From positions 1 through 64,000 of the forward strand of contig JAGAFU010000041.1 of NCBI GenBank assembly GCA_017627955.1: a DNA stretch of 64,000 bases, read 5' to 3'. Position numbers and translations under genes: made by a program. The notes under the pieces are model-generated. The model saw nothing but the letters and a program-made list of their open reading frames with translations, was not told where the DNA came from and searched no databases. Positions 1-64,000 of this stretch are shown here, piece after piece (the stretch's first letter is position 1; every line of letters starts with the position of its first letter). This DNA comes from Bacteroidales bacterium (GTDB taxonomy: Bacteria; Bacteroidota; Bacteroidia; Bacteroidales; UBA932).

Positions 1-93
1 ACAGAGAAAATACCTCTCGACAAACTCTTTGGAAAACCTAACTACAATATTGTCAATGAACTTGATGGTTCTACCGAACCGACTTTGTTTTAA
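1..93 (+). CDS. 3' end of an unidentified gene (partial)
   Basis: Frame 1 is open from the window edge to a TAA at 91-93 and gives 30 residues ending in GSTEPTLF. The AT-rich gap that follows (94-148) and the same orientation as the next gene suggest the true end of a coding sequence. Too little is present to recognise a family. It could also be a chance open frame, since only 30 codons are visible. Confidence 0.4.
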   Translation, partial: TEKIPLDKLFGKPNYNIVNELDGSTEPTLF

Positions 94-148
94 ATGTTAA
101 ACTTTATATAAACTGTCCGGAACTTTTACCGGACACACATGTCAGAAT

Positions 149-466
149 ATGGATAAATTATATTACACAATCGGGGAGGTCTCGCAGATGCTTGGGGAAA
201 GCACATCCCTCGTGAGATTCTGGTCGAACTCTTTTCCTCGGTACATCAAACCAAAGAGGAACGCCAAAGGCAACCGGCTCTTCACAGCCGAGGATGTTGA
301 CTGCCTGAAGCAGATCCATCTTTTGGTCAAGGAGCAGGGACTGACTCTTGAGGGGGCATCGAAGAAACTTGCCGCCGACCGTCTCAAGGTTGAGGGCCGG
401 GTCAAAGTCCTGGACAGCCTCAAAGAGATCAGAAGCCAGCTTGTAGAAGTCCGGAAGTCATTATGA
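149..466 (+). CDS. MerR-family transcriptional regulator (short form)
   Basis: A 105-residue protein whose N-terminus (YYTIGEVSQMLGESTSLVRFW, about residues 5-25) is the winged helix-turn-helix of MerR proteins. It is followed by the wing (RLFTAEDVDCLKQIHLL) and a helical dimerisation tail. There is no C-terminal ligand-binding domain and no conserved cysteines, so it is probably not a metal sensor. Its stop overlaps the start of the NIF3-like gene (ATGA, 463-466), implying translational coupling. Small MerR proteins next to a NIF3-like gene are, from memory, common in Bacteroidales; the target genes are unknown. Confidence 0.85.
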   Translation: MDKLYYTIGEVSQMLGESTSLVRFWSNSFPRYIKPKRNAKGNRLFTAEDVDCLKQIHLLVKEQGLTLEGASKKLAADRLKVEGRVKVLDSLKEIRSQLVEVRKSL

Positions 467-1242
467 GAGTGCGGGATATAACGGCTGCGACCGAGGCTTT
501 CGCCCCTCTGTCCATCCAGGAACCGTGGGACAACAGCGGTCTTATTATCGGCTCTCCGGACCAGGAGATACGAGGTGTCCTGATCGGTTTTGACTGCACC
601 CCTGAACTTGTCGATGAGGCCGTGGAAACCGGTTCGGACATGATCATCACCCATCACCCGTTGATATTCGGCGGGCTTAAGAGGATTTCTCCCGAAGATC
701 CTGTCGGACTTGCCGTCATCAAGGCTGCCTCCGCCGGTATCGCGGTTTATGCGGCTCATACGACCGCCGACAAGGTGATCGGGGGAGTCAGTGGAAGGAT
801 GGCGGCCCGCCTCGGGCTTGAGGATGTCAGGGTGCTTGACGAGGAAGACTCTGGGATTGGGCTGGGAGCGGTTGGAAATCTCCCTTCGCCAATGACGGCC
901 GAAGAGTTCATAGCCAAAGTCAAGTCCGCTTTCGGGCTCTCTGTCGCGAGGTGCTCCCGTCCCGTGGATATTCCTGTAAGCAGGGTGGCTATGTGCGGAG
1001 GATCCGGATCCTCACTGATCGATAAGGCGATTGAGGCCGGGGCCCAGGCCTATATTTGCGGAGACATATCCTATCACCATTTCTTCACACCTAAAAACTT
1101 TATGGTCATTGATATAGGCCATTTCGAGGGAGAAGTGGAAATTTGCCATGTTTTATTTTCTCTGTTAAAGAAAAATTTTCCTACCTTTGCAGTCCGTACC
1201 AGCGGGAAGCTGGAGGCGAGCAATCCGGTTTTTTATTATTAG
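463..1242 (+). CDS. NIF3-like dinuclear metal-centre protein (YqfO/YbgI family)
   Basis: 259 residues matching the NIF3 family of hexameric proteins with a two-metal site. Visible signatures are the THHPLIF metal-binding motif (residues 63-69), an AAHTTADK segment near residue 97, and a C-terminal GHFEGE motif supplying the last His and Glu ligands. The length is that of the short form; many relatives carry an inserted PII/CutA-like domain that makes them about 365 residues, and that insert is absent here. The family is variously linked to GTP cyclohydrolase-like or stress roles, and its reaction is not settled. It is coupled to the MerR gene upstream and carries a promoter element for the next gene in its 3' end. 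Confidence 0.9.
   Translation: MRVRDITAATEAFAPLSIQEPWDNSGLIIGSPDQEIRGVLIGFDCTPELVDEAVETGSDMIITHHPLIFGGLKRISPEDPVGLAVIKAASAGIAVYAAHTTADKVIGGVSGRMAARLGLEDVRVLDEEDSGIGLGAVGNLPSPMTAEEFIAKVKSAFGLSVARCSRPVDIPVSRVAMCGGSGSSLIDKAIEAGAQAYICGDISYHHFFTPKNFMVIDIGHFEGEVEICHVLFSLLKKNFPTFAVRTSGKLEASNPVFYY
1182..1189 (+). promoter_or_regulatory. Bacteroidota-type -7 element inside the NIF3 gene
   Basis: TACCTTTG fits the TAnnTTTG -7 consensus of the Bacteroidota primary sigma factor. It lies in the coding region of the NIF3-like gene in an AT-rich patch. A start near 1196 would give a leader of about 65 nt for the zinc-ribbon gene at 1261 and dnaB. No good -33 TTTG is seen at the expected distance, so this is a moderate call. 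Confidence 0.45.
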
Positions 1243-1260
1243 TCAGATTCATAAGCTATT

Positions 1261-2073
1261 ATGGCAACCAAAAAAATCAAGAAAGTCGAGACACCGATAG
1301 ACCAGAGGGAGACCTTCGTTTCCTTGCAGAAGAATTTCGCTGATTCCGAGATAAGCGTTGAAGAGAAACTCAAGACGCTTTACGCTCTTCAGGAGGCTGA
1401 TTCCGCGATTGACAAGATCGTTCAGCTCCGCGGCGAGCTCCCGGCAGAGGTCGAGGCCCTTGAGAATGAGGTGGCGGACCTTAAGGCCCGTCTTGCCCAG
1501 GGCACAGCGGTGATCGAGGCTTACAACCAGACTATCGCCGAGAACAAGCAGAACATTGTCGATTGCGACCTCCAGATCGAGAAGTACCGTAAGCAGTTGG
1601 ATGACATCTCCAACAGCCGCGAGTATGACTCTATCAACAAAGAGATTGAGAATCAGGACCTTCTGCGTCAGATAGCCCAGAAGAACATCAACGACACAAG
1701 GTCTGCCATCATGGCGAAGAAAGAGGATCAGGAAAGCCTGAAGGACTACATAGCCGTCAGGAGCGAGGACCTCAAGGCCAAGAAGGAAGAGCTTGCCACG
1801 ATCGTCGAGTCCACTTCCAAGGAGGAGGAGAAGCTTCAGGAGAAGAGGAAAGAGTGCGCCGCGAAGATCGATCCTAGGACCATGAGCGCTTACGATCGTA
1901 TCCGCGCCAGCGTCCATAACCATCTCGCCGTTGTTTCCGTCTACAATGGGGACTCCTGCGGCGGTTGCTTCAGCACGATCACTCCCCAGCGTCTTGTCGA
2001 TATCGCATCCAACAAGAAGCTTATCATCTGCGAGCATTGCGGGAGAATCATTGTCAATCCGGATTTCGAATAG
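1261..2073 (+). CDS. Coiled-coil protein with C-terminal C4 zinc ribbon
   Basis: 270 residues. Residues about 25-210 are long, charged, heptad-rich helices rich in Glu, Lys and Ala, predicting an extended antiparallel coiled coil. The C-terminus holds a zinc ribbon with CxxC pairs at 233/236 and 257/260. This is the COG1579 (zf-RING_7) family, regarded as putative nucleic-acid-binding or secretion-related proteins with no assigned reaction. It sits between the NIF3-like gene and dnaB on the same strand. An alternative would be a DksA-like regulator, but the long coiled coil and the C4 spacing favour COG1579. Confidence 0.85.
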   Translation: MATKKIKKVETPIDQRETFVSLQKNFADSEISVEEKLKTLYALQEADSAIDKIVQLRGELPAEVEALENEVADLKARLAQGTAVIEAYNQTIAENKQNIVDCDLQIEKYRKQLDDISNSREYDSINKEIENQDLLRQIAQKNINDTRSAIMAKKEDQESLKDYIAVRSEDLKAKKEELATIVESTSKEEEKLQEKRKECAAKIDPRTMSAYDRIRASVHNHLAVVSVYNGDSCGGCFSTITPQRLVDIASNKKLIICEHCGRIIVNPDFE

Positions 2074-2084
2074 ACTTTTAAGAT

Positions 2085-3560
2085 ATGCCAGACAAGCCTG
2101 GAAAAACCTCTAGGAGAAAGGCCCAGGCAGTCAACCTGGACTCTATAGGGCTTGAGATGGGGAACAAACCGCCTCAAGCCCTTGAAGTCGAAGAGGCTGT
2201 CCTCGGAGCTATGCTCATTGAGCCCACGTCTGTGGACATGGCGCTTGAGGAGCTTACTCCCTCTTGTTTTTACGACCCTCGCCATAAGATGATATTCGAG
2301 GCGATGTCGGAGCTTGTCAACGAGCACACGTCGGTAGACATTGTGACCGTAAGCTCCAAGTTGCGTGAGAGGGGTAATCTTGAGGCTGTGGGTGGTCCGG
2401 TCGTTCTGGCCGGGCTCTCTGAGAAAGTGGGCGCGGCGGCGCATATTGAGTATTATGTCAAGATTCTCAAGCAGAAGAGTATTCAAAGGGACCTCATTAC
2501 CGCCTCTTATGAGATTTTGAGGGACTCTTATGATGATTCTGTCAAGGTAGACGATTTGATTGACGAGGCCCAGTCCAAGGTCTACAACGCCATTCAGAAC
2601 AATCTCAAGAAAGATGTCCAGGAGGTCGGCTCGATCATCAACGACGCGATGCGCGAGATCGAGAAGAACCAGAACATAAGCGGCCTCAGCGGAGTCCCTT
2701 CCGGATTTCCGACATTGGATCGTGTGACGAGGGGCTGGCAGAAATCTGATTTGATCATTCTCGCTGCCAGGCCTTCCGTCGGTAAGACCGCTTTCGCATT
2801 GAACCTTGCGAGGAACGCCGCGGTGGATCATAATATGCCAGTTGCGGTGTTTTCTCTGGAAATGTCTGCCCTGCAGCTTGTTATGAGACTGATGACTACC
2901 GAGTCCGGTCTTCCCGCCGACAAGCTCAAGGGGGGAGCCAAGCTTGATCCTTGGGATTGGCAGCAGCTTGAGACAAGGCTCGCGGCCCTTTCAAAGGCAC
3001 CTCTTTATATAGATGACACTCCCAGCATACCCTTGATGGAGTTCCGTACGAAGGTGAAAAGGTTGGTCAAGTCCAAAGATGTTCGTCTTGTCATCGTTGA
3101 CTATCTGCAGTTGATGCAGGGACCGGCTGAGCTGAGAGGCCTTCGCGAGCAGGAAGTAGCGGCCATCTCCAGGACGCTCAAAGCCACGGCAAAGGAGCTG
3201 AATGTGCCTATCATAGCCCTGTCACAGCTTTCCCGTAACGCTGTCCAGAGGACTGGCGGCACTGGAAAGCCCCAGCTTTCCGACCTTCGTGAGTCCGGAT
3301 CCATCGAGCAGGACGCTGACATGGTCATATTCATCCATCGTCCGGATTATGTGGGACTTGGGGAGACCCCTGACGGAAAAGAAACCACCCAGATCATTAT
3401 CGCAAAGCATCGTAACGGTGAGGTTTGCGATATCGACATGCTTTTCAAGGCCGAGCAGGTCAGGTTTGTCGAGCCTGGGGATTCACTTGCGGCGCAGGCC
3501 GAGTCGATGGGCACGGAATCTGCAATGAACAGTGAGTTCGATCAAAATCCTGATTTCTGA
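2085..3560 (+). CDS. dnaB: Replicative DNA helicase DnaB
   Basis: 491 residues, the usual DnaB length. The N-terminal helical domain (EVEEAVLGAMLIE, near residue 34) is followed by a linker and the RecA-like ATPase with Walker A ARPSVGKTAF (near residue 230), Walker B VIVDYLQLM and the AKHRNG motif near the C-terminus. The hexamer unwinds DNA ahead of the replication fork and recruits primase. No intein is present. The stop overlaps the start of the DUF3108 gene by one base, suggesting co-transcription. Nothing looks like an origin nearby. Confidence 0.97.
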   Translation: MPDKPGKTSRRKAQAVNLDSIGLEMGNKPPQALEVEEAVLGAMLIEPTSVDMALEELTPSCFYDPRHKMIFEAMSELVNEHTSVDIVTVSSKLRERGNLEAVGGPVVLAGLSEKVGAAAHIEYYVKILKQKSIQRDLITASYEILRDSYDDSVKVDDLIDEAQSKVYNAIQNNLKKDVQEVGSIINDAMREIEKNQNISGLSGVPSGFPTLDRVTRGWQKSDLIILAARPSVGKTAFALNLARNAAVDHNMPVAVFSLEMSALQLVMRLMTTESGLPADKLKGGAKLDPWDWQQLETRLAALSKAPLYIDDTPSIPLMEFRTKVKRLVKSKDVRLVIVDYLQLMQGPAELRGLREQEVAAISRTLKATAKELNVPIIALSQLSRNAVQRTGGTGKPQLSDLRESGSIEQDADMVIFIHRPDYVGLGETPDGKETTQIIIAKHRNGEVCDIDMLFKAEQVRFVEPGDSLAAQAESMGTESAMNSEFDQNPDF

Positions 3561-4402
3561 TGAGAAGACTCGCTAGACTTTCGATCGCTTTAGTGGCGAC
3601 ATTACTGGCCGCCGGGATCACTCTCGGTGCCGCTGACAACAAGAAATGCCTTCCGGTCAATCTGGAAAAGAGCAATCTCGCTTTCAAGGGAGGGGAGAAA
3701 CTGGTTTTCACCATCCACTACAAGTGGGGCTTGATCAATGCTGATGTGGCGCAGGCCACCTTGAAAGTGGATTCCACTATGTTGAACGGGAAAAGCTGCT
3801 ATCACGGTTCCCTCAGGGGAAAGACGCAGAAGATATATGAGTCAGTGTTCAAGCTCAAGGAGGATTTCGACTGCTGGTTCACGTCAGACGGCTTCCAACC
3901 CATGAAGTTTACGAGGGACTGCAAGGAAGGTGGCTACTGGTGTACCAACCTCTACACCTACAAGTCCGACCATATTGACGCTTTGATCAACAATTCCCGG
4001 AAAGGGGAATTCACGGTCAGCCTTCCCAAGGATGAGTGCACTTACGACATCGCCACCATGCTTTTCCTTATCAGGAATATGGATCTTTCCAAGCTGAAGG
4101 CCGGCGGAAGATATCCCATGACTTATGCTTGCGACCATCATATCCGCAATATTTATTTCAGGTATTTCGGCGTCGAAAACAAAAAGATATCCGGCAAAGG
4201 CACTTACAGGTGCCACAAGTTCGGATTCGAGATGCCTAAAGGGGAGACTTTCGATGGTGAGAGCAGCCTGTACGCCTGGTTCACGGATGACGGCAACAGG
4301 ATCCCGGTCTATTTCGTGGCTCCTTTGAAGATCGGGCAGGTGCGTGGACGGTTGTACAGCTCTGATGGTTTGAAACATCCTTCTTCCAGCTTGGTCCAGT
4401 GA
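3560..4402 (+). CDS. DUF3108 exported protein
   Basis: 280 residues starting with a signal peptide (positively charged MRRLAR, hydrophobic core, cleavage near residue 24). The mature part is beta-rich, begins FKGGEKLVFTIHYKW and fits the DUF3108 family of periplasmic or envelope proteins, which has no known reaction. Several aromatic and cysteine residues lie in the middle (ECTYDIATMLFLIRN). It overlaps dnaB by one base at its start and the RseC-like gene by one base at its end, so it is translated from the same message as the genes leading into the rnf operon. Confidence 0.8.
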   Translation: MRRLARLSIALVATLLAAGITLGAADNKKCLPVNLEKSNLAFKGGEKLVFTIHYKWGLINADVAQATLKVDSTMLNGKSCYHGSLRGKTQKIYESVFKLKEDFDCWFTSDGFQPMKFTRDCKEGGYWCTNLYTYKSDHIDALINNSRKGEFTVSLPKDECTYDIATMLFLIRNMDLSKLKAGGRYPMTYACDHHIRNIYFRYFGVENKKISGKGTYRCHKFGFEMPKGETFDGESSLYAWFTDDGNRIPVYFVAPLKIGQVRGRLYSSDGLKHPSSSLVQ

Positions 4403-4818
4403 TGCCTGACGCAGTGTCTCATAAAGGCAGGATCGTTGAGGCGGAAGGCCGGATGGTCCGGGTGGAGATAGTCTCAGAGTCCGCATGCGCCTCTTGCCAT
4501 GCCGCCGGACTTTGCGGAATGTCCGAGTCGAGGAAGAAGATCGTTGAGGTTCCAACAAGATTCCCCGGGGAGTACCAGATCGGAGAAGAAGTCGAGGTCT
4601 GCCTTGCCAGAAAGGCCGGAATGAAAGCGGTCTTGCTTTCTTATGTCCTTCCTGTGCTGTTATTACTGATTTTAATATTATCTTTGCCAAAGATTGGGCT
4701 TGGCGAGCTGGCGGTCGGACTGTTGTCCTTGCTTGGAGTCGCCGGGTACTATCTCGTGCTGTACTTCTGTCGGGATCGTCTCGCGGAGGGCTATGAGTTT
4801 TATATTAGGAAAAGATAA
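4402..4818 (+). CDS. rseC: RseC/MucC-family membrane protein
   Basis: 138 residues. The N-terminal half carries a cysteine cluster (SACASCHAAGLCG) typical of RseC. Two transmembrane helices follow (about residues 74-95 and 100-122), then a short basic tail. RseC homologues belong to the SoxR-reducing system and are habitually found beside rnf genes, as here, where rnfB begins 14 bases downstream. The likely role is assembly or redox support of Rnf, inferred from context. I chose the ATG at 4402, which overlaps the preceding TGA, over a GTG one codon earlier. Confidence 0.85.
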   Translation: MPDAVSHKGRIVEAEGRMVRVEIVSESACASCHAAGLCGMSESRKKIVEVPTRFPGEYQIGEEVEVCLARKAGMKAVLLSYVLPVLLLLILILSLPKIGLGELAVGLLSLLGVAGYYLVLYFCRDRLAEGYEFYIRKR

Positions 4819-4832
4819 ATCACTGATATTTT

Positions 4833-5807
4833 ATGACAACAACTATTATCTGGACCATCGCGATCATCTCAGGTCTTGGCCTGCTGCTCGCGTTGACCCT
4901 CTATCTTGTCGCGCAGCGCTTCAAGGTCGTCGAGGATCCTCGCATCGAGCTGGTTGAGAAGGCAATGCCTGGGGCGAACTGCGGTGGCTGCGGTTTCGCT
5001 GGTTGCCATGCTTTCGCCGATTCCGCGGTGAAGGCTCCCAACCTGGACAATCATTTTTGTCCGGTCGGCGGCAATGAGACGATGAAGAAGGTTGCCGAGA
5101 TTCTCGGCTATGAGATCAAGGAGAAGGCTCCTATGGTGGCTGTGGTGCGTTGCGCCGGCACTTGCGCGGCAAGGCCAAAGACCAGCGAGTATGACGGAAG
5201 CGTCTCTTGCAAGGTGAAAGCCTCGCTTTACGCCGGTGACACTGGCTGCGCCTATGGATGCCTGGGTTGCGGGGACTGCGTCGCCGCCTGTAAGTTCGGT
5301 GCCCTGTCCATGGATCCCGAGACTGGTCTTCCGGTGGTCGATGAGGAGAAGTGTACGGCCTGTGGCGCTTGCGTGAAGGCTTGCCCCAAGGCTATTATCG
5401 AGCTCCGCAAGAAAGGACCTCGCGGGATGAGGGAATTCGTCTCCTGCGTCAACAAGGACAAAGGCCCTTCCGTCAAGAAGGCCTGCGCCAACGCTTGCAT
5501 CGGTTGCGGAATATGCCAGAAGACCTGTACTCACGACGCTATCACTGTTGAGAACAATGTGGCTTACATCGATTTCGACAAGTGCAAGCTCTGCCGTGAG
5601 TGCGAGGCCATGTGCCCCACCGGCGCTATCCATGGTGTCAATTTCCCGAAGCCTCTTGACAAGGATGCCGTCAAGGCCAGGGTCCAGGAGCGTCAGAAAA
5701 AGGCCAGGGAAGCTGCCGCCGCGGCAGCTGCCAAACCGGTTGGTGAGCCTGTCGAACCACCGGTCCAGGAACCAGTTGTCTTAAAAAAGGAGGAAAGCAA
5801 TGGCTAG
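4833..5807 (+). CDS. rnfB: Rnf complex subunit B (polyferredoxin)
   Basis: 324 residues. An N-terminal membrane helix (residues 5-27) is followed by the cluster motif CGGCGFAGC (about residue 50), then four CxxCxxCxxxC ferredoxin motifs (CLGCGDCVAAC, CTACGACVKAC, CIGCGICQKTC, CKLCRECEAMC). That predicts up to five FeS clusters, the multi-cluster form seen in anaerobes. RnfB accepts electrons from reduced ferredoxin and passes them to the membrane complex. The last 50 residues are an Ala-rich charged helix and a Pro/Val/Glu tail that contains a palindromic repeat (5735-5764). The end overlaps rnfC by 8 bases. Confidence 0.95.
   Translation: MTTTIIWTIAIISGLGLLLALTLYLVAQRFKVVEDPRIELVEKAMPGANCGGCGFAGCHAFADSAVKAPNLDNHFCPVGGNETMKKVAEILGYEIKEKAPMVAVVRCAGTCAARPKTSEYDGSVSCKVKASLYAGDTGCAYGCLGCGDCVAACKFGALSMDPETGLPVVDEEKCTACGACVKACPKAIIELRKKGPRGMREFVSCVNKDKGPSVKKACANACIGCGICQKTCTHDAITVENNVAYIDFDKCKLCRECEAMCPTGAIHGVNFPKPLDKDAVKARVQERQKKAREAAAAAAAKPVGEPVEPPVQEPVVLKKEESNG
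5735..5764. repeat. Palindromic repeat inside rnfB C-terminal codons
   Basis: ACCGGT at 5735-5740 is mirrored by ACCGGT at 5759-5764, with an adjacent GGT/ACC pair extending the stem. The interior GTGAGCCTGTCGAAC resembles a motif I recall as a widely dispersed bacterial repeat. It encodes the PVGEPVEPPV part of the tail (residues about 301-311), outside the FeS domains. Read as a small REP-like element tolerated in an unstructured tail. Family membership is from memory and needs a genome-wide count. Confidence 0.5.
5787..5793 (+). promoter_or_regulatory. Strong Shine-Dalgarno for rnfC
   Basis: AAGGAGG ends 6 bases before the rnfC ATG (5800). Bacteroidota genes usually lack such sites, and most genes in this window do too. 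Similar sites precede rnfG (GGGAGGG, 8213-8219) and rnfE (AAAGGAG, near 8779-8785), so within this operon initiation of several subunits appears to be SD-driven. Confidence 0.7.
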
Positions 5808-7200
5808 AAGAACATTCTCGATAGGCGGTGTTCACCCCGCCGATTCCAAGATTTCCAGGGATTGCAAGCTGGAGTATCTTCCGATACCTCCGACAGTCTA
5901 TATCGCCTTGTCCCAGCATATCGGCGCCCCGGCAAAGCCCGTGGTCGCTGTTGGTGACAAAGTAAAGGCGGGACAGGTTATCGCCGAGCCCGGAGCCTTT
6001 ATGTCGGCTTATATCCACTCTTCCGTGTCCGGCACCGTCAAGTCCATCGGCCCAAGGAAGGACCTTTCAGGCAACAACCAGATGGTTGTTGAGATCGCCG
6101 TGGAGGGAGACGAGTGGATGGAGAACATCGACCGCGCCGACAATCTGGTCACCAGTATTCCCGATGATCCCAAAGCTATCATCGAGAAGATCAAGCTTGG
6201 TGGTGTCGTGGGTCTTGGAGGAGCGACTTTCCCGACTCATGTCAAGCTCAGCCCGCCTCCGGGAAAGACCTGCGAGATGCTGATAATCAATGGCTGCGAG
6301 TGTGAGCCTTATCTTACATCGGATTTCAGGACGCTCCTTGAAAAAGGCGAGCAGGTGGTTGTCGGTACGGCTCTCATCAAAAAAGCCCTGGGAGTCGCGA
6401 AGGCCACTATCGCCATTGAGGACAACAAGCCCGAGGCCATCGAGCATATTACCAAAGTCGTCGAGACCTTGAAGGCCAAGGGACCTGAGTATTCAGGCAT
6501 CGAGGTCCTGTCCCTTATGAAGAAATATCCGGAAGGTGGTGAGAAACAGCTAATTGACGCTGTGATGCATCGTCAGGTAAAGTCCGGCGGTCTTCCGATC
6601 GATGTCGGAGCCGTCGTCGACAATGTCTGCACCGCCCTCGCGGTCTACGAGGCTGTCCAGAAGAACAAGCCTCTCATTGACAATTCCGTCACAGTGACCG
6701 GAGAGTGCTTCCCCAAACAGGCCAACTTGATAGTCCGTGTGGGAACTCCGCTTAACTATGTGATTGATTATCTTGGAGGTGTTCCTGAGTCGGCGGCTAA
6801 AGTCATTAGTGGTGGCCCCATGATGGGCAAGTCGATCGCCAACCTCGAAGCCGCCACTATGAAGGGCACCGGCGGCCTGCTTTTCCTGACCCGGGAGCAG
6901 ACCAAGAGGATGCCTGAGAGCAGTTGCATCCGTTGCGGTAAGTGCGCTGACGCGTGTCCCATGGGGCTTGAACCGTTCCTTCTGAACCGTCTGGCCAAAG
7001 CCGGGGACACTGACGCCCTCGAGGCCAATGCCGTTCAGGATTGCATCATGTGTGGCTGCTGCTTGTACTCATGTCCGGCCGGGATCCCGCTTCTGGACGT
7101 TATCAGCCAAGCCAGGGGCCAGGTTATGGGTATAATGAGAGCCCGCGCGGCCGCGGCTAAGGCCGCTGCCGAGGCAGCGAAAGCTTCGGCCGGTTCCTGA
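5800..7200 (+). CDS. rnfC: Rnf complex subunit C (NADH-binding)
   Basis: 466 residues. The N-terminal barrel-like domain (FSIGGVHP) is followed by the NADH/FMN-binding region resembling NuoF (GGVVGLGGATFPTHVK near residue 135, and NGCECEPY). Two C-terminal [4Fe-4S] motifs are CIRCGKCADACP and CIMCGCCLYSCP. It oxidises or reduces NAD at the cytoplasmic face of the Rnf pump. A short Ala-rich helix ends the protein. A strong ribosome site precedes the ATG, which lies inside the end of rnfB. Forty bases with no clear signal separate it from rnfD. Confidence 0.96.
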   Translation: MARRTFSIGGVHPADSKISRDCKLEYLPIPPTVYIALSQHIGAPAKPVVAVGDKVKAGQVIAEPGAFMSAYIHSSVSGTVKSIGPRKDLSGNNQMVVEIAVEGDEWMENIDRADNLVTSIPDDPKAIIEKIKLGGVVGLGGATFPTHVKLSPPPGKTCEMLIINGCECEPYLTSDFRTLLEKGEQVVVGTALIKKALGVAKATIAIEDNKPEAIEHITKVVETLKAKGPEYSGIEVLSLMKKYPEGGEKQLIDAVMHRQVKSGGLPIDVGAVVDNVCTALAVYEAVQKNKPLIDNSVTVTGECFPKQANLIVRVGTPLNYVIDYLGGVPESAAKVISGGPMMGKSIANLEAATMKGTGGLLFLTREQTKRMPESSCIRCGKCADACPMGLEPFLLNRLAKAGDTDALEANAVQDCIMCGCCLYSCPAGIPLLDVISQARGQVMGIMRARAAAAKAAAEAAKASAGS

Positions 7201-7240
7201 CCTTGCCGAAGACACCAACCGCTTAAAAGTAAGTAATAGT

Positions 7241-8224
7241 ATGGACAAAATATTGGTTTCACCTAATCCCCACATCCACTCCAAGACCACGACAGCGGTC
7301 CTGATGAGGGATGTAGTGATCGCTTTGCTCCCGGCCGTTTTGGTTTCGGTCGTGTTCTACGGCTGGAAGGAGTTGTTCGTCCTTGCCGTCAGCGTTATCT
7401 CATGCATGGCGATCGAGTACCTTATCACGAGATATTGCCTGAAGAAGGCATCCACGCTTGGAGACTGGTCCGCGGCAGTGACCGGCATCCTTCTGGCTCT
7501 CAATCTCCCTTCCACCACCCCTTGGTGGGTTGTCTTCCTCGGCGCCCTGGTAGCTATCGGAGTCGCCAAGATGACCTTCGGAGGTTTGGGACAGAACGTT
7601 TTCAATCCGGCTCTTGTCGGACGTGTGTTCCTCCTGATTTCTTTCCCGACCTACATGACCCATTGGGAGATCCCCCAAGGCCTGTTCGGTGTGGACGCGA
7701 TCTCCGGAGCCACTCCGTTGGGCGTGATCAAGGAAGGCTTGATGCAGGGTTCCACAGTCCCCGAGCTCATGGCAAGCCACGGGTATTCATATTCCCAGAT
7801 GCTTTTCGCCAATATCGGCGGATCCGCTGGAGAGGCCTGCGCCATCGCCATTCTCCTTGGCTTTATTTATTTGCTTGTCCGCAAGGTTATCAAGCCTTGG
7901 ATCACCCTTTCGATCCTGGGTACCGTGGCGGCTGTCTCATGCGTGTTCTGGCTCGCTAACCCCGCCCAATTCACTGATCCTCTGTTCAACCTTCTTTCCG
8001 GAGGTCTCCTCCTCGGCGCCTGCTTCATGGCGACCGATTATGTGACAAGTCCGATGAGCACCAAGGGAGGAATCATCTTTGGCGTTGGAATAGGTTTCAT
8101 CACATTGATGATCAGGTATTTCGGCTCATATCCTGAAGGTGTGAGCTTCGCTATCCTGATCATGAACTCGACGGTTCCTCTTCTCAATAAGTGGTTCCAT
8201 CAGAAAAAATATGGGAGGGCATAA
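7241..8224 (+). CDS. rnfD: Rnf complex subunit D
   Basis: 327 residues, an integral membrane subunit related to NqrB with eight to ten hydrophobic helices. The motif SGATPLG near residue 155 is the known covalent FMN attachment site (threonine) of RnfD. The N-terminus SPNPHIHSK is also characteristic of the family. It forms part of the ion-translocating core with RnfA and RnfE. It ends 2 bases before rnfG and shares the transcript. Confidence 0.96.
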   Translation: MDKILVSPNPHIHSKTTTAVLMRDVVIALLPAVLVSVVFYGWKELFVLAVSVISCMAIEYLITRYCLKKASTLGDWSAAVTGILLALNLPSTTPWWVVFLGALVAIGVAKMTFGGLGQNVFNPALVGRVFLLISFPTYMTHWEIPQGLFGVDAISGATPLGVIKEGLMQGSTVPELMASHGYSYSQMLFANIGGSAGEACAIAILLGFIYLLVRKVIKPWITLSILGTVAAVSCVFWLANPAQFTDPLFNLLSGGLLLGACFMATDYVTSPMSTKGGIIFGVGIGFITLMIRYFGSYPEGVSFAILIMNSTVPLLNKWFHQKKYGRA

Positions 8225-8226
8225 TC

Positions 8227-8790
8227 ATGGCAGCTAAATCAAATCTTACCAATATGGTACTGTGCCTGACGGCGGTCTGTCTCGTCTGCTCGGCTCTTCT
8301 TGGTGGAATGTATGTCTTGACCGCGGAGCCTATCGCGAAGGCTAACGCCGACATCCTGAAGGCTTCTATCGGAGCTGTTCTTCCTGAGGGTGGCGAGCTC
8401 TCCGAGGCGAAGCCTCTGCAGGTCGGTGGACAGCCTTCCGAGTATTACGTCAGCACCGAAGGTGGTTCAACCAAGGCCTACGCCGTGAAATCAACTGTCG
8501 TGGGTTTCGGCGGACCTCTTACCCTCATGGTCGGTATCACCCCGGACGGAACGGTTTACAACACCTCTGTCCTGTCGCACACCGAGACCCCCGGTCTCGG
8601 AGCCAAGTGCACGACCGATGAGCATTTCTATTCGCAGTTCAAGGGATTCAACCCTGCTGAGAAGATACTTTCCGTCAAGAAAGACGGTGGAGACATCGAC
8701 GCCATCACAGCTTCCACAATCACTTCGAGGGCATATTCCCTCGCCGTGAAGAATGCCGTGGAGGCTTTCAAGACCATTAAAGGAGAATAG
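8227..8790 (+). CDS. rnfG: Rnf complex subunit G
   Basis: 187 residues. One N-terminal membrane helix (about residues 8-30) is followed by a periplasmic FMN-binding domain. The motif TASTITSRAY near the C-terminus is where the flavin threonine lies in this family, here in the T-x-x-S-T form rather than SGAT. I placed the start at the ATG 8227, which has a good ribosome site 7 bases upstream. An earlier GTG at 8191 would overlap rnfD by 34 bases. It transfers electrons across the membrane face of the complex. Confidence 0.94.
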   Translation: MAAKSNLTNMVLCLTAVCLVCSALLGGMYVLTAEPIAKANADILKASIGAVLPEGGELSEAKPLQVGGQPSEYYVSTEGGSTKAYAVKSTVVGFGGPLTLMVGITPDGTVYNTSVLSHTETPGLGAKCTTDEHFYSQFKGFNPAEKILSVKKDGGDIDAITASTITSRAYSLAVKNAVEAFKTIKGE

Positions 8791-8793
8791 GCC

Positions 8794-9384
8794 ATGAGCA
8801 AGAGAAAACTTGATATATTCACCAAAGGCTTCTTCAAGGAGAACCCGACTTTCGTCCTCCTCCTTGGAATGTGCCCCACGCTGGCCACCACAACTTCGGC
8901 CATCAACGGTTTGAGCATGGGCTTGGCCACGCTTTTCGTCCTGGTCCTCTCGAACATAGTTATTTCCGCGATCGCCCCCGTGGTTCCTGACAAGGTCCAT
9001 ATTCCTGTCTACATCGTCGTGATCGCGACCTTCGTTACGATCCTTCAGTTTGCCATGCAGGCCTACACTCCCGACATGTACAAGACTCTTGGACTCTTCA
9101 TTCCGCTGATTGTGGTGAACTGTATTGTTCTCGGCCGCGCCGAGGCGTTCGCATGCAAGAACGGGATAGTTGACTCCGCTCTGGACGGCCTGGGAATCGG
9201 CTTCGGCTTCACGATGAGCCTTACCGTGCTGGGTCTCGTCAGGGAGATCCTCGGAAGCGGCTCCGCATTCGGCTGGAAGTTTATCTCCGGGGACGGTATC
9301 CTGGTGTTTGTCATGGCTCCCGGAGCTTTCATCGCCCTCGGGTACCTGATGGTCCTTTTCAATAAAATCGCTAAAAAGAGCTAA
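8794..9384 (+). CDS. rnfE: Rnf complex subunit E
   Basis: 196 residues, very hydrophobic with six membrane helices, homologous to NqrD. The segment LLGMCPTLATTTSAINGL near residue 25 is the family's conserved half-helix containing a cysteine proposed to help bind a membrane-embedded FeS cluster with RnfA. NCIVLGRAEAFA is the second conserved block. It is preceded by AAAGGAG about 9 bases before the ATG. It lies between rnfG and rnfA with gaps of 3 bases, as expected for a tight operon. Confidence 0.95.
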   Translation: MSKRKLDIFTKGFFKENPTFVLLLGMCPTLATTTSAINGLSMGLATLFVLVLSNIVISAIAPVVPDKVHIPVYIVVIATFVTILQFAMQAYTPDMYKTLGLFIPLIVVNCIVLGRAEAFACKNGIVDSALDGLGIGFGFTMSLTVLGLVREILGSGSAFGWKFISGDGILVFVMAPGAFIALGYLMVLFNKIAKKS

Positions 9385-9387
9385 GCT

Positions 9388-9990
9388 ATGGAGTATTTCC
9401 TCATAATCATTTCGGCGATATTCGTCAATAACATCATGCTGGCCCAGTTCCTGGGCACATGTCCTTTCCTGGGAGTCTCCAACAAGCTCTCGACCGCGAC
9501 TGGAATGTCCGGCGCCGTGGTGTTCGTCATCACCCTCGCGACCCTGGTCACTTATCTGATCAACAAGTATTTGCTGGTTGTCTTCGGGCTTGAGTTCCTT
9601 CAGACCATCGCCTTCATCCTTGTGATCGCGGCCCTCGTCCAGATGGTTGAGATCGTCCTTAAGAAGATCAGTCCGTCCCTTTACCAGGCTCTCGGAATAT
9701 TCCTTCCCCTTATCACCACTAACTGCGCCGTCCTCGGCGTGGCCCTCAATGTGGTCACCAAGGAGTTCACTTTCGGAGGTGGAGCCGCCCACATGCTGAA
9801 TCTCGGCGAGTCGATCGTCTACGCGTTCGCTACCGCTCTCGGCTACGGGATGGCCCTGATTCTTTTCGCTGGCCTTAGGGAGCATCTTGAGCTCAACGAC
9901 GTGCCCAAGCAGTTCAAGGGGGTTCCGATCGCCCTTGTGACTTGCGGCATTCTCGCTATGGCCTTCATGGGTTTCTCTGGAATGGTCTGA
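9388..9990 (+). CDS. rnfA: Rnf complex subunit A
   Basis: 200 residues, six membrane helices, homologous to NqrE and paralogous to RnfE. Conserved blocks NNIMLAQFLGTCPFLGVS (near residue 14) and TNCAVLGVAL (near residue 112) carry the two cysteines thought to ligate the intramembrane FeS cluster. It completes the six-gene rnf set B-C-D-G-E-A. The next gene, a small barrel protein, starts 1 base after the stop and is probably co-transcribed. Confidence 0.96.
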   Translation: MEYFLIIISAIFVNNIMLAQFLGTCPFLGVSNKLSTATGMSGAVVFVITLATLVTYLINKYLLVVFGLEFLQTIAFILVIAALVQMVEIVLKKISPSLYQALGIFLPLITTNCAVLGVALNVVTKEFTFGGGAAHMLNLGESIVYAFATALGYGMALILFAGLREHLELNDVPKQFKGVPIALVTCGILAMAFMGFSGMV

Positions 9991-9991
9991 T

Positions 9992-10465
9992 ATGAGAAAG
10001 GCACTGGTTGTTCTGGCTATCGTCTTGTTGTCGTCCGCTGTCGCTATTGCCCAGCCCAGGGCTGTCGGTCTTCGTGTCGGCAACTATGGCGTAGATGTCA
10101 GCTATGAGAATTTCGCTGGGGAGCAAGATTTCCTCGAGTTTGAGCTTGGAATGGACAATGTGTTTAATTCCAACGCCTTCCATCTTGACGGGATCTACAA
10201 CTTCATGATCACTCGCCCTGATTGGAGCGCTTATGGACAGTGGGGAGTCTATGCCGGTCCTGGCGCAAGTGTCGCCGTGTGGGATAATGGCGAGGGTGAC
10301 AATGTGGTATATGCCGGCCTTCTTGGCAATGTGGGAATAGAGTATGTGTTCGATATTCCTCTCCAGATATCTTTGAGCTTGCGCCCCAGGATGATGTTCG
10401 GAGACGGCAAGATTCGTCGCAACGGTCTTTTCACCCTCGGTCTTGGTGTCAGGTACATGTTTTAA
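9992..10465 (+). CDS. Small outer-membrane beta-barrel protein
   Basis: 157 residues with a signal peptide ending in AIAQP (cleavage near residue 20). The mature chain alternates hydrophobic and polar residues in 8-12 residue strands, is Gly- and aromatic-rich and ends in GLGVRYMF, the terminal Phe being typical of outer-membrane barrels. This predicts an eight-stranded barrel of the OmpA/OmpW size class. No function is recognisable. It follows rnfA by one base and is followed by a REP-like repeat. Confidence 0.75.
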   Translation: MRKALVVLAIVLLSSAVAIAQPRAVGLRVGNYGVDVSYENFAGEQDFLEFELGMDNVFNSNAFHLDGIYNFMITRPDWSAYGQWGVYAGPGASVAVWDNGEGDNVVYAGLLGNVGIEYVFDIPLQISLSLRPRMMFGDGKIRRNGLFTLGLGVRYMF

Positions 10466-10467
10466 TT

Positions 10468-10512
10468 GTCATTCTGAGCGTTAATTGTCATTCTGAGCGA
10501 AGCGAAGAATCT
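10468..10512. repeat. REP-like repeat, partial plus full copy
   Basis: A half copy (GTCATTCTGAGCG, 10468-10480) is followed by TTAATT and a full copy at 10487-10512 that begins with the same 13 bases and continues AAGCGAAGAATCT. The full unit is an imperfect palindrome (AGATTCTTCGC / GCGAAGAATCT orientation). It fills the gap between the barrel gene and the SGNH hydrolase, ending 7 bases before the latter's ATG. The same family occurs inside several genes in this window. Confidence 0.8.
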
Positions 10513-10519
10513 GATTATT

Positions 10520-11623
10520 ATGAGAAAATTATCGGTTGCCCTTCTGTCACTGACGCTACTTTTCCCTTTTGCCCTGAAAGCACAAGAGGTTAAAAGTTAT
10601 GTCTATACTGATGCTTCGACATTTCCGATCTACGGGAAGGCGATTCCTAACACATCTGCCACTTACGAGAGGCTTCCAGCTTCATTGGAAGGCGTTATCC
10701 GTCAGCCTGTTTGGGACCTTGCCCGTCATTCGGCCGGTATTTCCGTGCGCTTTCGCTCCGACTCTCCGTCCATCAAGTTGAGATGGGTCTCTTTGGGCCT
10801 CCACACGATGAATCACATGACCGACACCGGTACCAGGGGACTGGACCTTTATACCCAGGATCCCGTCGATGGCCATTGGAGGTTCGCCAGGAGCGCCCGT
10901 CCTCAAAAGGACACGCTGAATGATGTCCTGGTCATTGGCGACATGGAGCCGGTGATGAGGGAATACATAGTCTATTTCTCTCTTTATGAGGGAGTCAAGA
11001 AGCTTGAGATCGGGGTCGAGGAAGGCTCCGTTATCGAACAGCCTGCCCTCGACAGCCCGAAGAAAGGCTCTCCTATCGTGATGTACGGCACAAGCATCCT
11101 CCAGGGAGGCTGCGCCAATCGTCCGGGAATGGCTTTCACGAATATCATCTCCAGGGAGCTTGACAGGGAGGTTGTCAATCTCGGTTTCAGCGGCAGCGCC
11201 AGGCTGGATTATGAGATCGCTGAGTTGATGGCTTCTGTTGAGGATCCGTCGCTTTTTGTCCTTGACAATGTGCCCAATTGCGTGGCCTCTCTCATAGACG
11301 AGCGCGAGGAGAAGTTTTTCCGTATCCTTCGTGACGCGCATCCGGATGTCCCGGTAGTTTTCGTTGAGAATCCGAATTATCCTCATACTGTATTCGACAA
11401 GAAGGCCGCTGCTGACATCGCGTCCAGAAACGCTTCGATGCGAGCGGTTTACGAGAAACTAAAGAAGGCTGGGGAGAAGAAGATCTATTATATCAAAGGA
11501 GACAAGATGCTGGGCACGGATGGCGAGGCCACCGTGGACGGAGTCCACTTCACCGACCTTGGCATGGTCCGCTACACGGAATACGTCCTCCCAACCCTTA
11601 AAAAGGCTCTTCGTAAGCGCTAA
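10520..11623 (+). CDS. Exported SGNH/GDSL-type hydrolase
   Basis: 367 residues with a signal peptide (cleavage after ALKAQ, about residue 21). The N-terminal 150 residues form a beta-sandwich-like accessory domain. The catalytic domain starts near residue 185 with YGTSILQGG (nucleophile Ser), then NLGFSGSA (block II Gly), and ends with DGVHFTDLG (catalytic Asp and His). Members act as periplasmic carbohydrate or lipid esterases; the substrate here is unknown, with deacetylation of glycans most likely. It is preceded by a REP-like repeat and converges on gltX with no obvious terminator. Confidence 0.85.
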   Translation: MRKLSVALLSLTLLFPFALKAQEVKSYVYTDASTFPIYGKAIPNTSATYERLPASLEGVIRQPVWDLARHSAGISVRFRSDSPSIKLRWVSLGLHTMNHMTDTGTRGLDLYTQDPVDGHWRFARSARPQKDTLNDVLVIGDMEPVMREYIVYFSLYEGVKKLEIGVEEGSVIEQPALDSPKKGSPIVMYGTSILQGGCANRPGMAFTNIISRELDREVVNLGFSGSARLDYEIAELMASVEDPSLFVLDNVPNCVASLIDEREEKFFRILRDAHPDVPVVFVENPNYPHTVFDKKAAADIASRNASMRAVYEKLKKAGEKKIYYIKGDKMLGTDGEATVDGVHFTDLGMVRYTEYVLPTLKKALRKR

Positions 11624-11654
11624 TCGGCGCTTTGATAGATAAATCCCCCTAGAG

Positions 11655-13397
11655 TCAGACCAGTCTCGTTTTCGCGAAGGCGATGCGGGCGGCGGTGTCA
11701 GTCTTGCCGACGCGCCAGACGATGTCGGCGATACCGAGGCCACTGGCACTGCCGGCAAGTGCGAGCCTGAGGGCGTTCATCACCTTGCCCATCGGCCACT
11801 CGTTGCCTTTGATATATTCCTCAATAGCGGCTCCGACTCCTTCAATAGTCCATTCGCCGTCGAATGCCTTGACGAACTCTCCGACCTTGGAAACCATCTC
11901 AACTATCTCCGGCTTCCAGAATTTGTCCACATCTTTGGCGATGAATGGAGCGGTGAGCGAATCGTCATATACCTTGGCTCGAGGATCAACAGGCCTGGCG
12001 TCAGCGGCTCCTGGGGCCACTTGAGGGCCTGCCTTGATCCCGAACGCCTCAAAGTCTGCAGGTGCGACGAACAGATACGAGGCTATTGTCCAGAAGTCCT
12101 GGACGAAAGTGGCCCTCTCCTTTGTGAAGCTAACAACGCTCTGAACATAATCCCTTGTGAATATGTGATTTCTGAGGTCACCTCCGGCGACATTGAACTC
12201 GGCTCCGGCGGTGAGGGCACACTTGGGGCAATCGATGACGTTGATCCCATGCTCCTCAAGGACAGGAATCAGAAGGTCAGTGAGTTCCTCGTCTGATTTC
12301 AACCTCAGATATTCCCTGTTGTACCATTTGGCCTTCTCGGGGTTGAACTTAGCTCCGGCCTTCTGGACTTTGTCAAGCGAGAATGCGCCGATGAGTTCTT
12401 CCATTGTGAACATCTCGCGGTCATCGCCAGGATTCCAGCCGAGCATGGCGAGCATATTCACGAAAGCCTCAGGGAAATAACCGTCCTCGCGGTAGCCCCT
12501 GGAGGTCTCTCCCTCCGGGTTTGTCCAGCGAAGAGGGAACACAGGGAATCCCATCTTGTCACCGTCTCTCTTGCTGAGCTTGCCGTTACCAATAGGCTTG
12601 AGCAGCAGGGACAAGTGCGCGAAGCGAGGCATTGTGTCCTCCCATCCGAATGCTTTGTAGAGCATGTAGTGGAGGGGCAGGGATGGAAGCCACTCCTCTC
12701 CGCGGATGACCTCGGAGATCTCCATGAGGTGGTCGTCCACTATGTTGGCGAGGTGATAGGTCGGCAGCTCGTCAGCCCTTTTCCAGAGTACCTTGTCGTC
12801 CAGAGTGTCGGTGTTGACCTCAATGTGGCCACGGATCAGATCGTCCATCTTGACGACGGTGTCCGTCGGCATCTTGAAGCGGATGGTCCAGTCGGACGTC
12901 TCGGCAAGCAGCCTCTCGACCTCATCTGATGGGAGGGTAAGGGAATTGCGCATGGACATCCTCGAGACCTGGTTGTAGATGAAGGTCTGGCCGGAGGCCT
13001 CCGCCTCGGTACGGGCCGCATTAAGCTCTTCGGCCGAGTCGAAAGCATAGTAGGCATAGCCGTTGGCGATGAGCTGCTCGGCATATTGCCTGTATATGGG
13101 CTTTCTCTGACTTTGCCTGTAGGGTGCGTGGGGATGCTTTGCGGACGGAGTCTCAACGACTTTGCCCTCAGCGTCCACTCCCTCGTCGGGAATTATCCCG
13201 CACCATCTCAGGGCCTCTATGATGTATTCTTCGGCTCCGGGCACGAAACGGTGCGAATCAGTGTCCTCTATTCTTATGATGAAATCTCCGCCATTCTGCT
13301 TGGCAAACAGATAGTTATACAATGCAGTCCTGACTCCGCCCATGTGAAGCGGGCCAGTCGGACTGGGGGCGAATCTTACTCTTGTCCTTCTTTCCAT
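11655..13397 (-). CDS. gltX: Glutamyl-tRNA synthetase
   Basis: 580 residues. Class I signatures are visible: PSPTGPLHMGG (HIGH-like, residues 11-21) and GKLSKRDGD (KMSKS-like, near residue 270), with the glutamate-type IEDTDSHRF. It charges tRNA-Glu. About 70 residues longer than the E. coli enzyme, with an Ala/Pro-rich stretch (APGAADARP) in the anticodon-binding part. It lies 10 bases downstream of ftsZ at the end of the dcw cluster, and no promoter is visible between them. Confidence 0.96.
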   Translation of the reverse strand: MERRTRVRFAPSPTGPLHMGGVRTALYNYLFAKQNGGDFIIRIEDTDSHRFVPGAEEYIIEALRWCGIIPDEGVDAEGKVVETPSAKHPHAPYRQSQRKPIYRQYAEQLIANGYAYYAFDSAEELNAARTEAEASGQTFIYNQVSRMSMRNSLTLPSDEVERLLAETSDWTIRFKMPTDTVVKMDDLIRGHIEVNTDTLDDKVLWKRADELPTYHLANIVDDHLMEISEVIRGEEWLPSLPLHYMLYKAFGWEDTMPRFAHLSLLLKPIGNGKLSKRDGDKMGFPVFPLRWTNPEGETSRGYREDGYFPEAFVNMLAMLGWNPGDDREMFTMEELIGAFSLDKVQKAGAKFNPEKAKWYNREYLRLKSDEELTDLLIPVLEEHGINVIDCPKCALTAGAEFNVAGGDLRNHIFTRDYVQSVVSFTKERATFVQDFWTIASYLFVAPADFEAFGIKAGPQVAPGAADARPVDPRAKVYDDSLTAPFIAKDVDKFWKPEIVEMVSKVGEFVKAFDGEWTIEGVGAAIEEYIKGNEWPMGKVMNALRLALAGSASGLGIADIVWRVGKTDTAARIAFAKTRLV

Positions 13398-13407
13398 CTA
13401 TATTATT

Positions 13408-14682
13408 CTAATTTGTTTCTTTTTCAGGGCGTACAATTCTCTTGATTGCCGGGACGCTTTCCAGCTCGCCAATGCTTTGGCCATATTCAACAGCCAGGGT
13501 AGGCTTGTTGTCGGAGTTGAAGTTGTACCTTTTAACGTTGTCCGCGGCGTTGTAGCCGATCATGTTCATTCCGCTGGGGAGGTCGGAGAGATTGACCTCC
13601 TCGGCCCCGACCATGTTCTTTTTCTCGAACTTGAAGTCCTTGCCAATAATGATCAGATTGCCGAGATCGGTCTTGGTTATCTTTGACAAGTCATTGACTT
13701 TGAAGCCTGTGGCTATCGCCGTGATCTTGACCTGGTCTCCGATCTCAGGATCTGTCTCCCAGACGAGACCGGTCTTGAACTTGTTGACGTTGCCGGTGTA
13801 GTCGGCTATCTTGGCGTTGATCTCCTTGAGGTCATCCATCGTAAGGCCCTTCTCGTTCTTCCCGCAGGTGATGTTGATGAGCAGGTTCTTCGCTGTGGTG
13901 AGGTCGAAATCGTTGAGCAGGGGAGAGTGCAAAGCGCCCTGGACCGCCTCTTCGATCCTGTTCTCACCGGTCCCGACACCGGCTCCCATCAAGGCCATGC
14001 CGCTGTTTTTCATCATCGTCTTGATGTCCTCGAAGTCGACATTGATGTAGCCCGGTTTGGAGATGATCTCGGTGATTCCCCTCACGGCTGTCGCCAGGAC
14101 TTCGTCAGCTTTCGGGAAAGCGTCGTGGATGAGCAGTCCTCCGAAGAAGTCGTAGAGCTTCTCATTATTGATAATCAGAAGACTGTCAACGTTCTTCACG
14201 AGCTCATGGATGCCATCAATCGCTCTGGAAAGGGCCATGTCGCCCTCGTTCTCGAACGGGATTGTGACCACAGCGACGGTGAGGATTCCCTTGTCTTTAG
14301 CCATCTTGGCGATCTGGGGAGCCGCTCCGGTCCCGGTGCCTCCGCCCATACCGGCTGTGATGAAGAGCATCTGGGTACCTTCATTAAGTACCACTTTCTC
14401 AATTTGTTCCTGTGCCTCAAGAGCCGCGTTGCGTCCCTTGGTAGGGTCAGTCCCGGCACCGAGGGCATTACGTCCGATGTGTATCTTGATGGGCACGGGA
14501 CTCTCCTCCAGGGCTTGCCTGTCGGTGTTGCAGACCATGAAGCTGCAACCTTCCACTTTCTCGCGGTACATGTAATTGACAGCGTTGCATCCGCCTCCGC
14601 CAACTCCGATGACCTTGATCATGGATTGGATTGGAGTCCAGTCGCTGGACTCGGCTATATCGAAATTGTCAAATTCTCCCAT
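13408..14682 (-). CDS. ftsZ: Cell division protein FtsZ
   Basis: 424 residues. The GTPase core has GVGGGGCNAVNYM (near residue 26), the tubulin signature GGGTGTGAAP (near residue 113) and the T7-loop region. The C-terminus carries a conserved-tail peptide (SVPAIKRIVRP) that binds FtsA, after a spacer of about 85 residues. It polymerises into the Z ring. It lies 14 bases downstream of ftsA in the dcw cluster. No frameshift or insertion is seen. Confidence 0.97.
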   Translation of the reverse strand: MGEFDNFDIAESSDWTPIQSMIKVIGVGGGGCNAVNYMYREKVEGCSFMVCNTDRQALEESPVPIKIHIGRNALGAGTDPTKGRNAALEAQEQIEKVVLNEGTQMLFITAGMGGGTGTGAAPQIAKMAKDKGILTVAVVTIPFENEGDMALSRAIDGIHELVKNVDSLLIINNEKLYDFFGGLLIHDAFPKADEVLATAVRGITEIISKPGYINVDFEDIKTMMKNSGMALMGAGVGTGENRIEEAVQGALHSPLLNDFDLTTAKNLLINITCGKNEKGLTMDDLKEINAKIADYTGNVNKFKTGLVWETDPEIGDQVKITAIATGFKVNDLSKITKTDLGNLIIIGKDFKFEKKNMVGAEEVNLSDLPSGMNMIGYNAADNVKRYNFNSDNKPTLAVEYGQSIGELESVPAIKRIVRPEKETN

Positions 14683-14696
14683 GACTGATGTATTCT

Positions 14697-16379
14697 TTAA
14701 ATTTCCTCATTCTCCATTCCTTCGAACAGGTCGCCTGCCGCTTTGCTGATGGAACTTTGCAAGTGCTTGAGCCAAGTAAATTTAGGCTTGATCCGCGGTT
14801 TGGATGGTTTGGGCGGTTTGTTCCCCTTGAAGCGGCCTCCTTCGGGCTTGGCCACTTCGGGACCATCCGATCCGAACAGGGTAGGCTCTCCTTCTTCCTG
14901 CGCCGCGATGACGGAGGGTTCGATCGAGGGCTCGGACTCTTCGGCTAGATCCTTCGCTTCGCTCAGGATGACGGGATCGGGCCCTTCGGCTAGATCCTTC
15001 GCTCCGCTCAGGATGACAGGATCAGGCCCTTCGGCTCCGCTTTGTGTTGTAGGATCCGGCCCTTCGGCTAGATCCTTCGCTTCGCTCAGGATGACAGGAT
15101 CCGGCCCTTCGGCTCCGCTCAGGGACCGGTAATCGTCACTCTGTGGCCTGGGTTTCGGAGCTGTCCAGAAGCGTCTGGCGGGGGCTTCATTGACGCAGTT
15201 AAGCAACTGGTCGCCTTTCGCCGCGAGGATCATTCCCATCGAGGTCGCTGCCGAGGCCTCGGTAGCCTCAGGGCATCCCTCGCAAGAGAAGAATCTCCTC
15301 GGGTAGCCTATCTTTACTGAATATCCCGAAAGGTCTTTTATGTAGTTGGCGCAATTGACCATCTCAGCTCCTCCACCGGTCACAACGACGCCTGCCCTGA
15401 GCAGATCCTCGCTGGCGTATCCGCTGGCCTGGATATGGTAGAGAAGGGCCTCGATGATCTCTTTCATCCTGGCCGTTATGATCTCTGAGATGTATTTCAC
15501 GGTCACCTGCGCGGTCGGTTCGTCATTCTCGTCTACGATCTGGATGGATTTCTCACCGAGGGCGGATAGTTTGCCAGGCATGCAAGCTCCGTAGGCTTTC
15601 TTTATGTTCTCCGCGAGGTCAAATGAGAAATTGCATTCGGTCTTGATGTCACGGGTGATACTGTTGCCACCGAACGGAATGGCCGCATAGTATCTCATGA
15701 TCTTTCCTTTGAATATGGTCACGGAACTCACCCCGGCGCCGATGTCGATAAGGGCCACGCCATTCTCCATCTGCTCCTCCTTAAGGACGGCCCTGGCGGT
15801 GATCCCGGGAGTGAAATACTTCTTGGCGATGGCTATTCCCATGCTGTTGAAGACATTGTCGATGTTGATTGAATGCCTGCGGCTTCCGATGAATACTTTG
15901 AAGTTGCCTTCAAGCTTCTCGGCTGTCATTCCAACAATGTCTCCCTCGAGCTCATTCAAGCTGTCCTCGGTGGAGAAAGACTGGGCGACAGCTCCGTAGA
16001 TGACCTCGTTCTTCGAGTCACTCAACGGATATTCCTCAAGGGCCATCGACTTGAGTGTCCTGACCTCCCCGTCTTCTATCTGTGTGTCAGGATCCGTCCT
16101 CTCCATGCTGGCGGACGCGTTTTCCTGCCTGACATAGTAGCGGGGCAGGCCGACGATGACCTGCTGGATCTTGATCTTGAGCTCCTGCTGGGCTTGGGTG
16201 AGGGCATCCCTGAGGCCGCTTTCCACTTTACCGGGGTTGTTGACGTAGCTGTAGCGGATTCCCTGTGCCGGGGTCTCCTTGTAATAAATCACCTGGACAT
16301 CATGCCCCAGGATCCTGGCCACGCATACCGCCAATTTGGAGGTGCCCAGGTCGACAGACGCTATGTACCGTTCTTCCAT
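14697..16379 (-). CDS. ftsA: Cell division protein FtsA with a repeat-derived linker
   Basis: 560 residues. The actin-like core starts YIASVDLGTSKLAV (residues 5-18) and includes the SHS2 insert and nucleotide-binding motifs GAGVSSVTIF and VVTGGGAEM. The C-terminal amphipathic helix (FTWLKHLQSSISKAAGDL) targets FtsA to the membrane. Between core and helix, residues about 415-478 are a low-complexity linker made of repeated AEGPDPVILSEAKDL-like units, which are translated copies of the REP-like DNA repeat. The linker may act as a flexible tether. It tethers FtsZ to the membrane and lies between ftsQ and ftsZ. Confidence 0.95.
   Translation of the reverse strand: MEERYIASVDLGTSKLAVCVARILGHDVQVIYYKETPAQGIRYSYVNNPGKVESGLRDALTQAQQELKIKIQQVIVGLPRYYVRQENASASMERTDPDTQIEDGEVRTLKSMALEEYPLSDSKNEVIYGAVAQSFSTEDSLNELEGDIVGMTAEKLEGNFKVFIGSRRHSINIDNVFNSMGIAIAKKYFTPGITARAVLKEEQMENGVALIDIGAGVSSVTIFKGKIMRYYAAIPFGGNSITRDIKTECNFSFDLAENIKKAYGACMPGKLSALGEKSIQIVDENDEPTAQVTVKYISEIITARMKEIIEALLYHIQASGYASEDLLRAGVVVTGGGAEMVNCANYIKDLSGYSVKIGYPRRFFSCEGCPEATEASAATSMGMILAAKGDQLLNCVNEAPARRFWTAPKPRPQSDDYRSLSGAEGPDPVILSEAKDLAEGPDPTTQSGAEGPDPVILSGAKDLAEGPDPVILSEAKDLAEESEPSIEPSVIAAQEEGEPTLFGSDGPEVAKPEGGRFKGNKPPKPSKPRIKPKFTWLKHLQSSISKAAGDLFEGMENEEI
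14947..15130. repeat. Array of REP-like repeats within ftsA
   Basis: Three clear copies of the 26-base unit (starting AGATCCTTCGCT and ending CTCAGGATGAC on the + strand) occupy 14947-14972, 14992-15017 and 15070-15095. They are separated by spacers beginning GGATC(A/C)GGCCCTTCGGC. A degenerate partial unit lies at about 15031-15060 and another at 15101-15130. Spacing from copy 1 to 2 is 45 bases and from 2 to 3 is 78 bases, both multiples of three, so the reading frame of ftsA is kept. Each copy is read as VILSEAKDL (or VILSGAKDL). Confidence 0.9.
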
Positions 16380-16383
16380 ATAC

Positions 16384-17160
16384 TTATTTTCTGCAGATTA
16401 TCTGACCTTTATATTTCACATTAACCGTCGAGTAGAATCCTTCACCTTTCTCCGGCAGAATGGATGTGTAATACTTTTCCATCTTGGAAAACTTCTCTTC
16501 GAAGTCGTCCGCCGGTCCGAAGATGAAAACCTCCTTCCCTTGCCGGGGTACCATCACCAGGTCCCCATTAGCGCGTACGGAGATCTGGCTGATGTTTTCC
16601 GCCCATGTCTTCGTGGCTTTCATGTGGGCGGCCAGCTCGATGATCCCGGAGAGCCATTCCTTCTCTTTATCTGTGACCGGCTCCCCTTTGTAGCCGCTTT
16701 CGAACGTAAGCGGAACAGCTCCGTCTATGATCGGGACTTGAGAGGTGTAGTTGCTTTGCAAAGGGAATAAAAACCCTTTCTCATCGGCATAGAATCCGTT
16801 TCCACCCTTCTGGAACCTTACGACCGGCTCCCTCTGGTACACCTTCACATTCAGCATACCGTCGGGGGTAGTGTAGGCCTCTGTCTTCAGGATGGCGCTC
16901 TTGTTGTCAAGGATCTTCTCGACTTTTGCCAGGTCCACGCTATCCAGCCTCTGACCGATGTAGGCTCCGTATTCGCTGTCAAGGTAGCCCTCGATGTCCT
17001 CCGGCGTCACGAAGTTGTAACCGTCGGCGAACTCCACGTTGACGCCACCGCACGTGAGCTCCCTCTTGCGGTTCCCGTTCATCATGAAAATCATGAGGAT
17101 TAGGAACGCGAGCAGGCATGCCGCGGCGGCGATGATGGCTATCCTGAGTCCCTTTTTCAT
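16384..17160 (-). CDS. ftsQ: Cell division protein FtsQ
   Basis: 258 residues: short cytoplasmic N-terminus, one membrane helix (residues 7-27), then a periplasmic POTRA-like and beta domain (DLAKVEKILDNKSAILKTEAY, VYQREPVVRF). This matches FtsQ/DivIB in topology, size and position between murC and ftsA. It links early and late divisome proteins. Sequence conservation is weak in this family, so the assignment leans on context. Its ATG overlaps the murC stop by 4 bases. Confidence 0.88.
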   Translation of the reverse strand: MKKGLRIAIIAAAACLLAFLILMIFMMNGNRKRELTCGGVNVEFADGYNFVTPEDIEGYLDSEYGAYIGQRLDSVDLAKVEKILDNKSAILKTEAYTTPDGMLNVKVYQREPVVRFQKGGNGFYADEKGFLFPLQSNYTSQVPIIDGAVPLTFESGYKGEPVTDKEKEWLSGIIELAAHMKATKTWAENISQISVRANGDLVMVPRQGKEVFIFGPADDFEEKFSKMEKYYTSILPEKGEGFYSTVNVKYKGQIICRK

Positions 17161-18521
17161 TTTTCCAACCTTTTTTCCAGCAGTTCCGTGAGCGGGCCTA
17201 TGAACCGGTCGATGTTGCCGGCTCCGAAGGTTGCCAGTACATCAAGCGGCTCATCCTTAATATATTCCATTAGCTCTTCTTTCTTCAGAAGCACTTTCTC
17301 TCTTGCTGTCACCTTGTCGAAAATGATCTCCGAGGTCACTCCGGGGATCGGCTCCTCCCTGGCGGGATAGATGTCCAGGAGGATAAGCTTGTCGACAGCG
17401 CTCAGAGCCTCGGCGAACTCACCGGCGAAATCTCTTGTCCTTGAATACAAGTGGGGCTGGAAGATAGCCGTGAGTTTCCTTCCCGGGTACATCCTCTTGA
17501 TGGAGGAAATGGCGCTTGACAACTCCATCGGATGATGGGCGTAGTCGTCAATGTAGGTAAGGGTCGGGCTCGCGACGTGGACATCCAGTCTTCGCTTTAC
17601 GCCGGCGAATGTGCCTATTGCCTTTTTGGCACTCTCAGGATTAATTCCTTGCAGGATGCATATAGCTCCGGCGGCGACGCTGTTCTCGACATTGACCCAT
17701 CCTGGAATCCCGCATCTGACATCCTTCAGGATTCCGCCCGGGTAGACCAGGTCGAAGATGTAGTGCCCAAGCTCGTCTGGTGTCGGATCTACGGCGCGGA
17801 AATCCGCCTCGGGGTCGTTATAACTATATGTAAGTATCTCTGCTTTAGTGTCTTCCTTAGTAATATCAAGACCCTTTTTGACGAGAAGAGTCTTCGTCAC
17901 CTGCGAGGCGAAAACCTTGAAAGCCTTCCGGTATTCCTCGGGTGTGCCGTAGATGTCCAGATGGTCCGGATCCATAGCCGTGATCACTGCGGCTGCCGGA
18001 TGGAGCTGGAGGAATGACCTGTCATACTCATCCGCCTCAGCCACGAAAATCCTTTCCTGGCTGACCAGGAGGTTCGTGTCATAGTTCTTGGATATTCCTC
18101 CGAGGAAGGCGGAGCATCCGGGGCCCGCCTCGGTGATAATATGGGCTATCATCGTGCTTGTCGTGGTCTTCCCGTGGGTCCCCGCGACAGCCAGACAGGT
18201 TTGTCCGGAAGAAAGTTCCCCAAGCATGCGGGATCTCTTCACCAGAGTGTATCCGTGCTCCCTAACGTAGACCATCTCGCCGAGATTTTCCGGGACCGCC
18301 GGGGTGTAGACAACCAGGGTGGAGGCGACATCTTTCGGGATGTAGTCCGGATCGTCGTTGTAATGGACGGAAATGCCTTCGTTCTCAAGCTCCCGGGTGA
18401 GGTCGGAAGGTGTCCTGTCATATCCGGCCACGGGATAGCCCTTGGTCTTGTAATACCTGGCGATGGCGCTCATTCCTATGCCGCCGATCCCGATGAAATA
18501 TATCTTGGAATATTCAGACAT
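17157..18521 (-). CDS. murC: UDP-N-acetylmuramate--L-alanine ligase
   Basis: 454 residues. N-terminal UDP-binding loop FIGIGGIGMSAIARYY (residues 9-24), ATP loop VAGTHGKTTTSTMIAH (near residue 113), and the domain 3 motif IDDYAHHPMEL. It adds L-alanine to UDP-MurNAc, the first step of the stem peptide, in the cytoplasm. It lies 6 bases after murG and overlaps ftsQ by 4 bases, in the usual dcw order. Confidence 0.97.
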   Translation of the reverse strand: MSEYSKIYFIGIGGIGMSAIARYYKTKGYPVAGYDRTPSDLTRELENEGISVHYNDDPDYIPKDVASTLVVYTPAVPENLGEMVYVREHGYTLVKRSRMLGELSSGQTCLAVAGTHGKTTTSTMIAHIITEAGPGCSAFLGGISKNYDTNLLVSQERIFVAEADEYDRSFLQLHPAAAVITAMDPDHLDIYGTPEEYRKAFKVFASQVTKTLLVKKGLDITKEDTKAEILTYSYNDPEADFRAVDPTPDELGHYIFDLVYPGGILKDVRCGIPGWVNVENSVAAGAICILQGINPESAKKAIGTFAGVKRRLDVHVASPTLTYIDDYAHHPMELSSAISSIKRMYPGRKLTAIFQPHLYSRTRDFAGEFAEALSAVDKLILLDIYPAREEPIPGVTSEIIFDKVTAREKVLLKKEELMEYIKDEPLDVLATFGAGNIDRFIGPLTELLEKRLEK

Positions 18522-18527
18522 TCTCTC

Positions 18528-19670
18528 TTAAACTAATTTATAAACCTCTTCGGCGATTTTCATCGCCGCGTCCGGAAGCGCCATCTTGCCCGCGTTCTCC
18601 TCCAGGGTCTTTATCTTGTCCGGATCTTTGAGGAGTTCCAGAGCTGTAGGAATCATCTTGTCCAAAGCCTCGGAGTCCTTGACTATCATAGCCGCGTCCT
18701 TCCGTACCAGAGCCATGGCGTTGTGGGTCTGGTGGTCCTCCGCCACGTTGGGCGATGGCACGAAAATGACAGCCTTGTGGGCGGCGCACAACTCGGACAC
18801 GCTGCTTGCTCCAGAGCGGGATATAACCACATCCGCCGCGGCGTAAGCCAGATCCATCCGTCCGATGAAGTCGGAATACTTGACTTTTTCGGCGAGTTCC
18901 GGATTCCTCATGTTCTCCTCTTCCATGAAAATGTCTATATCCGCTTTATAGAACTTGCCGCACTGCCACAATATGTCCACCCCTTCAGATCCAGGGCAAC
19001 CATCGTGTATCCATTTTCGCATCGAGGCGTTCAACTTGGCGCTTCCCAAGCTTCCCCCCACGATGAATATGTGCTTTTTAGAAGGATCCAGGCCATATTC
19101 CCTCTCTCCATCCGCTTTCATCTCCGGGGTGCATGGCACAAAGACGTTCCTGATCGGATTGCCTGTAAGGACTATCTTGTCTTTCGGGAAGAAGCGTTCC
19201 ATTCCCTCGTAGGCGACGCAGATGCTCTGGACTTTGTCGCCCAGCTTCTTGTTGGTCAGCCCGGCGAATCCGTTCTGTTCCTGGATCAGCGAAGGAATGC
19301 CCATCCGTGTAGCCGCTATCAGAAGGGGAGCGCTGGCGTAGCCTCCTACTCCTATCGCCACTTGGGGTTTGAACTCCTTGATGATGCGCCTGGCTTTCCG
19401 GAGGCTTGAAATAACCCTGGCCGGGACAGTCAGATCATTGATTATGTTCTTCAGGTTCAGCTGGCGCTGGAGACCTGTGATAGGCAAGCCGATGATCTTG
19501 TAGCCGGCAGCGGGGACCTTTTCCATCTCCATCTTGCCTTCGGCTCCGACAAAAAGGATCTCCGTCGAGGGATTGAGTTCCTTGAGTTTGTTGGCGATAG
19601 AGACCGCCGGGAAGATATGCCCTCCCGTGCCGCCTCCACTGATTATGACTCTCAACGCTTTGTATTCCAT
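18528..19670 (-). CDS. murG: UDP-GlcNAc:lipid I N-acetylglucosaminyltransferase
   Basis: 380 residues. The Gly-rich GGGTGGHIFPA motif (near residue 13) and IGVGGYASAP are diagnostic GT28/MurG signatures, with ISRSGASSVSEL near residue 285 for donor binding. It makes lipid II at the inner face of the membrane. I chose the ATG at 19670, 4 bases after the ftsW stop. A TTG at 19691 is in frame but would overlap ftsW and adds seven residues with no family support. Confidence 0.96.
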   Translation of the reverse strand: MEYKALRVIISGGGTGGHIFPAVSIANKLKELNPSTEILFVGAEGKMEMEKVPAAGYKIIGLPITGLQRQLNLKNIINDLTVPARVISSLRKARRIIKEFKPQVAIGVGGYASAPLLIAATRMGIPSLIQEQNGFAGLTNKKLGDKVQSICVAYEGMERFFPKDKIVLTGNPIRNVFVPCTPEMKADGEREYGLDPSKKHIFIVGGSLGSAKLNASMRKWIHDGCPGSEGVDILWQCGKFYKADIDIFMEEENMRNPELAEKVKYSDFIGRMDLAYAAADVVISRSGASSVSELCAAHKAVIFVPSPNVAEDHQTHNAMALVRKDAAMIVKDSEALDKMIPTALELLKDPDKIKTLEENAGKMALPDAAMKIAEEVYKLV

Positions 19671-19674
19671 GGCT

Positions 19675-21078
19675 TTACTCGTTGTTTTCAATTGGGATCT
19701 CTGATTCCATCATCTCCAGATCGTCCAGACGGCTCCCGACCTCATCGTTCTCGGCATGCTCCACGAGTGGAGTGGCTTTCTCCGCCTCGCGGGCTATTTT
19801 CCTTCTCGCCATCTTGCTGATGGACAGGATGATCCCGAAGGCCAGACTGAACATCAGGAAGGACGAGTTTCCGTGGCTCACCAGTGGCAGGGTTTGCCCG
19901 GTCAAGGGACCCAGGTCACAGTTGATCATGATGTGCATCATAGCCTGTCCGGTGATCAGCAGGACCAGGCCGGCGACCGCTGTTTTCGCGAAATGGTTGT
20001 CGCAGTTACGAACTATGATGGAGCCCCTGGCAAGGAGGCTGATGTACAATATGATAACGAATAGTCCTCCGAGCAGGCCGTATTCCTCGACTATGAAGCT
20101 GAACATGTAGTCCTCGAACATGATTGGAACCACGTATCTCTGGGTGCTCTTTCCAGGGCCCTTCCCCAGCAGGCCTCCTTCGTGGATGGCTATTTTCGCG
20201 CTTATGGGCTGCTTGAGTTTATCGAGAGCGTCCTGGAATTCCTGGCTGCTTCTTGGGGCGGTCTTCAAGATCTCCATCTCGTTCTCGCCTCCGCCGGAAG
20301 TGACCCTTTTGATCGCGGATTCGAGGTGGGGGAATGGCTTCTCGTCAGAGGGCTTGTTTGAGGCGGCGTTGATTCCGATGCAGGCGGCGAGAATGGCCAC
20401 GGCCGCTATCCCGGGAAGAATCAGCTCCCTGATGCCGATTCCGCCTATCAGGATGGTGACGAACATGATCCCGCCGATAAAAATGGTACTGGACAAACTT
20501 CCCACCATGATTCCGACGCAGACGGAGAAGATAGGCAGGTAGATGTAAGTTATTTTCTTGACGATGTCTTTACGCCAGAAAGGATTCTTCGCGCCAAGCA
20601 GGTTCGCCAGGGTGAACTTGTCGTTCCTGTAGGCGTTCACGGCCCAGGAGAGGTACATCACCATCGCGACCTTCACGACTTCGAAGACATGGACCTGGAA
20701 CCCGCCTATCTGGACTATTCGCCAGGCCTGGTTGATGAAAACCGGCTTGATGGGACCCACGCTCTTGTGTGTCGCGAGGATGAGGAGCAGGAACATCGAC
20801 AGGAAGTAACCGAATTGGGAGACCATCCTGAAGAATCCTATGCTCCTGATGTTGTAGCAAACGATAATGATTATGAGTCCCAGCAGGGAGATTTTGATCT
20901 GCTCGGTGACAATGGCCATCCTGGATGTGTTCTGGGATATGGCCAGCTGGGAGGTCGACGAGAAAATGGCCACGATGGAGATAAGCATCAGCAGGAGCGT
21001 TATCATCCATACGACCTTGTCTCCTTCGAAATTATCGAAGAAGTTCCAAAGCGTGCTCTTTTTTTTCTCTTGGGCCAT
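19675..21078 (-). CDS. ftsW: SEDS-family peptidoglycan glycosyltransferase FtsW
   Basis: 467 residues with about ten membrane helices. Conserved SEDS features are visible: the KSTQRYVVPIMFEDYMFSFI segment with the extracellular loop, the EEYGLLGG motif, and GLTP-like GPLTGQTLPLVSHGNSS near the C-terminus. It polymerises septal glycan strands together with FtsI. It carries a charged cytoplasmic tail of about 45 residues. Placed between murD and murG in the dcw cluster. Confidence 0.95.
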   Translation of the reverse strand: MAQEKKKSTLWNFFDNFEGDKVVWMITLLLMLISIVAIFSSTSQLAISQNTSRMAIVTEQIKISLLGLIIIIVCYNIRSIGFFRMVSQFGYFLSMFLLLILATHKSVGPIKPVFINQAWRIVQIGGFQVHVFEVVKVAMVMYLSWAVNAYRNDKFTLANLLGAKNPFWRKDIVKKITYIYLPIFSVCVGIMVGSLSSTIFIGGIMFVTILIGGIGIRELILPGIAAVAILAACIGINAASNKPSDEKPFPHLESAIKRVTSGGGENEMEILKTAPRSSQEFQDALDKLKQPISAKIAIHEGGLLGKGPGKSTQRYVVPIMFEDYMFSFIVEEYGLLGGLFVIILYISLLARGSIIVRNCDNHFAKTAVAGLVLLITGQAMMHIMINCDLGPLTGQTLPLVSHGNSSFLMFSLAFGIILSISKMARRKIAREAEKATPLVEHAENDEVGSRLDDLEMMESEIPIENNE

Positions 21079-21100
21079 CTTTCTGTCTCTTAAGCTATTC

Positions 21101-22441
21101 CTATAACATCCTGACCGCTTCCTTGAACTTGCGTCCCCTGTCCTCGTAGCTGGTGAAGAGGTCGAAACTGGCGCAGCAAGGACTCAGCAGGACCACGTCT
21201 CCTGCCTCGGCGAACTCGCTGGCTTTCTTGACGGCTTCCTCGGCGGAGGTGGTCTCCGTGAAGTTCTCCCCACCGACTATTCCCTCGAACGCGGCGCGGA
21301 TCTTCGTGTTGTCCAGACCCATGCAGACGATAGCCTTGACCTTGTCTTTGACAAGTCCCTTGAGGACTTCGTAGTCATTCCCTTTGTCCTTCCCGCCGAC
21401 AATCCAGACAACCGGCCTGTTCTGGCACTCGAGGGCATACCAGGCTGCATCCACGTTGGTGGCCTTCGAGTCATTGATGTAGAGGACATCCTTTATGCTG
21501 AGGACAGGCTCCAGACGATGCTCGACAGGTTGGAAAGTGGCCAGGGACTCCCTGATCACCTTGTTGTCAATACCCGAAGCCTTGGCGGCCAGCGCGGCGG
21601 CCATCGAGTTATAAATGTTATGCTTCCCACCTAATGCCAGTTCCTTCAGGAATATGTCGCACTCCTCATCCTCGTACTTCACGACAATCTTGTCGTCCTT
21701 GAGGAAAGCGCCCTGTTCAACCTCGTTCTTCTGGCTGAAAGGCAGCCTTTTGGCTGAAAGGATGATCTTGTTGAGGTGGTCGATTGTGATCTCGTCGTCG
21801 GAATCGAAGATGAAGCAATCGTCCGGGCTGAGGTTCCTGGTGATCCTGAACTTGGCCTTGACGTAGTTCTCCAGCTGGTAGCCGTAGCGGTCAAGGTGGT
21901 CGGGAGTTATGTTGGTGATGATCGCTATATCCGGGTGGAAGTCGTAGCAGTTGTCAAGCTGGAAGCTGCTGATTTCCAAGACATAATAATCGAAATGTTC
22001 GGTAGCGACCTGATACGCGTAACTTTTCCCGATGTTCCCTCCCAGGCCGACATTGAGTCCGGCGTTCTGCAGGAGGTAGTAGATCAGGGATGTGGTCGTG
22101 GTCTTACCGTTGCTTCCTGTGACGCAGATCTTCTTGGCGCTGTCGTAGCGTCCCGCGAATTCGATCTCCGAGAGGATGGGAGTTCCCTGGGCCTCGAGTT
22201 TGCGCACCATGGGCACGGTGCTGGGGATCCCGGGGCTCTTGATTACCTCGTCGGCGTTGAGGATGAGTTCCTCGGTATGGCCTCCTTCCTCGAACGGGAT
22301 ATCCCATTTCCTGAGATCGTCGGCATAGTGCCCGGCGATCGTCCCGTTGTCCGAGAGAAACACATCGAATCCTTTCACTTTCGCGAGAACAGCGGCTCCG
22401 ACTCCGCTTTCTCCTCCTCCTAATACTACAATCCTGCTCAT
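21101..22441 (-). CDS. murD: UDP-N-acetylmuramoylalanine--D-glutamate ligase
   Basis: 446 residues. N-terminal VLGGGESGVGAAVLA binds the UDP group, VTGSNGKTTTTSLIYYLL (near residue 110) is the ATP loop, and INDSKATNVDAAWYAL is the Mur ligase domain 3 signature. It adds D-glutamate to UDP-MurNAc-L-Ala. It lies between mraY and ftsW, with 18 bases to mraY. Confidence 0.97.
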   Translation of the reverse strand: MSRIVVLGGGESGVGAAVLAKVKGFDVFLSDNGTIAGHYADDLRKWDIPFEEGGHTEELILNADEVIKSPGIPSTVPMVRKLEAQGTPILSEIEFAGRYDSAKKICVTGSNGKTTTTSLIYYLLQNAGLNVGLGGNIGKSYAYQVATEHFDYYVLEISSFQLDNCYDFHPDIAIITNITPDHLDRYGYQLENYVKAKFRITRNLSPDDCFIFDSDDEITIDHLNKIILSAKRLPFSQKNEVEQGAFLKDDKIVVKYEDEECDIFLKELALGGKHNIYNSMAAALAAKASGIDNKVIRESLATFQPVEHRLEPVLSIKDVLYINDSKATNVDAAWYALECQNRPVVWIVGGKDKGNDYEVLKGLVKDKVKAIVCMGLDNTKIRAAFEGIVGGENFTETTSAEEAVKKASEFAEAGDVVLLSPCCASFDLFTSYEDRGRKFKEAVRML

Positions 22442-22459
22442 ATCTAATATTCAGTTTCG

Positions 22460-23770
22460 CTATCTAAGTTTCAACAATGCCAAGGTCGAGACGGCCAGTA
22501 TGATGCCTATCAGCCAGAACCTGGCTACGATTTTCGCCTCCGGGATGGCATGGACCGGCTTGGTGATCAATGCCGGGATACCTTCTTTCTGGTAATGGTG
22601 ATGCAAGGGGCTCATCTTGAATATTCGACGGCCCTCGCCGTATTTCTTCTTGGTGTATTTAAAATATGTCCTCTGCATTATGACGGAGAGTGACTCGACG
22701 AGGAAGATCCCGCAAAGGATGGGAAGGAGGAGCTCCTTGCGCATCAGAACGGCCCCTACGCCGATAATGCCTCCGATCGTGAGACTTCCGGTGTCGCCCA
22801 TGAACACTTGGGCCGGGTAGGAGTTGTACCACAGGAATCCCATCAAGGCCCCCACGAAGGCTGCCATGAAGACCGCTATCTCGCCACTGCCTGGGATGTA
22901 CATAATATTCAGATAGTCAGAGTTCAAGAGGTTGCCTCCGACCCAGGCGAGCACGCCCAGAACCACTCCTACGATCGCGCTTGTTCCCGCGGCCAGTCCA
23001 TCCATACCGTCCGTGAGATTGGTCCCGTTGGAGCAGGCGGTTATCACGATGACGATCATCAGGACATATATCGCCCATTTGCAATACCAGCCCCACTTGC
23101 CTTTGAAAGGGGAGAGCCACTTGTAGTCGAACTCGTGGTTCTTTACGAAGGGGATGGTCGTCTTGGTGCTCTTTACCACATTCTCCATCTCCCATCCGGC
23201 ATCCTCAGCGACAAGCGTTTCCGAGTCAACGTTCAAGGATTGCCTGTTTCCCTGTTCGACGATATTCGCTACACCGGCTTTCACCGGAACCTTCTCCCTG
23301 ATGACGATGTCGTTGCTGAGCCAAACGGTCATTCCGACGGCGAGCCCAAGGATCATCTGGGCCGCAAGCTTGACTTTGGGATGCAGGCCTTCCTTGTTGT
23401 GCTTGAAGACCTTGATGTAGTCGTCCGCGAACCCGAGCGCCCCGCACCAAAGGGTGGTGAACAGAAGCAGCTGGAGATAGACATTCGTCAAGTCACAGAA
23501 GAGCAGGACTGGGATCACTATCGAGATGATTATAATGATTCCTCCCATCGTGGGTGTACCCTTCTTCTGCATCTGGCCCTCAAGTCCAAGATCCCTGATC
23601 GTCTCGCCGATCTGCTTGCGCTGGAGCAGGGCGATGATCCATTTCCCGATAAAGAACGAGATGAGCATGGCCGTGACGCTGGTCAGCATGGCCCTGAAAG
23701 ACAGATAGGTGAAAAGCCTCTGTCCCGGAATGTCGAAACGCTCAAGATATTGGAATAGGTGATATATCAT
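22460..23770 (-). CDS. mraY: Phospho-MurNAc-pentapeptide transferase MraY
   Basis: 436 residues, the long Bacteroidota form (E. coli MraY is 360). About ten membrane helices; conserved motifs KGTPTMGG (near residue 51), GFADDYIKV with its catalytic Asp pair, [12 protein letters not shown], and the C-terminal HHHYQKEG. The extra length is an insertion of roughly 70 residues (about 145-215) in a periplasmic or interhelical loop. It transfers phospho-MurNAc-pentapeptide to undecaprenyl phosphate to give lipid I. It lies 9 bases downstream of murE. Confidence 0.96.
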
Positions 23771-23779
23771 GATAATTCT

Positions 23780-25261
23780 TTATTTTTCAGATGTTTCCAT
23801 TGATTTGAACACTTCGGAGACGATCTCGCGCTCATCAAAGTGGCGCTTTTCGGTTCCGATAATCTGATAAGTCTCGTGACCTTTCCCGGCGAGAAGGATG
23901 GTGGCTCCTTTGGACGCGAACATTATCGCGCAGCGGATAGCTTCCTTCCTGTCCGGGATAAAGACCGCCTTGGCAAGACCTTCTGGGCTGAATCCGGCCT
24001 TGATCTCCTCGAGGATGTCCTCGGTCCTTTCGGTGCGGGAGTTGTCCGAAGTCACTATGATCCTGTCGGAATATCCTTCCGCGACCTTCGCCATCTCCGG
24101 ACGCTTCGTGCGGTCGCGGTCGCCGCCGCAGCCAAACAGGCAGACCAGTTCTTTGCCCCGGTCGATTTCCCTCAGGGTTTTGAGCACGTTGTCCAAGGCG
24201 TCGGGAGTGTGGGCATAGTCAATGACCACCGCTTTATCCTGCGGGCCCCTCATGACCTCGAGCCTGCCTGGAGCGGGCTTGAGCTTGCTTATCGCTATGA
24301 GGGTCTCTTCGGGATCGGCACCGAGCGCCATGGCGGCGCTGTAGATCGCCAGGATGTTGCTCGCGTTGTGCCTTCCCACGAGGGTGGTCCATGCCTCCTT
24401 ACCGTCAATTTTAAGCAACATGCCCTCAAAGCTTTCCTCAAGCACCCTGCAAGTGTGATCGGCAATACCCTTGCAAGAAAAAGTCATAACCTTTGCCTTG
24501 GTGTTCTGCACCATCACATCGCCATGCTTGTCGTCAATATTGATCACCGCGGTGGCCTTGGGGCCAAGGTTGTCGAAAAACAGCTTCTTGCAGCGGAGAT
24601 ATTCGGCGAATGTGCCGTGGTAGTCAAGATGGTCGTGAGTCAGGTTCGAGAATATTCCCACTTTGAAATCAAGTCCTGAGACCCTCTCTTGCTCAACGCC
24701 GATCGAGCTGACCTCCATGAAGCAATACTCGCATCCGGCATCAACCATCTCAGCCATGAGAGAGTTGATGGTGATAGGGTCAGCGGTTGTGTTGGCTGTC
24801 TCAAAGCGGTGCTTCCCGACATAATTGGCGATAGTGGAGAGCAGGCCACAGTTGTAGCCCTGGGCCATAAACAGCTGATAGAGAAGGGTGACCGTGGTGG
24901 TTTTCCCATTAGTGCCGGTGATTCCCACCAGGGAAAGCTTCCGGGACGGATTGTCGTAGAAGTTAGCGGCTATGATAGCCAGGGCATGACGAGAGGAGGC
25001 AACCTTGATGAAGGTGACGCTGTTGTCATTCTGAAGGAGCGGAGCGACTGAAGAATCTTCCTCATATACAATCGCCGCGGCACCGGCCTCGATGGCCTTC
25101 CCGATGAAGGCATGACCATCCGCCCCATGACCCTTCACGGCCACGAACAACCCTCCCTCACTTACCTTGCGGGAGTCCGCCGTGACGTTGTTTATGGTCT
25201 TGCCGAGATCACCTTTGACCTCGACCGTTCCGCAATCCTTTATGATATCCTCAAGTCTCAT
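23780..25261 (-). CDS. murE: UDP-MurNAc-tripeptide synthetase MurE
   Basis: 493 residues. ATP loop GITGTNGKTTTVTLLYQ (near residue 118), the carbamylated-lysine region, and the C-terminal VIDYAHTPDAL. The amino-acid specificity loop reads SDNSRTE, where DAP-adding enzymes normally have DNPR; the Arg that contacts DAP is kept, so meso-DAP is still the likely substrate. Residues 68-79 (SSVAPLLQND) in the N-terminal domain are encoded by a REP-like repeat. The end of ftsI overlaps its start by 4 bases. No murF follows, as is usual in this phylum. Confidence 0.96.
   Translation of the reverse strand: MRLEDIIKDCGTVEVKGDLGKTINNVTADSRKVSEGGLFVAVKGHGADGHAFIGKAIEAGAAAIVYEEDSSVAPLLQNDNSVTFIKVASSRHALAIIAANFYDNPSRKLSLVGITGTNGKTTTVTLLYQLFMAQGYNCGLLSTIANYVGKHRFETANTTADPITINSLMAEMVDAGCEYCFMEVSSIGVEQERVSGLDFKVGIFSNLTHDHLDYHGTFAEYLRCKKLFFDNLGPKATAVINIDDKHGDVMVQNTKAKVMTFSCKGIADHTCRVLEESFEGMLLKIDGKEAWTTLVGRHNASNILAIYSAAMALGADPEETLIAISKLKPAPGRLEVMRGPQDKAVVIDYAHTPDALDNVLKTLREIDRGKELVCLFGCGGDRDRTKRPEMAKVAEGYSDRIIVTSDNSRTERTEDILEEIKAGFSPEGLAKAVFIPDRKEAIRCAIMFASKGATILLAGKGHETYQIIGTEKRHFDEREIVSEVFKSMETSEK
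25025..25058. repeat. REP-like repeat inside murE
   Basis: A 34-base variant of the REP family: it starts GTCATTCTGAAGGAGCGGAG and ends CTGAAGAATCTT, with self-complementary ends. It is read on the minus strand as SSVAPLLQND within the N-terminal domain of MurE, in a region between a beta strand and the following helix that varies in the family. The reading frame is intact on both sides. Confidence 0.75.
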
Positions 25262-27369
25262 TTCAGTCCAATTGTCACTGTTGATCCAGGAGCGACCTTC
25301 TGGCCAGCCTTGGGCACTTGTGAGGTCACATGGCCCGTCCCGGAATAGTTACACTTCAATCCACTGTTCTCTATCATGAACATGGCATCCTTCAATCCAA
25401 GTCCCTTGACATCCGGTACGACCGGTTCTTTCGGGTCCGTTTGGTACGGTGCCGCCGCCTGGAGTTCCATCTTCGGAACTGTCGCCTTCGGAACGAGTTC
25501 TTTGCCCCACGAAGGGTCAAGGGCATAGATGGCATCCACTATCTCTCTCATCGCGGCGGCGGGGAGGACACCTCCGTAGACACTGCCCCTGATCAGATAT
25601 GACTTCAGGCAGATGATGGCGCTGTATTTCGGCTCATCGGCAGGGAAGAAACCCACGAAGGTGGCGAGGTTGTGATAGCTGCCGTCCTTGGTGACATAAG
25701 GGCTGCTCATCCCGTATTTCTTGATTTCCTCTCCGGAGAGGACCTGTCTTGATGTGCCGGTCTTGCCGGCTACCTGTAGTTTGGCGCCTCCAAGTCTCCT
25801 GGCCGCCGTTCCGCCGTCTTGGGTGACGGCCTTCATGGCGCGGAGGAGCGTGTCAGCTGTCGCTTTCGAGCAGATTGAGGCGTTCAGCACGGAAGGACCC
25901 TTCCTCGTCTTGACAACCCCGTCCTTCTCGACGCTCTCCACCAGGTACGGTTTCATCATCTTTCCCTTGTTGGCGACAGCGTTATAGAAAGTCAGGATGT
26001 GTAGCGGAGTCTCTTTTACGGCGTATCCCATAGCCACGGAGCCAAGGTCGGTCGGACTCCACCTCGGAGATTCGGGATTGGGGATCTCCGGCTGCTGCAG
26101 TCCGTCCAGATCGAAATCGAAAGCCTGTCCCAACTTGTAGAGATAGAGTTTGTCGAGGAACTTTTTCGGATTGTCGGCGTAATTCTTGACCGCGAGGTAA
26201 CGGAACACGTAGTTGGAGGAGATCTCGAACCCGTGAAGGATTGAGATGTCTGTCATTCCCCGCACGTGGTCATCCGGAGGATACCCGGGGAGGACGCCGT
26301 TGTTGGTAGGGATGCGGTCGTCAAGCGATTGGATGACTCCGTCCTCAAGCGCGGTCATCAGGGTAGTGGCCTTGAACACGGAACCAGGCTCGGAATTCAG
26401 TCCGATCGCCATGTTGTAAGTCTCATTCAAGCTCCAGTCCGTTGAGTCCCTGACGAGGTTGACCATTGAGCGAATCGCCCCGGTCTTCACATCCATGATG
26501 ATGGCGCAACCCATCTCGATGGACTTGTCCTCCTCGATCTGTCTCCGCAGGGCCTTGTCGACGATGTCCTGCATCGTGATGTCCAGGGTCGTCCTCACAT
26601 CGAGCCCGTCCTCCGGCTTCACGTAGAGACTGTCGTAGTTCTGGATCCTCTCTTTGTTCTCAGTCGGTCTCGTCCACATCTCTCCTTCCTTGCCATGGAG
26701 GACGTAATCGTACTTGCCTTCAAGGCCTATGTGATTGTTACCGTTTGAGTTGCTATTGTCTTTGACGTAACCGATCGTCCTGACGGCCAGTTTGCCGTAA
26801 GGGTATTGGCGGGTGTCTTTCTTTGTCACTATGACTCCGCTCTTGTACTGTCCCTCATTCATCAGAGGCAGTTTCTGGATCCTGAGCAGGGCCGCCCTGT
26901 CAATCGGGTGGCCGAGCCTCATGTACCTGGCTCCGTCCTTGCGCCCCTTCTGGATCATCTTCCAATACGCGTCACCGTCCGCTCCCATCTCGTCGGCCAG
27001 ACCCTTGGCGAAGAGTTTTGCCTTCTCCTGCCACTCAGCCTCGAGTTCCTTGCCCTCTTTGCCCTTGCCGGCGAAATAGTCCTTGCGCACGGTGCAGTCC
27101 ATGAACAGCTCATAAAGGGGAGTTGACATGGCAAGAAGCTTCCCGTCGCTTCCGATGATGGCGCCTCGCTTGGGATCTATGACAGTCTTCACGCTTGTCG
27201 GCCGGAAGTTCCTCTCCAAGTTCTTGTCGAGCTTCCAGAACAATTGGATGTAAGCGATCCTGACAACCAGGACCACCGCCATCACCAGGAAGGCGGCATA
27301 GAGGTAGAACAAGATCATTCCGATCCTGTCCTTCTCTCTCTTGGTTGAATTCTGGTTTTGGGTCGCCAT
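25258..27369 (-). CDS. ftsI: Division-specific transpeptidase FtsI (PBP3) with PASTA domain
   Basis: 703 residues. One N-terminal membrane helix (about residues 18-38), a dimerisation domain, then the penicillin-binding transpeptidase with SVFK (active Ser, near residue 330), SSN (near residue 385) and KTGTS (near residue 538). A single PASTA domain (residues about 642-703, VVPDVKGLGLKDAMFMIE) ends the protein, as is common in Bacteroidota. It crosslinks septal peptidoglycan with FtsW. It lies 5 bases after the ftsL-like gene and overlaps murE. Confidence 0.95.
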   Translation of the reverse strand: MATQNQNSTKREKDRIGMILFYLYAAFLVMAVVLVVRIAYIQLFWKLDKNLERNFRPTSVKTVIDPKRGAIIGSDGKLLAMSTPLYELFMDCTVRKDYFAGKGKEGKELEAEWQEKAKLFAKGLADEMGADGDAYWKMIQKGRKDGARYMRLGHPIDRAALLRIQKLPLMNEGQYKSGVIVTKKDTRQYPYGKLAVRTIGYVKDNSNSNGNNHIGLEGKYDYVLHGKEGEMWTRPTENKERIQNYDSLYVKPEDGLDVRTTLDITMQDIVDKALRRQIEEDKSIEMGCAIIMDVKTGAIRSMVNLVRDSTDWSLNETYNMAIGLNSEPGSVFKATTLMTALEDGVIQSLDDRIPTNNGVLPGYPPDDHVRGMTDISILHGFEISSNYVFRYLAVKNYADNPKKFLDKLYLYKLGQAFDFDLDGLQQPEIPNPESPRWSPTDLGSVAMGYAVKETPLHILTFYNAVANKGKMMKPYLVESVEKDGVVKTRKGPSVLNASICSKATADTLLRAMKAVTQDGGTAARRLGGAKLQVAGKTGTSRQVLSGEEIKKYGMSSPYVTKDGSYHNLATFVGFFPADEPKYSAIICLKSYLIRGSVYGGVLPAAAMREIVDAIYALDPSWGKELVPKATVPKMELQAAAPYQTDPKEPVVPDVKGLGLKDAMFMIENSGLKCNYSGTGHVTSQVPKAGQKVAPGSTVTIGLK

Positions 27370-27374
27370 CCTGT

Positions 27375-27752
27375 TTATTTTATTTTGTCGGCGGGATTCT
27401 CGTGAACGGTCAGTGCCGATCCTTTTTCCCGCAGCATGTCTTCTATCTTGCTCATCCTGCCCATTGAGGCGAGTTCCACCGTTTTCTGGGCGTGATATAT
27501 CTCAGTGTCCTGGAGGGTCTTGCGGTTGTCCTCAACCCTTGTCAATGTCTTCTCGATCTTGAGGCTCAGCCAAATGCTTACCCAGAAGAGGAAGAAGGTG
27601 TAGATGATGTGGATGAAGTACTTCCCGATGTGCAGCCTCAAGAGGAATTCCCCCCTGATCGCTGCCAGGAAAGCGTTCTTCAGCCACCTGCCGAGGTCCG
27701 CCAGCTTCCATTTCCTATGTTCTTTCTCTCCCAGCATGTTATCTTCCTCCAT
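27375..27752 (-). CDS. ftsL: FtsL-like divisome protein
   Basis: 125 residues: a charged cytoplasmic N-terminus, one membrane helix (about residues 47-64, IIYTFFLFWVSIWL), then a heptad-rich extracytoplasmic coil. This topology, size and position between rsmH and ftsI match FtsL, although sequence similarity in this family is too weak to be proof. The long N-terminal cytoplasmic part fits Bacteroidota FtsL-like proteins. The ATG at 27752 overlaps rsmH by 14 bases; an alternative ATG lies five codons later (27737). Confidence 0.8.
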   Translation of the reverse strand: MEEDNMLGEKEHRKWKLADLGRWLKNAFLAAIRGEFLLRLHIGKYFIHIIYTFFLFWVSIWLSLKIEKTLTRVEDNRKTLQDTEIYHAQKTVELASMGRMSKIEDMLREKGSALTVHENPADKIK

Positions 27753-28689
27753 TGAAGCTTGTTTTCCTCGCTACCCTGAGTTTGGCGCTTCTCGCCCTGG
27801 TGTTGGAGGAAATCTCATCCTCGGACGGGACGACAGGTTTCCTGTTCACCGGCTCCAAAGGCGCTTTCGTCACTCCAAACACGTCCTTGCTCTCTTTCCC
27901 GTCAATACTCCCGCACTTTATGAAGTTCTTCACCATTCTGTCCTCCAGGGAGTGATAAGTGATAACGGCCAGAATGCCGCCCTCTTTCAGAGTGGCTGAG
28001 GCTCCTCCCAGGAATTTCTCCAGGGACCTCATCTCGTGGTTGACCTCGATCCTGAGCGCCTGGTAGACTTTCGCCAGATACTTGTGCTCCGCGAATTTGG
28101 GAAGCGCCGCCGCGATAGCCTTGTCGAGATCTCCTGTGGTCGTTATCCTACCGGTCGACCTTGCCGAGACTATCAGCGAGGACACTTTCCCCGGGTTCTC
28201 GACCTCCCCGTAGAGCCTGAATATCCTCTCAAGGTCCTCTTGGGAATATTCATTCACGACATCCTCGGCTGTCTGACCGCCCTCCCTGTTCATCCTCATG
28301 TCCAGGGGAGCGTCATATCTGAATGAGAACCCTCTTTCAGCTGTGTCGAACTGGTGGGATGACACCCCAAGGTCGGCGAGGATGCCATCCAGACCGCCAG
28401 AGAGCCTTTCTCCAAGGTCCTCACGGTCATGAGCGATCTGGAGGATGTAGTTCCTGATGAAACGGAAATCCCCCCGGACCATCGTCAGTCTGGGATCATC
28501 TATCTTGTTCTCCAATGCGTCAGCGTCACGATCGAAGGCGATGACGTGACCGTCTTCATTTAAGCGTGAAAGGATTCCGGCGGTGTGACCACCGCCTCCG
28601 AATGTGACGTCGGCGTATATTCCTGATGGATTGGTGACAAGGAACGAGAGAGTCTCGTTCAAAAGTACCGGAGTATGGTATTCAGACAT
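27739..28689 (-). CDS. rsmH: 16S rRNA (cytosine-1402-N4)-methyltransferase
   Basis: 316 residues. Starts with YHTPVLLNETL and YADVTFGGGGHTAGIL (SAM-binding, residues 22-37), followed by DGILADLGVSSHQFD and FSFRYDAPLDMRM, all RsmH signatures. It methylates C1402 in the ribosomal P site. It is the second gene of the dcw cluster, 13 bases after mraZ. Confidence 0.97.
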   Translation of the reverse strand: MSEYHTPVLLNETLSFLVTNPSGIYADVTFGGGGHTAGILSRLNEDGHVIAFDRDADALENKIDDPRLTMVRGDFRFIRNYILQIAHDREDLGERLSGGLDGILADLGVSSHQFDTAERGFSFRYDAPLDMRMNREGGQTAEDVVNEYSQEDLERIFRLYGEVENPGKVSSLIVSARSTGRITTTGDLDKAIAAALPKFAEHKYLAKVYQALRIEVNHEMRSLEKFLGGASATLKEGGILAVITYHSLEDRMVKNFIKCGSIDGKESKDVFGVTKAPLEPVNRKPVVPSEDEISSNTRARSAKLRVARKTSFNGGR

Positions 28690-28702
28690 TCTTCCCGCCC
28701 TC

Positions 28703-29155
28703 CTATCTCTCTTGAGATAGCTGGCCGGCGATGTTCAAGAATTCCTCATTCGAGATCGCGCTGGCCTCGTAATTCTCCTTGGCCCAGATCTCTATCTTGT
28801 AATCGTTGCCCGAGAAGACTACCTCTTTCGTTACACCAATGGACTCCAGAAGCTTCTTGGGAATCGACACGCGTCCGAGTTTCGGGTCGGGTTCGACCAC
28901 CGCCCGGTCACGCATGTACTCTCTCCAGAAAGCGGCGTGGGCGCGATTAAAGAAATTCAGTTTCGACTTGACCTGTTCAGACTGGCGCTCCCATTCCTCA
29001 AAGGTGTACATCTCGAGGCAGGAGGTGAAGATGTCCTTCTTCACCACGAACCTCATGTCACCTTCGGGATCCATCAAAGACTTGAACGGCGAGGGAAAGA
29101 CTACCCTTCCCTTGTCGTCTATCTTCGAAGTGTATTCGCCGATGAATGTGATCAT
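28703..29155 (-). CDS. mraZ: MraZ transcriptional regulator of the dcw cluster
   Basis: 150 residues with two SpoVT/AbrB-like half domains. The first begins FIGEYTSKIDDKGRVVFPSP (residues 3-22), and the second contains DPKLGRVSIPKKLLE. MraZ forms a ring that binds short direct repeats in its own promoter and represses the division cluster in characterised bacteria. Four GTGGAA boxes upstream are candidate sites. It is the first gene of the cluster, with a leader of about 29 nt. Confidence 0.95.
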   Translation of the reverse strand: MITFIGEYTSKIDDKGRVVFPSPFKSLMDPEGDMRFVVKKDIFTSCLEMYTFEEWERQSEQVKSKLNFFNRAHAAFWREYMRDRAVVEPDPKLGRVSIPKKLLESIGVTKEVVFSGNDYKIEIWAKENYEASAISNEEFLNIAGQLSQER

Positions 29156-29190
29156 GTCGTTGTGTCAATATTCGCCTTTCACGCTGACCA

Positions 29191-29198
29191 CAAAGATA
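29191..29198 (-). promoter_or_regulatory. Promoter -7 element of the dcw cluster
   Basis: On the minus strand this reads TATCTTTG, a perfect match to the Bacteroidota TAnnTTTG element. Transcription would start near 29184, about 29 nt before the mraZ ATG. No clean TTTG -33 element is seen; that region is instead occupied by the GTGGAA boxes, which suggests competition between polymerase and MraZ. Confidence 0.75.
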
Positions 29199-29207
29199 GG
29201 AATAATT

Positions 29208-29255
29208 TTCCACTTTCTTCCACTAGTTTACATTTTTTTCCACATATTTTTCCAC
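29208..29255 (-). promoter_or_regulatory. Candidate MraZ operator (four GTGGAA boxes)
   Basis: On the minus strand GTGGAA occurs at 29208-29213, 29218-29223, 29238-29243 and 29250-29255. The first three are spaced by 10 and 20 bases, that is one and two helical turns, so they lie on one face of the DNA; the fourth is 12 bases further. Known MraZ sites are GTGG/TGGG-type direct repeats on a 10-base period. The boxes begin 10 bases upstream of the -7 element and would cover the -33 region. Function is inferred. Confidence 0.65.
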
Positions 29256-29260
29256 CGGGC

Positions 29261-29293
29261 AAAAAAAACGGCCACCGGTCAACTCCGATGGCC
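29261..29293 (-). terminator. Rho-independent terminator of the sialidase gene
   Basis: On the minus strand, a 9-pair stem (GGCCATCGG / CCGGTGGCC, one G-T pair) with loop AGTTGA is followed by G and eight T. It lies 27 bases past the sialidase stop and separates that gene from the mraZ promoter, which begins immediately beyond. Confidence 0.9.
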
Positions 29294-29320
29294 TCTTCTG
29301 GATGGCTCGGGATTAAACTA

Positions 29321-30895
29321 TCAGCGTTTGATGTCCGCTATCTTGACCACCTGGTAGACCAGATGCGACTGGCTGCCCTCGTAGATGATACCGACGGTCT
29401 CCTCATCGATCATGGCCATGCAGGAATATCCCCAGCCGCCTTCCTCGTCGAGAAGAAGGGCTCTGTCCCAGGTCTTCCCAAGATCGTCACTCGCCTTGAT
29501 GGTGAACATGTTCCGGGTGACTTTCGAGTCAGGATTGGCGAACAGCAAGGTGCCTCCGGCCTTTAGGAGACTCGCTTGGCAGACCGGCTCGGGGAGAACA
29601 TCGTTTGACTCATGGGCTGTCCACGTCTGTCCAAGATCTTTTGTGACATAGACTTTTCTGGTGCGGTCCTTTGAGCTGTGGTTACGCATATTCAGCATCA
29701 GGACTCCAGGGCTTATTTCCGCGACCTGGTCCTCACAAACATGGTCGGTGGCCATCTTCGAGACCTTCCAAGTAGCTCCGTGATCTTTGCTGTAGATGAT
29801 TCCCGCGGAGGGAATCTTGTCCTTGTCCCATTCCTGGATCGGGACCACCAACGTGCCGTCGGACATCGTTATCCCGCATCCGGGGCCCTGGAACAAGGTG
29901 GCGCTCCCGGGCTGTTTCACCATAGGAGTGATACTCACCGGTTTAGACCATGTCTTCCCCTCGTCGGAGCTTTTTACCACGACCAGCTGGGCCACATCAA
30001 TCGGATCGAAGCCGTCTTTGGAAGAGAAGATGGAATATGATCCTTCCAGACCATGGGCCCAGATGGCGAAAACGTAGATGTCTCCCGTCACGTCGTCGAC
30101 CAGCACGCATGGATCTCCGGTGCCATTCTGGTCTTTCGGAAGCCCTCCATATTCACCCATGTCCATGGCTATCCCCATCTTGCTCCAAGTCTTCCCGCCG
30201 TCGGAACTTTTCTGGAATCCGATGTCGATGTCGGCCTGAAGGTCGAAATAGGTGTTCCAGCGGATGTCGTAGACGGCGATCAGGTCGCCTTTCTTGGTCC
30301 TGGCGAGTCCAGGGATCCGGTAAGTGTCCACTCCGTCATCCCCGTGGTTGCGGAGAGCGACTCCGTAGCGTCTTTCCCCGGCGGGGCCCTTTTCCTCGAA
30401 AGACACTTCTTCTTTGTTGATAGTCAAGGATTTGACGCCGCACGAGAAGGTCTCTGACAAATCGATCTTAGAGGAATTTATGTTGAGGCTGACGTAGAAA
30501 TGATTGTCGCCCTTGACCAGGGGCCGGTCGAAAGGAAGCGTGACCGTACAGGATTTGGGCTTGACTTTGCTCTCAACAAAGGCGGATCTGGGCGCGTACC
30601 AATCCTCCTGTCCGGCTCCCCAATAGTTGTAATGGGATTTCATCACATTGGATTTCGTGCGGGACATCACCGGGGAAATCGTACCGGTGTACACGAGCCT
30701 GACATCCTTGACAGCTTTAATGGGAATCCCTTCCAGGGACACTACAACCTCCCCGGAGGCTTCCCTCGCGCTTTCGCTGGGGATGACTATCTCTGAGATG
30801 ACATTGAACTCCCGGTCCACTATGACCGGTACCCTTGGATTGTACACAGTGACGGTCGCCGCCGCCAGAAGTGTGGAAATAATGCTGATTAACAT
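29321..30895 (-). CDS. Exported exo-alpha-sialidase (GH33)
   Basis: 524 residues. N-terminal hydrophobic export signal (about residues 1-14), then a beta-sandwich domain of the sialidase N-terminal type. The catalytic six-blade propeller contains the RIP motif TYRIPGLA (near residue 193, arginine-triad Arg) and five Asp boxes: SSDGGKTW, SSDEGKTW, SKDHGATW, TKDLGQTW and SDDLGKTW at roughly residues 231, 309, 369, 419 and 470. It releases terminal sialic acid from glycoproteins or glycolipids. No sialic-acid catabolism genes lie beside it. A weak TACATTTA element (30900-30907) sits just upstream, and it ends in a good terminator. Confidence 0.93.
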   Translation of the reverse strand: MLISIISTLLAAATVTVYNPRVPVIVDREFNVISEIVIPSESAREASGEVVVSLEGIPIKAVKDVRLVYTGTISPVMSRTKSNVMKSHYNYWGAGQEDWYAPRSAFVESKVKPKSCTVTLPFDRPLVKGDNHFYVSLNINSSKIDLSETFSCGVKSLTINKEEVSFEEKGPAGERRYGVALRNHGDDGVDTYRIPGLARTKKGDLIAVYDIRWNTYFDLQADIDIGFQKSSDGGKTWSKMGIAMDMGEYGGLPKDQNGTGDPCVLVDDVTGDIYVFAIWAHGLEGSYSIFSSKDGFDPIDVAQLVVVKSSDEGKTWSKPVSITPMVKQPGSATLFQGPGCGITMSDGTLVVPIQEWDKDKIPSAGIIYSKDHGATWKVSKMATDHVCEDQVAEISPGVLMLNMRNHSSKDRTRKVYVTKDLGQTWTAHESNDVLPEPVCQASLLKAGGTLLFANPDSKVTRNMFTIKASDDLGKTWDRALLLDEEGGWGYSCMAMIDEETVGIIYEGSQSHLVYQVVKIADIKR

Positions 30896-30928
30896 GGGTT
30901 AAATGTAGTAAAAAATCAGACGATTTCC

Positions 30929-30936
30929 TATCTTTA
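30929..30936 (+). promoter_or_regulatory. -7 element for the envelope-glycan operon
   Basis: TATCTTTA matches TAnnTTTG at seven of eight positions (final A). It ends 6 bases before the ATG of the small exported protein at 30943, so a transcript starting at the usual distance would have almost no leader. Confidence 0.55.
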
Positions 30937-30942
30937 CATATT

Positions 30943-31179
30943 ATGAGTTCAACTATGCGAAATTCAGCCGTGATCACGCGTACGCTGGTGGCGGGCATGG
31001 CCATCCTGATCTCCATGATCCTGCCGGCCCAGACTTTTGAGAAAGGATTCGAGCAGATGTTCCTTCCCGGTCACAGCCACAATCTTGGCTCAGATTACAT
31101 AAACAAACGTGTCTTCGAGTTTTTTTTGGAAAAACATCCCCCGGAAATGATTAAATTCGCGAATATTTGGCACAAATGA
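30943..31179 (+). CDS. Small exported or membrane-anchored protein, unknown
   Basis: 78 residues. The N-terminus (RTLVAGMAILISMILPA, about residues 13-29) is a signal peptide or signal anchor; a cleavage after PAQ is plausible. The remaining 48 residues are polar and aromatic (EKGFEQMFLPGHSHNLG) with no recognised domain. Its reality is supported by a promoter element directly upstream and by an ATGA overlap with the GT2 gene, which implies translational coupling. It may be a small partner of the downstream glycan-modifying enzymes, or a remnant of a larger gene. Unrecognised. Confidence 0.6.
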   Translation: MSSTMRNSAVITRTLVAGMAILISMILPAQTFEKGFEQMFLPGHSHNLGSDYINKRVFEFFLEKHPPEMIKFANIWHK

Positions 31180-31913
31180 ACAGGACAATCGAATACAACC
31201 TTACGGTTATAGTCCCCATATTCAATGAGGAAGATAACATGAAGAGGCTCGAGGAGCGCCTCTCCGCTTTCCTGCCTGAGTGCTCAAGAAAGGCTTGCGT
31301 CCTGTTCGTGGACGATGGCTCCAAAGACGGTAGTCTCAAGTGGATCAAGGATATATGCTCGCGCCACAAGGACTTCATGTTTATCTCGTTCGATAAGAAC
31401 GCCGGTCTTTCGGCCGCCTTGAAGGCTGGTTTCGACTATGCCGAGTCTGAGCTTGTCGGCTACATCGACGCCGATCTCCAGACAGATCCCGAGGACTTCA
31501 ACCTCCTGCTGGAGGATATTGACGACTTCTCGATGGTGGTCGGGATCCGCTCCGGGAGAAAGGACTCCTGGTTCAAGAATACCCAGTCCAAGATCGCCAA
31601 TGGTTTCCGCAGGATGATGACACATGACGGTGCGTTGGACACTGGATGCCCCCTCAAAGTGCTGCGCACGGACGTGGCGAAGCGTATTCCCATGTTCAAA
31701 GGCATGCACCGGTTCTTTCCCGCGCTTGTGCTCCTCCAGGAAGGAGGGTCCTACAAGCAAGTGCCGGTAAGACATTACCCGAGGATCGCGGGGCAGTCCA
31801 AATACCACCTCTGGAACAGGCTTTGGGGGCCTTTCGCTGATTGTTTCGCCTATCGCTGGATGAAACCGCGATACTGCAACTACAAGGTTACTGAAAACAA
31901 TCTGGAAATCTGA
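31176..31913 (+). CDS. GT2 glycosyltransferase (polyprenyl-phosphate type)
   Basis: 245 residues from the ATG at 31176 (a TTG at 31167 is also in frame). GT-A motifs: VIVPIFNEEDNM (residues 11-22), VDDGSKDGS (near 45), and YIDADLQTDPED with the DxD metal site. It lacks C-terminal membrane helices, like dolichol-phosphate mannosyltransferase catalytic domains. The likely role is to load a sugar onto undecaprenyl phosphate for use by the ArnT/PMT-type enzyme two genes downstream. The stop overlaps the next start by one base. Confidence 0.9.
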   Translation: MNRTIEYNLTVIVPIFNEEDNMKRLEERLSAFLPECSRKACVLFVDDGSKDGSLKWIKDICSRHKDFMFISFDKNAGLSAALKAGFDYAESELVGYIDADLQTDPEDFNLLLEDIDDFSMVVGIRSGRKDSWFKNTQSKIANGFRRMMTHDGALDTGCPLKVLRTDVAKRIPMFKGMHRFFPALVLLQEGGSYKQVPVRHYPRIAGQSKYHLWNRLWGPFADCFAYRWMKPRYCNYKVTENNLEI

Positions 31914-32560
31914 TGAGCGGACTGCCACACTGGATAATTTACACTGTCGGCTTCGCCGCCCAGTTGTTCTTCGCGGGAAGGACGCTTTTCCAGTGGCTGT
32001 ATTCGGAGAAGAAAAAGGAGGTCACATCACCTTCGACGTATTGGGGCCTCAGCGTCATCGGCGCTTTCCTGATGTTCGTCTATGGGGTGATGAGGGACGA
32101 TTTCTCGATTATTCTCGGCCAGCTCATCTCATATTTCGTCTATCTTTGGAACCTTGACGCGAAAGGTGTGTGGAGCAGGCTTTCCAAAGTGTTGAGGGGT
32201 GTCCTGATCTTGACTCCATTCGTAGCTGTAGGCTTGTTGCTCCATGATGCCAGGGCCTTTGTGGCCAATATGTTCCAGAATGAGGACATCCCTCTCTGGC
32301 TCGTCGTTTTCGGATCCGCCGGACAAATCATATTCACCCTCCGTTTCGTGTACCAGTGGTTCTATTCCCACCGTCTGCATGAGAGTGTCCTTCCCAGAGG
32401 CTTCTGGATCATCAGCCTGATAGGGTCAGGCGTGATCGTGGCTTATGGAATATTCCGGAAAGATCCCGTGCTCATCCTGGGACAGTCTTTCGGTTTCGTC
32501 GCTTATGTGAGAAACCTTATGCTGGGGTTTAAAAAAGATAAAGGTCATGCCGAAACTTGA
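31913..32560 (+). CDS. Tandem LAB_N-domain membrane protein
   Basis: 215 residues, six or so membrane helices in two similar halves. Each half carries a QxxFxxRxxxQWxYS block: QLFFAGRTLFQWLYS near residue 17 and QIIFTLRFVYQWFYS near residue 136. This is the lipid-A-disaccharide-synthase N-terminal (LAB_N) domain found as stand-alone membrane proteins beside GT2 and ArnT-like genes. Its biochemical role is unknown; moving or flipping the polyprenyl-linked sugar is one idea. It overlaps the GT39-like gene by 14 bases. Confidence 0.85.
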   Translation: MSGLPHWIIYTVGFAAQLFFAGRTLFQWLYSEKKKEVTSPSTYWGLSVIGAFLMFVYGVMRDDFSIILGQLISYFVYLWNLDAKGVWSRLSKVLRGVLILTPFVAVGLLLHDARAFVANMFQNEDIPLWLVVFGSAGQIIFTLRFVYQWFYSHRLHESVLPRGFWIISLIGSGVIVAYGIFRKDPVLILGQSFGFVAYVRNLMLGFKKDKGHAET

Positions 32561-34313
32561 GATAGATAATTTCCTGACCAGACATCCGCTGGCCGTCACT
32601 TTCTGTTTCATCTTCCTGTGCCTACTGCCGGTGATGATAATGAGGGATTTTACTCCGGACAATGAGTTGAGATACCTCCAGATCGCTGACGAAGCTATCG
32701 AAAACGGCAATGTTTTCGCCTTCACGCTGGACGGTCAGGCCTATGCCGACAAACCTCCGCTCTACCTCTGGATAGTGATGCTCTGCAAGCTTATCCTTGG
32801 GAAGCATTCGATGTTCCTCCTGTCGCTTTTCTCCCTGATCCCGGCTTTCGTGATCATAGCGGTGATGGACAGATGGGCCGGACTCGAGAAGGTCTCGGAT
32901 CGCATCTCCGTGGCTTTCATGATGATGACTTGCGCCTTGTTCCTGGGAGCGTCGGTGTTCCTGCGTATGGACATGCTCATGACGATGTTCATCGTGCTGG
33001 CAATGAATTCATTCTGGCTTCTCTATACCGGGAAAGGCAACCGCCGGAAACAGGAGATCCTTATGCCTCTTTGGATATTCCTGGCTCTTTTCACGAAGGG
33101 TCCCGTTGGCATTTTGATGCCTCCTGTGGCGATAATATGCTTCCTGCTTCTCAAGAGGAAAGGCAAGGAGATAGGGAAATATCTCGGCTGGAAGACATGG
33201 GGGATTATCGCGGGGTTGTGCGTCGTTTGGTTCGGGGGTGTGTATCTTGACGGGGGAAAAGATTATCTCAACAACCTGCTTTTCCACCAGACTGTCGGGA
33301 GGGCTGTCAACTCCTTCCACCACAAGGCTCCCATCTGGTACTATCTCGTCGCGATATGGTACATCGTCGCCCCATACATGTTCCTCCTCGTCGGTGCCTT
33401 GATTGTCTCGCTGATCAACGGCTGGCAAGTACCGCCCCTGGCTCGCCGCGCTTCGCGCCCTATCCGGGAAAATGCTCGCCAGGAGCGGTCTTGCCAGCCG
33501 GACGAAACTTCATGTCATCCTGAGCGAAGCGAAGGATCTGGCGACAAGGAGACATTATTCTGTGTGACAATCGTTTCCACATTTGTGATGCTGTCCCTTT
33601 TCAGCGGGAAGCTCGCCATATACCTGGCCCCGATAATGCCCTTCATGGTCCTTCTTTTCGTGGAAGTCCTTCGGAGGACCGGCTGGAAGAAGTGGATGAC
33701 CTGGTCCTTGGCGGTCCCGGTGGCGTTGGTCGGGATTCTGGCTCTCGCGGCCTTGGGTGTCCTGTTTTTCGGAGATTATATTCCAAAGCTTGCTGAGTTG
33801 ACCGCCCCTTATTCATTCATCGGCTCGTGGACGCTTAAGCTGGCAACGCTTCTGTTGCTCTCTGGAGCGGTGTTCTGCCTTTACTATCTTTTCTCAAAGA
33901 AGAACCCTAGCGTCTCCTTGATGTTCCTCGGGGCTTCCTTGCTGCTGGCTGTGTATTCCGCGTCCTCCGTTCTGCCTCAAGCTAATGACTGGATCGGGTA
34001 CGGGAATCTTTGCAAGACGATTCCAGCTGAAGCCCGTGTGGCGGCCGTCCAGGTACGTCGTCCCCTCCCGATGAAGGTGTATCTTGGTAGGGAACTTGTT
34101 GATTATCAGAAAGATTTTCAAGCTTTTTATGAAGCTGAGGTCGCTGGGATGACGTCTTCTGACAAACCGTTGATCCTTGTCACAAGAACGAAGAAGCTGT
34201 CCTCTGATGAGGCCTTGGCAGCCTTTGTGGAGAATAATCCGCATTGGACTGTGGGGCCATATATCGCGGTGACATACCATCCGCAAGAAAACATTTCGCA
34301 AGAAGAAGAGTAA
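32547..34313 (+). CDS. ArnT/PMT-family membrane glycosyltransferase
   Basis: 588 residues with 10-12 membrane helices. The first periplasmic loop has DFTPDNELRY (near residue 33), the acidic motif of ArnT/PMT enzymes, followed by DKPPLYLW. Such enzymes transfer a sugar from polyprenyl phosphate to lipid A or another envelope acceptor on the outer face. Residues about 292-331 are unlike the family: they are encoded by a palindromic element (33420-33499) and a REP-like copy (33514-33539), giving CHPERSEGSG. The insertion follows a predicted helix and lies in a loop. The stop codon overlaps the promoter of the next gene. Confidence 0.88.
   Translation: MPKLEIDNFLTRHPLAVTFCFIFLCLLPVMIMRDFTPDNELRYLQIADEAIENGNVFAFTLDGQAYADKPPLYLWIVMLCKLILGKHSMFLLSLFSLIPAFVIIAVMDRWAGLEKVSDRISVAFMMMTCALFLGASVFLRMDMLMTMFIVLAMNSFWLLYTGKGNRRKQEILMPLWIFLALFTKGPVGILMPPVAIICFLLLKRKGKEIGKYLGWKTWGIIAGLCVVWFGGVYLDGGKDYLNNLLFHQTVGRAVNSFHHKAPIWYYLVAIWYIVAPYMFLLVGALIVSLINGWQVPPLARRASRPIRENARQERSCQPDETSCHPERSEGSGDKETLFCVTIVSTFVMLSLFSGKLAIYLAPIMPFMVLLFVEVLRRTGWKKWMTWSLAVPVALVGILALAALGVLFFGDYIPKLAELTAPYSFIGSWTLKLATLLLLSGAVFCLYYLFSKKNPSVSLMFLGASLLLAVYSASSVLPQANDWIGYGNLCKTIPAEARVAAVQVRRPLPMKVYLGRELVDYQKDFQAFYEAEVAGMTSSDKPLILVTRTKKLSSDEALAAFVENNPHWTVGPYIAVTYHPQENISQEEE
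33420..33499. repeat. 80-base palindromic element inside the ArnT-like gene
   Basis: Outer arms GGCTGGCAAG (33420-33429) and CTTGCCAGCC (33490-33499) are perfectly complementary, and inner arms ACCGC/GCGGT and CCTGGC/GCCAGG extend the stem. The centre GCTTCGCGCCCTATCCGGG is shared, with few changes, with an element inside lplA (54604-54686). This looks like a small mobile or REPIN-type hairpin inserted in frame. Confidence 0.8.
33514..33539. repeat. REP-like repeat inside the ArnT-like gene
   Basis: A perfect 26-base copy of the family seen in ftsA (begins GTCATCCTGAGCGAAGC, ends GAAGGATCT), here read on the plus strand as CHPERSEGS. It follows the palindromic element by 14 bases. Confidence 0.9.
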
Positions 34314-34318
34314 ATTTG
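34311..34318 (+). promoter_or_regulatory. -7 element for glutamine synthetase III
   Basis: TAAATTTG fits TAnnTTTG and ends 7 bases before the ATG at 34326. Its first three bases are the stop codon of the preceding gene. If used, the transcript would begin at or next to the start codon. No convincing -33 element or sigma-54 site is seen. Confidence 0.5.
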
Positions 34319-34325
34319 ATTAGTT

Positions 34326-36506
34326 ATGAGTATCGACAGATTTGATCTCGTCAAGGAGTCCTTCGAGAAGAAACCGGTCCCGGCAGCCAAGCCCGGGAAC
34401 CTCCCCTCTGAGTATTTCGGGGAATTGGTGTTCGACCGCCGCAAGATGGCGGCCTATCTGGACAAGAGCACTCTCGGGGCTCTGCTGGATTGCATTGACA
34501 ATGGGAAGCATCTTGACCGGGCGACTGCCGACAAAGTTGCCGAAGGCATGAAAGTCTGGGCTTTGGAGCACCATGTCACCCATGTCACGCACTGGTTCCA
34601 GCCATTGACCGAAGGAACCGCCGAGAAGCATGACTCTCTTATCGACTACGATGGTAAGGGTGGGGTCATCGAGAAGTTCGACGGGAAGGCTCTCGCCCAG
34701 CAGGAGCCCGACGCCTCCTCCTTCCCCAACGGAGGTATAAGGGCGACTTTCGAGGCCAGGGGCTACACGGCTTGGGATCCGACATCACCGGTATTCATAA
34801 TGGATGATACCCTTTGCATCCCTACGGTGTTCATCTCCTACACCGGGGAGGCTCTGGATTACAAGACCCCTTTGAAAAAGTCCATTAAAGCGGTCTGCGA
34901 CGCGGCGTTGCCGATATGCCAGCTCTTCGACCCTTCTGTCGCGAAAGTTTTCTCTTATCTGGGTTGGGAGCAGGAATATTTTCTCGTGGATGAGTCGTTG
35001 TATGCGGCCCGCCCTGATCTGATGATCACGGGAAGGACCCTGATGGGACACGCCTCGAGCAAGAACCAGCAGCTTGACGACCACTATTTCGGAGCTATTC
35101 CCTCCAGGGTCGCCGAGTTCATGAGAGATCTCGAGATCGCCGGCCACAGGTTGGGTATCCCGATCAAGACCCGTCACAACGAGGTGGCTCCGAACCAGTT
35201 CGAGCTTGCCCCGATATTCGGGGAGACCAATCTGGCCAACGACCAGAACCAGTTGCTGATGAACCTGATGAACCCGATCGCCCGCAAGCATGGTTTCGTG
35301 GTTCTTCTGCATGAGAAGCCTTTCGAGGGCGTGAATGGTTCCGGAAAACATAACAACTGGTCTTTGGGGACCGACACGGGCACGATGCTGCTCGCTCCCG
35401 GCAAGGACGCCATGAGCAACCTTCAGTTCATCACTTTCTTCGTCAATGTGCTGGCCGCTGTCCAGAAGCATAACGGCCTGCTGAAGGCTTCGATCGCGTC
35501 GGCGACGAACGCTCATAGGCTTGGTGGGAACGAGGCTCCTCCGGCGATTATCTCCGCCTTCCTCGGCAGGACGATGACCGGTGTTCTCAGAAAGCTGCTG
35601 GAAGTCCCCTCCGACACCCCTATAGAGATTGCTGGAAAGAAAGGCCAAAACCTTGGTCTTGTGGAGATTCCGGAAATATTCGTGGACAACACGGACCGAA
35701 ACAGGACCTCCCCGTTCGCTTTTACCGGAAACCGCTTTGAGTTCCGCGCGGTCGGTTCTTCAGCCAATTGCGCCGGAGCGATGACAACCCTGAACGCCGC
35801 CGTAGCTGAGCAGCTCATGGTTTTCAAGGACAGGCTCGATGTTGAGCTCGCTTATGGTAAACCATTGAATGTCGCTGTGATGGATGTCCTGAAGCCGATA
35901 ATCGCGTCGATTATTGACGTGGTCTGCTTTGACGGCAACGGTTACGCTCCCGAGTGGGCGGAGGAAGCCCGGTTCCGCGGGCTTGACACCGAGACCAGCG
36001 TCCCTGAGATGATCAGGCAGTTCACTATGCCTTCGTCGGTGGAGATGTTCGCCAAGACCGGCGTGTACACCCTGAAAGAGCTTGAGGCCCGCAACGAGGT
36101 CAAATGGGAGATGTACATAAAGAAAGTCCAGATCGAGTCCAGGGTCATGGTCCGCATGGCGATCAACCACATCATCCCCGCCGCGCTTGATTATAAGCGC
36201 AAGCTCTTGAAGGAAGTCGCTCTGAGCCAAGGCGTTTTCGGAGACACTTCAGGCTGTTCGGTCGAACTTGGGCTCATCAACCAGATCAACAGCTACATCG
36301 AGGATATCAGCGCGAAGGCTGAGGCCATGAAGAAAGCCCGCAAGATGGCGAATTCCATAGAGGATCTTTACCAGAGAGCCGTGGCATATCACCAGATTGC
36401 GGAGGCCTTGGTTGATCTCCGCCGTCCGATTGACAAACTTGAGGAGAGGGTTGACAACCGCACCTGGCCCCTTCCCAAGTACCGCGAGCTGCTCTTTATC
36501 AGCTAA
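34326..36506 (+). CDS. glnN: Glutamine synthetase type III
   Basis: 726 residues, the size of GSIII, far longer than GSI. Visible blocks include YLGWEQEYFLVDE (glutamate/metal site), KTRHNEVAPNQFELAPIF near residue 282, GVNGSGKHNNWS near residue 336 and ENRTSPFAF-like NRTSPFAFTGNRFEFR. It makes glutamine from glutamate, ammonia and ATP and is the main ammonia-assimilating GS of many Bacteroidota. It stands alone, converging on glpF with only 4 bases between the stops. Confidence 0.95.
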   Translation: MSIDRFDLVKESFEKKPVPAAKPGNLPSEYFGELVFDRRKMAAYLDKSTLGALLDCIDNGKHLDRATADKVAEGMKVWALEHHVTHVTHWFQPLTEGTAEKHDSLIDYDGKGGVIEKFDGKALAQQEPDASSFPNGGIRATFEARGYTAWDPTSPVFIMDDTLCIPTVFISYTGEALDYKTPLKKSIKAVCDAALPICQLFDPSVAKVFSYLGWEQEYFLVDESLYAARPDLMITGRTLMGHASSKNQQLDDHYFGAIPSRVAEFMRDLEIAGHRLGIPIKTRHNEVAPNQFELAPIFGETNLANDQNQLLMNLMNPIARKHGFVVLLHEKPFEGVNGSGKHNNWSLGTDTGTMLLAPGKDAMSNLQFITFFVNVLAAVQKHNGLLKASIASATNAHRLGGNEAPPAIISAFLGRTMTGVLRKLLEVPSDTPIEIAGKKGQNLGLVEIPEIFVDNTDRNRTSPFAFTGNRFEFRAVGSSANCAGAMTTLNAAVAEQLMVFKDRLDVELAYGKPLNVAVMDVLKPIIASIIDVVCFDGNGYAPEWAEEARFRGLDTETSVPEMIRQFTMPSSVEMFAKTGVYTLKELEARNEVKWEMYIKKVQIESRVMVRMAINHIIPAALDYKRKLLKEVALSQGVFGDTSGCSVELGLINQINSYIEDISAKAEAMKKARKMANSIEDLYQRAVAYHQIAEALVDLRRPIDKLEERVDNRTWPLPKYRELLFIS

Positions 36507-36510
36507 TCTT

Positions 36511-37248
36511 CTAGTAAACAAGCAGGTAGAGGCCTGCCGCAAGCACGCAACCTATCATCGGACCAGCCACAGGAATCCAACTGTAGCCCCAGCCGCTGTC
36601 CCTCTTGCCCTCCAAAGGTATGATGGAGTGGACGCAGCGTGGACCGAGGTCCCTGGCGGGGTTCATGGCGTAGCCGGTGGTTCCTCCAAGCGACATACCC
36701 AGAGCCATGATGATGGCTGTCACGGGGAAGGCTCCGATGCTTCCGAGCCCTACTGCGGGAGTGTTGCCGGTGGTGCCGATCGCGAGGATGAGGAAAACCA
36801 GCATGCAGGTCGCTATTATCTCACTGAGGAGGTTGACGCTCTTGTGGTCAATAGCCGGCATGGTGCAGAAGGTCCCGAGTATTCCGTCGGGATTGGAGAC
36901 CGATGCCTTGTAGTGGTCTTGATAGTAAATATAGACAAGACCGGCTCCGCAGAAACCGCCAAGCATCTGGGCGGCGCAGAAGGGGAGAACCTCCTTCCAA
37001 GGGAAGGTCCCGGCAATGGCGAAACCTACCGTCACCGCGGGATTGAGGTGGGCTCCTGAATATGGCCCGGCGATGAACACGCCGCACATCACGGCGAATC
37101 CCCAGGCGAGGGTCACGACTATCCATCCGCCTCCTTTGGCCTTTGACCTCTCGAGTGTGGTGGCGGCGCAGACACCGTCACCCATCAGCACAAGCACGAG
37201 CGTCCCGATGAACTCAAAGACGCATTTGGTCCATAACGTTACTTCCAT
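36511..37248 (-). CDS. glpF: Glycerol facilitator / aquaglyceroporin
   Basis: 245 residues, six membrane helices plus two half helices with NPA boxes (HLNPAVTV near residue 65 and MNPARDLGPR near residue 198). The second box is followed by D and R, the GlpF-type signature that admits glycerol rather than only water. It lies 11 bases downstream of glpK, so uptake and phosphorylation are encoded together. Confidence 0.95.
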   Translation of the reverse strand: MEVTLWTKCVFEFIGTLVLVLMGDGVCAATTLERSKAKGGGWIVVTLAWGFAVMCGVFIAGPYSGAHLNPAVTVGFAIAGTFPWKEVLPFCAAQMLGGFCGAGLVYIYYQDHYKASVSNPDGILGTFCTMPAIDHKSVNLLSEIIATCMLVFLILAIGTTGNTPAVGLGSIGAFPVTAIIMALGMSLGGTTGYAMNPARDLGPRCVHSIIPLEGKRDSGWGYSWIPVAGPMIGCVLAAGLYLLVY

Positions 37249-37259
37249 CTCCGTGAATA

Positions 37260-38747
37260 TTAAAGGTTATTGATTGTCCTTTTAATGGCGTCGGCCCATC
37301 CTTCCTTCAAAGCTCTCACCCTCTCTTCGGGGGCCTCCGGCTTGAAGGTCTTGTCGGCCAGCCACTGGCTCTTGATCTCATCGACACTGCTCCAGAATCC
37401 GACCGCGAGCCCTGCCAGGTAGCATGCTCCCTTTGCTGTGGTCTCGGTGACCTGGGGGCGGATCACGTCGGCTCCCAGCACGTCAGCTTGGAATTGCATC
37501 AGAAGATTGTTCCTGGACGCTCCTCCGTCCACTTTAAGCTCGGCGAGCTTGACGTCGGCATCTTTTTCCATGGCGTTCACTATGTCCATCGTCTGGAAAG
37601 CGATACCCTCCAAGGCTGCCCTGGCGATGTGTCCGGCCGTGGTGCCCCTGGTTATGCCGTGGATGCATCCCTTGGCGTACTGGTCCCACCAAGGCGCTCC
37701 CATGCCTGTGAGCGCCGGCACGAAATATACTCCTCCATTGTCAGGAACGGTGGCGGAGAGTTCCTCGACTTCAGATGAGCTCTTTATGATCCCGAGCCCG
37801 TCACGAAGCCACTGCACGACTGAACCGCCCACGAAAATGCTGCCTTCAAGCGCATAGTTGACCGTGTCCCCGATTTTCCATGCGATTGTCGTAAGGAGGT
37901 TGTTCTTGGACATGATAGGCTCGGTCCCCGTGTTCATCAGCATGAAGCAACCGGTTCCGTAGGTGTTCTTCACCGAACCGGGTTCCGTGCACATCTGTCC
38001 GAACAGGGCGGCCTGCTGGTCTCCGGCCATTCCGGCCACCGGGACTCCCTCGGCGAAGACATTGCCCGATGTCTTTCCATAAACCTCGCTGGAGGAACGG
38101 ACCTCGGGCATCATGGAAATCGGAATATCCATGAGGTCAAGCAGTTCCTCATCCCACTGGAGGGTGTTGATATTGAAGAGCATAGTCCTGGACGCGTTGC
38201 TGACATCCGTGACATGTACTTTCCCGGCGGTAAGGTTCCAGACAAGCCATGAGTCAACAGTCCCGAAACGAAGTTGCCCGGCTTCGGCTTTTTCCCTTGC
38301 CCCCGGGACATTCTCCAGGATCCAGCGTATTTTTGTGCCGCTGAAATAAGCGTCGATGATGAGGCCGGTCTTTTCCCGGATCATGTCTGTCAAGCCCTTG
38401 TCCTTCAAGGAGTCACAGTACTCGGCCGTCCTGCGGTCCTGCCAGACTATGGCGTTGTGGACCGGGACTCCGGTCTCGGCGTCCCAGACGATTGTAGTCT
38501 CCCTTTGGTTGGTTATCCCGATCGCGGCGATGTCATCTTTTCCCAACCTGAGAGCCGAGACGGCCTCCTGGGCCACTCCAATCTGGCTGGACCAGATCTC
38601 CATCGGGTCGTGCTCAACCCAACCCGGTTTGGGGAAATGCTGGGTAAATTCCTTCTGGGCGACCGACACGGCATTGCCCGCGCGGTCGAAAACTATTGCC
38701 CTGGAACTGGTCGTGCCCTGGTCCAGAGCGAGTATGTACTTGTCCAT
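37260..38747 (-). CDS. glpK: Glycerol kinase
   Basis: 495 residues. FGGY-kinase signatures: [13 protein letters not shown] (residues 9-21), the glycerol-binding WQDRRT, and [11 protein letters not shown] with [13 protein letters not shown] in the C-terminal half. It phosphorylates glycerol to sn-glycerol 3-phosphate. No glpD follows within this group, so the oxidising enzyme lies elsewhere. It lies 18 bases after miaB and could share its transcript. Confidence 0.97.
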
Positions 38748-38765
38748 ATATCTGTTAGTTCAGTG

Positions 38766-40088
38766 TTATTCGACGATAGTCCCCAACAAGGTCGCCGAAG
38801 TGCAGTCCCCGATCTTGACGAGGACATAATCTCCGGCCTTGTGGCCTCTCCCGGGGAACACGCACATCTTGTCGCTCCCGGTCCGTCCGCAAAGCTCCTC
38901 GGGGTTACGCTTTGAAGGCCCTTCCACCAGGACCTCGAACGTTTTCCCCACATCGCCGCGGTTGCTCTGGAGGCTCAGCTGGTTTTGCAGCTCGATGATC
39001 TCATTCAGCCTCCTGGTCTTCACTTCCTGCGGAACGTCGTCGGGATAGTTCCTGGCGGCGATGGTCCCGGGCCTTTCGGAATAGCAGAACATGTAGGCGT
39101 AGTCGAAAGCCGCCTCCTTGAACAGCGACAGTGTGGCCTGATGGTCCTCCTCGGTCTCGGAGCAGAACCCGGCGATCACGTCGGTTGTGATCCCGCATCC
39201 GGGAAGGACTTCCCTTATCTTCCTCACGCGCTCCATGTACCACTCCCTCGTGTAGCGCCTCCTCATTTTCTCCAGCATCCGGTCACTGCCGGACTGGACA
39301 GGAAGGTGGATGTGATCGCAAATATTCTCGTGCGCGGCCATCGTCTCGATGAGAGAGTCACTGATGTCTTTGGGGTGGTTCGTGGCGAAACGTACCCTCA
39401 ATGAAGGGTCGATCCTGGCCACGGCATCCAGCAGGGCAGGGAAGTCCACGACCCTGTCTCCATCTTTCCAAAGGTAAGAATCCACGTTCTGACCGAGCAG
39501 GGTGACCTCCTTGTAGCCTTTGGAGAAAATGTCCCTCGCTTCGGCGATGATAGTCTCGGGATCCCTGCTTCTCTCGGCTCCCCTGGTGTAAGGAACGACG
39601 CAGTAGGAGCACACATTGTTGCAGCCCCTCATGATGGAGATGAAGGCCGAGACTCCATTCTTGTCCGTACGGACGGGGAGTATGTCGGCGTAGGTCTCTT
39701 CCCTTGACAGAAGTACGTTGATGGCGGGATTGCCGGGACTGATCTCCTTGATCATGTCCGGAATCGTCCTGTACGTGTCGGGGCCCGCCACAAGGTCGAC
39801 TTTCCCGGTCTTGGTGAGATTGTCCTTGAGCCTCTCGGCCATGCAGCCAACAATGCCCACGATAACTCCCGGGCGGGACTCTTTCTGCTTGCGGAACACC
39901 TCCAGGCGTCCCCAGATCCTTTGCTCGGCATTGTCTCTGACGGAGCAGGTGTTGGCTAATATGATGTCCGCGTCTTCCATGGTGGCTGTACGCTCGTAGC
40001 CCTCCTTCCTCATTATAGAGAAGATGACTTCCGAGTCAACAACGTTCATTTGGCAGCCGTATGTTTCTATATATATCTTCTTGTCCAT
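38766..40088 (-). CDS. miaB: tRNA-2-methylthio-N6-dimethylallyladenosine synthase MiaB
   Basis: 440 residues. The N-terminal UPF0004 domain begins YIETYGCQMN (Cys 12) with further cluster cysteines in ANTCSVRDNA and VGCMAERL. The radical-SAM motif is GCNNVCSYCVVPYTRG (near residue 154). A C-terminal TRAM domain spans about 375-440. It methylthiolates i6A37 in tRNAs. A good promoter element lies 21 bases upstream of the ATG. Confidence 0.96.
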   Translation of the reverse strand: MDKKIYIETYGCQMNVVDSEVIFSIMRKEGYERTATMEDADIILANTCSVRDNAEQRIWGRLEVFRKQKESRPGVIVGIVGCMAERLKDNLTKTGKVDLVAGPDTYRTIPDMIKEISPGNPAINVLLSREETYADILPVRTDKNGVSAFISIMRGCNNVCSYCVVPYTRGAERSRDPETIIAEARDIFSKGYKEVTLLGQNVDSYLWKDGDRVVDFPALLDAVARIDPSLRVRFATNHPKDISDSLIETMAAHENICDHIHLPVQSGSDRMLEKMRRRYTREWYMERVRKIREVLPGCGITTDVIAGFCSETEEDHQATLSLFKEAAFDYAYMFCYSERPGTIAARNYPDDVPQEVKTRRLNEIIELQNQLSLQSNRGDVGKTFEVLVEGPSKRNPEELCGRTGSDKMCVFPGRGHKAGDYVLVKIGDCTSATLLGTIVE

Positions 40089-40108
40089 ATTCGGTTTCGC
40101 TATACTTA

Positions 40109-40116
40109 CAAAGATA
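40109..40116 (-). promoter_or_regulatory. -7 element of miaB
   Basis: On the minus strand this reads TATCTTTG, a full match to TAnnTTTG, giving a leader of about 14 nt for miaB. It is back-to-back with the divergent element at 40147-40154. Confidence 0.7.
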
Positions 40117-40146
40117 TGGATTTTTCAGCGAATAAGTATTTTTTCC

Positions 40147-40154
40147 TATATTTG
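40147..40154 (+). promoter_or_regulatory. -7 element of the LEA-lipoprotein/rpoN operon
   Basis: TATATTTG is a full match to TAnnTTTG. It places the start near 40160, which rules out the GTG at 40154 as the initiator of the next gene and supports the ATG at 40178 (leader about 17 nt). Confidence 0.7.
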
Positions 40155-40177
40155 TGGGACCTGAAAAGTATTCAGAG

Positions 40178-40660
40178 ATGAGAAAACTCGTATCCAAGGC
40201 GCTTGTGGCCATTTTTGTGGCCGTGTCCCTGACACTCTCCGGCTGTGGCAGCCTGCAGAAGGTCAAGGACATCAAGGTCACTTCGGTCGGAGTGGAATCG
40301 TATTCCCTGAGCGGTCTTCGCACTGTCAACGCCATTCTCGCGGTAGGGGTAGACAATCCCACATTCGCCTTCAAGGTGACCGGGCTGAATGGCATACTCA
40401 AGTACAAGGGAGAGGATTTCGCTTTCTATTCAGCGGACACCATCAAGATCGACAAGAAATGTGGCAAGGTTTATGATTTGCCTTGTTCGGCGACCCTCAG
40501 CGAGGGCGTGAGCTTGATGAAAGCTGTCCAGATCTTCCGCAATGGCTCGCTGGAAGGGTTCACCACTGATGTGGAAGCCAAGGTGAAGCTTAAAAGCGGG
40601 GCGGGGACGACCTTGAAATACAAGGACTTGGATCTTCAAAAGTTGGCAGAGGGAAAATGA
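40178..40660 (+). CDS. LEA type 2-like lipoprotein
   Basis: 160 residues from the ATG at 40178. A lipobox LTLSGC (Cys about residue 24) follows a hydrophobic signal. The mature part (VDNPTFAFKVTGLNGILKYK) has the alternating pattern of an LEA_2/NDR1-like beta-sandwich domain, known from small Bacteroidota lipoproteins of unknown role. Start chosen because a promoter -7 element lies just upstream and the lipobox spacing fits. It overlaps the SPOR gene by 4 bases, with rpoN downstream. Confidence 0.8.
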   Translation: MRKLVSKALVAIFVAVSLTLSGCGSLQKVKDIKVTSVGVESYSLSGLRTVNAILAVGVDNPTFAFKVTGLNGILKYKGEDFAFYSADTIKIDKKCGKVYDLPCSATLSEGVSLMKAVQIFRNGSLEGFTTDVEAKVKLKSGAGTTLKYKDLDLQKLAEGK

Positions 40661-41145
40661 GGCTTTTAAAAAGAATAATCATGGTCCTGGCTTTGTGCCT
40701 GGGCACCGCGGGCCTCGCGTCCGCGCAAGATATCGAGGGTGCGGCACCAGGGGTGGCCGTGGATTCGACACTTATCGGCAAGAACATATTCAACCTGATG
40801 CCGAATGTCGCTGTGCACCAGTCGCAGGGCATTCTTGGGGCCATGAACCGCCAGATAGCCTCCAATTCTTCCAGGAAGATGTCCGGGTACCGTGTAAGGA
40901 TATTCAATGACAACAAGCAGAATTCACGAGGCGCTTCCGAGGCCGCTCTCGCGCGGTTCAAAGGGATGTTCCCGGGATTATCCGCCTACAGGACATATTC
41001 GAATCCTTTTTTCAAAGTAACTGTCGGTGACTTCCGGACAAAATCCGAGGCGCTTCAGCTCCTTCAGAGAGTCAAGGGTTCTTTCCCTTCCGCCTTCATT
41101 GTCAAGGAGACCATCAACTATCCTCCAGTGGGCTCAATCTATTAG
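40657..41145 (+). CDS. Exported SPOR-like domain protein
   Basis: 162 residues with a signal peptide (cleavage after ASAQ, near residue 24). Residues about 75-155 (YRVRIFNDNKQNSRGASEA, FKVTVGDFRTKSEALQLLQ) have the RNP-like fold pattern of SPOR domains, which bind denuded glycan at division sites. It lies between the LEA-like lipoprotein and rpoN in one operon. The SPOR match is by pattern, not by any single diagnostic residue. Confidence 0.75.
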   Translation: MRLLKRIIMVLALCLGTAGLASAQDIEGAAPGVAVDSTLIGKNIFNLMPNVAVHQSQGILGAMNRQIASNSSRKMSGYRVRIFNDNKQNSRGASEAALARFKGMFPGLSAYRTYSNPFFKVTVGDFRTKSEALQLLQRVKGSFPSAFIVKETINYPPVGSIY

Positions 41146-41148
41146 GAC

Positions 41149-42561
41149 ATGTTGAAACAAGGACTAGAACTCAAGCAGACACAGAAGCTGTCGCCTCTCC
41201 AGATCCAGACGATCAAGCTGATCGAGCTTCCGATCCAGGAGTTGGAACAGCGGGTGAAGGCTGAGCTGGAGGAGAACCCTGTGCTGGACGATTCGCCCGC
41301 ACCTGAGAAGGAGGAAGGCGATGATGAGCCCAGGGATGTGTCCATCGATGAGCTTGACGCGGATGATCCGATACCTTCTTACAAGCTGAGAGTCAATAAC
41401 TACGGGAAGGACGAGCGTCCCCAATACAACACTTTCTCCGTGAAGGAGAGTTTCACCCAGAGCTTGATGGAGCAACTCGGCTTCCGGAATCTCTCCAAAC
41501 ACGACCATGACGTCGCGGCCTTCATTATCGGAAGTCTTGGCGCTGACGGGTATCTACGCCGTGACATCGGAAGCATTGTGGATGACCTCGCGTTCCGGGC
41601 TAATATCGAATCCGATGAGGAAGAGGTGCTGAGGCTGCTTCACCTTATACAGGAGTTTGAGCCTGCCGGGGTAGGGGCCAGGGATCTGAGGGAATGCCTT
41701 CTGCTACAGCTCGCTGCCCAGAACCAGACGGAAGAGGTCCGGTTGGCTGAGACTGTCCTCCGGGATTATTTCCAGGAATTTTCGAGCAAGCATTTCCATA
41801 AGATAATAATGAAGCTGGGCCTGTCCGAAGACGAGATGAAAGCTGTCATCTCCAGGATAGTCAAGCTGAATCCCTCGCCGGGAGGGCAGATTGACGATTC
41901 GTACAACGACCAGGCGCAGCAGATAGTCCCGGATTTCGTACTTGACATCGTGGATGGACAGATGAACCTTTCCATGCCCCGTTTCTCCATTCCCGAGATC
42001 AGGGTCAACAGGAAATATGCCGACCTGCTCGCGGATGCCCAAGGGTCTTCTGACCGCCAGCAGAAAGAGGCCGCCACCTTCGTCAAGCAGAAACTCGATT
42101 CCGCCAAATGGTTCGTGGAGGCTCTGAAACAGCGCCAGAACACTCTCAGGAGCACTATGGAGGCCATCCTGGAGTATCAGCACGACTATTTTATCGATGG
42201 GGAAGAGTCGCACCTTAAGCCAATGGTCCTCAAGGATATAGCGGAGAAGACAGGATTCGACATCTCCACGATTTCCCGTGTGGTCAACAGCAAGTACATC
42301 GAGACCCATTTCGGAATATTCCCTCTCAAGTCATTTTTCTCGGAAGGACTTGAGAATCAAGATGGTGTCGAGGTCTCGACCCGTGAGCTCAAGAAGGTCC
42401 TCAAAGATTGTGTCGACTCGGAGGACAAGCATAAGCCTTTGACCGATGACGAGTTGGTGGCGGTCATGCGCGAAAAGGGATATAAAGTGGCCAGGCGCAC
42501 GATAGCCAAGTATCGCGAGCAGCTTGATATTCCGATGTCGAGGCTCAGGAAAGAATTATAG
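41149..42561 (+). CDS. rpoN: RNA polymerase sigma-54 factor
   Basis: 470 residues. Region I is Gln/Leu rich (LELKQTQKLSPLQIQTIKLI, residues 6-25), followed by an acidic region II, the core-binding domain, an HTH (DISTISRVVNSKYI near residue 375) and the RpoN box ARRTIAKYREQ near the C-terminus. It directs polymerase to -24/-12 promoters with bEBP activators; none is encoded here. Its 3' end overlaps that of upp by 6 bases, tail to tail. Confidence 0.96.
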   Translation: MLKQGLELKQTQKLSPLQIQTIKLIELPIQELEQRVKAELEENPVLDDSPAPEKEEGDDEPRDVSIDELDADDPIPSYKLRVNNYGKDERPQYNTFSVKESFTQSLMEQLGFRNLSKHDHDVAAFIIGSLGADGYLRRDIGSIVDDLAFRANIESDEEEVLRLLHLIQEFEPAGVGARDLRECLLLQLAAQNQTEEVRLAETVLRDYFQEFSSKHFHKIIMKLGLSEDEMKAVISRIVKLNPSPGGQIDDSYNDQAQQIVPDFVLDIVDGQMNLSMPRFSIPEIRVNRKYADLLADAQGSSDRQQKEAATFVKQKLDSAKWFVEALKQRQNTLRSTMEAILEYQHDYFIDGEESHLKPMVLKDIAEKTGFDISTISRVVNSKYIETHFGIFPLKSFFSEGLENQDGVEVSTRELKKVLKDCVDSEDKHKPLTDDELVAVMREKGYKVARRTIAKYREQLDIPMSRLRKEL

Positions 42562-43215
42562 GTTCGCTTTGGCTCCGAAAGCCAGGTCTCCGGCATCTCC
42601 CAGTCCGGGGATGATGTATGACTGGCTTGTAAGTTCCTCATCCACAGCGGCTGTCCACAGGCAAGTGTTCTCGGGGAACCTTTTCTGGAGATATTCAATA
42701 GCGTAAATACTCGAGATGGGGCTGACGAAGTGGGTGAATGCCGGTTCGCCTCCCTCGTCGACAAGCTTGTTGTAGGCTATCTCCATTGATGCCCCGGTCG
42801 CTATCATCGTGTCGGCCACGATCAAGGTTTTCCCGGTCAGTTCCGGGCATGTGCAGTACTCGATCGCGATGTGGAACTCATCAACCTTGTCGTACTTCCT
42901 GTAGGCGGCGATGAAAGCGCTTTCGGCCCCGTCGAATATGTCCAGCATCCCTTTGTGGATGGGCAGACCTGCCCTCAGAATGGTCGCGGCCACGATTTTG
43001 GTGTCGTAAGTGCTGATGTTGGCCGTGGCCAGAGGTGTCATCACTTCTTTGTGTGAGTATTCCAAAGTCTTGCTGATCTCGTAGGCGAATATCTGGCCTA
43101 GCCTTTCGAGGTTGAACCGGAACCGTAGACTGTCTTTCTGGATCTTCCTGTCGCGGACTTGCGCGATAATGTTACCAAGAGCCGAGTTGGACTCTCCGAG
43201 GTTGATGACTTTCAT
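42556..43215 (-). CDS. upp: Uracil phosphoribosyltransferase
   Basis: 219 residues. The PRPP loop LIVADTMIATGASM (near residue 130) and the C-terminal YIIPGLGDAGDLAFG are diagnostic. It salvages uracil to UMP. I start it at the ATG 43215: a TTG at 43242 is in frame but coincides with the promoter -7 element. The promoter has both elements at consensus spacing. Confidence 0.94.
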   Translation of the reverse strand: MKVINLGESNSALGNIIAQVRDRKIQKDSLRFRFNLERLGQIFAYEISKTLEYSHKEVMTPLATANISTYDTKIVAATILRAGLPIHKGMLDIFDGAESAFIAAYRKYDKVDEFHIAIEYCTCPELTGKTLIVADTMIATGASMEIAYNKLVDEGGEPAFTHFVSPISSIYAIEYLQKRFPENTCLWTAAVDEELTSQSYIIPGLGDAGDLAFGAKANL

Positions 43216-43239
43216 GGCATTGGAGATATTTACTGGAGT

Positions 43240-43271
43240 CAAAAATAACTATTAATTTCAACTCCAGCAAA
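43240..43271 (-). promoter_or_regulatory. Full Bacteroidota promoter of upp
   Basis: On the minus strand, TTTG (43268-43271), 20 bases, then TATTTTTG (43240-43247). Both elements and the spacing fit the TTTG-N19/20-TAnnTTTG consensus. Expected start near 43233, leader about 18 nt to the upp ATG. This is the best-formed promoter in the window. Confidence 0.85.
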
Positions 43272-43298
43272 TAATTTATGAATATGGACGGACTGCCG

Positions 43299-43985
43299 TC
43301 AGCCCAGGTAAACCTTATCTTCGGAGAAGCAGAAGTACATGTCGTCGCAGATGATGACGTGGTCGAGAAGGGAGATGTTGAAGGTCTCAGCAGCCTTTTT
43401 AATGGCGGCGGTCTGCTCCAGGTCGTTTTGACCCGGCCTTGGATTCCCCGAAGGATGGTTGTGGACCAGAATAATCCCGCAGGCTCTCTTGTCGAGGGCT
43501 TTCCGGATCACGAGCCTTGGGTCGACAACCGTTGAAGACATGCCTCCAAGACTGATCATCTCCTTGTGGATCACGTAGTTGGCTCTATTCAGGAAGATTA
43601 CCCAGAACTCTTCGTGGTCAAGCCCTCTCAGTTTGGGAGTCATCAATCTGAACACCATCCTCGGATCGGTCAGGGGAACTTTTTCCACGCCCGGATCCTC
43701 AAGGCAGCACCTTCTGCCCAGCTCGAAAGCGGCGGCGATGGACGCGTACCGGCCAGAGCCGATCCCATCCATCGCCGTGATTCCGGTCCTGTCCATGGCC
43801 GCCAAACTGGAGAGATTCCCTCCAGCGGAGGCGAGAAGCCTGTTGGCCACTTCCAGAACATTTTCTTTTTTTGTGCCGGAGCCGATGAGTATCGCCAGCA
43901 ATTCGGCGTTGCTCATCGCTCCCGGCCCTTTAGAGAACATCTTCTCCCGCGGACGTTCGTCCGCACATAATTCTTTGATTCTCAT
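43299..43985 (-). CDS. radC: RadC-family JAB/MPN-domain protein
   Basis: 228 residues. An N-terminal helix-hairpin-helix part (ERPREKMFSKGPGAMSNAELL) precedes a JAB1/MPN domain with the metallopeptidase-type motif VHNHPSGNPRPGQND (near residue 177). Named for DNA repair, but its biochemical role is unsettled. No mobile-element genes surround it, so this is the chromosomal RadC. It lies downstream of a terminator-like hairpin and upstream of upp. Confidence 0.94.
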   Translation of the reverse strand: MRIKELCADERPREKMFSKGPGAMSNAELLAILIGSGTKKENVLEVANRLLASAGGNLSSLAAMDRTGITAMDGIGSGRYASIAAAFELGRRCCLEDPGVEKVPLTDPRMVFRLMTPKLRGLDHEEFWVIFLNRANYVIHKEMISLGGMSSTVVDPRLVIRKALDKRACGIILVHNHPSGNPRPGQNDLEQTAAIKKAAETFNISLLDHVIICDDMYFCFSEDKVYLG

Positions 43986-44023
43986 AGTTTAGTTTGTTTT
44001 TGATTGTATAGTTAAGTTTTTAT

Positions 44024-44150
44024 AAAAAAGGCGCTTTGACCCCCGAACCGCCGCTTCGCGGCCCCACCGCTCGCTTCGCGTTGCTCCGCTCCGGTCCCCC
44101 CTCTTACAGTGCCGAGGGTGGCATGGGTTCTGGGGCCAAACGCCTTTTTT
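44024..44150 (-). terminator. Large hairpin terminator with nested GC-rich repeats, after transketolase
   Basis: Arms at 44030-44048 and 44125-44144 are inverted repeats (GGCGCTTTGACCCC / GGGGCCAAACGCC, a few mismatches), flanked by six A on one side and six T on the other, so it could stop transcription on either strand. The transketolase genes end 5 bases away. The 75-base loop contains CGCTTCGCGG- and CGCTCGCTTCGCG-type segments resembling the palindromic repeats in this window. It fills most of the 169-base gap to radC. Confidence 0.7.
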
Positions 44151-44154
44151 ATTA

Positions 44155-45105
44155 TTACTTCCTCTCAATGACCCGGCGGACGGCATCAGCGATGCCATTG
44201 GCGTCGATGCCGTAGGCGGCTAGAAGCTCCGAAGGAGTTCCGCTCTGGCCGAATGTGTCCTTACCGTTGACGAACTCAATGGGTTTGGGGGAAGTCGAAG
44301 CGAGGACTCCTGCTATGAGTTCGCCCAAGCCTCCGGCCATATTGTGCTCCTCGGCCACTACGATCGCTCCGGTCTTGATCGCGGAGGCGATAACAGTGGC
44401 TTTGTCAAGGGGCTTGATCGTGGCAATGTCGATGACTTCGGCGCAGATTCCCTCGGTCTCAAGAGTCTCGGCGGCTTTCAGGGCTTCCCAGACCATGTGG
44501 CCGGTCGCGATGATAGTCACGTCTTTGCCTTCGTTGAGCACGTATGCCTTGCCGATCTCAAAAGGCTCGTCGGGCATGAAGTCAGCCACCTTGGGCCTGC
44601 CGAAACGAAGGTAGACAGGACCGTTGTACTTGGCCGCCGCGATCGTCGCGTTCTTCGTCTGGGTCCAGTCGCAGGGATTGATGACAACCATGTCGGGAAG
44701 GACGCGCATAAGAGCGATGTCTTCCATTGTCTGGTGGGTCGCTCCATCCTCTCCGAGGGTTATGCCGGCGTGGGATGAGGCTATCTTGACATTGGTCTTA
44801 CCGTAGCAGACTTCCATCCTGATCTGGTCGTAGACGCGTCCGGTCACGAATTCGGCGAAGGATCCAGCGAATGGGACAAGGCCGGTCAGGGCCATGCCCG
44901 AGGCTGTGCCGATCATGTTGGCCTCGGCGATGCCGCACTCGTAGTACCTGTCCGGGAATTCGGCGGCGAAAGCGTCCATTTTGAGTGATCCCTTGAGGTC
45001 GGCGGTCAAAGCCACGACTTTCGGATCAGCCTTTCCCGCTTGCAGGAGACCCTCTCCGAAACCGCTGCGGGTGTCTTTCTTTCCTCTATCAGTATATTTT
45101 TTCAT
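44155..45105 (-). CDS. Transketolase, C-terminal subunit
   Basis: 316 residues from the ATG at 45105 (the upstream extension of the frame has no family support). It carries the pyrimidine-binding domain (ECGIAEANMIGTASGMAL with the catalytic-cofactor Glu, near residue 57) and the transketolase C-terminal domain. With the N-terminal subunit encoded 13 bases upstream it forms a split transketolase, as in many anaerobes, of the pentose phosphate pathway. A DXP-synthase-like enzyme is an alternative but the gene pair and lengths fit split Tkt. Confidence 0.92.
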   Translation of the reverse strand: MKKYTDRGKKDTRSGFGEGLLQAGKADPKVVALTADLKGSLKMDAFAAEFPDRYYECGIAEANMIGTASGMALTGLVPFAGSFAEFVTGRVYDQIRMEVCYGKTNVKIASSHAGITLGEDGATHQTMEDIALMRVLPDMVVINPCDWTQTKNATIAAAKYNGPVYLRFGRPKVADFMPDEPFEIGKAYVLNEGKDVTIIATGHMVWEALKAAETLETEGICAEVIDIATIKPLDKATVIASAIKTGAIVVAEEHNMAGGLGELIAGVLASTSPKPIEFVNGKDTFGQSGTPSELLAAYGIDANGIADAVRRVIERK

Positions 45106-45118
45106 GATTATCTCGATT

Positions 45119-45964
45119 TTAGAAGTCTCCCAATGTCTCCTGAAGCTGTCCGAGGGCGACACCGCACTGCTCGTCGTTGGGGACGCTTCCATGCCATTTG
45201 TGAGTGCCGGCCATGAAGTCCACGCCATGTCCCATCTCTGTCTTGAAGAGGATCATGACAGGCTTGCCCTTGCCTTTCAGATCGCCGGCCTTCGCGAATG
45301 CCTCGAGGATTTTGTCCATATCGTGACCGTCAGCGGAGATGGTCTCCCATCCGAAAGCCTGCCACTTCGCCTCCAGGTCACCCAATCCGGCGACGGACTC
45401 TGTCGTGCCATCGATCTGCTGTCCGTTGACATCGGTCATGGCAACAAGGTTGTCGACTTTGTGGTGAGCGGCGAACAGAGCGGCCTCCCAGATCTGACCT
45501 TCCTCGGTCTCTCCGTCTCCGCAGAGAACGTAAACGGAGTGGTTATCCTTGGCGGCCTTTTTCCCGAGAGCCATTCCGACGGCAACAGAAAGTCCCTGTC
45601 CGAGGGATCCGGCTGCCTGGAACACACCAGGAAGGCCTTTCCTCACCGAGGGATGTCCCTGAAGACGTGTCCCGAACTTGCGGAAACTCGCCAGCTCTGA
45701 TGTGGGGAAATATCCTGCTCTTGAGAGAATTGAATAATACATGGGAGTAAGATGTCCGGCGGAGAGGATGAAGGCATCCTGACCTGATCCCTTGCGGGTC
45801 CATGTGGACGGATCCTGATCCATGACCCTGAAATAAAGAGCGGTCATGAAATCAGTGCTGCTCATCGATCCTCCCGGATGCCCGGATTTGGCCAGGGCGA
45901 CCATCCGGATGATGTCTCTTCTGACTTGAGAGGCAATCTTCTTCAGATCTTCTGTTGATTGCAT
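45119..45964 (-). CDS. Transketolase, N-terminal subunit
   Basis: 281 residues with the TPP/Mg site VLCGDGETEEGQIWEA (near residue 150), and the N-terminal SGHPGGSMSSTDFM and GHLTPMYYSIL blocks of transketolase. It lacks the pyrimidine domain, which is in the next gene. Together they move two-carbon units between sugar phosphates. A promoter element lies about 50 bases upstream, divergent from the E2 gene. Confidence 0.94.
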   Translation of the reverse strand: MQSTEDLKKIASQVRRDIIRMVALAKSGHPGGSMSSTDFMTALYFRVMDQDPSTWTRKGSGQDAFILSAGHLTPMYYSILSRAGYFPTSELASFRKFGTRLQGHPSVRKGLPGVFQAAGSLGQGLSVAVGMALGKKAAKDNHSVYVLCGDGETEEGQIWEAALFAAHHKVDNLVAMTDVNGQQIDGTTESVAGLGDLEAKWQAFGWETISADGHDMDKILEAFAKAGDLKGKGKPVMILFKTEMGHGVDFMAGTHKWHGSVPNDEQCGVALGQLQETLGDF

Positions 45965-46015
45965 TTTGCTGTTTGATAATTTTAGTTTGATTTATGCTTT
46001 TTTGAGTAAAGCATA

Positions 46016-46023
46016 CAAATATA
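46016..46023 (-). promoter_or_regulatory. -7 element of the transketolase pair
   Basis: On the minus strand this reads TATATTTG, a full match to TAnnTTTG; leader about 45 nt. The intervening DNA is AT rich. It shares a 132-base divergent region with the E2 promoter. Confidence 0.65.
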
Positions 46024-46050
46024 ATCCTTTTTTATCTCAACAGGAAATTT

Positions 46051-46058
46051 TAACTTTG
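46051..46058 (+). promoter_or_regulatory. -7 element of the E2-E3-E1 operon
   Basis: TAACTTTG matches TAnnTTTG; the leader to the ATG at 46097 would be about 32 nt. It is the only promoter-like site seen upstream of the four-gene operon. Confidence 0.6.
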
Positions 46059-46096
46059 CGTGGCTTAATAATAGGCCTTTTTTAAAATCATAATTA

Positions 46097-47536
46097 ATGG
46101 CGCAAGTAGTTATCATGCCCAAGCAAGGGCAATCCGTTGAAAGTTGCATTGTAACTGAGTTCAAGAAGAAAGTTGGTGACAAGGTCGCTGTCGGCGACAT
46201 CCTCTTCAGCTATGAGACCGACAAGGCCTCTTTTGATGAGGAGTCCAAGGTCGAAGGAACCGTCCTCGCCTGCTTTTTCAATGATAATGACGAGATTCCG
46301 TGCCTAACCAATGTGATGGTTATCGGCGAGCCCGGCGAGTCATTCGCTGAGTTCGCGCCGGATGCTGGTGCTGCGGCGAGAGAAACCGCCCCCTCGGAGG
46401 TTTCTTCACAAGCCGGCATCAGCCGGCCGGCCGGGGCGGGACTTCGCGACAGCGAAGTCGTGGAGCCGGAAAGGCCGCAAGGGGTTTGGGGGCGGCCTAG
46501 CCCCCAATTTGAAGGTGGGGTCGAGCGAAGCGAGACGGTCGCAGGGGGAATAGTCCCCCAGGCGGCCCCTGCAGGAATCTCTCCTCGGGCGAAGCATCTC
46601 GCGGCTGAGAAGGGAGTGGATCCGAATCAGATCGCTGGAAGCGGTCCTGGTGGCCGGGTAATCGAGAGGGATGTGATCGCCGCGGCAGCCTCTCCTAGAA
46701 GCGGTCTCGCGAAGGCCATGATGGCTCAGGGCGGCCTCCAGGCCCCCGCAAGCGGCACCGGCCTTGCCGGCATGGTGAAAGGCGGCGACCTTAAGACTTG
46801 GAAGCCGTCACATACGGACATCGCTGGAGAAGGCTCTGAGTTCACCGTCGAGAAGATGTCCAACATGCGTAAGCTCATCGCCAAGAGCATGTACAATTCC
46901 CTGCAGAATTCCGCCCAGCTCACCCACATGCTTGGCGCGGACGCCAGGAAGATCCAAGCCCTGCGCAAGAAAGCCAAGAAGGCTTTCGAGGAGGGGAAGA
47001 TCGATGCCAACGTTACCATCAACGACTTCGTGTGCTACGCTGTCATCAGGGCCCTCCAGAAATTCCCGAAGGTCAACTCCCATTGCCTCGGGGACGCGAT
47101 GAGGCTTTTCAATACTGTTAATCTCGGCTGCGCCGTTGACACCGAGCGCGGTCTGATGGTCCCTTGCGTCAAGCACGCCGAGGACCTGAATATAACCGGA
47201 CTCAGCAAAGCTCTCAAGCAGGTCGCTGACGATTGCCGCAAGGGCAGTATCAATCCGGATCTCCTTTCAGCTGAGGCGGCGTCATTCACCGTATCCAACC
47301 TCGGCGGTTTCGGAGTCGAGTGGTTCACCCCGGTCATCAACCTGCCCCAGAGCGCTATCCTCGGAGTCGGTACCATTGTCGCCCGTCCGAAGGATCTCGG
47401 CGGCGGAGTCTACGCCTTCGTGCCTTACCTCGGTCTCTCCCTGACTTATGACCACAGGGCACTTGACGGCGGTGAGGCCACCAGGTTCCTCAAGCAGGTG
47501 GCGACCGAGATCGAGAACCTTGATATTCAGTTTTAA
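46097..47536 (+). CDS. Dihydrolipoamide acyltransferase (E2 of 2-oxoacid dehydrogenase)
   Basis: 479 residues. One lipoyl domain (residues 1-78) with the lipoyl lysine in YETDKASFD (Lys 43), an E1/E3-binding domain (ISPRAKHLAAEKGVDPNQI, near residue 165), and the catalytic domain with active-site DHRALDGGE near residue 452. The linker between the first two (residues about 110-156) is a low-complexity stretch encoded by GC-rich hairpin repeats. It transfers acyl groups to CoA. E3 and the fused E1 follow. Whether the acid is pyruvate or branched-chain cannot be told from sequence alone. Confidence 0.93.
   Translation: MAQVVIMPKQGQSVESCIVTEFKKKVGDKVAVGDILFSYETDKASFDEESKVEGTVLACFFNDNDEIPCLTNVMVIGEPGESFAEFAPDAGAAARETAPSEVSSQAGISRPAGAGLRDSEVVEPERPQGVWGRPSPQFEGGVERSETVAGGIVPQAAPAGISPRAKHLAAEKGVDPNQIAGSGPGGRVIERDVIAAAASPRSGLAKAMMAQGGLQAPASGTGLAGMVKGGDLKTWKPSHTDIAGEGSEFTVEKMSNMRKLIAKSMYNSLQNSAQLTHMLGADARKIQALRKKAKKAFEEGKIDANVTINDFVCYAVIRALQKFPKVNSHCLGDAMRLFNTVNLGCAVDTERGLMVPCVKHAEDLNITGLSKALKQVADDCRKGSINPDLLSAEAASFTVSNLGGFGVEWFTPVINLPQSAILGVGTIVARPKDLGGGVYAFVPYLGLSLTYDHRALDGGEATRFLKQVATEIENLDIQF
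46425..46565. repeat. Hairpin-rich repeat cluster inside the E2 linker
   Basis: Three perfect inverted repeats are packed in 120 bases: GACTTCGC/GCGAAGTC (46440-46447 and 46452-46459), TTGGGGGC/GCCCCCAA (46486-46493 and 46500-46507), and GGGGG/CCCCC (46544-46548 and 46555-46559). A CGAGCGAAGCGAGAC segment between them resembles the REP core. The frame stays open and yields a Gly/Glu/Pro-rich linker containing VERSET. It looks like repeat DNA domesticated as an interdomain hinge. Confidence 0.75.
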
Positions 47537-47563
47537 TCCATCGGATATTAATTAACATTTGAT

Positions 47564-48943
47564 ATGTACGATTTAGCGATTATCGGAGGCGGCCCTGGTG
47601 GTTATGTGGCCGCTGAGAGGGCGGGAGCCGCCGGACTCAAGGTGGTTCTCTTCGAGAGGAAGTCGCTTGGCGGAGTCTGCCTCAACGAGGGCTGCATTCC
47701 TACCAAGACCCTCCTTTACAGCGCCAAGGTTTACAATTACGCCAAGACCGGTGACCATTACGGGGTCTACGTCAGCGATCCTTCTTTCAAGTATGATGAG
47801 ATCGTCGCCCGCAAGAACAAGGTGGTGAAGAAGCTGGTCGGAGGTGTCAAGGCCGCGATGAAAGGCAATAAGGTCGAGGTCGTGGCTGAGAACGCTACCA
47901 TCCAAGGCCGTGACAGCGAAGGGATCAAGATCGAGGCTGGCGGGAATGTCTATGCCGCCAAGAACCTGTTGATCTGCACCGGTTCCGAGGCCGCTGTGCC
48001 TCCGTTCCCCGGCCTCAAGGAGGCTGGCGACGTTATCGTGACCAACCGCGAGATCCTTGACTTGACCGAGCGTCCCGAGAGTCTGGTGGTGATCGGAGGC
48101 GGAGTCATCGGAATGGAGTTCGCCGCATTCTTCAGCACTCTTGGTACGAAAGTGACTGTGGTTGAGATGCTTCCGAAGATCCTGGGCCCTCTTGATGATG
48201 AGATCAGCGAGATGCTCCAGAAGACTTATGAGAAGAGGGGTGTCGAGTTCTGCCTGCGTTGCAAGGTGACCGGAATCGAGGGCAACACAGTTGTCTACGA
48301 GGATCCCGAGGGCAAGGTCTGCCGTGTCAGCGGAGACAAGATCCTTGTCAGTGTCGGCCGTAGGGCCAATCTCAAAGACTTCGGTCTTGAGAGCCTCGGT
48401 GTCGAGCTCGCCCTGAATCCTGCCGGAAGGCCTTACGGAATCAAGGTCGATGAGAAGATGAAGACCAATGTCCCCGGAGTCTATGCCGCCGGAGACGTTA
48501 CCGGATTCTCCATGCTCGCACACACCGCTTCCCGCGAGGGTGAGGTCGCGGTCAACAATATTCTCGGAAAAGAGGACAGGATGCGCTACAACGCCATTCC
48601 CGGTGTCGTCTACACCAATCCCGAGGTTGCCGGTGTCGGTCTCACCGAGTCTGAGGCTAAGGCCAAGGGCATCGACTTCAAGGTCGTCAAACTTCCTATG
48701 GCATACGCCGGAAGGTTCGTCGCCGAGAACGAGAGGGGAGAGGGAATATGCAAGATCATTGTCGGGGCGAAGTACCACGAAGTGCTGGGTGTCCACATGC
48801 TTGGGAACCCTTGCTCCGAAATCATCAGCGCGGCCTGCGTAGCCATCGAGACTGAAATGACTCTCGAGCAGCTCCAGGAGGTCGTCTTCCCGCACCCTAC
48901 CGTGTCCGAGATCATCAAAGAAACATCATTCACAATTAAATAA
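47564..48943 (+). CDS. lpdA: Dihydrolipoyl dehydrogenase (E3)
   Basis: 459 residues. FAD-binding IIGGGPGGYVAAERA at the N-terminus, the redox disulfide GGVCLNEGCIPTK (Cys 39 and 44), NAD-binding VIGGGVIGMEFAAFF near residue 178, and the C-terminal HPTVSE with the catalytic His. It reoxidises the lipoyl group of E2 with NAD. It lies between E2 and E1 in the operon. Confidence 0.96.
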   Translation: MYDLAIIGGGPGGYVAAERAGAAGLKVVLFERKSLGGVCLNEGCIPTKTLLYSAKVYNYAKTGDHYGVYVSDPSFKYDEIVARKNKVVKKLVGGVKAAMKGNKVEVVAENATIQGRDSEGIKIEAGGNVYAAKNLLICTGSEAAVPPFPGLKEAGDVIVTNREILDLTERPESLVVIGGGVIGMEFAAFFSTLGTKVTVVEMLPKILGPLDDEISEMLQKTYEKRGVEFCLRCKVTGIEGNTVVYEDPEGKVCRVSGDKILVSVGRRANLKDFGLESLGVELALNPAGRPYGIKVDEKMKTNVPGVYAAGDVTGFSMLAHTASREGEVAVNNILGKEDRMRYNAIPGVVYTNPEVAGVGLTESEAKAKGIDFKVVKLPMAYAGRFVAENERGEGICKIIVGAKYHEVLGVHMLGNPCSEIISAACVAIETEMTLEQLQEVVFPHPTVSEIIKETSFTIK

Positions 48944-48951
48944 GTCAAACC

Positions 48952-51435
48952 ATGCCGAAAGCACTATATATCGATCCCGAAGTCACCTTGCGTCCGCAGG
49001 AGCATGAGCTTAAGCTCCCGACCATCCCGGTGATGAAATACAACAAGACCATCAAGGCGGAGTTGAAAGACGGCCGTTTCACCAAGGAGGATCTCCTCCG
49101 TATCTACAGGGACATGTCTTATATCCGCGAGTTCGAGACCATGCTGAATCTGGTCAAGACAACTGGTGGTTATAATGGCGTCCCTTACAACAACCCCGGC
49201 CCTGCCCACCTTTCAGCAGGTCAGGAGGCCGCCTCTGTGGGTATGGCATACGCCCTCGACACTGACGACTTCATATTCGGAAGCCACCGCTCTCACGGAG
49301 AGATCCTCGCGAAGGGTCTCCGCTCGATCCAGATCCTTCCCGAGAAAGAGCTCAAGAAGGTCATGGAGGAGTTCTGGGATGGCGCCACACTGAATGTCGC
49401 CAAGAAGGCATATAAAGGAAAAGACACCAAGGAGCTTGGAATCCGCTTCCTCCTCTACGGAGCGATGGCAGAGATTTTCGCCCGCACGACCGGTTTCAAC
49501 AAGGGTCTCGGCGGATCCATGCACACCTTCTTCACTCCTTTCGGAATATATCCGAACAACGCCATCGTCGGCGGTAGCGGCTCGATCGCCGTGGGCGCCG
49601 CCCTCTATAAGAAAGTCAACAGGAAGAAAGGTATTGTCGTCGCCAACCTCGGTGACGGCGCTATGGCCCGCGGCCCGGTGCTCGAGGGTATGACCTTCGC
49701 TTCGATGGACCAGTTCAACACCCTCTGGGAGGGTGACATGAAGGGTGGCCTTCCTGTCCTCTTCAATGTCATGGACAACCAGTACGCCATGGGTGGCCAG
49801 ACCAAGGGCGAGACCATGGGATACACCTTCCCGGCCCGTCTGGGCGCCGGATTCAAGGCTGACGCCATGGCTGCGGAAAGGGTGGACGGTTACAACCCGC
49901 TCGCCGTCATCGACGCTTTCTACCGCAAGAAGGCCTACCTTCTTGAGAAGAAGGGACCCGCTCTCCTTGATGTCGTGACCTACCGTTACAGCGGCCATTC
50001 CCCGTCCGACCAGAGCTCTTACCGCACAAAGGAGGAGATCGAGGCCTGGGAGAAAGAGGATTGCATCGTCGCTTTCGGCAAGAAACTCATCAAGGCCGGA
50101 GTTGCCGACCAGGCTGCTCTCGACGCCATCCGCGCTGAGGTCAACGCCAATATCTTCGAGTGCTACAAGCTCGCCATCGACGAGGAGCTTTCCCCGAGGA
50201 TGGATCTCGTGAAGCAGGATGAGCTTTTGGGTGAGATGATGTTCTCCAACCAGAGCATCGACTCTCTTTCCGACGCCAAGCCCGACGTGCTTATGCCTCT
50301 TGAGGACAACCCGAGGGTCAAGCAGATCAAGGGCAAGGAGCGCTTCTGGCTCGACAAGGATGGCAAGCCCGTCAGCTCCATGAAGTCCTACAACTTCCGC
50401 GACGGAGTCTTCGAGGCCATCGTGGACCGTTTCTACAAAGACGCTTCCCTCATCGCCTACGGTGAGGAGAACCGTGAGTGGGGTGGCGCTTTCGCCGTCT
50501 ATCGCGGTTTGACTGAGGCTCTTCCTTATCACCGTCTGTTCAACAGCCCGATCGCTGAGGCCGCTATCATCGGCACAGCCATCGGTTACGCCATGTGCGG
50601 CGGCCGCGTGATTCCCGAGATCATGTACTGCGACTTCCTCGGTTGCTGCGGTGACGAGATATTCAACCAGCTCCCGAAGTGGCAGGCTATGTCCGGAAAT
50701 ATTCTCAAGATGCCTGTAGTCGTCAGAGTCTCAGTTGGTTCCAAGTACGGTGCGCAGCACTCCCAGGACTGGACCAGCCTCTGCACCCACATCCCTGGCC
50801 TGAAGGTTTGCTTCCCTGTGACTCCTTACGACGCCAAGGGTCTGATGAACGCCGCTCTCCAGGGCACTGACCCTGTCATCTTCTTCGAGAGCCAGCGACT
50901 CTACGGTATCGGCGAGAAGTTCCACGAGGGTGGAGTTCCGGAAGGATATTACGAGATTCCAATCGGTGAGCCCGACATCAAGAGGGCCGGAAAGGACATC
51001 ACGATCCTTACCATCGGCGCTACCCTTTACAGGGCTCTTGAGGCCGCTGACACCCTTAAGGAGAAGTATGGAATGGAGGCTGAGGTCATCGACGCCCGCT
51101 CCCTCGTTCCGTTCAACTACGACAAGGTTATCGAGTCCGTCAAGAAGACCGGAAGGATCATCATCGCCGGTGATGCCTGCGCCCGTGGTTCCTACCTCAA
51201 CGACCTTGCGGCCAATATCTCCGAGATGGCTTTCGACTACCTCGACGCGGCTCCCGTGGTACTTGGTTCCCGCAACTGGATCACTCCTTGCCACGAGCTT
51301 GAGGAAGCCTTCTTCCCTCAGCCGTCATGGTTCCTCGACGCGATCAACGAGAAGATCGTTCCTTTGAAGGATTATGTTCCCACGAGCAACCAGACCGTCG
51401 CCCAGATGCGTCTGCACGCCAGAAAGGGTATTTAA
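48952..51435 (+). CDS. 2-oxoacid dehydrogenase E1, fused alpha-beta chains
   Basis: 827 residues. The alpha part (about 55-420) has the TPP motif LGDGAMARG (near residue 233) ending in MDNQYAMGG, and FGSHRSHGEILAKG. The beta part (about 480-815) has YGEENREWGGAF, SPIAEAAIIGTAIGYAM and the C-terminal transketolase-like domain. Alpha and beta are normally separate genes; the fusion is a recurrent Bacteroidota arrangement. It decarboxylates a 2-oxoacid and acylates E2. It lies 8 bases after lpdA and 10 before the zinc dehydrogenase. Confidence 0.93.
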   Translation: MPKALYIDPEVTLRPQEHELKLPTIPVMKYNKTIKAELKDGRFTKEDLLRIYRDMSYIREFETMLNLVKTTGGYNGVPYNNPGPAHLSAGQEAASVGMAYALDTDDFIFGSHRSHGEILAKGLRSIQILPEKELKKVMEEFWDGATLNVAKKAYKGKDTKELGIRFLLYGAMAEIFARTTGFNKGLGGSMHTFFTPFGIYPNNAIVGGSGSIAVGAALYKKVNRKKGIVVANLGDGAMARGPVLEGMTFASMDQFNTLWEGDMKGGLPVLFNVMDNQYAMGGQTKGETMGYTFPARLGAGFKADAMAAERVDGYNPLAVIDAFYRKKAYLLEKKGPALLDVVTYRYSGHSPSDQSSYRTKEEIEAWEKEDCIVAFGKKLIKAGVADQAALDAIRAEVNANIFECYKLAIDEELSPRMDLVKQDELLGEMMFSNQSIDSLSDAKPDVLMPLEDNPRVKQIKGKERFWLDKDGKPVSSMKSYNFRDGVFEAIVDRFYKDASLIAYGEENREWGGAFAVYRGLTEALPYHRLFNSPIAEAAIIGTAIGYAMCGGRVIPEIMYCDFLGCCGDEIFNQLPKWQAMSGNILKMPVVVRVSVGSKYGAQHSQDWTSLCTHIPGLKVCFPVTPYDAKGLMNAALQGTDPVIFFESQRLYGIGEKFHEGGVPEGYYEIPIGEPDIKRAGKDITILTIGATLYRALEAADTLKEKYGMEAEVIDARSLVPFNYDKVIESVKKTGRIIIAGDACARGSYLNDLAANISEMAFDYLDAAPVVLGSRNWITPCHELEEAFFPQPSWFLDAINEKIVPLKDYVPTSNQTVAQMRLHARKGI

Positions 51436-51445
51436 TTAATTAAAT

Positions 51446-52717
51446 ATGAAAACAAAAGCTGTTCGCCTTTACGGAAAGGATGACCTTAGGCTCGAGGAGT
51501 TCGAGCTTCCCCAGATGAAGGAAGACGAGATTCTGGCCAAGGTCGTGAGCGATGACATCTGCATGTCGACCTACAAGGCAGCTCATGCCGGGACCGAGCA
51601 TAAAAGGGTCCCTAATGATGTGGCGGATAACCCCACCATCATAGGACATGAATTCGCCGGGGAGATCGTTAAAGTCGGCTCCAAATGGCAGAATGAGTTC
51701 AAGCCTGGTGATAAGTTCTCGATCCAGCCCGCGATCAATTATGAGGGAGGCCCGGTTGGGATTCTCTCCGCTCCAGGATATTCCTACAAATATTGCGGAG
51801 GAGACGCCACTTACATCATCATCCCCAATGAGGTGATGGAGAAGAAATGCCTTTTCCACTACGATGGTGAGGCTTTCTATCCCGCGTCATTGAGCGAGCC
51901 TATCTCATGTGTCATCGGTGCCCTTCACGCCCACTATCACACGACTCCCGGCACTTATGTCCACACCATGGAGATCAAGGATGGAGGCAAGTTGGCGCTT
52001 CTCGCCGGTGTCGGTCCTATGGGACTGGCTATGATCAACTATGTGCTCCATCGCGAGGGTCCCGTTCCTTCCCTTTTCGTGGTCACTGACATTGACCAGA
52101 GCCGTCTTGACCGTGCCGCTATGCTCTACAGCAAGGAGATGTTCGCCGCCCGCGGGATTGATATCCGCTACGTGAACACGAGCGAAGGAGATCCTGTGGC
52201 TACCTTGAGGGAGATTTCCGGAGGCGCCGGCTACGATGATGTCGTTGTCATGGCCCCGGTTCCCGCTGTCGTTGAGCAGGCTGACGCCATCCTCGGTTTC
52301 GACGGGTGTCTCGATTTCTTCTCAGGCCCCAGAAACGCCGATTTCAGCGCCAAGTTCAATTTCTACAACGTTCACTACGAGTCCCACCATATTGTCGGGA
52401 CAAGCGGTGGCAATGCGGACGACATGAAGGAGGCTATCGACTTGATGGCCAAGGGAATGGACCCTGCCGGTCTGATTACCCATATCGGCGGCTTGAACAC
52501 TGTGATCGACACTTCCCTCAATCTCCCGACTATCCCTGGAGGCAAGAAGATGGTTTACACCCAGATCACGATGCCTCTCACCGCGATTGCCGAGTTTGAG
52601 GAGAAGGGCAAGACAAATCCCGTCTATGCCGAGCTCGACCGCCTGTGCAAGGCCCACCATGGCCTGTGGAACGCCGAGGCCGAGGCATATCTCCTCAGCC
52701 ACGCGGACCAGCTGTAG
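51446..52717 (+). CDS. Zinc-binding medium-chain dehydrogenase (SorE-like)
   Basis: 423 residues. GroES-like N-terminal half with DDICMSTYKAAH (catalytic-zinc Cys) and IGHEFAGEIVKVG, then a Rossmann half with LLAGVGPMGLAMINYVL (near residue 192) and VTDIDQSRLDRA. Overall it most resembles L-sorbose-1-phosphate reductase-type dehydrogenases. The substrate is unknown. Its place as the last gene of the E2-E3-E1 operon, before a terminator, suggests it feeds or drains the 2-oxoacid pathway; this is inference. Confidence 0.85.
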   Translation: MKTKAVRLYGKDDLRLEEFELPQMKEDEILAKVVSDDICMSTYKAAHAGTEHKRVPNDVADNPTIIGHEFAGEIVKVGSKWQNEFKPGDKFSIQPAINYEGGPVGILSAPGYSYKYCGGDATYIIIPNEVMEKKCLFHYDGEAFYPASLSEPISCVIGALHAHYHTTPGTYVHTMEIKDGGKLALLAGVGPMGLAMINYVLHREGPVPSLFVVTDIDQSRLDRAAMLYSKEMFAARGIDIRYVNTSEGDPVATLREISGGAGYDDVVVMAPVPAVVEQADAILGFDGCLDFFSGPRNADFSAKFNFYNVHYESHHIVGTSGGNADDMKEAIDLMAKGMDPAGLITHIGGLNTVIDTSLNLPTIPGGKKMVYTQITMPLTAIAEFEEKGKTNPVYAELDRLCKAHHGLWNAEAEAYLLSHADQL

Positions 52718-52757
52718 GTACGGCACATATCGCGTTTTTCGCTTTAGACTATTATGG

Positions 52758-52791
52758 AAAAGTGGGTAGCTTATTTTGCTGCCCGCTTTTT
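52758..52791 (+). terminator. Rho-independent terminator of the E2-E3-E1 operon
   Basis: AAAAGTGGGTAGC (52758-52770) pairs with GCTGCCCGCTTTT (52778-52790) around the loop TTATTTT, with two G-T pairs, followed by T. It lies 40 bases after the zinc dehydrogenase stop. The remaining gap up to 52880 shows no further gene. Confidence 0.85.
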
Positions 52792-52879
52792 GTAAATAGT
52801 TGACGCTAAGCGTGTTCTATAAAACGCTAATTGTCTCTTCTCTCCGCTTGGGAAACTGATGGTAATCCGGCGGAATTCT

Positions 52880-52887
52880 TATATTTG
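52880..52887 (+). promoter_or_regulatory. -7 element of the HAD/YqiA/lplA operon
   Basis: TATATTTG is a full TAnnTTTG match ending 7 bases before the ATG at 52895. The start site would fall at or next to that ATG, so the transcript would be leaderless and the in-frame ATG at 52859 cannot be the initiator. Confidence 0.65.
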
Positions 52888-52894
52888 TAATAAT

Positions 52895-53773
52895 ATGGAA
52901 GAGAACTACAACAAAACCCTGTCAGCGGAACAAAGGGACAGGCTTCGCCGGATCAGGCATCTGGCGCTGGATATGGATGGGACTATCTATATGGAGAACA
53001 ATATATTCCCGTTCACTATCCCGACGCTTGACGCCTTGAAGAAGGCCGGCGTGGGACATTCCTTCCTGACCAACAACCCCACCAAGTCGGTCGGAGATTA
53101 TGTCGCTAAACTGGCCAAGATGGGGATAGATTGCGCTCCCGAGGACATGTATACCACCCCGATAGCCACGATAGACTATATCAAGAAGACCTATCCGGAT
53201 GTCAAGAAACTGTTTATGCTTGGCACTCCGAGCATGAGGGAGCAATTCGTTCAGGCAGGGTTCATATCCTGCGAGGACGACCCTGTAGACAAGCCGGATA
53301 TGCTGATTGTGGCCTTTGACACGACCTTGGTGTACTCACGCCTTTGCAGGGCAGCTTGGTGGGCAAAACAAGGCGTCCCATACATCGCCACCAATCCCGA
53401 CTGGGTCTGCCCGACTGATGCTCCGACGATCCTTGTTGACTGCGGCTCGCTCCAGAAATGCATCGAGGCCGCCACAGGCCGAAAGCCGGACAAGGTGATG
53501 GGAAAACCCGATCCGACGATGCTGGACGGCATCCGGGACCGCCATGGACTCCGGCCAGAGGAAATCGCGATGGTTGGGGACAGGATTTACACCGACATCG
53601 AAATGGGCAGGCGAGCAGGCGCGGTCAGCGTACTGGTACTTTCCGGCGAGACGACCTTGGAAACGGCCCTTGAGGCGTTCTCTAGCCAGTCCTGCGACTC
53701 CACTCAGGAACCGTTTATTATCGTCCGGGATTTAAAGGAACTCGGGGATCTTATTCTTGAAAGTCGGAAATAG
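52895..53773 (+). CDS. HAD-IIA phosphatase (NagD-like)
   Basis: 292 residues. HAD motif I LALDMDGTIY (near residue 24), motif II FLTNNPTKS with the C2-cap typical of subclass IIA, Lys in the GKPDPTML segment, and motif IV MVGDRIYTDIEMG. It hydrolyses small phosphate esters such as nucleotides or glycolytic by-products; the substrate is not evident. Start chosen from the promoter element just upstream. It lies 6 bases before the esterase gene. Confidence 0.92.
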   Translation: MEENYNKTLSAEQRDRLRRIRHLALDMDGTIYMENNIFPFTIPTLDALKKAGVGHSFLTNNPTKSVGDYVAKLAKMGIDCAPEDMYTTPIATIDYIKKTYPDVKKLFMLGTPSMREQFVQAGFISCEDDPVDKPDMLIVAFDTTLVYSRLCRAAWWAKQGVPYIATNPDWVCPTDAPTILVDCGSLQKCIEAATGRKPDKVMGKPDPTMLDGIRDRHGLRPEEIAMVGDRIYTDIEMGRRAGAVSVLVLSGETTLETALEAFSSQSCDSTQEPFIIVRDLKELGDLILESRK

Positions 53774-53779
53774 CTGTAA

Positions 53780-54358
53780 ATGAAGATATTATTCATACAT
53801 GGCCTAGCCTCCTCAGGAGCCTACAAGATGGCTTCTTCCTTGAGGATTCTCCTTAAAGGAAGCGAGGTGATAGCCCCTGATGTGCCGATTGAGCCCGCGG
53901 AGGCGCTCACCATGCTTAAAGAAATATGCTCGGAGGAAAAGCCGGATTTGATCGTAGGCCTTTCCCTCGGCGGTTTCTGGGCACAGAAGCTCAGGGGGTT
54001 CCGGAAGTTCCTCGTCAACCCGGACCTTCACCCTTCCAAGCTTTTAAGGAGCAAGATCGGCGTCATGGAATATCTTTCCCCACGACAAGACGGAGCGACT
54101 TCTTTCGAGATCACCGAGGATATATGCCGAGGCTATGAAGCGCTTGAACAGAATGAGTTCGAAGGGTTGGTCACGGACGAAATCGCCCTTACTACCGGCT
54201 TTTTCGCCGATCATGATGAGATGGTGGATTGCTTCGAAGAATTCATATCCCATTATCCCGGGAGAGGACACCGCTATCCGGGAACCCATCTTCCAAACTA
54301 TCCGCAGATAAAAGAGTATTTCTTGCCCGTTATCCTCAATGAAATATCTTCTGAATAA
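53780..54358 (+). CDS. YqiA/YcfP-type alpha/beta-hydrolase
   Basis: 192 residues. FIHGLASSG (residues 5-13) forms the oxyanion region, GLSLGG (Ser 62) is the nucleophile elbow, and the C-terminal GTHLPNYPQIK supplies the His. This matches small UPF0227/YqiA esterases. The substrate is unknown. Its last 20 bases overlap the start of lplA. Confidence 0.88.
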   Translation: MKILFIHGLASSGAYKMASSLRILLKGSEVIAPDVPIEPAEALTMLKEICSEEKPDLIVGLSLGGFWAQKLRGFRKFLVNPDLHPSKLLRSKIGVMEYLSPRQDGATSFEITEDICRGYEALEQNEFEGLVTDEIALTTGFFADHDEMVDCFEEFISHYPGRGHRYPGTHLPNYPQIKEYFLPVILNEISSE

Positions 54359-55373
54359 CAGCACTGACCCGTATTTCAACATGGCCCTGGACGAGTTCTG
54401 TCTTGAGAATATCGTCCTCGACGAGCCGTATTTCTACCTGTGGCGCAACCGCCCTTCGGTCATTATCGGTCTCAACCAGAACGCTTACTCGGAAGTCAAC
54501 CTCAAATATCTGGAAGAGAACGGGATTAATTTGGTGAGAAGAGTCACCGGAGGAGGGGCCGTCTATCACGACCTCCAGAATCTCAACTACACTATAGTTG
54601 GCTGGCAGGCGGCAAATGACACTGCCGCTCCCTGTGCTTCGCACCCTATCCGGGCAAATGGTCGCGGTAGTGTATTGTCGCCTGCCGCGACAGGACCGGC
54701 GGTTATAGTCAATGCTTTACGCGAACTTGGAGTTCCAGCCGAGCTGACCGGCCGCAACGACATATTCGTGGAAGGACGCAAAGTGTCCGGCTATGCCAGA
54801 AGAGTTTCCAAGCGGCAGGAGATTATCCATGGGACTTTGATGTATGACGTGGATATAGACACACTTACTCATGTGCTGGACACTCCTGGATCAAAACTGA
54901 ACGCCAAGGGAATAGGTTCCGTAAAAAGCAGAGTAGCGAACTTGAAGGACTATCTTCCTGGATTCAAGTCTTTGGATGAGGTACAGGCCGCCTTGCAAGA
55001 CATTCTGGCGAGTGGGGATCATCAGATGGAACTGACTGAATCCCAGCTCAATGAAGTTAGGAATATGGCCGAAAACAAATTCGCGACTTGGGACTTTATC
55101 TACGGCCGTTCAAGGGAAACGGGAATCGCTCGTACCGCCGTTCTTCCTTGTGGTACGGTAAGTGTGGAAGTTTGCCTGGATCACGGACATATCACATCTG
55201 TCTCATTTTACGGGGATTTTCTTTTCGGTGAGCCTGTCCAGGAACTTTCTTCCATTTTGGCGGGCCTGCGTTACGACCGTCCTTCTATCTATGAATCCTT
55301 GATGAAAGCGGATGTGTCACGTTTTTTCCCTGGTTCCTCGGTTGATGAAGTGTTGAATCTTATAATCTCATAA
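54339..55373 (+). CDS. lplA: Lipoate--protein ligase with a repeat-derived insertion
   Basis: 344 residues. RRVTGGGAVYHDLQNLNYT (residues 67-85) binds lipoate, GRNDIFVEGRKVSGYA (near residue 140) holds the catalytic Lys, and a C-terminal accessory domain follows. It attaches lipoate to E2 and related proteins; the E2 gene lies 8 kb upstream. Residues about 89-116 (DTAAPCASHPIRANGRG and flanks), just after the lipoate loop, are encoded by a palindromic element and do not look like the family. If this loop is tolerated the enzyme should still work. Confidence 0.92.
   Translation: MKYLLNNSTDPYFNMALDEFCLENIVLDEPYFYLWRNRPSVIIGLNQNAYSEVNLKYLEENGINLVRRVTGGGAVYHDLQNLNYTIVGWQAANDTAAPCASHPIRANGRGSVLSPAATGPAVIVNALRELGVPAELTGRNDIFVEGRKVSGYARRVSKRQEIIHGTLMYDVDIDTLTHVLDTPGSKLNAKGIGSVKSRVANLKDYLPGFKSLDEVQAALQDILASGDHQMELTESQLNEVRNMAENKFATWDFIYGRSRETGIARTAVLPCGTVSVEVCLDHGHITSVSFYGDFLFGEPVQELSSILAGLRYDRPSIYESLMKADVSRFFPGSSVDEVLNLIIS
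54604..54686. repeat. Palindromic element inside lplA
   Basis: Outer arms GGCAGGCG (54604-54611) and CGCCTGCC (54679-54686) are perfect complements; inner arms ACTGCCGC and GCGGTAGT add a second stem with one G-T pair. The centre GCTTCGCACCCTATCCGGG matches the element in the ArnT-like gene (33420-33499) at nearly every base. The ORF reads straight through. Confidence 0.8.
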
Positions 55374-55385
55374 TTAAACTTTGAG

Positions 55386-55393
55386 TATATTTG
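55386..55393 (+). promoter_or_regulatory. -7 element of the OPA transporter operon
   Basis: TATATTTG, full match to TAnnTTTG, ends 5 bases before the ATG at 55399; the transcript would be leaderless. It excludes the TTG at 55381 as the start. Confidence 0.65.
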
Positions 55394-55398
55394 TAGAT

Positions 55399-56808
55399 AT
55401 GGACCAGAGTATCAAGAAAAAATACAACTATTGGCAGTGGCGGACGCTGATCATCCTGATGATCGGCTATGCCCTGTTCTATTTCGTCAGGAAGAATTTC
55501 AGCATCGCGATGCCGGCGCTGAAGTCAGAGCTCGGACTGGATGAGACGCAGCTGGGTATATTCCTGACGCTGAATGGAATAGTCTACGGTATTTCCCGTT
55601 TTATCAACGGGTTCATTTCTGACCGTGCCCGATCTAAGAAGTTTATAATGGGCCTGGGGCTGCTTCTGTCGGCGGTTGTCAATTTCGTGATCGGCTTGAG
55701 TCCCCAGATGAACGGGCTCTTCCACTACATGGATGCCAGCGGGAAGGCTACTGTCGGGCTGGTCTATTTCATCGGCTCCCTGTGGCTCATCAACGGATTC
55801 ACCCAGGGGATGGGTTATCCGCCATGCGGAAGCCTCATGGCCCATTGGATCAAGCCTTCTGAGCTGGCCACGAAGCAGAGCATCTGGAACAGCTCCCACT
55901 CTATTGGCGCGGGGCTCGTGGCCGTCCTGATCGGTACGTTCATCCTCGGCCGTTTCGGTTATGAGGCATGGCAGTGGTGTTTCTTCATCCCGGCCATACT
56001 GGCGGCAGCGGGCAGTTTCCTGCTGTTTTTCGGATTGAAGAATTCCCCGTCCGACGTTGGACTTCCAAATCCGGAGACTCTTGACGAGCATGTCCCGGCG
56101 GGAAAAACGGCTGCGCCGCAGCAGGCCGAGAGCCCCGAACACGCTCACGCCCTGTACAAGGTCCTCCTTAAGAAGATGGTGTTCCGCAACCCTATGATCT
56201 GGATCCTGGCGGTCTCCAATTTCTGCGTCTATGTCATCAGGTTCACGATCCTGGACTGGGGCTCGATGTTCCTGACTGATTACAAGCAACTTCCGATAGC
56301 CACCGCGGCAAACGTCGTGGCGGCTTCCGAGATAGTGGGCGGTATCATCGGCACCCTTCTTGCCGGATGGATCACCGACAAGTTCTTCAAGAGTAAAGCC
56401 CACCATACCTGCTTGATATTCATGGTGATGGCGACTCTGTGTTTCTTCGCTTTCTGGAAGATGCCGCAAGGGAACACCGGCTGGGCGATATTCTTCCTCA
56501 TCATGTCCAGCTTCTTTATCTACGGCCCGCAGGCTCTGACCGGAATAGCCGCCTCCAATCAGGCGACCAAGAGGGCGGCGGCCTCGGCGAACGGCATTCT
56601 CGGAATATTCGGCTATGCCAGCACGACTGTCTCCGGCCTGGCTTTCGGTATGATAGCCAAGTCTTTCGGCTGGAACACGGTATTCGCTGTAGCGATCGCT
56701 TTCGGAGTACTTGGCTGTCTGGTTTTCGCCGCCATGTGGAAGGCTCCTGCCGATGGCTACTCCAAGGCCGAGAAGATCATCGAGGAATTTGATGCGGCGA
56801 CGGAGTGA
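55399..56808 (+). CDS. MFS transporter, organophosphate:phosphate antiporter family
   Basis: 469 residues, 12 membrane helices. The N-terminal YFVRKNFSIAMPALKSELGL and FINGFISDRARSKKF and the loop motif GWITDKFFKSKAH are typical of the GlpT/UhpT (OPA) family. It probably exchanges a sugar phosphate or glycerol 3-phosphate for phosphate. glpK and glpF are 17 kb away and are not clearly linked. It overlaps the acyltransferase gene by one base. Confidence 0.88.
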   Translation: MDQSIKKKYNYWQWRTLIILMIGYALFYFVRKNFSIAMPALKSELGLDETQLGIFLTLNGIVYGISRFINGFISDRARSKKFIMGLGLLLSAVVNFVIGLSPQMNGLFHYMDASGKATVGLVYFIGSLWLINGFTQGMGYPPCGSLMAHWIKPSELATKQSIWNSSHSIGAGLVAVLIGTFILGRFGYEAWQWCFFIPAILAAAGSFLLFFGLKNSPSDVGLPNPETLDEHVPAGKTAAPQQAESPEHAHALYKVLLKKMVFRNPMIWILAVSNFCVYVIRFTILDWGSMFLTDYKQLPIATAANVVAASEIVGGIIGTLLAGWITDKFFKSKAHHTCLIFMVMATLCFFAFWKMPQGNTGWAIFFLIMSSFFIYGPQALTGIAASNQATKRAAASANGILGIFGYASTTVSGLAFGMIAKSFGWNTVFAVAIAFGVLGCLVFAAMWKAPADGYSKAEKIIEEFDAATE

Positions 56809-57929
56809 TGGAACGTAAGGAAAGGCTCGCTTCACTTGACATTCTGCGAGGGATGGATCTTTTCCTTCTTCTCGCGGCCGGGCCTGTCATCCGTTCTTTC
56901 CTGGACATCAACCAGTCTCCGGTGTGGGACGGGGTGCGGGCTCAGGTGACTCACGTTTCTTGGGAAGGTTTCGTGTTATGGGATATCATAATGCCCCTGT
57001 TTATGTTTATGTCCGGGGCGACGATACCGTTCTCGATGGCCAGGTACAGGGATGGGGAGAAGCCGGGGAAGGCGTTCCATCTCAAGCTGTTGAAGCGCTT
57101 CGCCCTGTTGTTCTTCCTGGGATGGATAGTCCAGGGGAATCTGTTGAATCTGGATTTCAAGCAGTTCCACCCTTTCGCGAATACTCTCCAGGCCATTGCC
57201 GTAGGCTATGTTTTCACTGCCCTGGCGTATGTGTATTTAGGTAAGAAAGGTAGTTGGATATTCGGGACGGCGTGTTTTTCCCTCTATATCCTGGTCTTTG
57301 TGATTTTCGGCCGGATGAATCTGGATCCGCAGAGTAATATAGCCATGGTAATAGACAAGGCTGTCCTCGGATGCCACCGCGACGGGGTGATCTGGAATCC
57401 CGACGGAACCTGGTCATGGAACGAGGGTTACCAATATACCTGGATCCTGAGCAGCCTCAATTTCATTGTCACTGTCATGCTCGGGTGCTACGCCGGGGCG
57501 ATGTTGAAGGATGAGACCCGTCCGAAGAAGTACAAAGGATTTGTCCTTGCGGCTACCGGAGTGACACTGATCCTTTTCGGGATAGGTCTTGACGCCTGGT
57601 TCCCTTGCATCAAGAAGATTTGGAGCAGCTCCATGACCCTTTATTCGGCTGGCTGGTGCTGCCTGGCTTTGGCGATTGTCTATCTGATCGTGGACGTTTG
57701 GGGCAAGAGCAAGGGCCTGAATTGGTTCAAGTATTTCGGAATGAACTCAATAGCGGCTTACTGTATCGGAGAGGTCGTGAATTTCTCATCGGTCAGCAAG
57801 TCGCTTCTTCATGGCTTCGAACACATCACCGGGGCGTATTATCCCCTCGTTATCACTTTCGCGAATGTGATGATCTTGTTCCTAATCCTTCGGTTCATGT
57901 ACAAGAAGGAAATATTCCTGAAAGTGTAG
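56808..57929 (+). CDS. HGSNAT-type membrane acyltransferase (DUF5009)
   Basis: 373 residues, about ten membrane helices. The N-terminus RLASLDILRGMDLFLL and the block HVSWEGFVLWDIIMPLFMFMSG (with the conserved His) are signatures of the heparan-alpha-glucosaminide N-acetyltransferase catalytic family. It may move acetyl groups across the membrane onto sugars. Starts at the ATG overlapping the transporter's TGA. The two may act together on an imported or exported sugar; this is inferred from co-transcription only. Confidence 0.85.
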   Translation: MERKERLASLDILRGMDLFLLLAAGPVIRSFLDINQSPVWDGVRAQVTHVSWEGFVLWDIIMPLFMFMSGATIPFSMARYRDGEKPGKAFHLKLLKRFALLFFLGWIVQGNLLNLDFKQFHPFANTLQAIAVGYVFTALAYVYLGKKGSWIFGTACFSLYILVFVIFGRMNLDPQSNIAMVIDKAVLGCHRDGVIWNPDGTWSWNEGYQYTWILSSLNFIVTVMLGCYAGAMLKDETRPKKYKGFVLAATGVTLILFGIGLDAWFPCIKKIWSSSMTLYSAGWCCLALAIVYLIVDVWGKSKGLNWFKYFGMNSIAAYCIGEVVNFSSVSKSLLHGFEHITGAYYPLVITFANVMILFLILRFMYKKEIFLKV

Positions 57930-57931
57930 CC

Positions 57932-58516
57932 ATGGGGGAGCCGCTGGTTGAGAGACATCCTTTCGAGCCTTTCCTTCCGGAAGGGGCCAAGGTGCTGATG
58001 CTGGGGAGTTTCCCGCCTCAGCCCAAACGCTGGAGCATGGAGTTTTATTACCCGAATTTCATCAATGATTTCTGGAGGATAGTCGGGATCATATTCTTCG
58101 GCGACAAAGACCGGTTTGTGGACCAGGCCGCGAGGAAGTTCCGCCTCGATGAGATCAAGGAGTTCTGCTCAGAAAAGGGAATCGCGATGTTCGACACGGC
58201 CGTGGCTGTCCGGCGCCTTAAGGACAACGCTTCGGACAAGTTCCTTGAGGTTGTGGAACCAACTGATATTCCGGCGCTTCTGCGGAGAATCCCGGACTGC
58301 CGGGCCGTGGTTGTGACAGGAGAGAAGGCTTCGGCCACTTTGTGCGGTACTTTTGGGACGGAGCCTCCGGCGGTTGGGGAATATTCATCATTCACCTTCG
58401 AGGGGCGCCCCATGCGTCTCTACCGCATGCCTTCCACCTCCCGGGCCTACCCACTCCCGATCCAGAAAAAAGCCGACGCTTACCGCCGGCTCTTTGTGGA
58501 TCTTCGGATGGTCTAG
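57932..58516 (+). CDS. Uracil-DNA glycosylase superfamily protein
   Basis: 194 residues from the ATG at 57932; the frame is open much further upstream, but that part is antisense-like noise inside the preceding gene. MLGSFPPQPKRWSMEFYYPN (near residue 23) and NDFWRI are characteristic of the DNA-deoxyinosine/uracil glycosylase subfamily, with a C-terminal MPSTSRAYPLP motif. It removes damaged bases. It lies 2 bases after the acyltransferase gene and converges on the heparinase-like gene. Confidence 0.88.
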   Translation: MGEPLVERHPFEPFLPEGAKVLMLGSFPPQPKRWSMEFYYPNFINDFWRIVGIIFFGDKDRFVDQAARKFRLDEIKEFCSEKGIAMFDTAVAVRRLKDNASDKFLEVVEPTDIPALLRRIPDCRAVVVTGEKASATLCGTFGTEPPAVGEYSSFTFEGRPMRLYRMPSTSRAYPLPIQKKADAYRRLFVDLRMV

Positions 58517-58526
58517 TCTATTGAGG

Positions 58527-60332
58527 TTATTTCTCCAGTGAGACTTTGACCTTGACTTTTTCGTGGGGCAGGACGTTTTTGATCTCGAAGCCGACGAGGC
58601 AAGTGCCTGGATTGTCAGCGTCGTATTCATGCCTGGGAGAGGTTGGCCATATTCTCGGACTGGCGTAATGCTTTGTGTGAATCCTCAGGACGCGGGTCTT
58701 CCCATCCTTCTTCAGTTCGATCGCGGCTGGCCCCAGTATCCTGGCCTCGGCTTCAGTACACATCTTCCAGATCAGGTTCTGCTTCGAGTCTCCTCCAATG
58801 AAAAAGTCTTCGACATTAAGATCGTCCTTTTTGTCCAACCAGACTTTCCGGTAGCAAGAGTCGAGGTCGCCTCCGTAGAAAGCCGTCATAGGCATCCAGA
58901 CGCCTTTCCGGGATTTCTTCTCCCAGACCTCACGGAATGGGATACGGACATCGACCACCGGTCTTTTGTCCTTGACCGTGAGAATGTTATGCGATTCGGC
59001 CCCAATCCTGAAGACATCCCATCGCTGACTCTCCTGAGCTGCTGACCAGAGGTTTACACCCCGGCTTTCCAAAGAGTTGTAGTCCTGGCTTCCGAGATCC
59101 GCGGCCCAGCATATTCCATCACTCTCAAAGACGAAGGAGCCGGCATCGATGTGGCCATGGTTGTCAGCGGCCCGGCCGCCTTTGACTCCAAAGTAGGTGT
59201 CATCCGTGCTGTCCCAGCCACGTCGATACATGAAAAGCGGCTCCAGTCCCGAGCAATGATACGTGTTGTAAGACGGGGCCTTGATGGCGTTGAAATCTAC
59301 CTTGGAGCAACTGATGAGGAAGATGGGGAGCAGGCGGTCCGTGTCGCCCATGGTGAACCCCTTATCCCGGAAGAACGCCAATTCGGGATAAAGAACTGAC
59401 GGGTCCCCGGTCCGGGTGGCCATCCACGCCTGCATTGACTGGAATATCTGCTTCCTGCTTACATCAAAGAAGCTGAATACCCTGTGTGCCGGGGTGGACA
59501 TCATGCTCATGAATTTGGAGGAGTTGTAAAAACCCTCCTGGCCGTCCATAAGCCCCAGGTCGCTTCCGAAGGCGCTCTCCAGGACCGAGATCAGCATAAT
59601 CTGGAAAGAGGTTCCGTACTCCCAATAGCTGTATCCTTCTGGATAGCAGCCCTCCCTGGAGTAGCTGGCCAGACTTATCGGGTTGGATTCCAGGCTTCTA
59701 CGGACTATCGCCCTGGCCTCGTCTGAGGCGTCTTCCCAGATCGCCAGAGCCCCGCAGACCATCCCGGCGTTGCATACCTGGTTCCAGTTGTTGTTGGAGG
59801 TCAGGAACCACTGCCCATCGGAAGGACGGAGCCCTTTGTCGAGAATCGCTTGACTGATCTCTGAACGCTGATCTTCAGTAAGTTCTGAATATAACCAATC
59901 ATATCCTAAAGAGATGGCCATGGTCATCTCCGCCACATCCAGGAAATGGGAGGGGTTCCAGTCAGTGAAGCGGCAGACAGTGAGCATCTCCTCGGCCGCT
60001 CTGTCGAGATATTCCTGTTTTCCGTCCAGGCGGTACATGGTCGAAAGATAAAAAACCCTCTTCAGGACCTCCCGCGACACATGAAGGAGCCTGCGGCCAG
60101 TCATCACCCGCTCGCAAGGAGGGGTCGTCAGCAAATTGTCGGAGAATGTCTTGATGTATGAATATGCCTCTTTGGCCATTCCTCCCTTGGCAATGGCTTC
60201 CCGGACGGTGGCCTCCTCTCCGGCTTTCATAACGAGTCGAGGGTGCTCACAAGGGTCGGGAATGATCGCCGCCGTACCGAAAACGGGTAGGAAGACCAGG
60301 CACAGCGCGACCGCTAGGAAAATCTTTCTCAT
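58527..60332 (-). CDS. Exported heparinase II/III-family polysaccharide lyase
   Basis: 601 residues with a signal peptide (cleavage near residue 21). The N-terminal two-thirds is an alpha/alpha toroid (SNNNWNQVCNAGMVCGALAI, YPEGYSYWEYG), and the C-terminal third a beta-sandwich with DNHGHIDAGSFVFESDG, the conserved heparinase II/III metal/His block. The family cleaves uronic-acid-containing polysaccharides such as heparin-type glycans or alginate. The substrate cannot be set. It stands alone, with no SusC/SusD or sulfatase nearby. Confidence 0.9.
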   Translation of the reverse strand: MRKIFLAVALCLVFLPVFGTAAIIPDPCEHPRLVMKAGEEATVREAIAKGGMAKEAYSYIKTFSDNLLTTPPCERVMTGRRLLHVSREVLKRVFYLSTMYRLDGKQEYLDRAAEEMLTVCRFTDWNPSHFLDVAEMTMAISLGYDWLYSELTEDQRSEISQAILDKGLRPSDGQWFLTSNNNWNQVCNAGMVCGALAIWEDASDEARAIVRRSLESNPISLASYSREGCYPEGYSYWEYGTSFQIMLISVLESAFGSDLGLMDGQEGFYNSSKFMSMMSTPAHRVFSFFDVSRKQIFQSMQAWMATRTGDPSVLYPELAFFRDKGFTMGDTDRLLPIFLISCSKVDFNAIKAPSYNTYHCSGLEPLFMYRRGWDSTDDTYFGVKGGRAADNHGHIDAGSFVFESDGICWAADLGSQDYNSLESRGVNLWSAAQESQRWDVFRIGAESHNILTVKDKRPVVDVRIPFREVWEKKSRKGVWMPMTAFYGGDLDSCYRKVWLDKKDDLNVEDFFIGGDSKQNLIWKMCTEAEARILGPAAIELKKDGKTRVLRIHTKHYASPRIWPTSPRHEYDADNPGTCLVGFEIKNVLPHEKVKVKVSLEK

Positions 60333-60364
60333 TGCTTTAGAGAGTTTGCTTCATTAAAACCCCC

Positions 60365-60372
60365 TAAAGATA
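60365..60372 (-). promoter_or_regulatory. -7-like element of the heparinase-family gene
   Basis: On the minus strand this reads TATCTTTA, seven of eight to TAnnTTTG. Leader about 26 nt. It lies 12 bases from the divergent element at 60385-60392, so the two promoters overlap. Confidence 0.5.
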
Positions 60373-60384
60373 ATGAAAAATGAG

Positions 60385-60392
60385 TATATTTG
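60385..60392 (+). promoter_or_regulatory. -7 element of the carboxyltransferase gene
   Basis: TATATTTG, full match to TAnnTTTG, giving a leader of about 18 nt to the ATG at 60417. Confidence 0.65.
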
Positions 60393-60416
60393 TAGGATAA
60401 AAGGAATTATACAAAT

Positions 60417-62222
60417 ATGGCGAAAGAGATAAAGTTTTCCCTGGTGTACAGGGACATGTGGCAGAGCTCCGGGAAGTACGTCCCGAGAGTGGATCAGCTT
60501 TGCGAGGTGGCTCCGGCGATTATCGACATGGGATGCTTTGACCGTGTCGAGACCAACGGCGGAGCGTTCGAGCAGGTCAATCTCCTTTTTGGGGAGAACC
60601 CGAACGTGGCTGTCAGGAAGTGGACCGCCCCTTTCCACAAGGCCGGGATCCAGACACACATGCTTGAGAGGGGATTGAACGCGTTGAGAATGAACCCTGT
60701 GCCGAGAGATGTGCGTGACCTTATGTTCAAGGTGAAGAAAAAGCAAGGAACCGACATCGCTCGTTCTTTCTGCGGCCTGAACGACCACCGCAACCTCCGC
60801 GGCTCTGTCGAAGGCGCGAAGAAAGGAGGAATGATCTCCCAGGTCGCCCTGTCGATCACCAATTCTCCTGTCCACACCGTGGCATATTACATGGGTATCG
60901 TTGACAAGGTCGTAGAGTACGGTTGCGACGAGATTTGCCTCAAGGATATGGCCGGAATCGGCCGTCCTACGTTCCTTGGCCAGCTGGTCCAGGATATCAA
61001 GAAGAAATATCCCCACATCGTGGTCCAATACCACGGACATACGGGTCCCGGATTCTCTCCCGCCTCAATGCTCGAGGTCGCGAGGGCCGGCGCCGATTAT
61101 CTGGATGTCGCGGTTGAGCCCCTCTCATGGGGCAAGGTCCATCCCGACGTGATCACCATCAGGGAGATGATGAAGGCGGACGGCTTCCTTGTGAAGGACC
61201 TGAATATGGACGCCTACATGGAAGTCAGGCGTCTGACCCAGAAGTTCATCGACGACTTCCTCGGATATTGGATCAATCCCACCAATTCACAGATGAGCTC
61301 GCTCCTGGTTGGCTGCGGCCTTCCGGGCGGAATGATGGGTTCCATGATGGCTGACCTCAAGGGTTTCCAGGGCGCTATCAATGCGGCCGAAAGGGCTCAT
61401 GGCCGGCCGGAGATCAGTCTTGACACATTGATGGTCAAGCTCTTCCAGGAAGTTGAATATGTGTGGCCGAGACTTGGCTATCCGCCTCTTGTGACTCCTT
61501 TCAGCCAGTATGTGAAGAACACTGCCCTGATGAACTTGCTGAATATGCTCAACGGGAAACCCCGTTGGACGACCATCGACAAGGACACTTGGGGAATGAT
61601 CCTCGGCAATATGGGGCAGCTTCCCGGACCTCTCGCTCCCGAGATCATCGATCTCGCCAAGGAGAAGGGGCTGGAGTTCAGTACCGGCAATCCCCAGGAC
61701 AACTATCCCGACGAGCTTCCTAAGTTCCGCAAGATGATGGATGAGGAAGGCTGGGATTACGGTGAGGACGATGAGGAGCTCTTCGAGCTTGCGATGCACG
61801 AGCGCCAGTACCGTGACTACAGGAGCGGAATCGCGAAGGAGCGTTTCAACAAGGAACTTGCTGATCTTAAGGCGAAAGCGGGGGCTCCTATCGTTGTGGA
61901 GCGTCCTGTGGTCGAGATGCCTAAGTTTGATGTCGAGGAATATGCGAAGCGTTATCCTCATGCCGTGCCAGTCCAGGCTCCTGTCAAGGGCCAGCTCCTC
62001 TGGCAGGTCGATGTGGAGGATGATTCCGCGGCACCCGTGGCCGGGACCGAGGTCAAGGCCGGAGAAGGAATGGGCTTTGTCCAGACATATTACGGAATGG
62101 AGGAGATCGTCCCAGCGGTGGACGGCCGTGTTGTCGCTGTGCTTGGAAAGCAGGGTGATAAGGTCGCCAAGGGGGAGATTGTGGCGTTTGTGGAAGGAGA
62201 TTCTTCGCCGCGCTCAGAATGA
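60417..62222 (+). CDS. Carboxyltransferase of the oxaloacetate decarboxylase alpha / PycB family, biotin lysine absent
   Basis: 601 residues. The TIM-barrel carboxyltransferase domain starts FSLVYRDMWQSSGKYVPRV and includes CLKDMAGIGRP (metal/active-site Lys), VQYHGHTGPG with metal His residues and the conserved carboxylase domain (NMLNGKPRW). The C-terminal 75 residues fold like a biotinyl domain (VQAPVKGQLLW, VPAVDGRVVAVLGKQGDKV), but the position of the biotin-carrying MKM is QTYYGME, so no biotin lysine is present. Acceptor and partner are unknown and no beta subunit lies nearby. The last codons and the TGA are in a REP-like repeat. Confidence 0.88.
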   Translation: MAKEIKFSLVYRDMWQSSGKYVPRVDQLCEVAPAIIDMGCFDRVETNGGAFEQVNLLFGENPNVAVRKWTAPFHKAGIQTHMLERGLNALRMNPVPRDVRDLMFKVKKKQGTDIARSFCGLNDHRNLRGSVEGAKKGGMISQVALSITNSPVHTVAYYMGIVDKVVEYGCDEICLKDMAGIGRPTFLGQLVQDIKKKYPHIVVQYHGHTGPGFSPASMLEVARAGADYLDVAVEPLSWGKVHPDVITIREMMKADGFLVKDLNMDAYMEVRRLTQKFIDDFLGYWINPTNSQMSSLLVGCGLPGGMMGSMMADLKGFQGAINAAERAHGRPEISLDTLMVKLFQEVEYVWPRLGYPPLVTPFSQYVKNTALMNLLNMLNGKPRWTTIDKDTWGMILGNMGQLPGPLAPEIIDLAKEKGLEFSTGNPQDNYPDELPKFRKMMDEEGWDYGEDDEELFELAMHERQYRDYRSGIAKERFNKELADLKAKAGAPIVVERPVVEMPKFDVEEYAKRYPHAVPVQAPVKGQLLWQVDVEDDSAAPVAGTEVKAGEGMGFVQTYYGMEEIVPAVDGRVVAVLGKQGDKVAKGEIVAFVEGDSSPRSE

Positions 62223-62260
62223 CAGTAACGCGCTCAGAATGACAGTAACGCGCTCAGAAT
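62198..62260. repeat. REP-like repeat plus tandem 20-base fragments at the carboxyltransferase stop
   Basis: A near-complete copy (AGATTCTTCGC followed by CGCTCAGAATGACAG, 62198-62225) is followed by two further partial units of 20 bases (TAACGCGCTCAGAATGACAG) to about 62260. The gene's final codons SSPRSE and its TGA (62220-62222) are inside the first copy. The cluster fills the gap to the SPOR lipoprotein gene. Confidence 0.85.
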
Positions 62261-62272
62261 GATCGTTGTTTT

Positions 62273-62809
62273 ATGAGAAAAGGTTTTCAGTCCGTTTTCG
62301 TTTTGTTGTCAGTCGCCATGTTGGTGTCTGGCTGCGATTTCTTTCGGGTGCTGGCCGGGAGGCCGACGTCGAAGGAGATTGCGGCGAAGCGGGAGGAGAT
62401 CCTTCGCTCCGCTCAGGATGACAGAACGCCGGTTGAGCCGGGGATGACAGATGAGAATCCTGGGATGGCGGATGAGAAGCCGGTGATGACGGATGAGAAG
62501 CCGGTGATGACGAGCGATTCGGCTGTGCCAGCTGACACTTCCACAAGTTCGGCGACAAAGACGAAAGAAAAGAAGCGTTACTATGTGATCATGGGGGCTT
62601 TCTCGAGCAAGGAGAACGCCGAGAAGTATGGCGAGCGGATTCAATCCTTTGGCTATGAGCCGGAGTTCTTCGGGTTCACAGAGGGACGTACGGCTGTAGG
62701 AATAGGAGGGACTGACGACCTCGAGGAGGCGAAGATATTCATGAGAGAGTTGAAAGGGCAGGATTTTTGCCCGGACGGTGTCTGGATTCTTGACAGGAAA
62801 AGGAAATGA
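62273..62809 (+). CDS. SPOR-domain lipoprotein with repeat-derived linker
   Basis: 178 residues. Signal with lipobox LVSGC (Cys about residue 21), then a linker, then a SPOR-like domain (residues about 100-175, YYVIMGAFSSKENAEKYGER) that should bind peptidoglycan glycan strands. The linker (residues 42-80) is made of a REP-like copy read as ILRSAQDD followed by heptapeptides DEKPVMT. It sits 51 bases after the carboxyltransferase and its stop overlaps the next ATG by 4 bases. Confidence 0.82.
   Translation: MRKGFQSVFVLLSVAMLVSGCDFFRVLAGRPTSKEIAAKREEILRSAQDDRTPVEPGMTDENPGMADEKPVMTDEKPVMTSDSAVPADTSTSSATKTKEKKRYYVIMGAFSSKENAEKYGERIQSFGYEPEFFGFTEGRTAVGIGGTDDLEEAKIFMRELKGQDFCPDGVWILDRKRK
62397..62424. 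repeat. REP-like repeat inside the SPOR lipoprotein gene
   Basis: A full copy (AGATCCTTCGCTCCGCTC, ending AGGATGACAG) read as ILRSAQDDR, that is, in the orientation opposite to the ArnT-like copy. Confidence 0.85.
62432..62512 (+). repeat. Heptapeptide-coding 21-base tandem repeat
   Basis: Four units: VEPGMT (62432-62449), DENPGMA (62450-62470), DEKPVMT (62471-62491) and DEKPVMT (62492-62512). The last two are identical in DNA. The first contains GAGCCGGGGATGAC, which resembles another dispersed repeat type. It lengthens the periplasmic linker. Confidence 0.8.
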
Positions 62810-64000
62810 AACACTCATCAGCGCTCATATTGACTCTTGCCGTCATGTTGTCAATGGCGGCCCCTGGCCGTGCCCAGTACCGTGCCGGATATTCTGAACT
62901 TGGTGACAGTGATAGGGTAACGTCTCTCAAACGGCATGTCGCCACCGTGGCTTCCGCGATGATGGAAGGTCGTAAGGCCGGTTCGGAAGGGGAGAAGATG
63001 ACAGCCGAGTACGTGACCGGGATTTTCAAGGAGTACGGAGTAGATGTGCTCTCCGGGGAATCGGGCGATCCGTTCGGCATCCTGCAGGAGAACGGCGACA
63101 CTCTTACCTCGAGAAATGTCTGCGCCTTTATCCATGGAGGAGACAAGGCTTTGAGGGACCGTTACATTGTGATCGGGGCGAGGATGGATAATCTCGGCAC
63201 CGGCACTATGACGATAGACGGGAACAAGGTCGAGAAAATATATTCCGGAGCCAACGGGAACGCCTCCGGAGTGGCGATGATGCTGGAGCTCGCGAAGATG
63301 CTCCAGACCAACAAGGCTGTTCTCCGCAGATCTGTCCTGTTTGTGGCTTTCGGCGCCTCACGGGAGTCTTTCGCTGGTTCATGGTATTTCCTTAACCGTT
63401 CATTTTCAGATGTTTCCAACATCGATGCCATGATCAATCTCGACATGCTGGGAACCGGGTATGACGGTTTCTACGCTTTCACGGCATCCAATGCGGACAT
63501 GAACGCGATGGTGGAGTCGTTGTCGGGTGAGCTTCAGCCCATCAGGCCTGTTTTGACCACTGTCGAGCCTTATCCATCGGATCATGTGGCCTTTTACGAC
63601 AAGGGAATTCCTTCCATATTCTTCACGACAGGACGATATCCTGCCCACGACACCGAGAGGGATACCCAGTCGATCCTCGACTACGAGACGATGGAGAAGG
63701 AGCTGGAATATATTTACAGTTACGCTGTTTCCCTTGTCAATGGTCCGAAGCCGATTTTCAACCCATCCGATGTTGTTCGGTTGAGCGGAGGTGTCCCGGA
63801 TGCGGTCCCTTATTATGACTGCGATGTGAAGCCCTCTTTCCTCGGGAGCGATGATCCTAAGGTGTTTCTCCAGAAGTGGGTATATTCCTACATGAAGTAT
63901 CCTGAGGAGGCTATCAAACAGGGCATACAGGGACGTGTGCTGGTTGATTTCGTGATCGGTGAAGACGGGAAAGTCAGGGATGTGAAAGTCCTCAAGGGCG
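62806..64000 (+). CDS. M28-like peptidase-fold protein fused to a TonB C-terminal domain (partial, 3' end outside)
   Basis: 398 codons visible, no stop before the edge. A signal peptide (cleavage near GRAQ, residue 24) is followed by an M28 peptidase fold: YIVIGARMDNLG, SGANGNASGVA, FVAFGASRESFAGS, NLDMLG, SDHVAFYDKGIPSIFF. Against the M28 pattern, the first metal His is Arg, the bridging Asp of GANDN is Gly and the catalytic EE pair is SR; only the later Asp and the final His (AHDT) are kept. From about residue 355 a TonB C-terminal domain begins (YPEEAIKQGIQGRVLVDFVI). Likely a non-peptidase envelope protein. It overlaps the SPOR gene by 4 bases. Confidence 0.85.
   Translation, partial: MKHSSALILTLAVMLSMAAPGRAQYRAGYSELGDSDRVTSLKRHVATVASAMMEGRKAGSEGEKMTAEYVTGIFKEYGVDVLSGESGDPFGILQENGDTLTSRNVCAFIHGGDKALRDRYIVIGARMDNLGTGTMTIDGNKVEKIYSGANGNASGVAMMLELAKMLQTNKAVLRRSVLFVAFGASRESFAGSWYFLNRSFSDVSNIDAMINLDMLGTGYDGFYAFTASNADMNAMVESLSGELQPIRPVLTTVEPYPSDHVAFYDKGIPSIFFTTGRYPAHDTERDTQSILDYETMEKELEYIYSYAVSLVNGPKPIFNPSDVVRLSGGVPDAVPYYDCDVKPSFLGSDDPKVFLQKWVYSYMKYPEEAIKQGIQGRVLVDFVIGEDGKVRDVKVLKG

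Follow-up and report, generated by a model that had tools for sequence, protein, structure and literature searches.

A 27-nt palindromic repeat (TGTCATYCTGAGCGNAGCGAAGRATCT) resembling the CGTC class of REPs probably multiplies as DNA in this lineage, entering both intergenic DNA and genes. Its spread as DNA – proposed in the initial annotation from copies read in several frames – is well supported by copy number, by four coding frames and by relatives without the unit; the copying machinery we infer. Intragenic REPs are known: what this genome offers is some dozens of them within conserved genes, alongside mapped relatives that lack them.

The repeat unit and its copies

The window (the whole stretch of 64,000 nt that was analysed) belongs to a 2.58 Mb genome of an uncultured Bacteroidales; most of its named relatives are MAGs from the rumen. 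The left-half 12-mer of the unit occurs 112 times in this genome compared to zero times for the reversed control, and exact 25-mers number 69; because copies were located by exact match, decayed copies are under-counted. Within the window, seven sites fit the 17-mer at ≤3 mismatches, against a mean of 0.30 after shuffling (none of 100 shuffles reached seven). All the copies first listed – three in ftsA, those in the ArnT-like and SPOR lipoprotein genes, at the carboxyltransferase stop and in intergenic DNA, plus the variant in murE – are present (Table 1). The matches can hardly be put down to chance, to ordinary coding sequence or to errors in binning or assembly: a few are indeed natural motifs (NtrC-type), but the reversed control rejects such a source for the bulk of copies, and units are also found in ftsA of independent MAGs from other species. 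A search with sequence strings such as GAGCGAAGCGAA and with the derived peptides returned no paper on this repeat, most subscription journals being outside the search.

Table 1. Repeat copies in the window and the genes that carry them
Feature	Position	Strand	Remarks
Intergenic copy: one left half and one full T-form unit	10468..10512	+	
ftsA	14697..16379	-	stretch between ATPase body and C-terminal end partly repeats
Full C-form unit, tag CGTC	14947..14973	-	ftsA linker; read VILSEAKDL
Full C-form unit	14992..15018	-	ftsA linker; read VILSGAKDL
Full C-form unit	15070..15096	-	ftsA linker; read VILSEAKDL
Second repeat family unit (CCCTGAGCGGAGYCGAAGGG)	15105..15123	-	ftsA linker
murE	23780..25261	-	
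Longer-loop unit variant in murE	25024..25058	+	read SSVAPLLQND, antisense to unit
ArnT-like membrane gene	32547..34313	+	holds unit and third-family repeat
Third repeat family, core GCGCTTCGCGCCCTATCCGGGAAAATG within complementary arms	33420..33498	+	ArnT-like gene
Full C-form unit	33513..33539	+	ArnT-like gene; read CHPERSEGS
Carboxyltransferase gene	60417..62222	+	C-terminus set by repeat
Full T-form unit at carboxyltransferase 3' end	62198..62224	-	complementary strand gives TGA stop (DSSPRSE*)
Two left-half units in tandem, 20-bp period	62229..62262	-	
SPOR-domain lipoprotein gene	62273..62809	+	
Full C-form unit	62397..62423	-	SPOR lipoprotein gene; read ILRSAQDD

The unit consists of a TGTC tag, a 5-bp stem, a tandem G.A mismatch, a 2-bp inner stem, a 3-nt loop and a CT tail; the predicted stem (5 bp, a 2x2 internal loop and 2 bp) starts with AT. 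TG precedes TCAT in 81/82 full units, the remaining one, in ftsA, being CGTC, and the base following the CT tail is A in 38 of these units, C in 20, G in 13 and T in 11. A variable Y/R stem pair is matched in 69/69 exact 25-mers and, counting loop variants, in 82/82 full units; outside the genome it matches in 137/140 of the places listed (hand count). This matching could partly be a trace of two inherited subfamilies. Single units fold weakly, as DNA (-1.9 to -2.7 kcal/mol; z -0.11 to -0.84) and as RNA (z -1.65 and -0.94). Of 17 unit pairs separated by ≤100 bp, 16 share one orientation (hand count among the 100 of 112 places listed).

Placement in genes and in relatives

Genes were called with a simple home-made finder, which missed the start of the SPOR gene. 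The genome-wide count that the initial annotation had called for shows an abundant unit: of 108 copies placed, 53 lie between genes, 42 inside genes and 13 across gene ends, density per base being ~10x higher between genes (53/108 copies in the ~11% called non-coding). Coding copies are read in four frames (VILSEAKDL, CHPERSEGS, EILRSAQND and RSFASLRMT), while a fifth gives stops (DSSLRSE*). Since 27 nt is divisible by three and stops are missing from four of the six frames, many coding insertions stay open. Hosts include ftsA, murE, cysS, fmt, priA, relA/spoT, aroA, parC and atpH.

Such placement bears on whether some function retains the unit (in transcript stability or termination, through gyrase, or as a useful linker), with coding copies selected. 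Intergenic enrichment fits this reading, as do the gene-end overlaps, 11/13 of which share one 2-base geometry in which the unit end completes a TAG stop, the commoner sense orientation inside genes (23/31; p 0.011) and an identical SPOR unit in two species. However, host proteins are unrelated by domain assignment and read the unit in differing frames, 12-mer counts within one genus range from 1 to 112, and coding units are missing from most of the examined relatives: we consider retention for function improbable. C-G units lie mostly inside genes (23/38) whereas T-A units do not (11/44; p 0.0016), a contrast that could stem from local composition or from two subfamilies.

Alignment to solved homologues puts the unit into stretches of CysS, Rel and Fmt that are additional or gapped, and gives the same placement for two half units in EPSP synthase; the composite query for structure alignment held 18 sites, three of which (atpH, C38, C15) gave no alignment, and a U32-type protein found no match among solved structures. 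Selection would retain coding copies in loops, linkers and C-termini. The suggestion that every copy keeps frame within a linker or loop mostly stands, but some copies end genes. The carboxyltransferase copy is one of these: it supplies a stop and a new C-terminus, an ending present in 0/18 relatives read. The copies amount to natural insertion scanning, marking positions at which foreign residues are tolerated by FtsA, CysS, RelA/SpoT, PriA and others. For annotators, peptides of the VILSEAKDL, CHPERSEGS, ILRSAQND and RFFASLRMT types are best expected to be translated repeat DNA and not conserved motifs.

Some matches were set aside. The VILSEGKNL of an NtrC-type regulator is natural sequence, aligning gap-free with solved homologues; a half-match (VILSA) in an nth-like gene, to which the analysis itself assigns only a domain, was rejected as a repeat copy and is presumably that family's own motif; a polA-like half-match is possibly a natural motif also; and a 12-mer in a Y1-like frame of another genome (L378 of G005) is the HUH motif region itself.

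Two repeat families account for much of the linker in the window's ftsA. Repeat-like units (≤7 mismatches) occur in the linker of 7/29 orthologues, one of them (L043) weakly, at seven mismatches only; the ftsA body gave no units (shuffles 0.0). The pattern of presence on the tree needs five changes, three of which are forced. By FtsA body the nearest to the window are L046, L047 and L049, rather than G017, the mapped relative from the same genus. This linker agrees well with the idea that the repeat can give rise to new linker peptides, though the peptides are predicted from DNA. One predicted FtsA peptide bridging host residues and repeat is DLAEGPDPVILSEAK.

Alignment to relatives showed examined orthologues to be mostly without the unit, apart from sites held in common with G017. 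The cysS unit is missing in 14/15 genus mates, G017 having a REP-like sequence with changes; at 15 further sites G017 has no visible unit in 12 and a REP-like sequence in three, several of these alignments (C10, C11, C46, C52) being rough. REP-like sites in G017 are those in CysS, an epimerase, a thioredoxin-like protein and the U32 protein. With these four, and an identical SPOR unit at the same site, the insertions concerned are not recent. At the murE site G017 is shorter by 4 residues. In the ArnT-like gene, for which a Pfam search gave no match, the third-family repeat adjoins the 27-nt unit, and the segment with both is missing from 3/3 closest homologues aligned. The intergenic site also carries a repeat at its equivalent in L052. 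As far as these sequences can tell, relatives support insertion of units.

Repeated horizontal arrival (by phage, plasmid or DNA uptake), as opposed to copying within the genome, would suit the patchy distribution of the 24-mer (57/395 Bacteroidota genomes), the 116 viral-contig stretches that carry the 25-mer, and near matches, weak by E-value, on cyanobacterial and acidobacterial plasmids. Single units nevertheless sit within otherwise syntenic, diverged genes, and we regard such arrival as very improbable.

The left half is degenerate in 4/75 cases in the window's genome, 6/9 in G017 and 0/35 in five other genus mates. Ancestral copies may be continuously rewritten, perfect in the one genome and decayed in G017: the contrast is no more than suggestive, since copies in the window's genome were located by exact match, a bias that searching by the right half lessens and does not remove. 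In the U32-type loop and the PriA linker, the window genome and G017 are filled by different repeat families.

Copying of the repeat and the Y1 genes

Copying may act on a single-strand hairpin. Usable junctions come from GH106, GH92, murE and the carboxyltransferase end, flanking loops being too diverged to place most others. At GH106 the sequence in G017 is KTTVTLDGNSLPKY versus KTTVILSEAKDLPKY in the window genome, and at GH106, GH92 and murE the unit appears to replace resident sequence instead of being plainly added. Neither a target duplication nor a fixed target was seen at the copies.

If a genome-encoded RAYT-type HUH (Y1) transposase cut and moved the repeat in trans, the mechanism put forward for GTAG REPs, candidate genes should be sought among the six Y1_Tnp matches that a profile search found in the genome. 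Five of their proteins match NCBIfam REP_Tyr_transpos best, at 22-38 bits against a cut-off of 80 bits, and the sixth is unmatched. The tag and hairpin of the unit suit ssDNA recognition; C29, a short Y1 gene, has a unit at ~290 bp, and C12 a divergent unit at ~325 bp; and Y1 and repeat counts correlate over 25 genomes (rho 0.51, p 0.0097, uncorrected for kinship or completeness). However, Y1-rich, repeat-poor genomes exist (G006: six Y1, three repeats), and a home-made profile (12 seeds) detected no Y1-like ORF in the 116 viral stretches. The 27-nt unit flanks both sides of 0/6 Y1 genes, on contigs that are incomplete, which goes against a REP-associated transposase, for which the initial annotation advised looking, as cause. 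Three RAYT-like genes (C8, C12 and C49) are instead flanked on both sides by other palindromes, those of C49 being GGTAGAGG...CCTCTACC; a scan for inverted repeats of at least 18 nt found none for C49 and C8, whose shorter arms were read directly from the sequence. Flanks, shared flanks and counts leave a weak correlation, and a resident RAYT as cause is unsupported; we hold it to be rather doubtful.

Because those three genes have other flanking palindromes, we tentatively favour strand-templated replacement during replication or repair as somewhat likelier than cutting by resident RAYT-like proteins. A broader and more speculative proposal, which we would not expect to hold in full, is that a hairpin which varies very little between Bacteroidota families and has near matches in other phyla spreads, without its own transposase, when strand-templated replacement copies it into sites of partial match, and that with at least three other families it repeatedly rewrites permissive loops of essential proteins, species filling one loop differently. 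Spread of a repeat without a dedicated transposase becomes testable in this genome and its relatives.

Likeness to known repeat systems

The accessible part of the description of CGTC REPs (Di Nocera et al. 2013, PMC3733652) gives several features that the unit shares: a CGTC/TGTC tag (the unpaired CGTC, TGTC or CCTC of that class), AT as the first bases of the stem, alternative stem residues that remain complementary, units within genes as well as near or overlapping gene ends, and occurrence in Bacteroidetes among other phyla. Neither is described with a dedicated transposase, which for our unit refers to the six Y1 genes, the class examined. In the same accessible part, stems of 8-9 bp contrast with a stem broken by the tandem G.A, and a 3-nt tail, mostly CCA, with CT; CGTC dimers are mostly head-to-head, head-to-tail being negligible, whereas neighbours of our unit are nearly all head-to-tail. 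The loop also differs (4-5 nt against a predicted 3 nt), a comparison that depends on convention because that source, in the part available, counts unpaired inner bases of complex stems as loop.

With GTAG REPs and RAYT REPtrons, as described in the accessible part of PMC6006769, the unit shares a short hairpin with an unpaired tag; it differs in having neither a GTAG tag nor a transposase gene flanked on both sides. That part also reports in-frame REP insertions within tnpA-REP genes of subclass 2.4.

The initial annotation likened the repeat to Rickettsia palindromic elements, a comparison borne out in that RPE-4 and RPE-6 are placed in the CGTC superfamily (PMC3733652, in the part accessible). 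Those elements belong to another host phylum and differ in sequence, and the likeness is by description rather than by exact sequence. Like them, the unit is a short palindrome found in frame inside unrelated conserved genes and missing from their orthologues.

The repeat unit and its distribution

The repeat can be classed as a variant of the intragenic CGTC-like REPs. Its unit is 27 nt long (TGTCATYCTGAGCGNAGCGAAGRATCT), and a 17-base pattern matches the window seven times at up to three mismatches; shuffled sequences give 0.30 on average. Every site named in the initial annotation – ftsA, the ArnT-like gene, the SPOR lipoprotein, murE, the carboxyltransferase and the intergenic position 10468-10512 – was found to carry a copy, that in murE being a longer-loop variant rather than the standard unit. 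The observation is confirmed, and the accompanying interpretation is supported in part. The most useful results are the mapped sites of presence and absence, the repeated use of permissive loops and the failure to find RAYT-like (REP-associated Y1 transposase) genes flanked by the unit on both sides.

On either strand the predicted fold comprises five base pairs, a 2x2 internal loop, two base pairs and a 3-nt loop; compared with shuffles, the fold energy of the unit is not unusual. The variable stem position is correctly paired in all 69 exact 25-mers of the home genome and, counting loop variants as well, in all 82 units (44 T-A, 38 C-G); outside this genome, 3 of 140 places among the matches listed have a mismatched pair (hand count). 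The core of the unit, GCGAAGC, presumably behaves like the stable hairpin CGCGAAGCG, and may have a role in the repeat. That hairpin is termed extraordinarily stable in PMC10527192.

The home genome (2,575,374 bases, 60 contigs, 92.6% complete) contains 112 left-half 12-mers (reversed control: 0). Placement was scored in 73 merged stretches (377,043 bases, window included) that contain 108 of these copies, using a home-made dicodon gene finder by which 88.9% of the sampled sequence is coding. The copies fall within genes (42), across gene ends (13) and between genes (53, including the SPOR copy, which lies within a SPOR-domain ORF whose start the finder overlooked). Density is approximately tenfold greater in intergenic DNA than in genes.

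The 24-mer occurs in 57 of 395 Bacteroidota genomes, the home genome counted, and its reversed control in none. Among 24 genus mates, 12-mer counts range from 1 to 36 vs. 0 to 2 for the control: low counts therefore mean little. Plasmids of Calothrix, Planktothrix and Granulicella are among those with near matches (weak E-values), and the 25-mer is present in 116 viral-contig stretches. One genome from another class of Bacteroidota (G248) contains 111 exact 24-mers and is a good case for comparison.

Reading frames and host proteins

As the initial annotation held, the unit is read in several frames: two sense (VILSEAKDL or CHPERSEGS), two on the opposite strand (EILRSAQND or RSFASLRMT) and one that supplies a stop, used by three full units as xDSSxRSE*. 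The frame beginning TCA TCC TGA contains a stop. Once stop-suppliers are set aside, the sense orientation accounts for 23 of the 31 full coding units (p 0.011). Eleven of the 13 copies that run across a gene end overlap it by the same two bases, the CT end of the unit completing an opposite-strand TAG stop; a similar arrangement is reported for GTAG REPs by Di Nocera et al. (PMC3733652).

A Pfam scan of 30 host proteins left four without a hit (the ArnT-like protein included) and named CysS, two GH92 proteins, ATP synthase delta, an outer membrane efflux protein, Fmt, PriA, a thioredoxin-like protein, RelA/SpoT, GH2, peptidase U32, an NAD-dependent epimerase, a GlcNAc 2-epimerase, a dehydroquinase-EPSP synthase fusion, GH95, GH106, topoisomerase IV A, FtsA and SPOR. 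Compared with solved structures, the CysS unit (359-367) is extra length (query 351-393 opposite chain 359-370), those of Rel and Fmt fall within gapped stretches, and that of PriA lies between aligned parts. In the fusion protein the full unit is located between the two Pfam domains and two half units are in stretches extra to the solved structure. The GH92 unit adds about four residues; the epimerase loop is long by nature, its best homologue being some six residues shorter.

An NtrC-type copy was rejected as a repeat insertion, its gap-free alignment indicating natural sequence; the near match is possibly coincidence or conversion. The RelA/SpoT-type protein may have lost its hydrolase site, since FLHEAIRM replaces the FLHDVVED of a solved homologue in the HD domain.

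Presence and absence among relatives

FtsA orthologues were compared from 28 loci (29 with the window). Repeat-like units occur in the last 500 nt of 7 of the 29 at up to seven mismatches, one (L043) reaching the threshold only at seven; in the FtsA body there are none among the 29 (shuffles 0.0). A tree of the body (28 rows, partial L058 excluded) needs five changes; well-supported branches make three of them unavoidable. The rows closest to the window (L046, L047, L049) are all without the unit. In CysS the unit is missing from 14 of 15 aligned genus mates, and a version with several changes is found in G017, a mapped relative of the same genus. None of 18 relatives examined has the DSSxRSE ending of the carboxyltransferase, the three closest ArnT-like homologues are missing the repeat-bearing segment, and at the murE site G017 is shorter by four residues. 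At the SPOR site G017 has an identical 27-mer: this unit is thus not a recent gain.

The flanks of 18 coding sites, with the 25-base unit removed, were searched in G017, G016 and G013. In G017, 15 sites aligned – several of them roughly, with fmt and priA carrying other repetitive sequence – of which 12 are without the unit and three (epimerase, U32, thioredoxin-like) are REP-like. One GH106 unit is common to G017, with changes; the place of the other reads VTLDGNS there.

Copies were also found using the right half as bait and scored for degeneration of the left half. In the home genome 4 of 75 copies have a degenerate left half, vs. 6 of 9 in G017 (Fisher p 4e-5), on which basis the family looks young in the former and retired in the latter. 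Degeneracy is 0 of 35 in G003, G005, G011, G019 and G024 pooled, and the bait has no match in G016 or G013.

Y1 genes and further repeat families

The home genome has six Y1 (HUH transposase) genes, plus a seventh Y1-like frame on contig C46 by a home-made profile; against the RAYT model, five of the six give a match that scores under its cut-off. None of the six genes has the 27-mer on both sides. Three (on C49, C12 and C8) have their own repeats on both sides, different for each, and these bear palindromes. The C29 gene has a single 27-nt unit about 290 bp distant. Y1 and repeat counts correlate (rho 0.51, p 0.0097, uncorrected). Repeats flanking the C45 and C29 genes may be tied to the other Y1 type.

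Positions of Y1 genes, host genes and repeat families
Feature	Source	Locus	Position	Description
RAYT-like Y1 gene	C49	L041	6540-7445	flanks GGTAGAGG...CCTCTACC, 52-bp period
RAYT-like Y1 gene	C12	L040	21129-22331	flanks CCATGTGG...CACATGG, mostly 51-55 bp spacing
RAYT-like Y1 gene	C8	L038	46102-46767	flanks a pair of 114-nt copies, 85%
Y1 upstream flank	C45	L037	~1205-1250	hairpin ACGCGTAGC...GCTACGCGT; recurs at C45:2409, C33, C54
Y1 upstream flank	C29	L039	~715-830	108 nt (95%) common to C52
NtrC-type gene	C10	L016	6493-6517	encodes natural VILSEGKNL; DNA differs from repeat by one base
RelA/SpoT-type gene	C16	L027	45370-47093	unit in HD domain
ArnT-like gene stretch	window		30896-34325	missing at syntenic place in G017
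~80-nt palindrome family	window		33420-33498	plus 8 further copies
U32-type/PriA comparison	home genome		C28:21672-23732, C13:678-2641	
U32-type/PriA comparison	G017	L390, L410		
Nested units	C41		near 35225	second-family unit within TACTCAGCCGCAG-family unit

Besides the 27-nt unit, three further short families enter genes. A relaxed pattern for the CCCTGAGCGGAGYCGAAGGG family finds 17 sites, one of which looks like a chance outlier; the gene finder places 13 of the 17 in genes. A palindrome family of about 80 nt has nine copies, seven in genes and in several frames; its core is conserved and its outer ends are similar, while the middle-stem arms differ between copies. The TACTCAGCCGCAG family has four copies in the home genome and four in the G017 stretches examined. 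In the U32-type and PriA genes, different families occupy the same loop or linker, or one near it, in the home genome and in G017. Judged by eye, the arms of the ~80-nt family tend to remain complementary; scoring them by script gives modest values (4 to 8).
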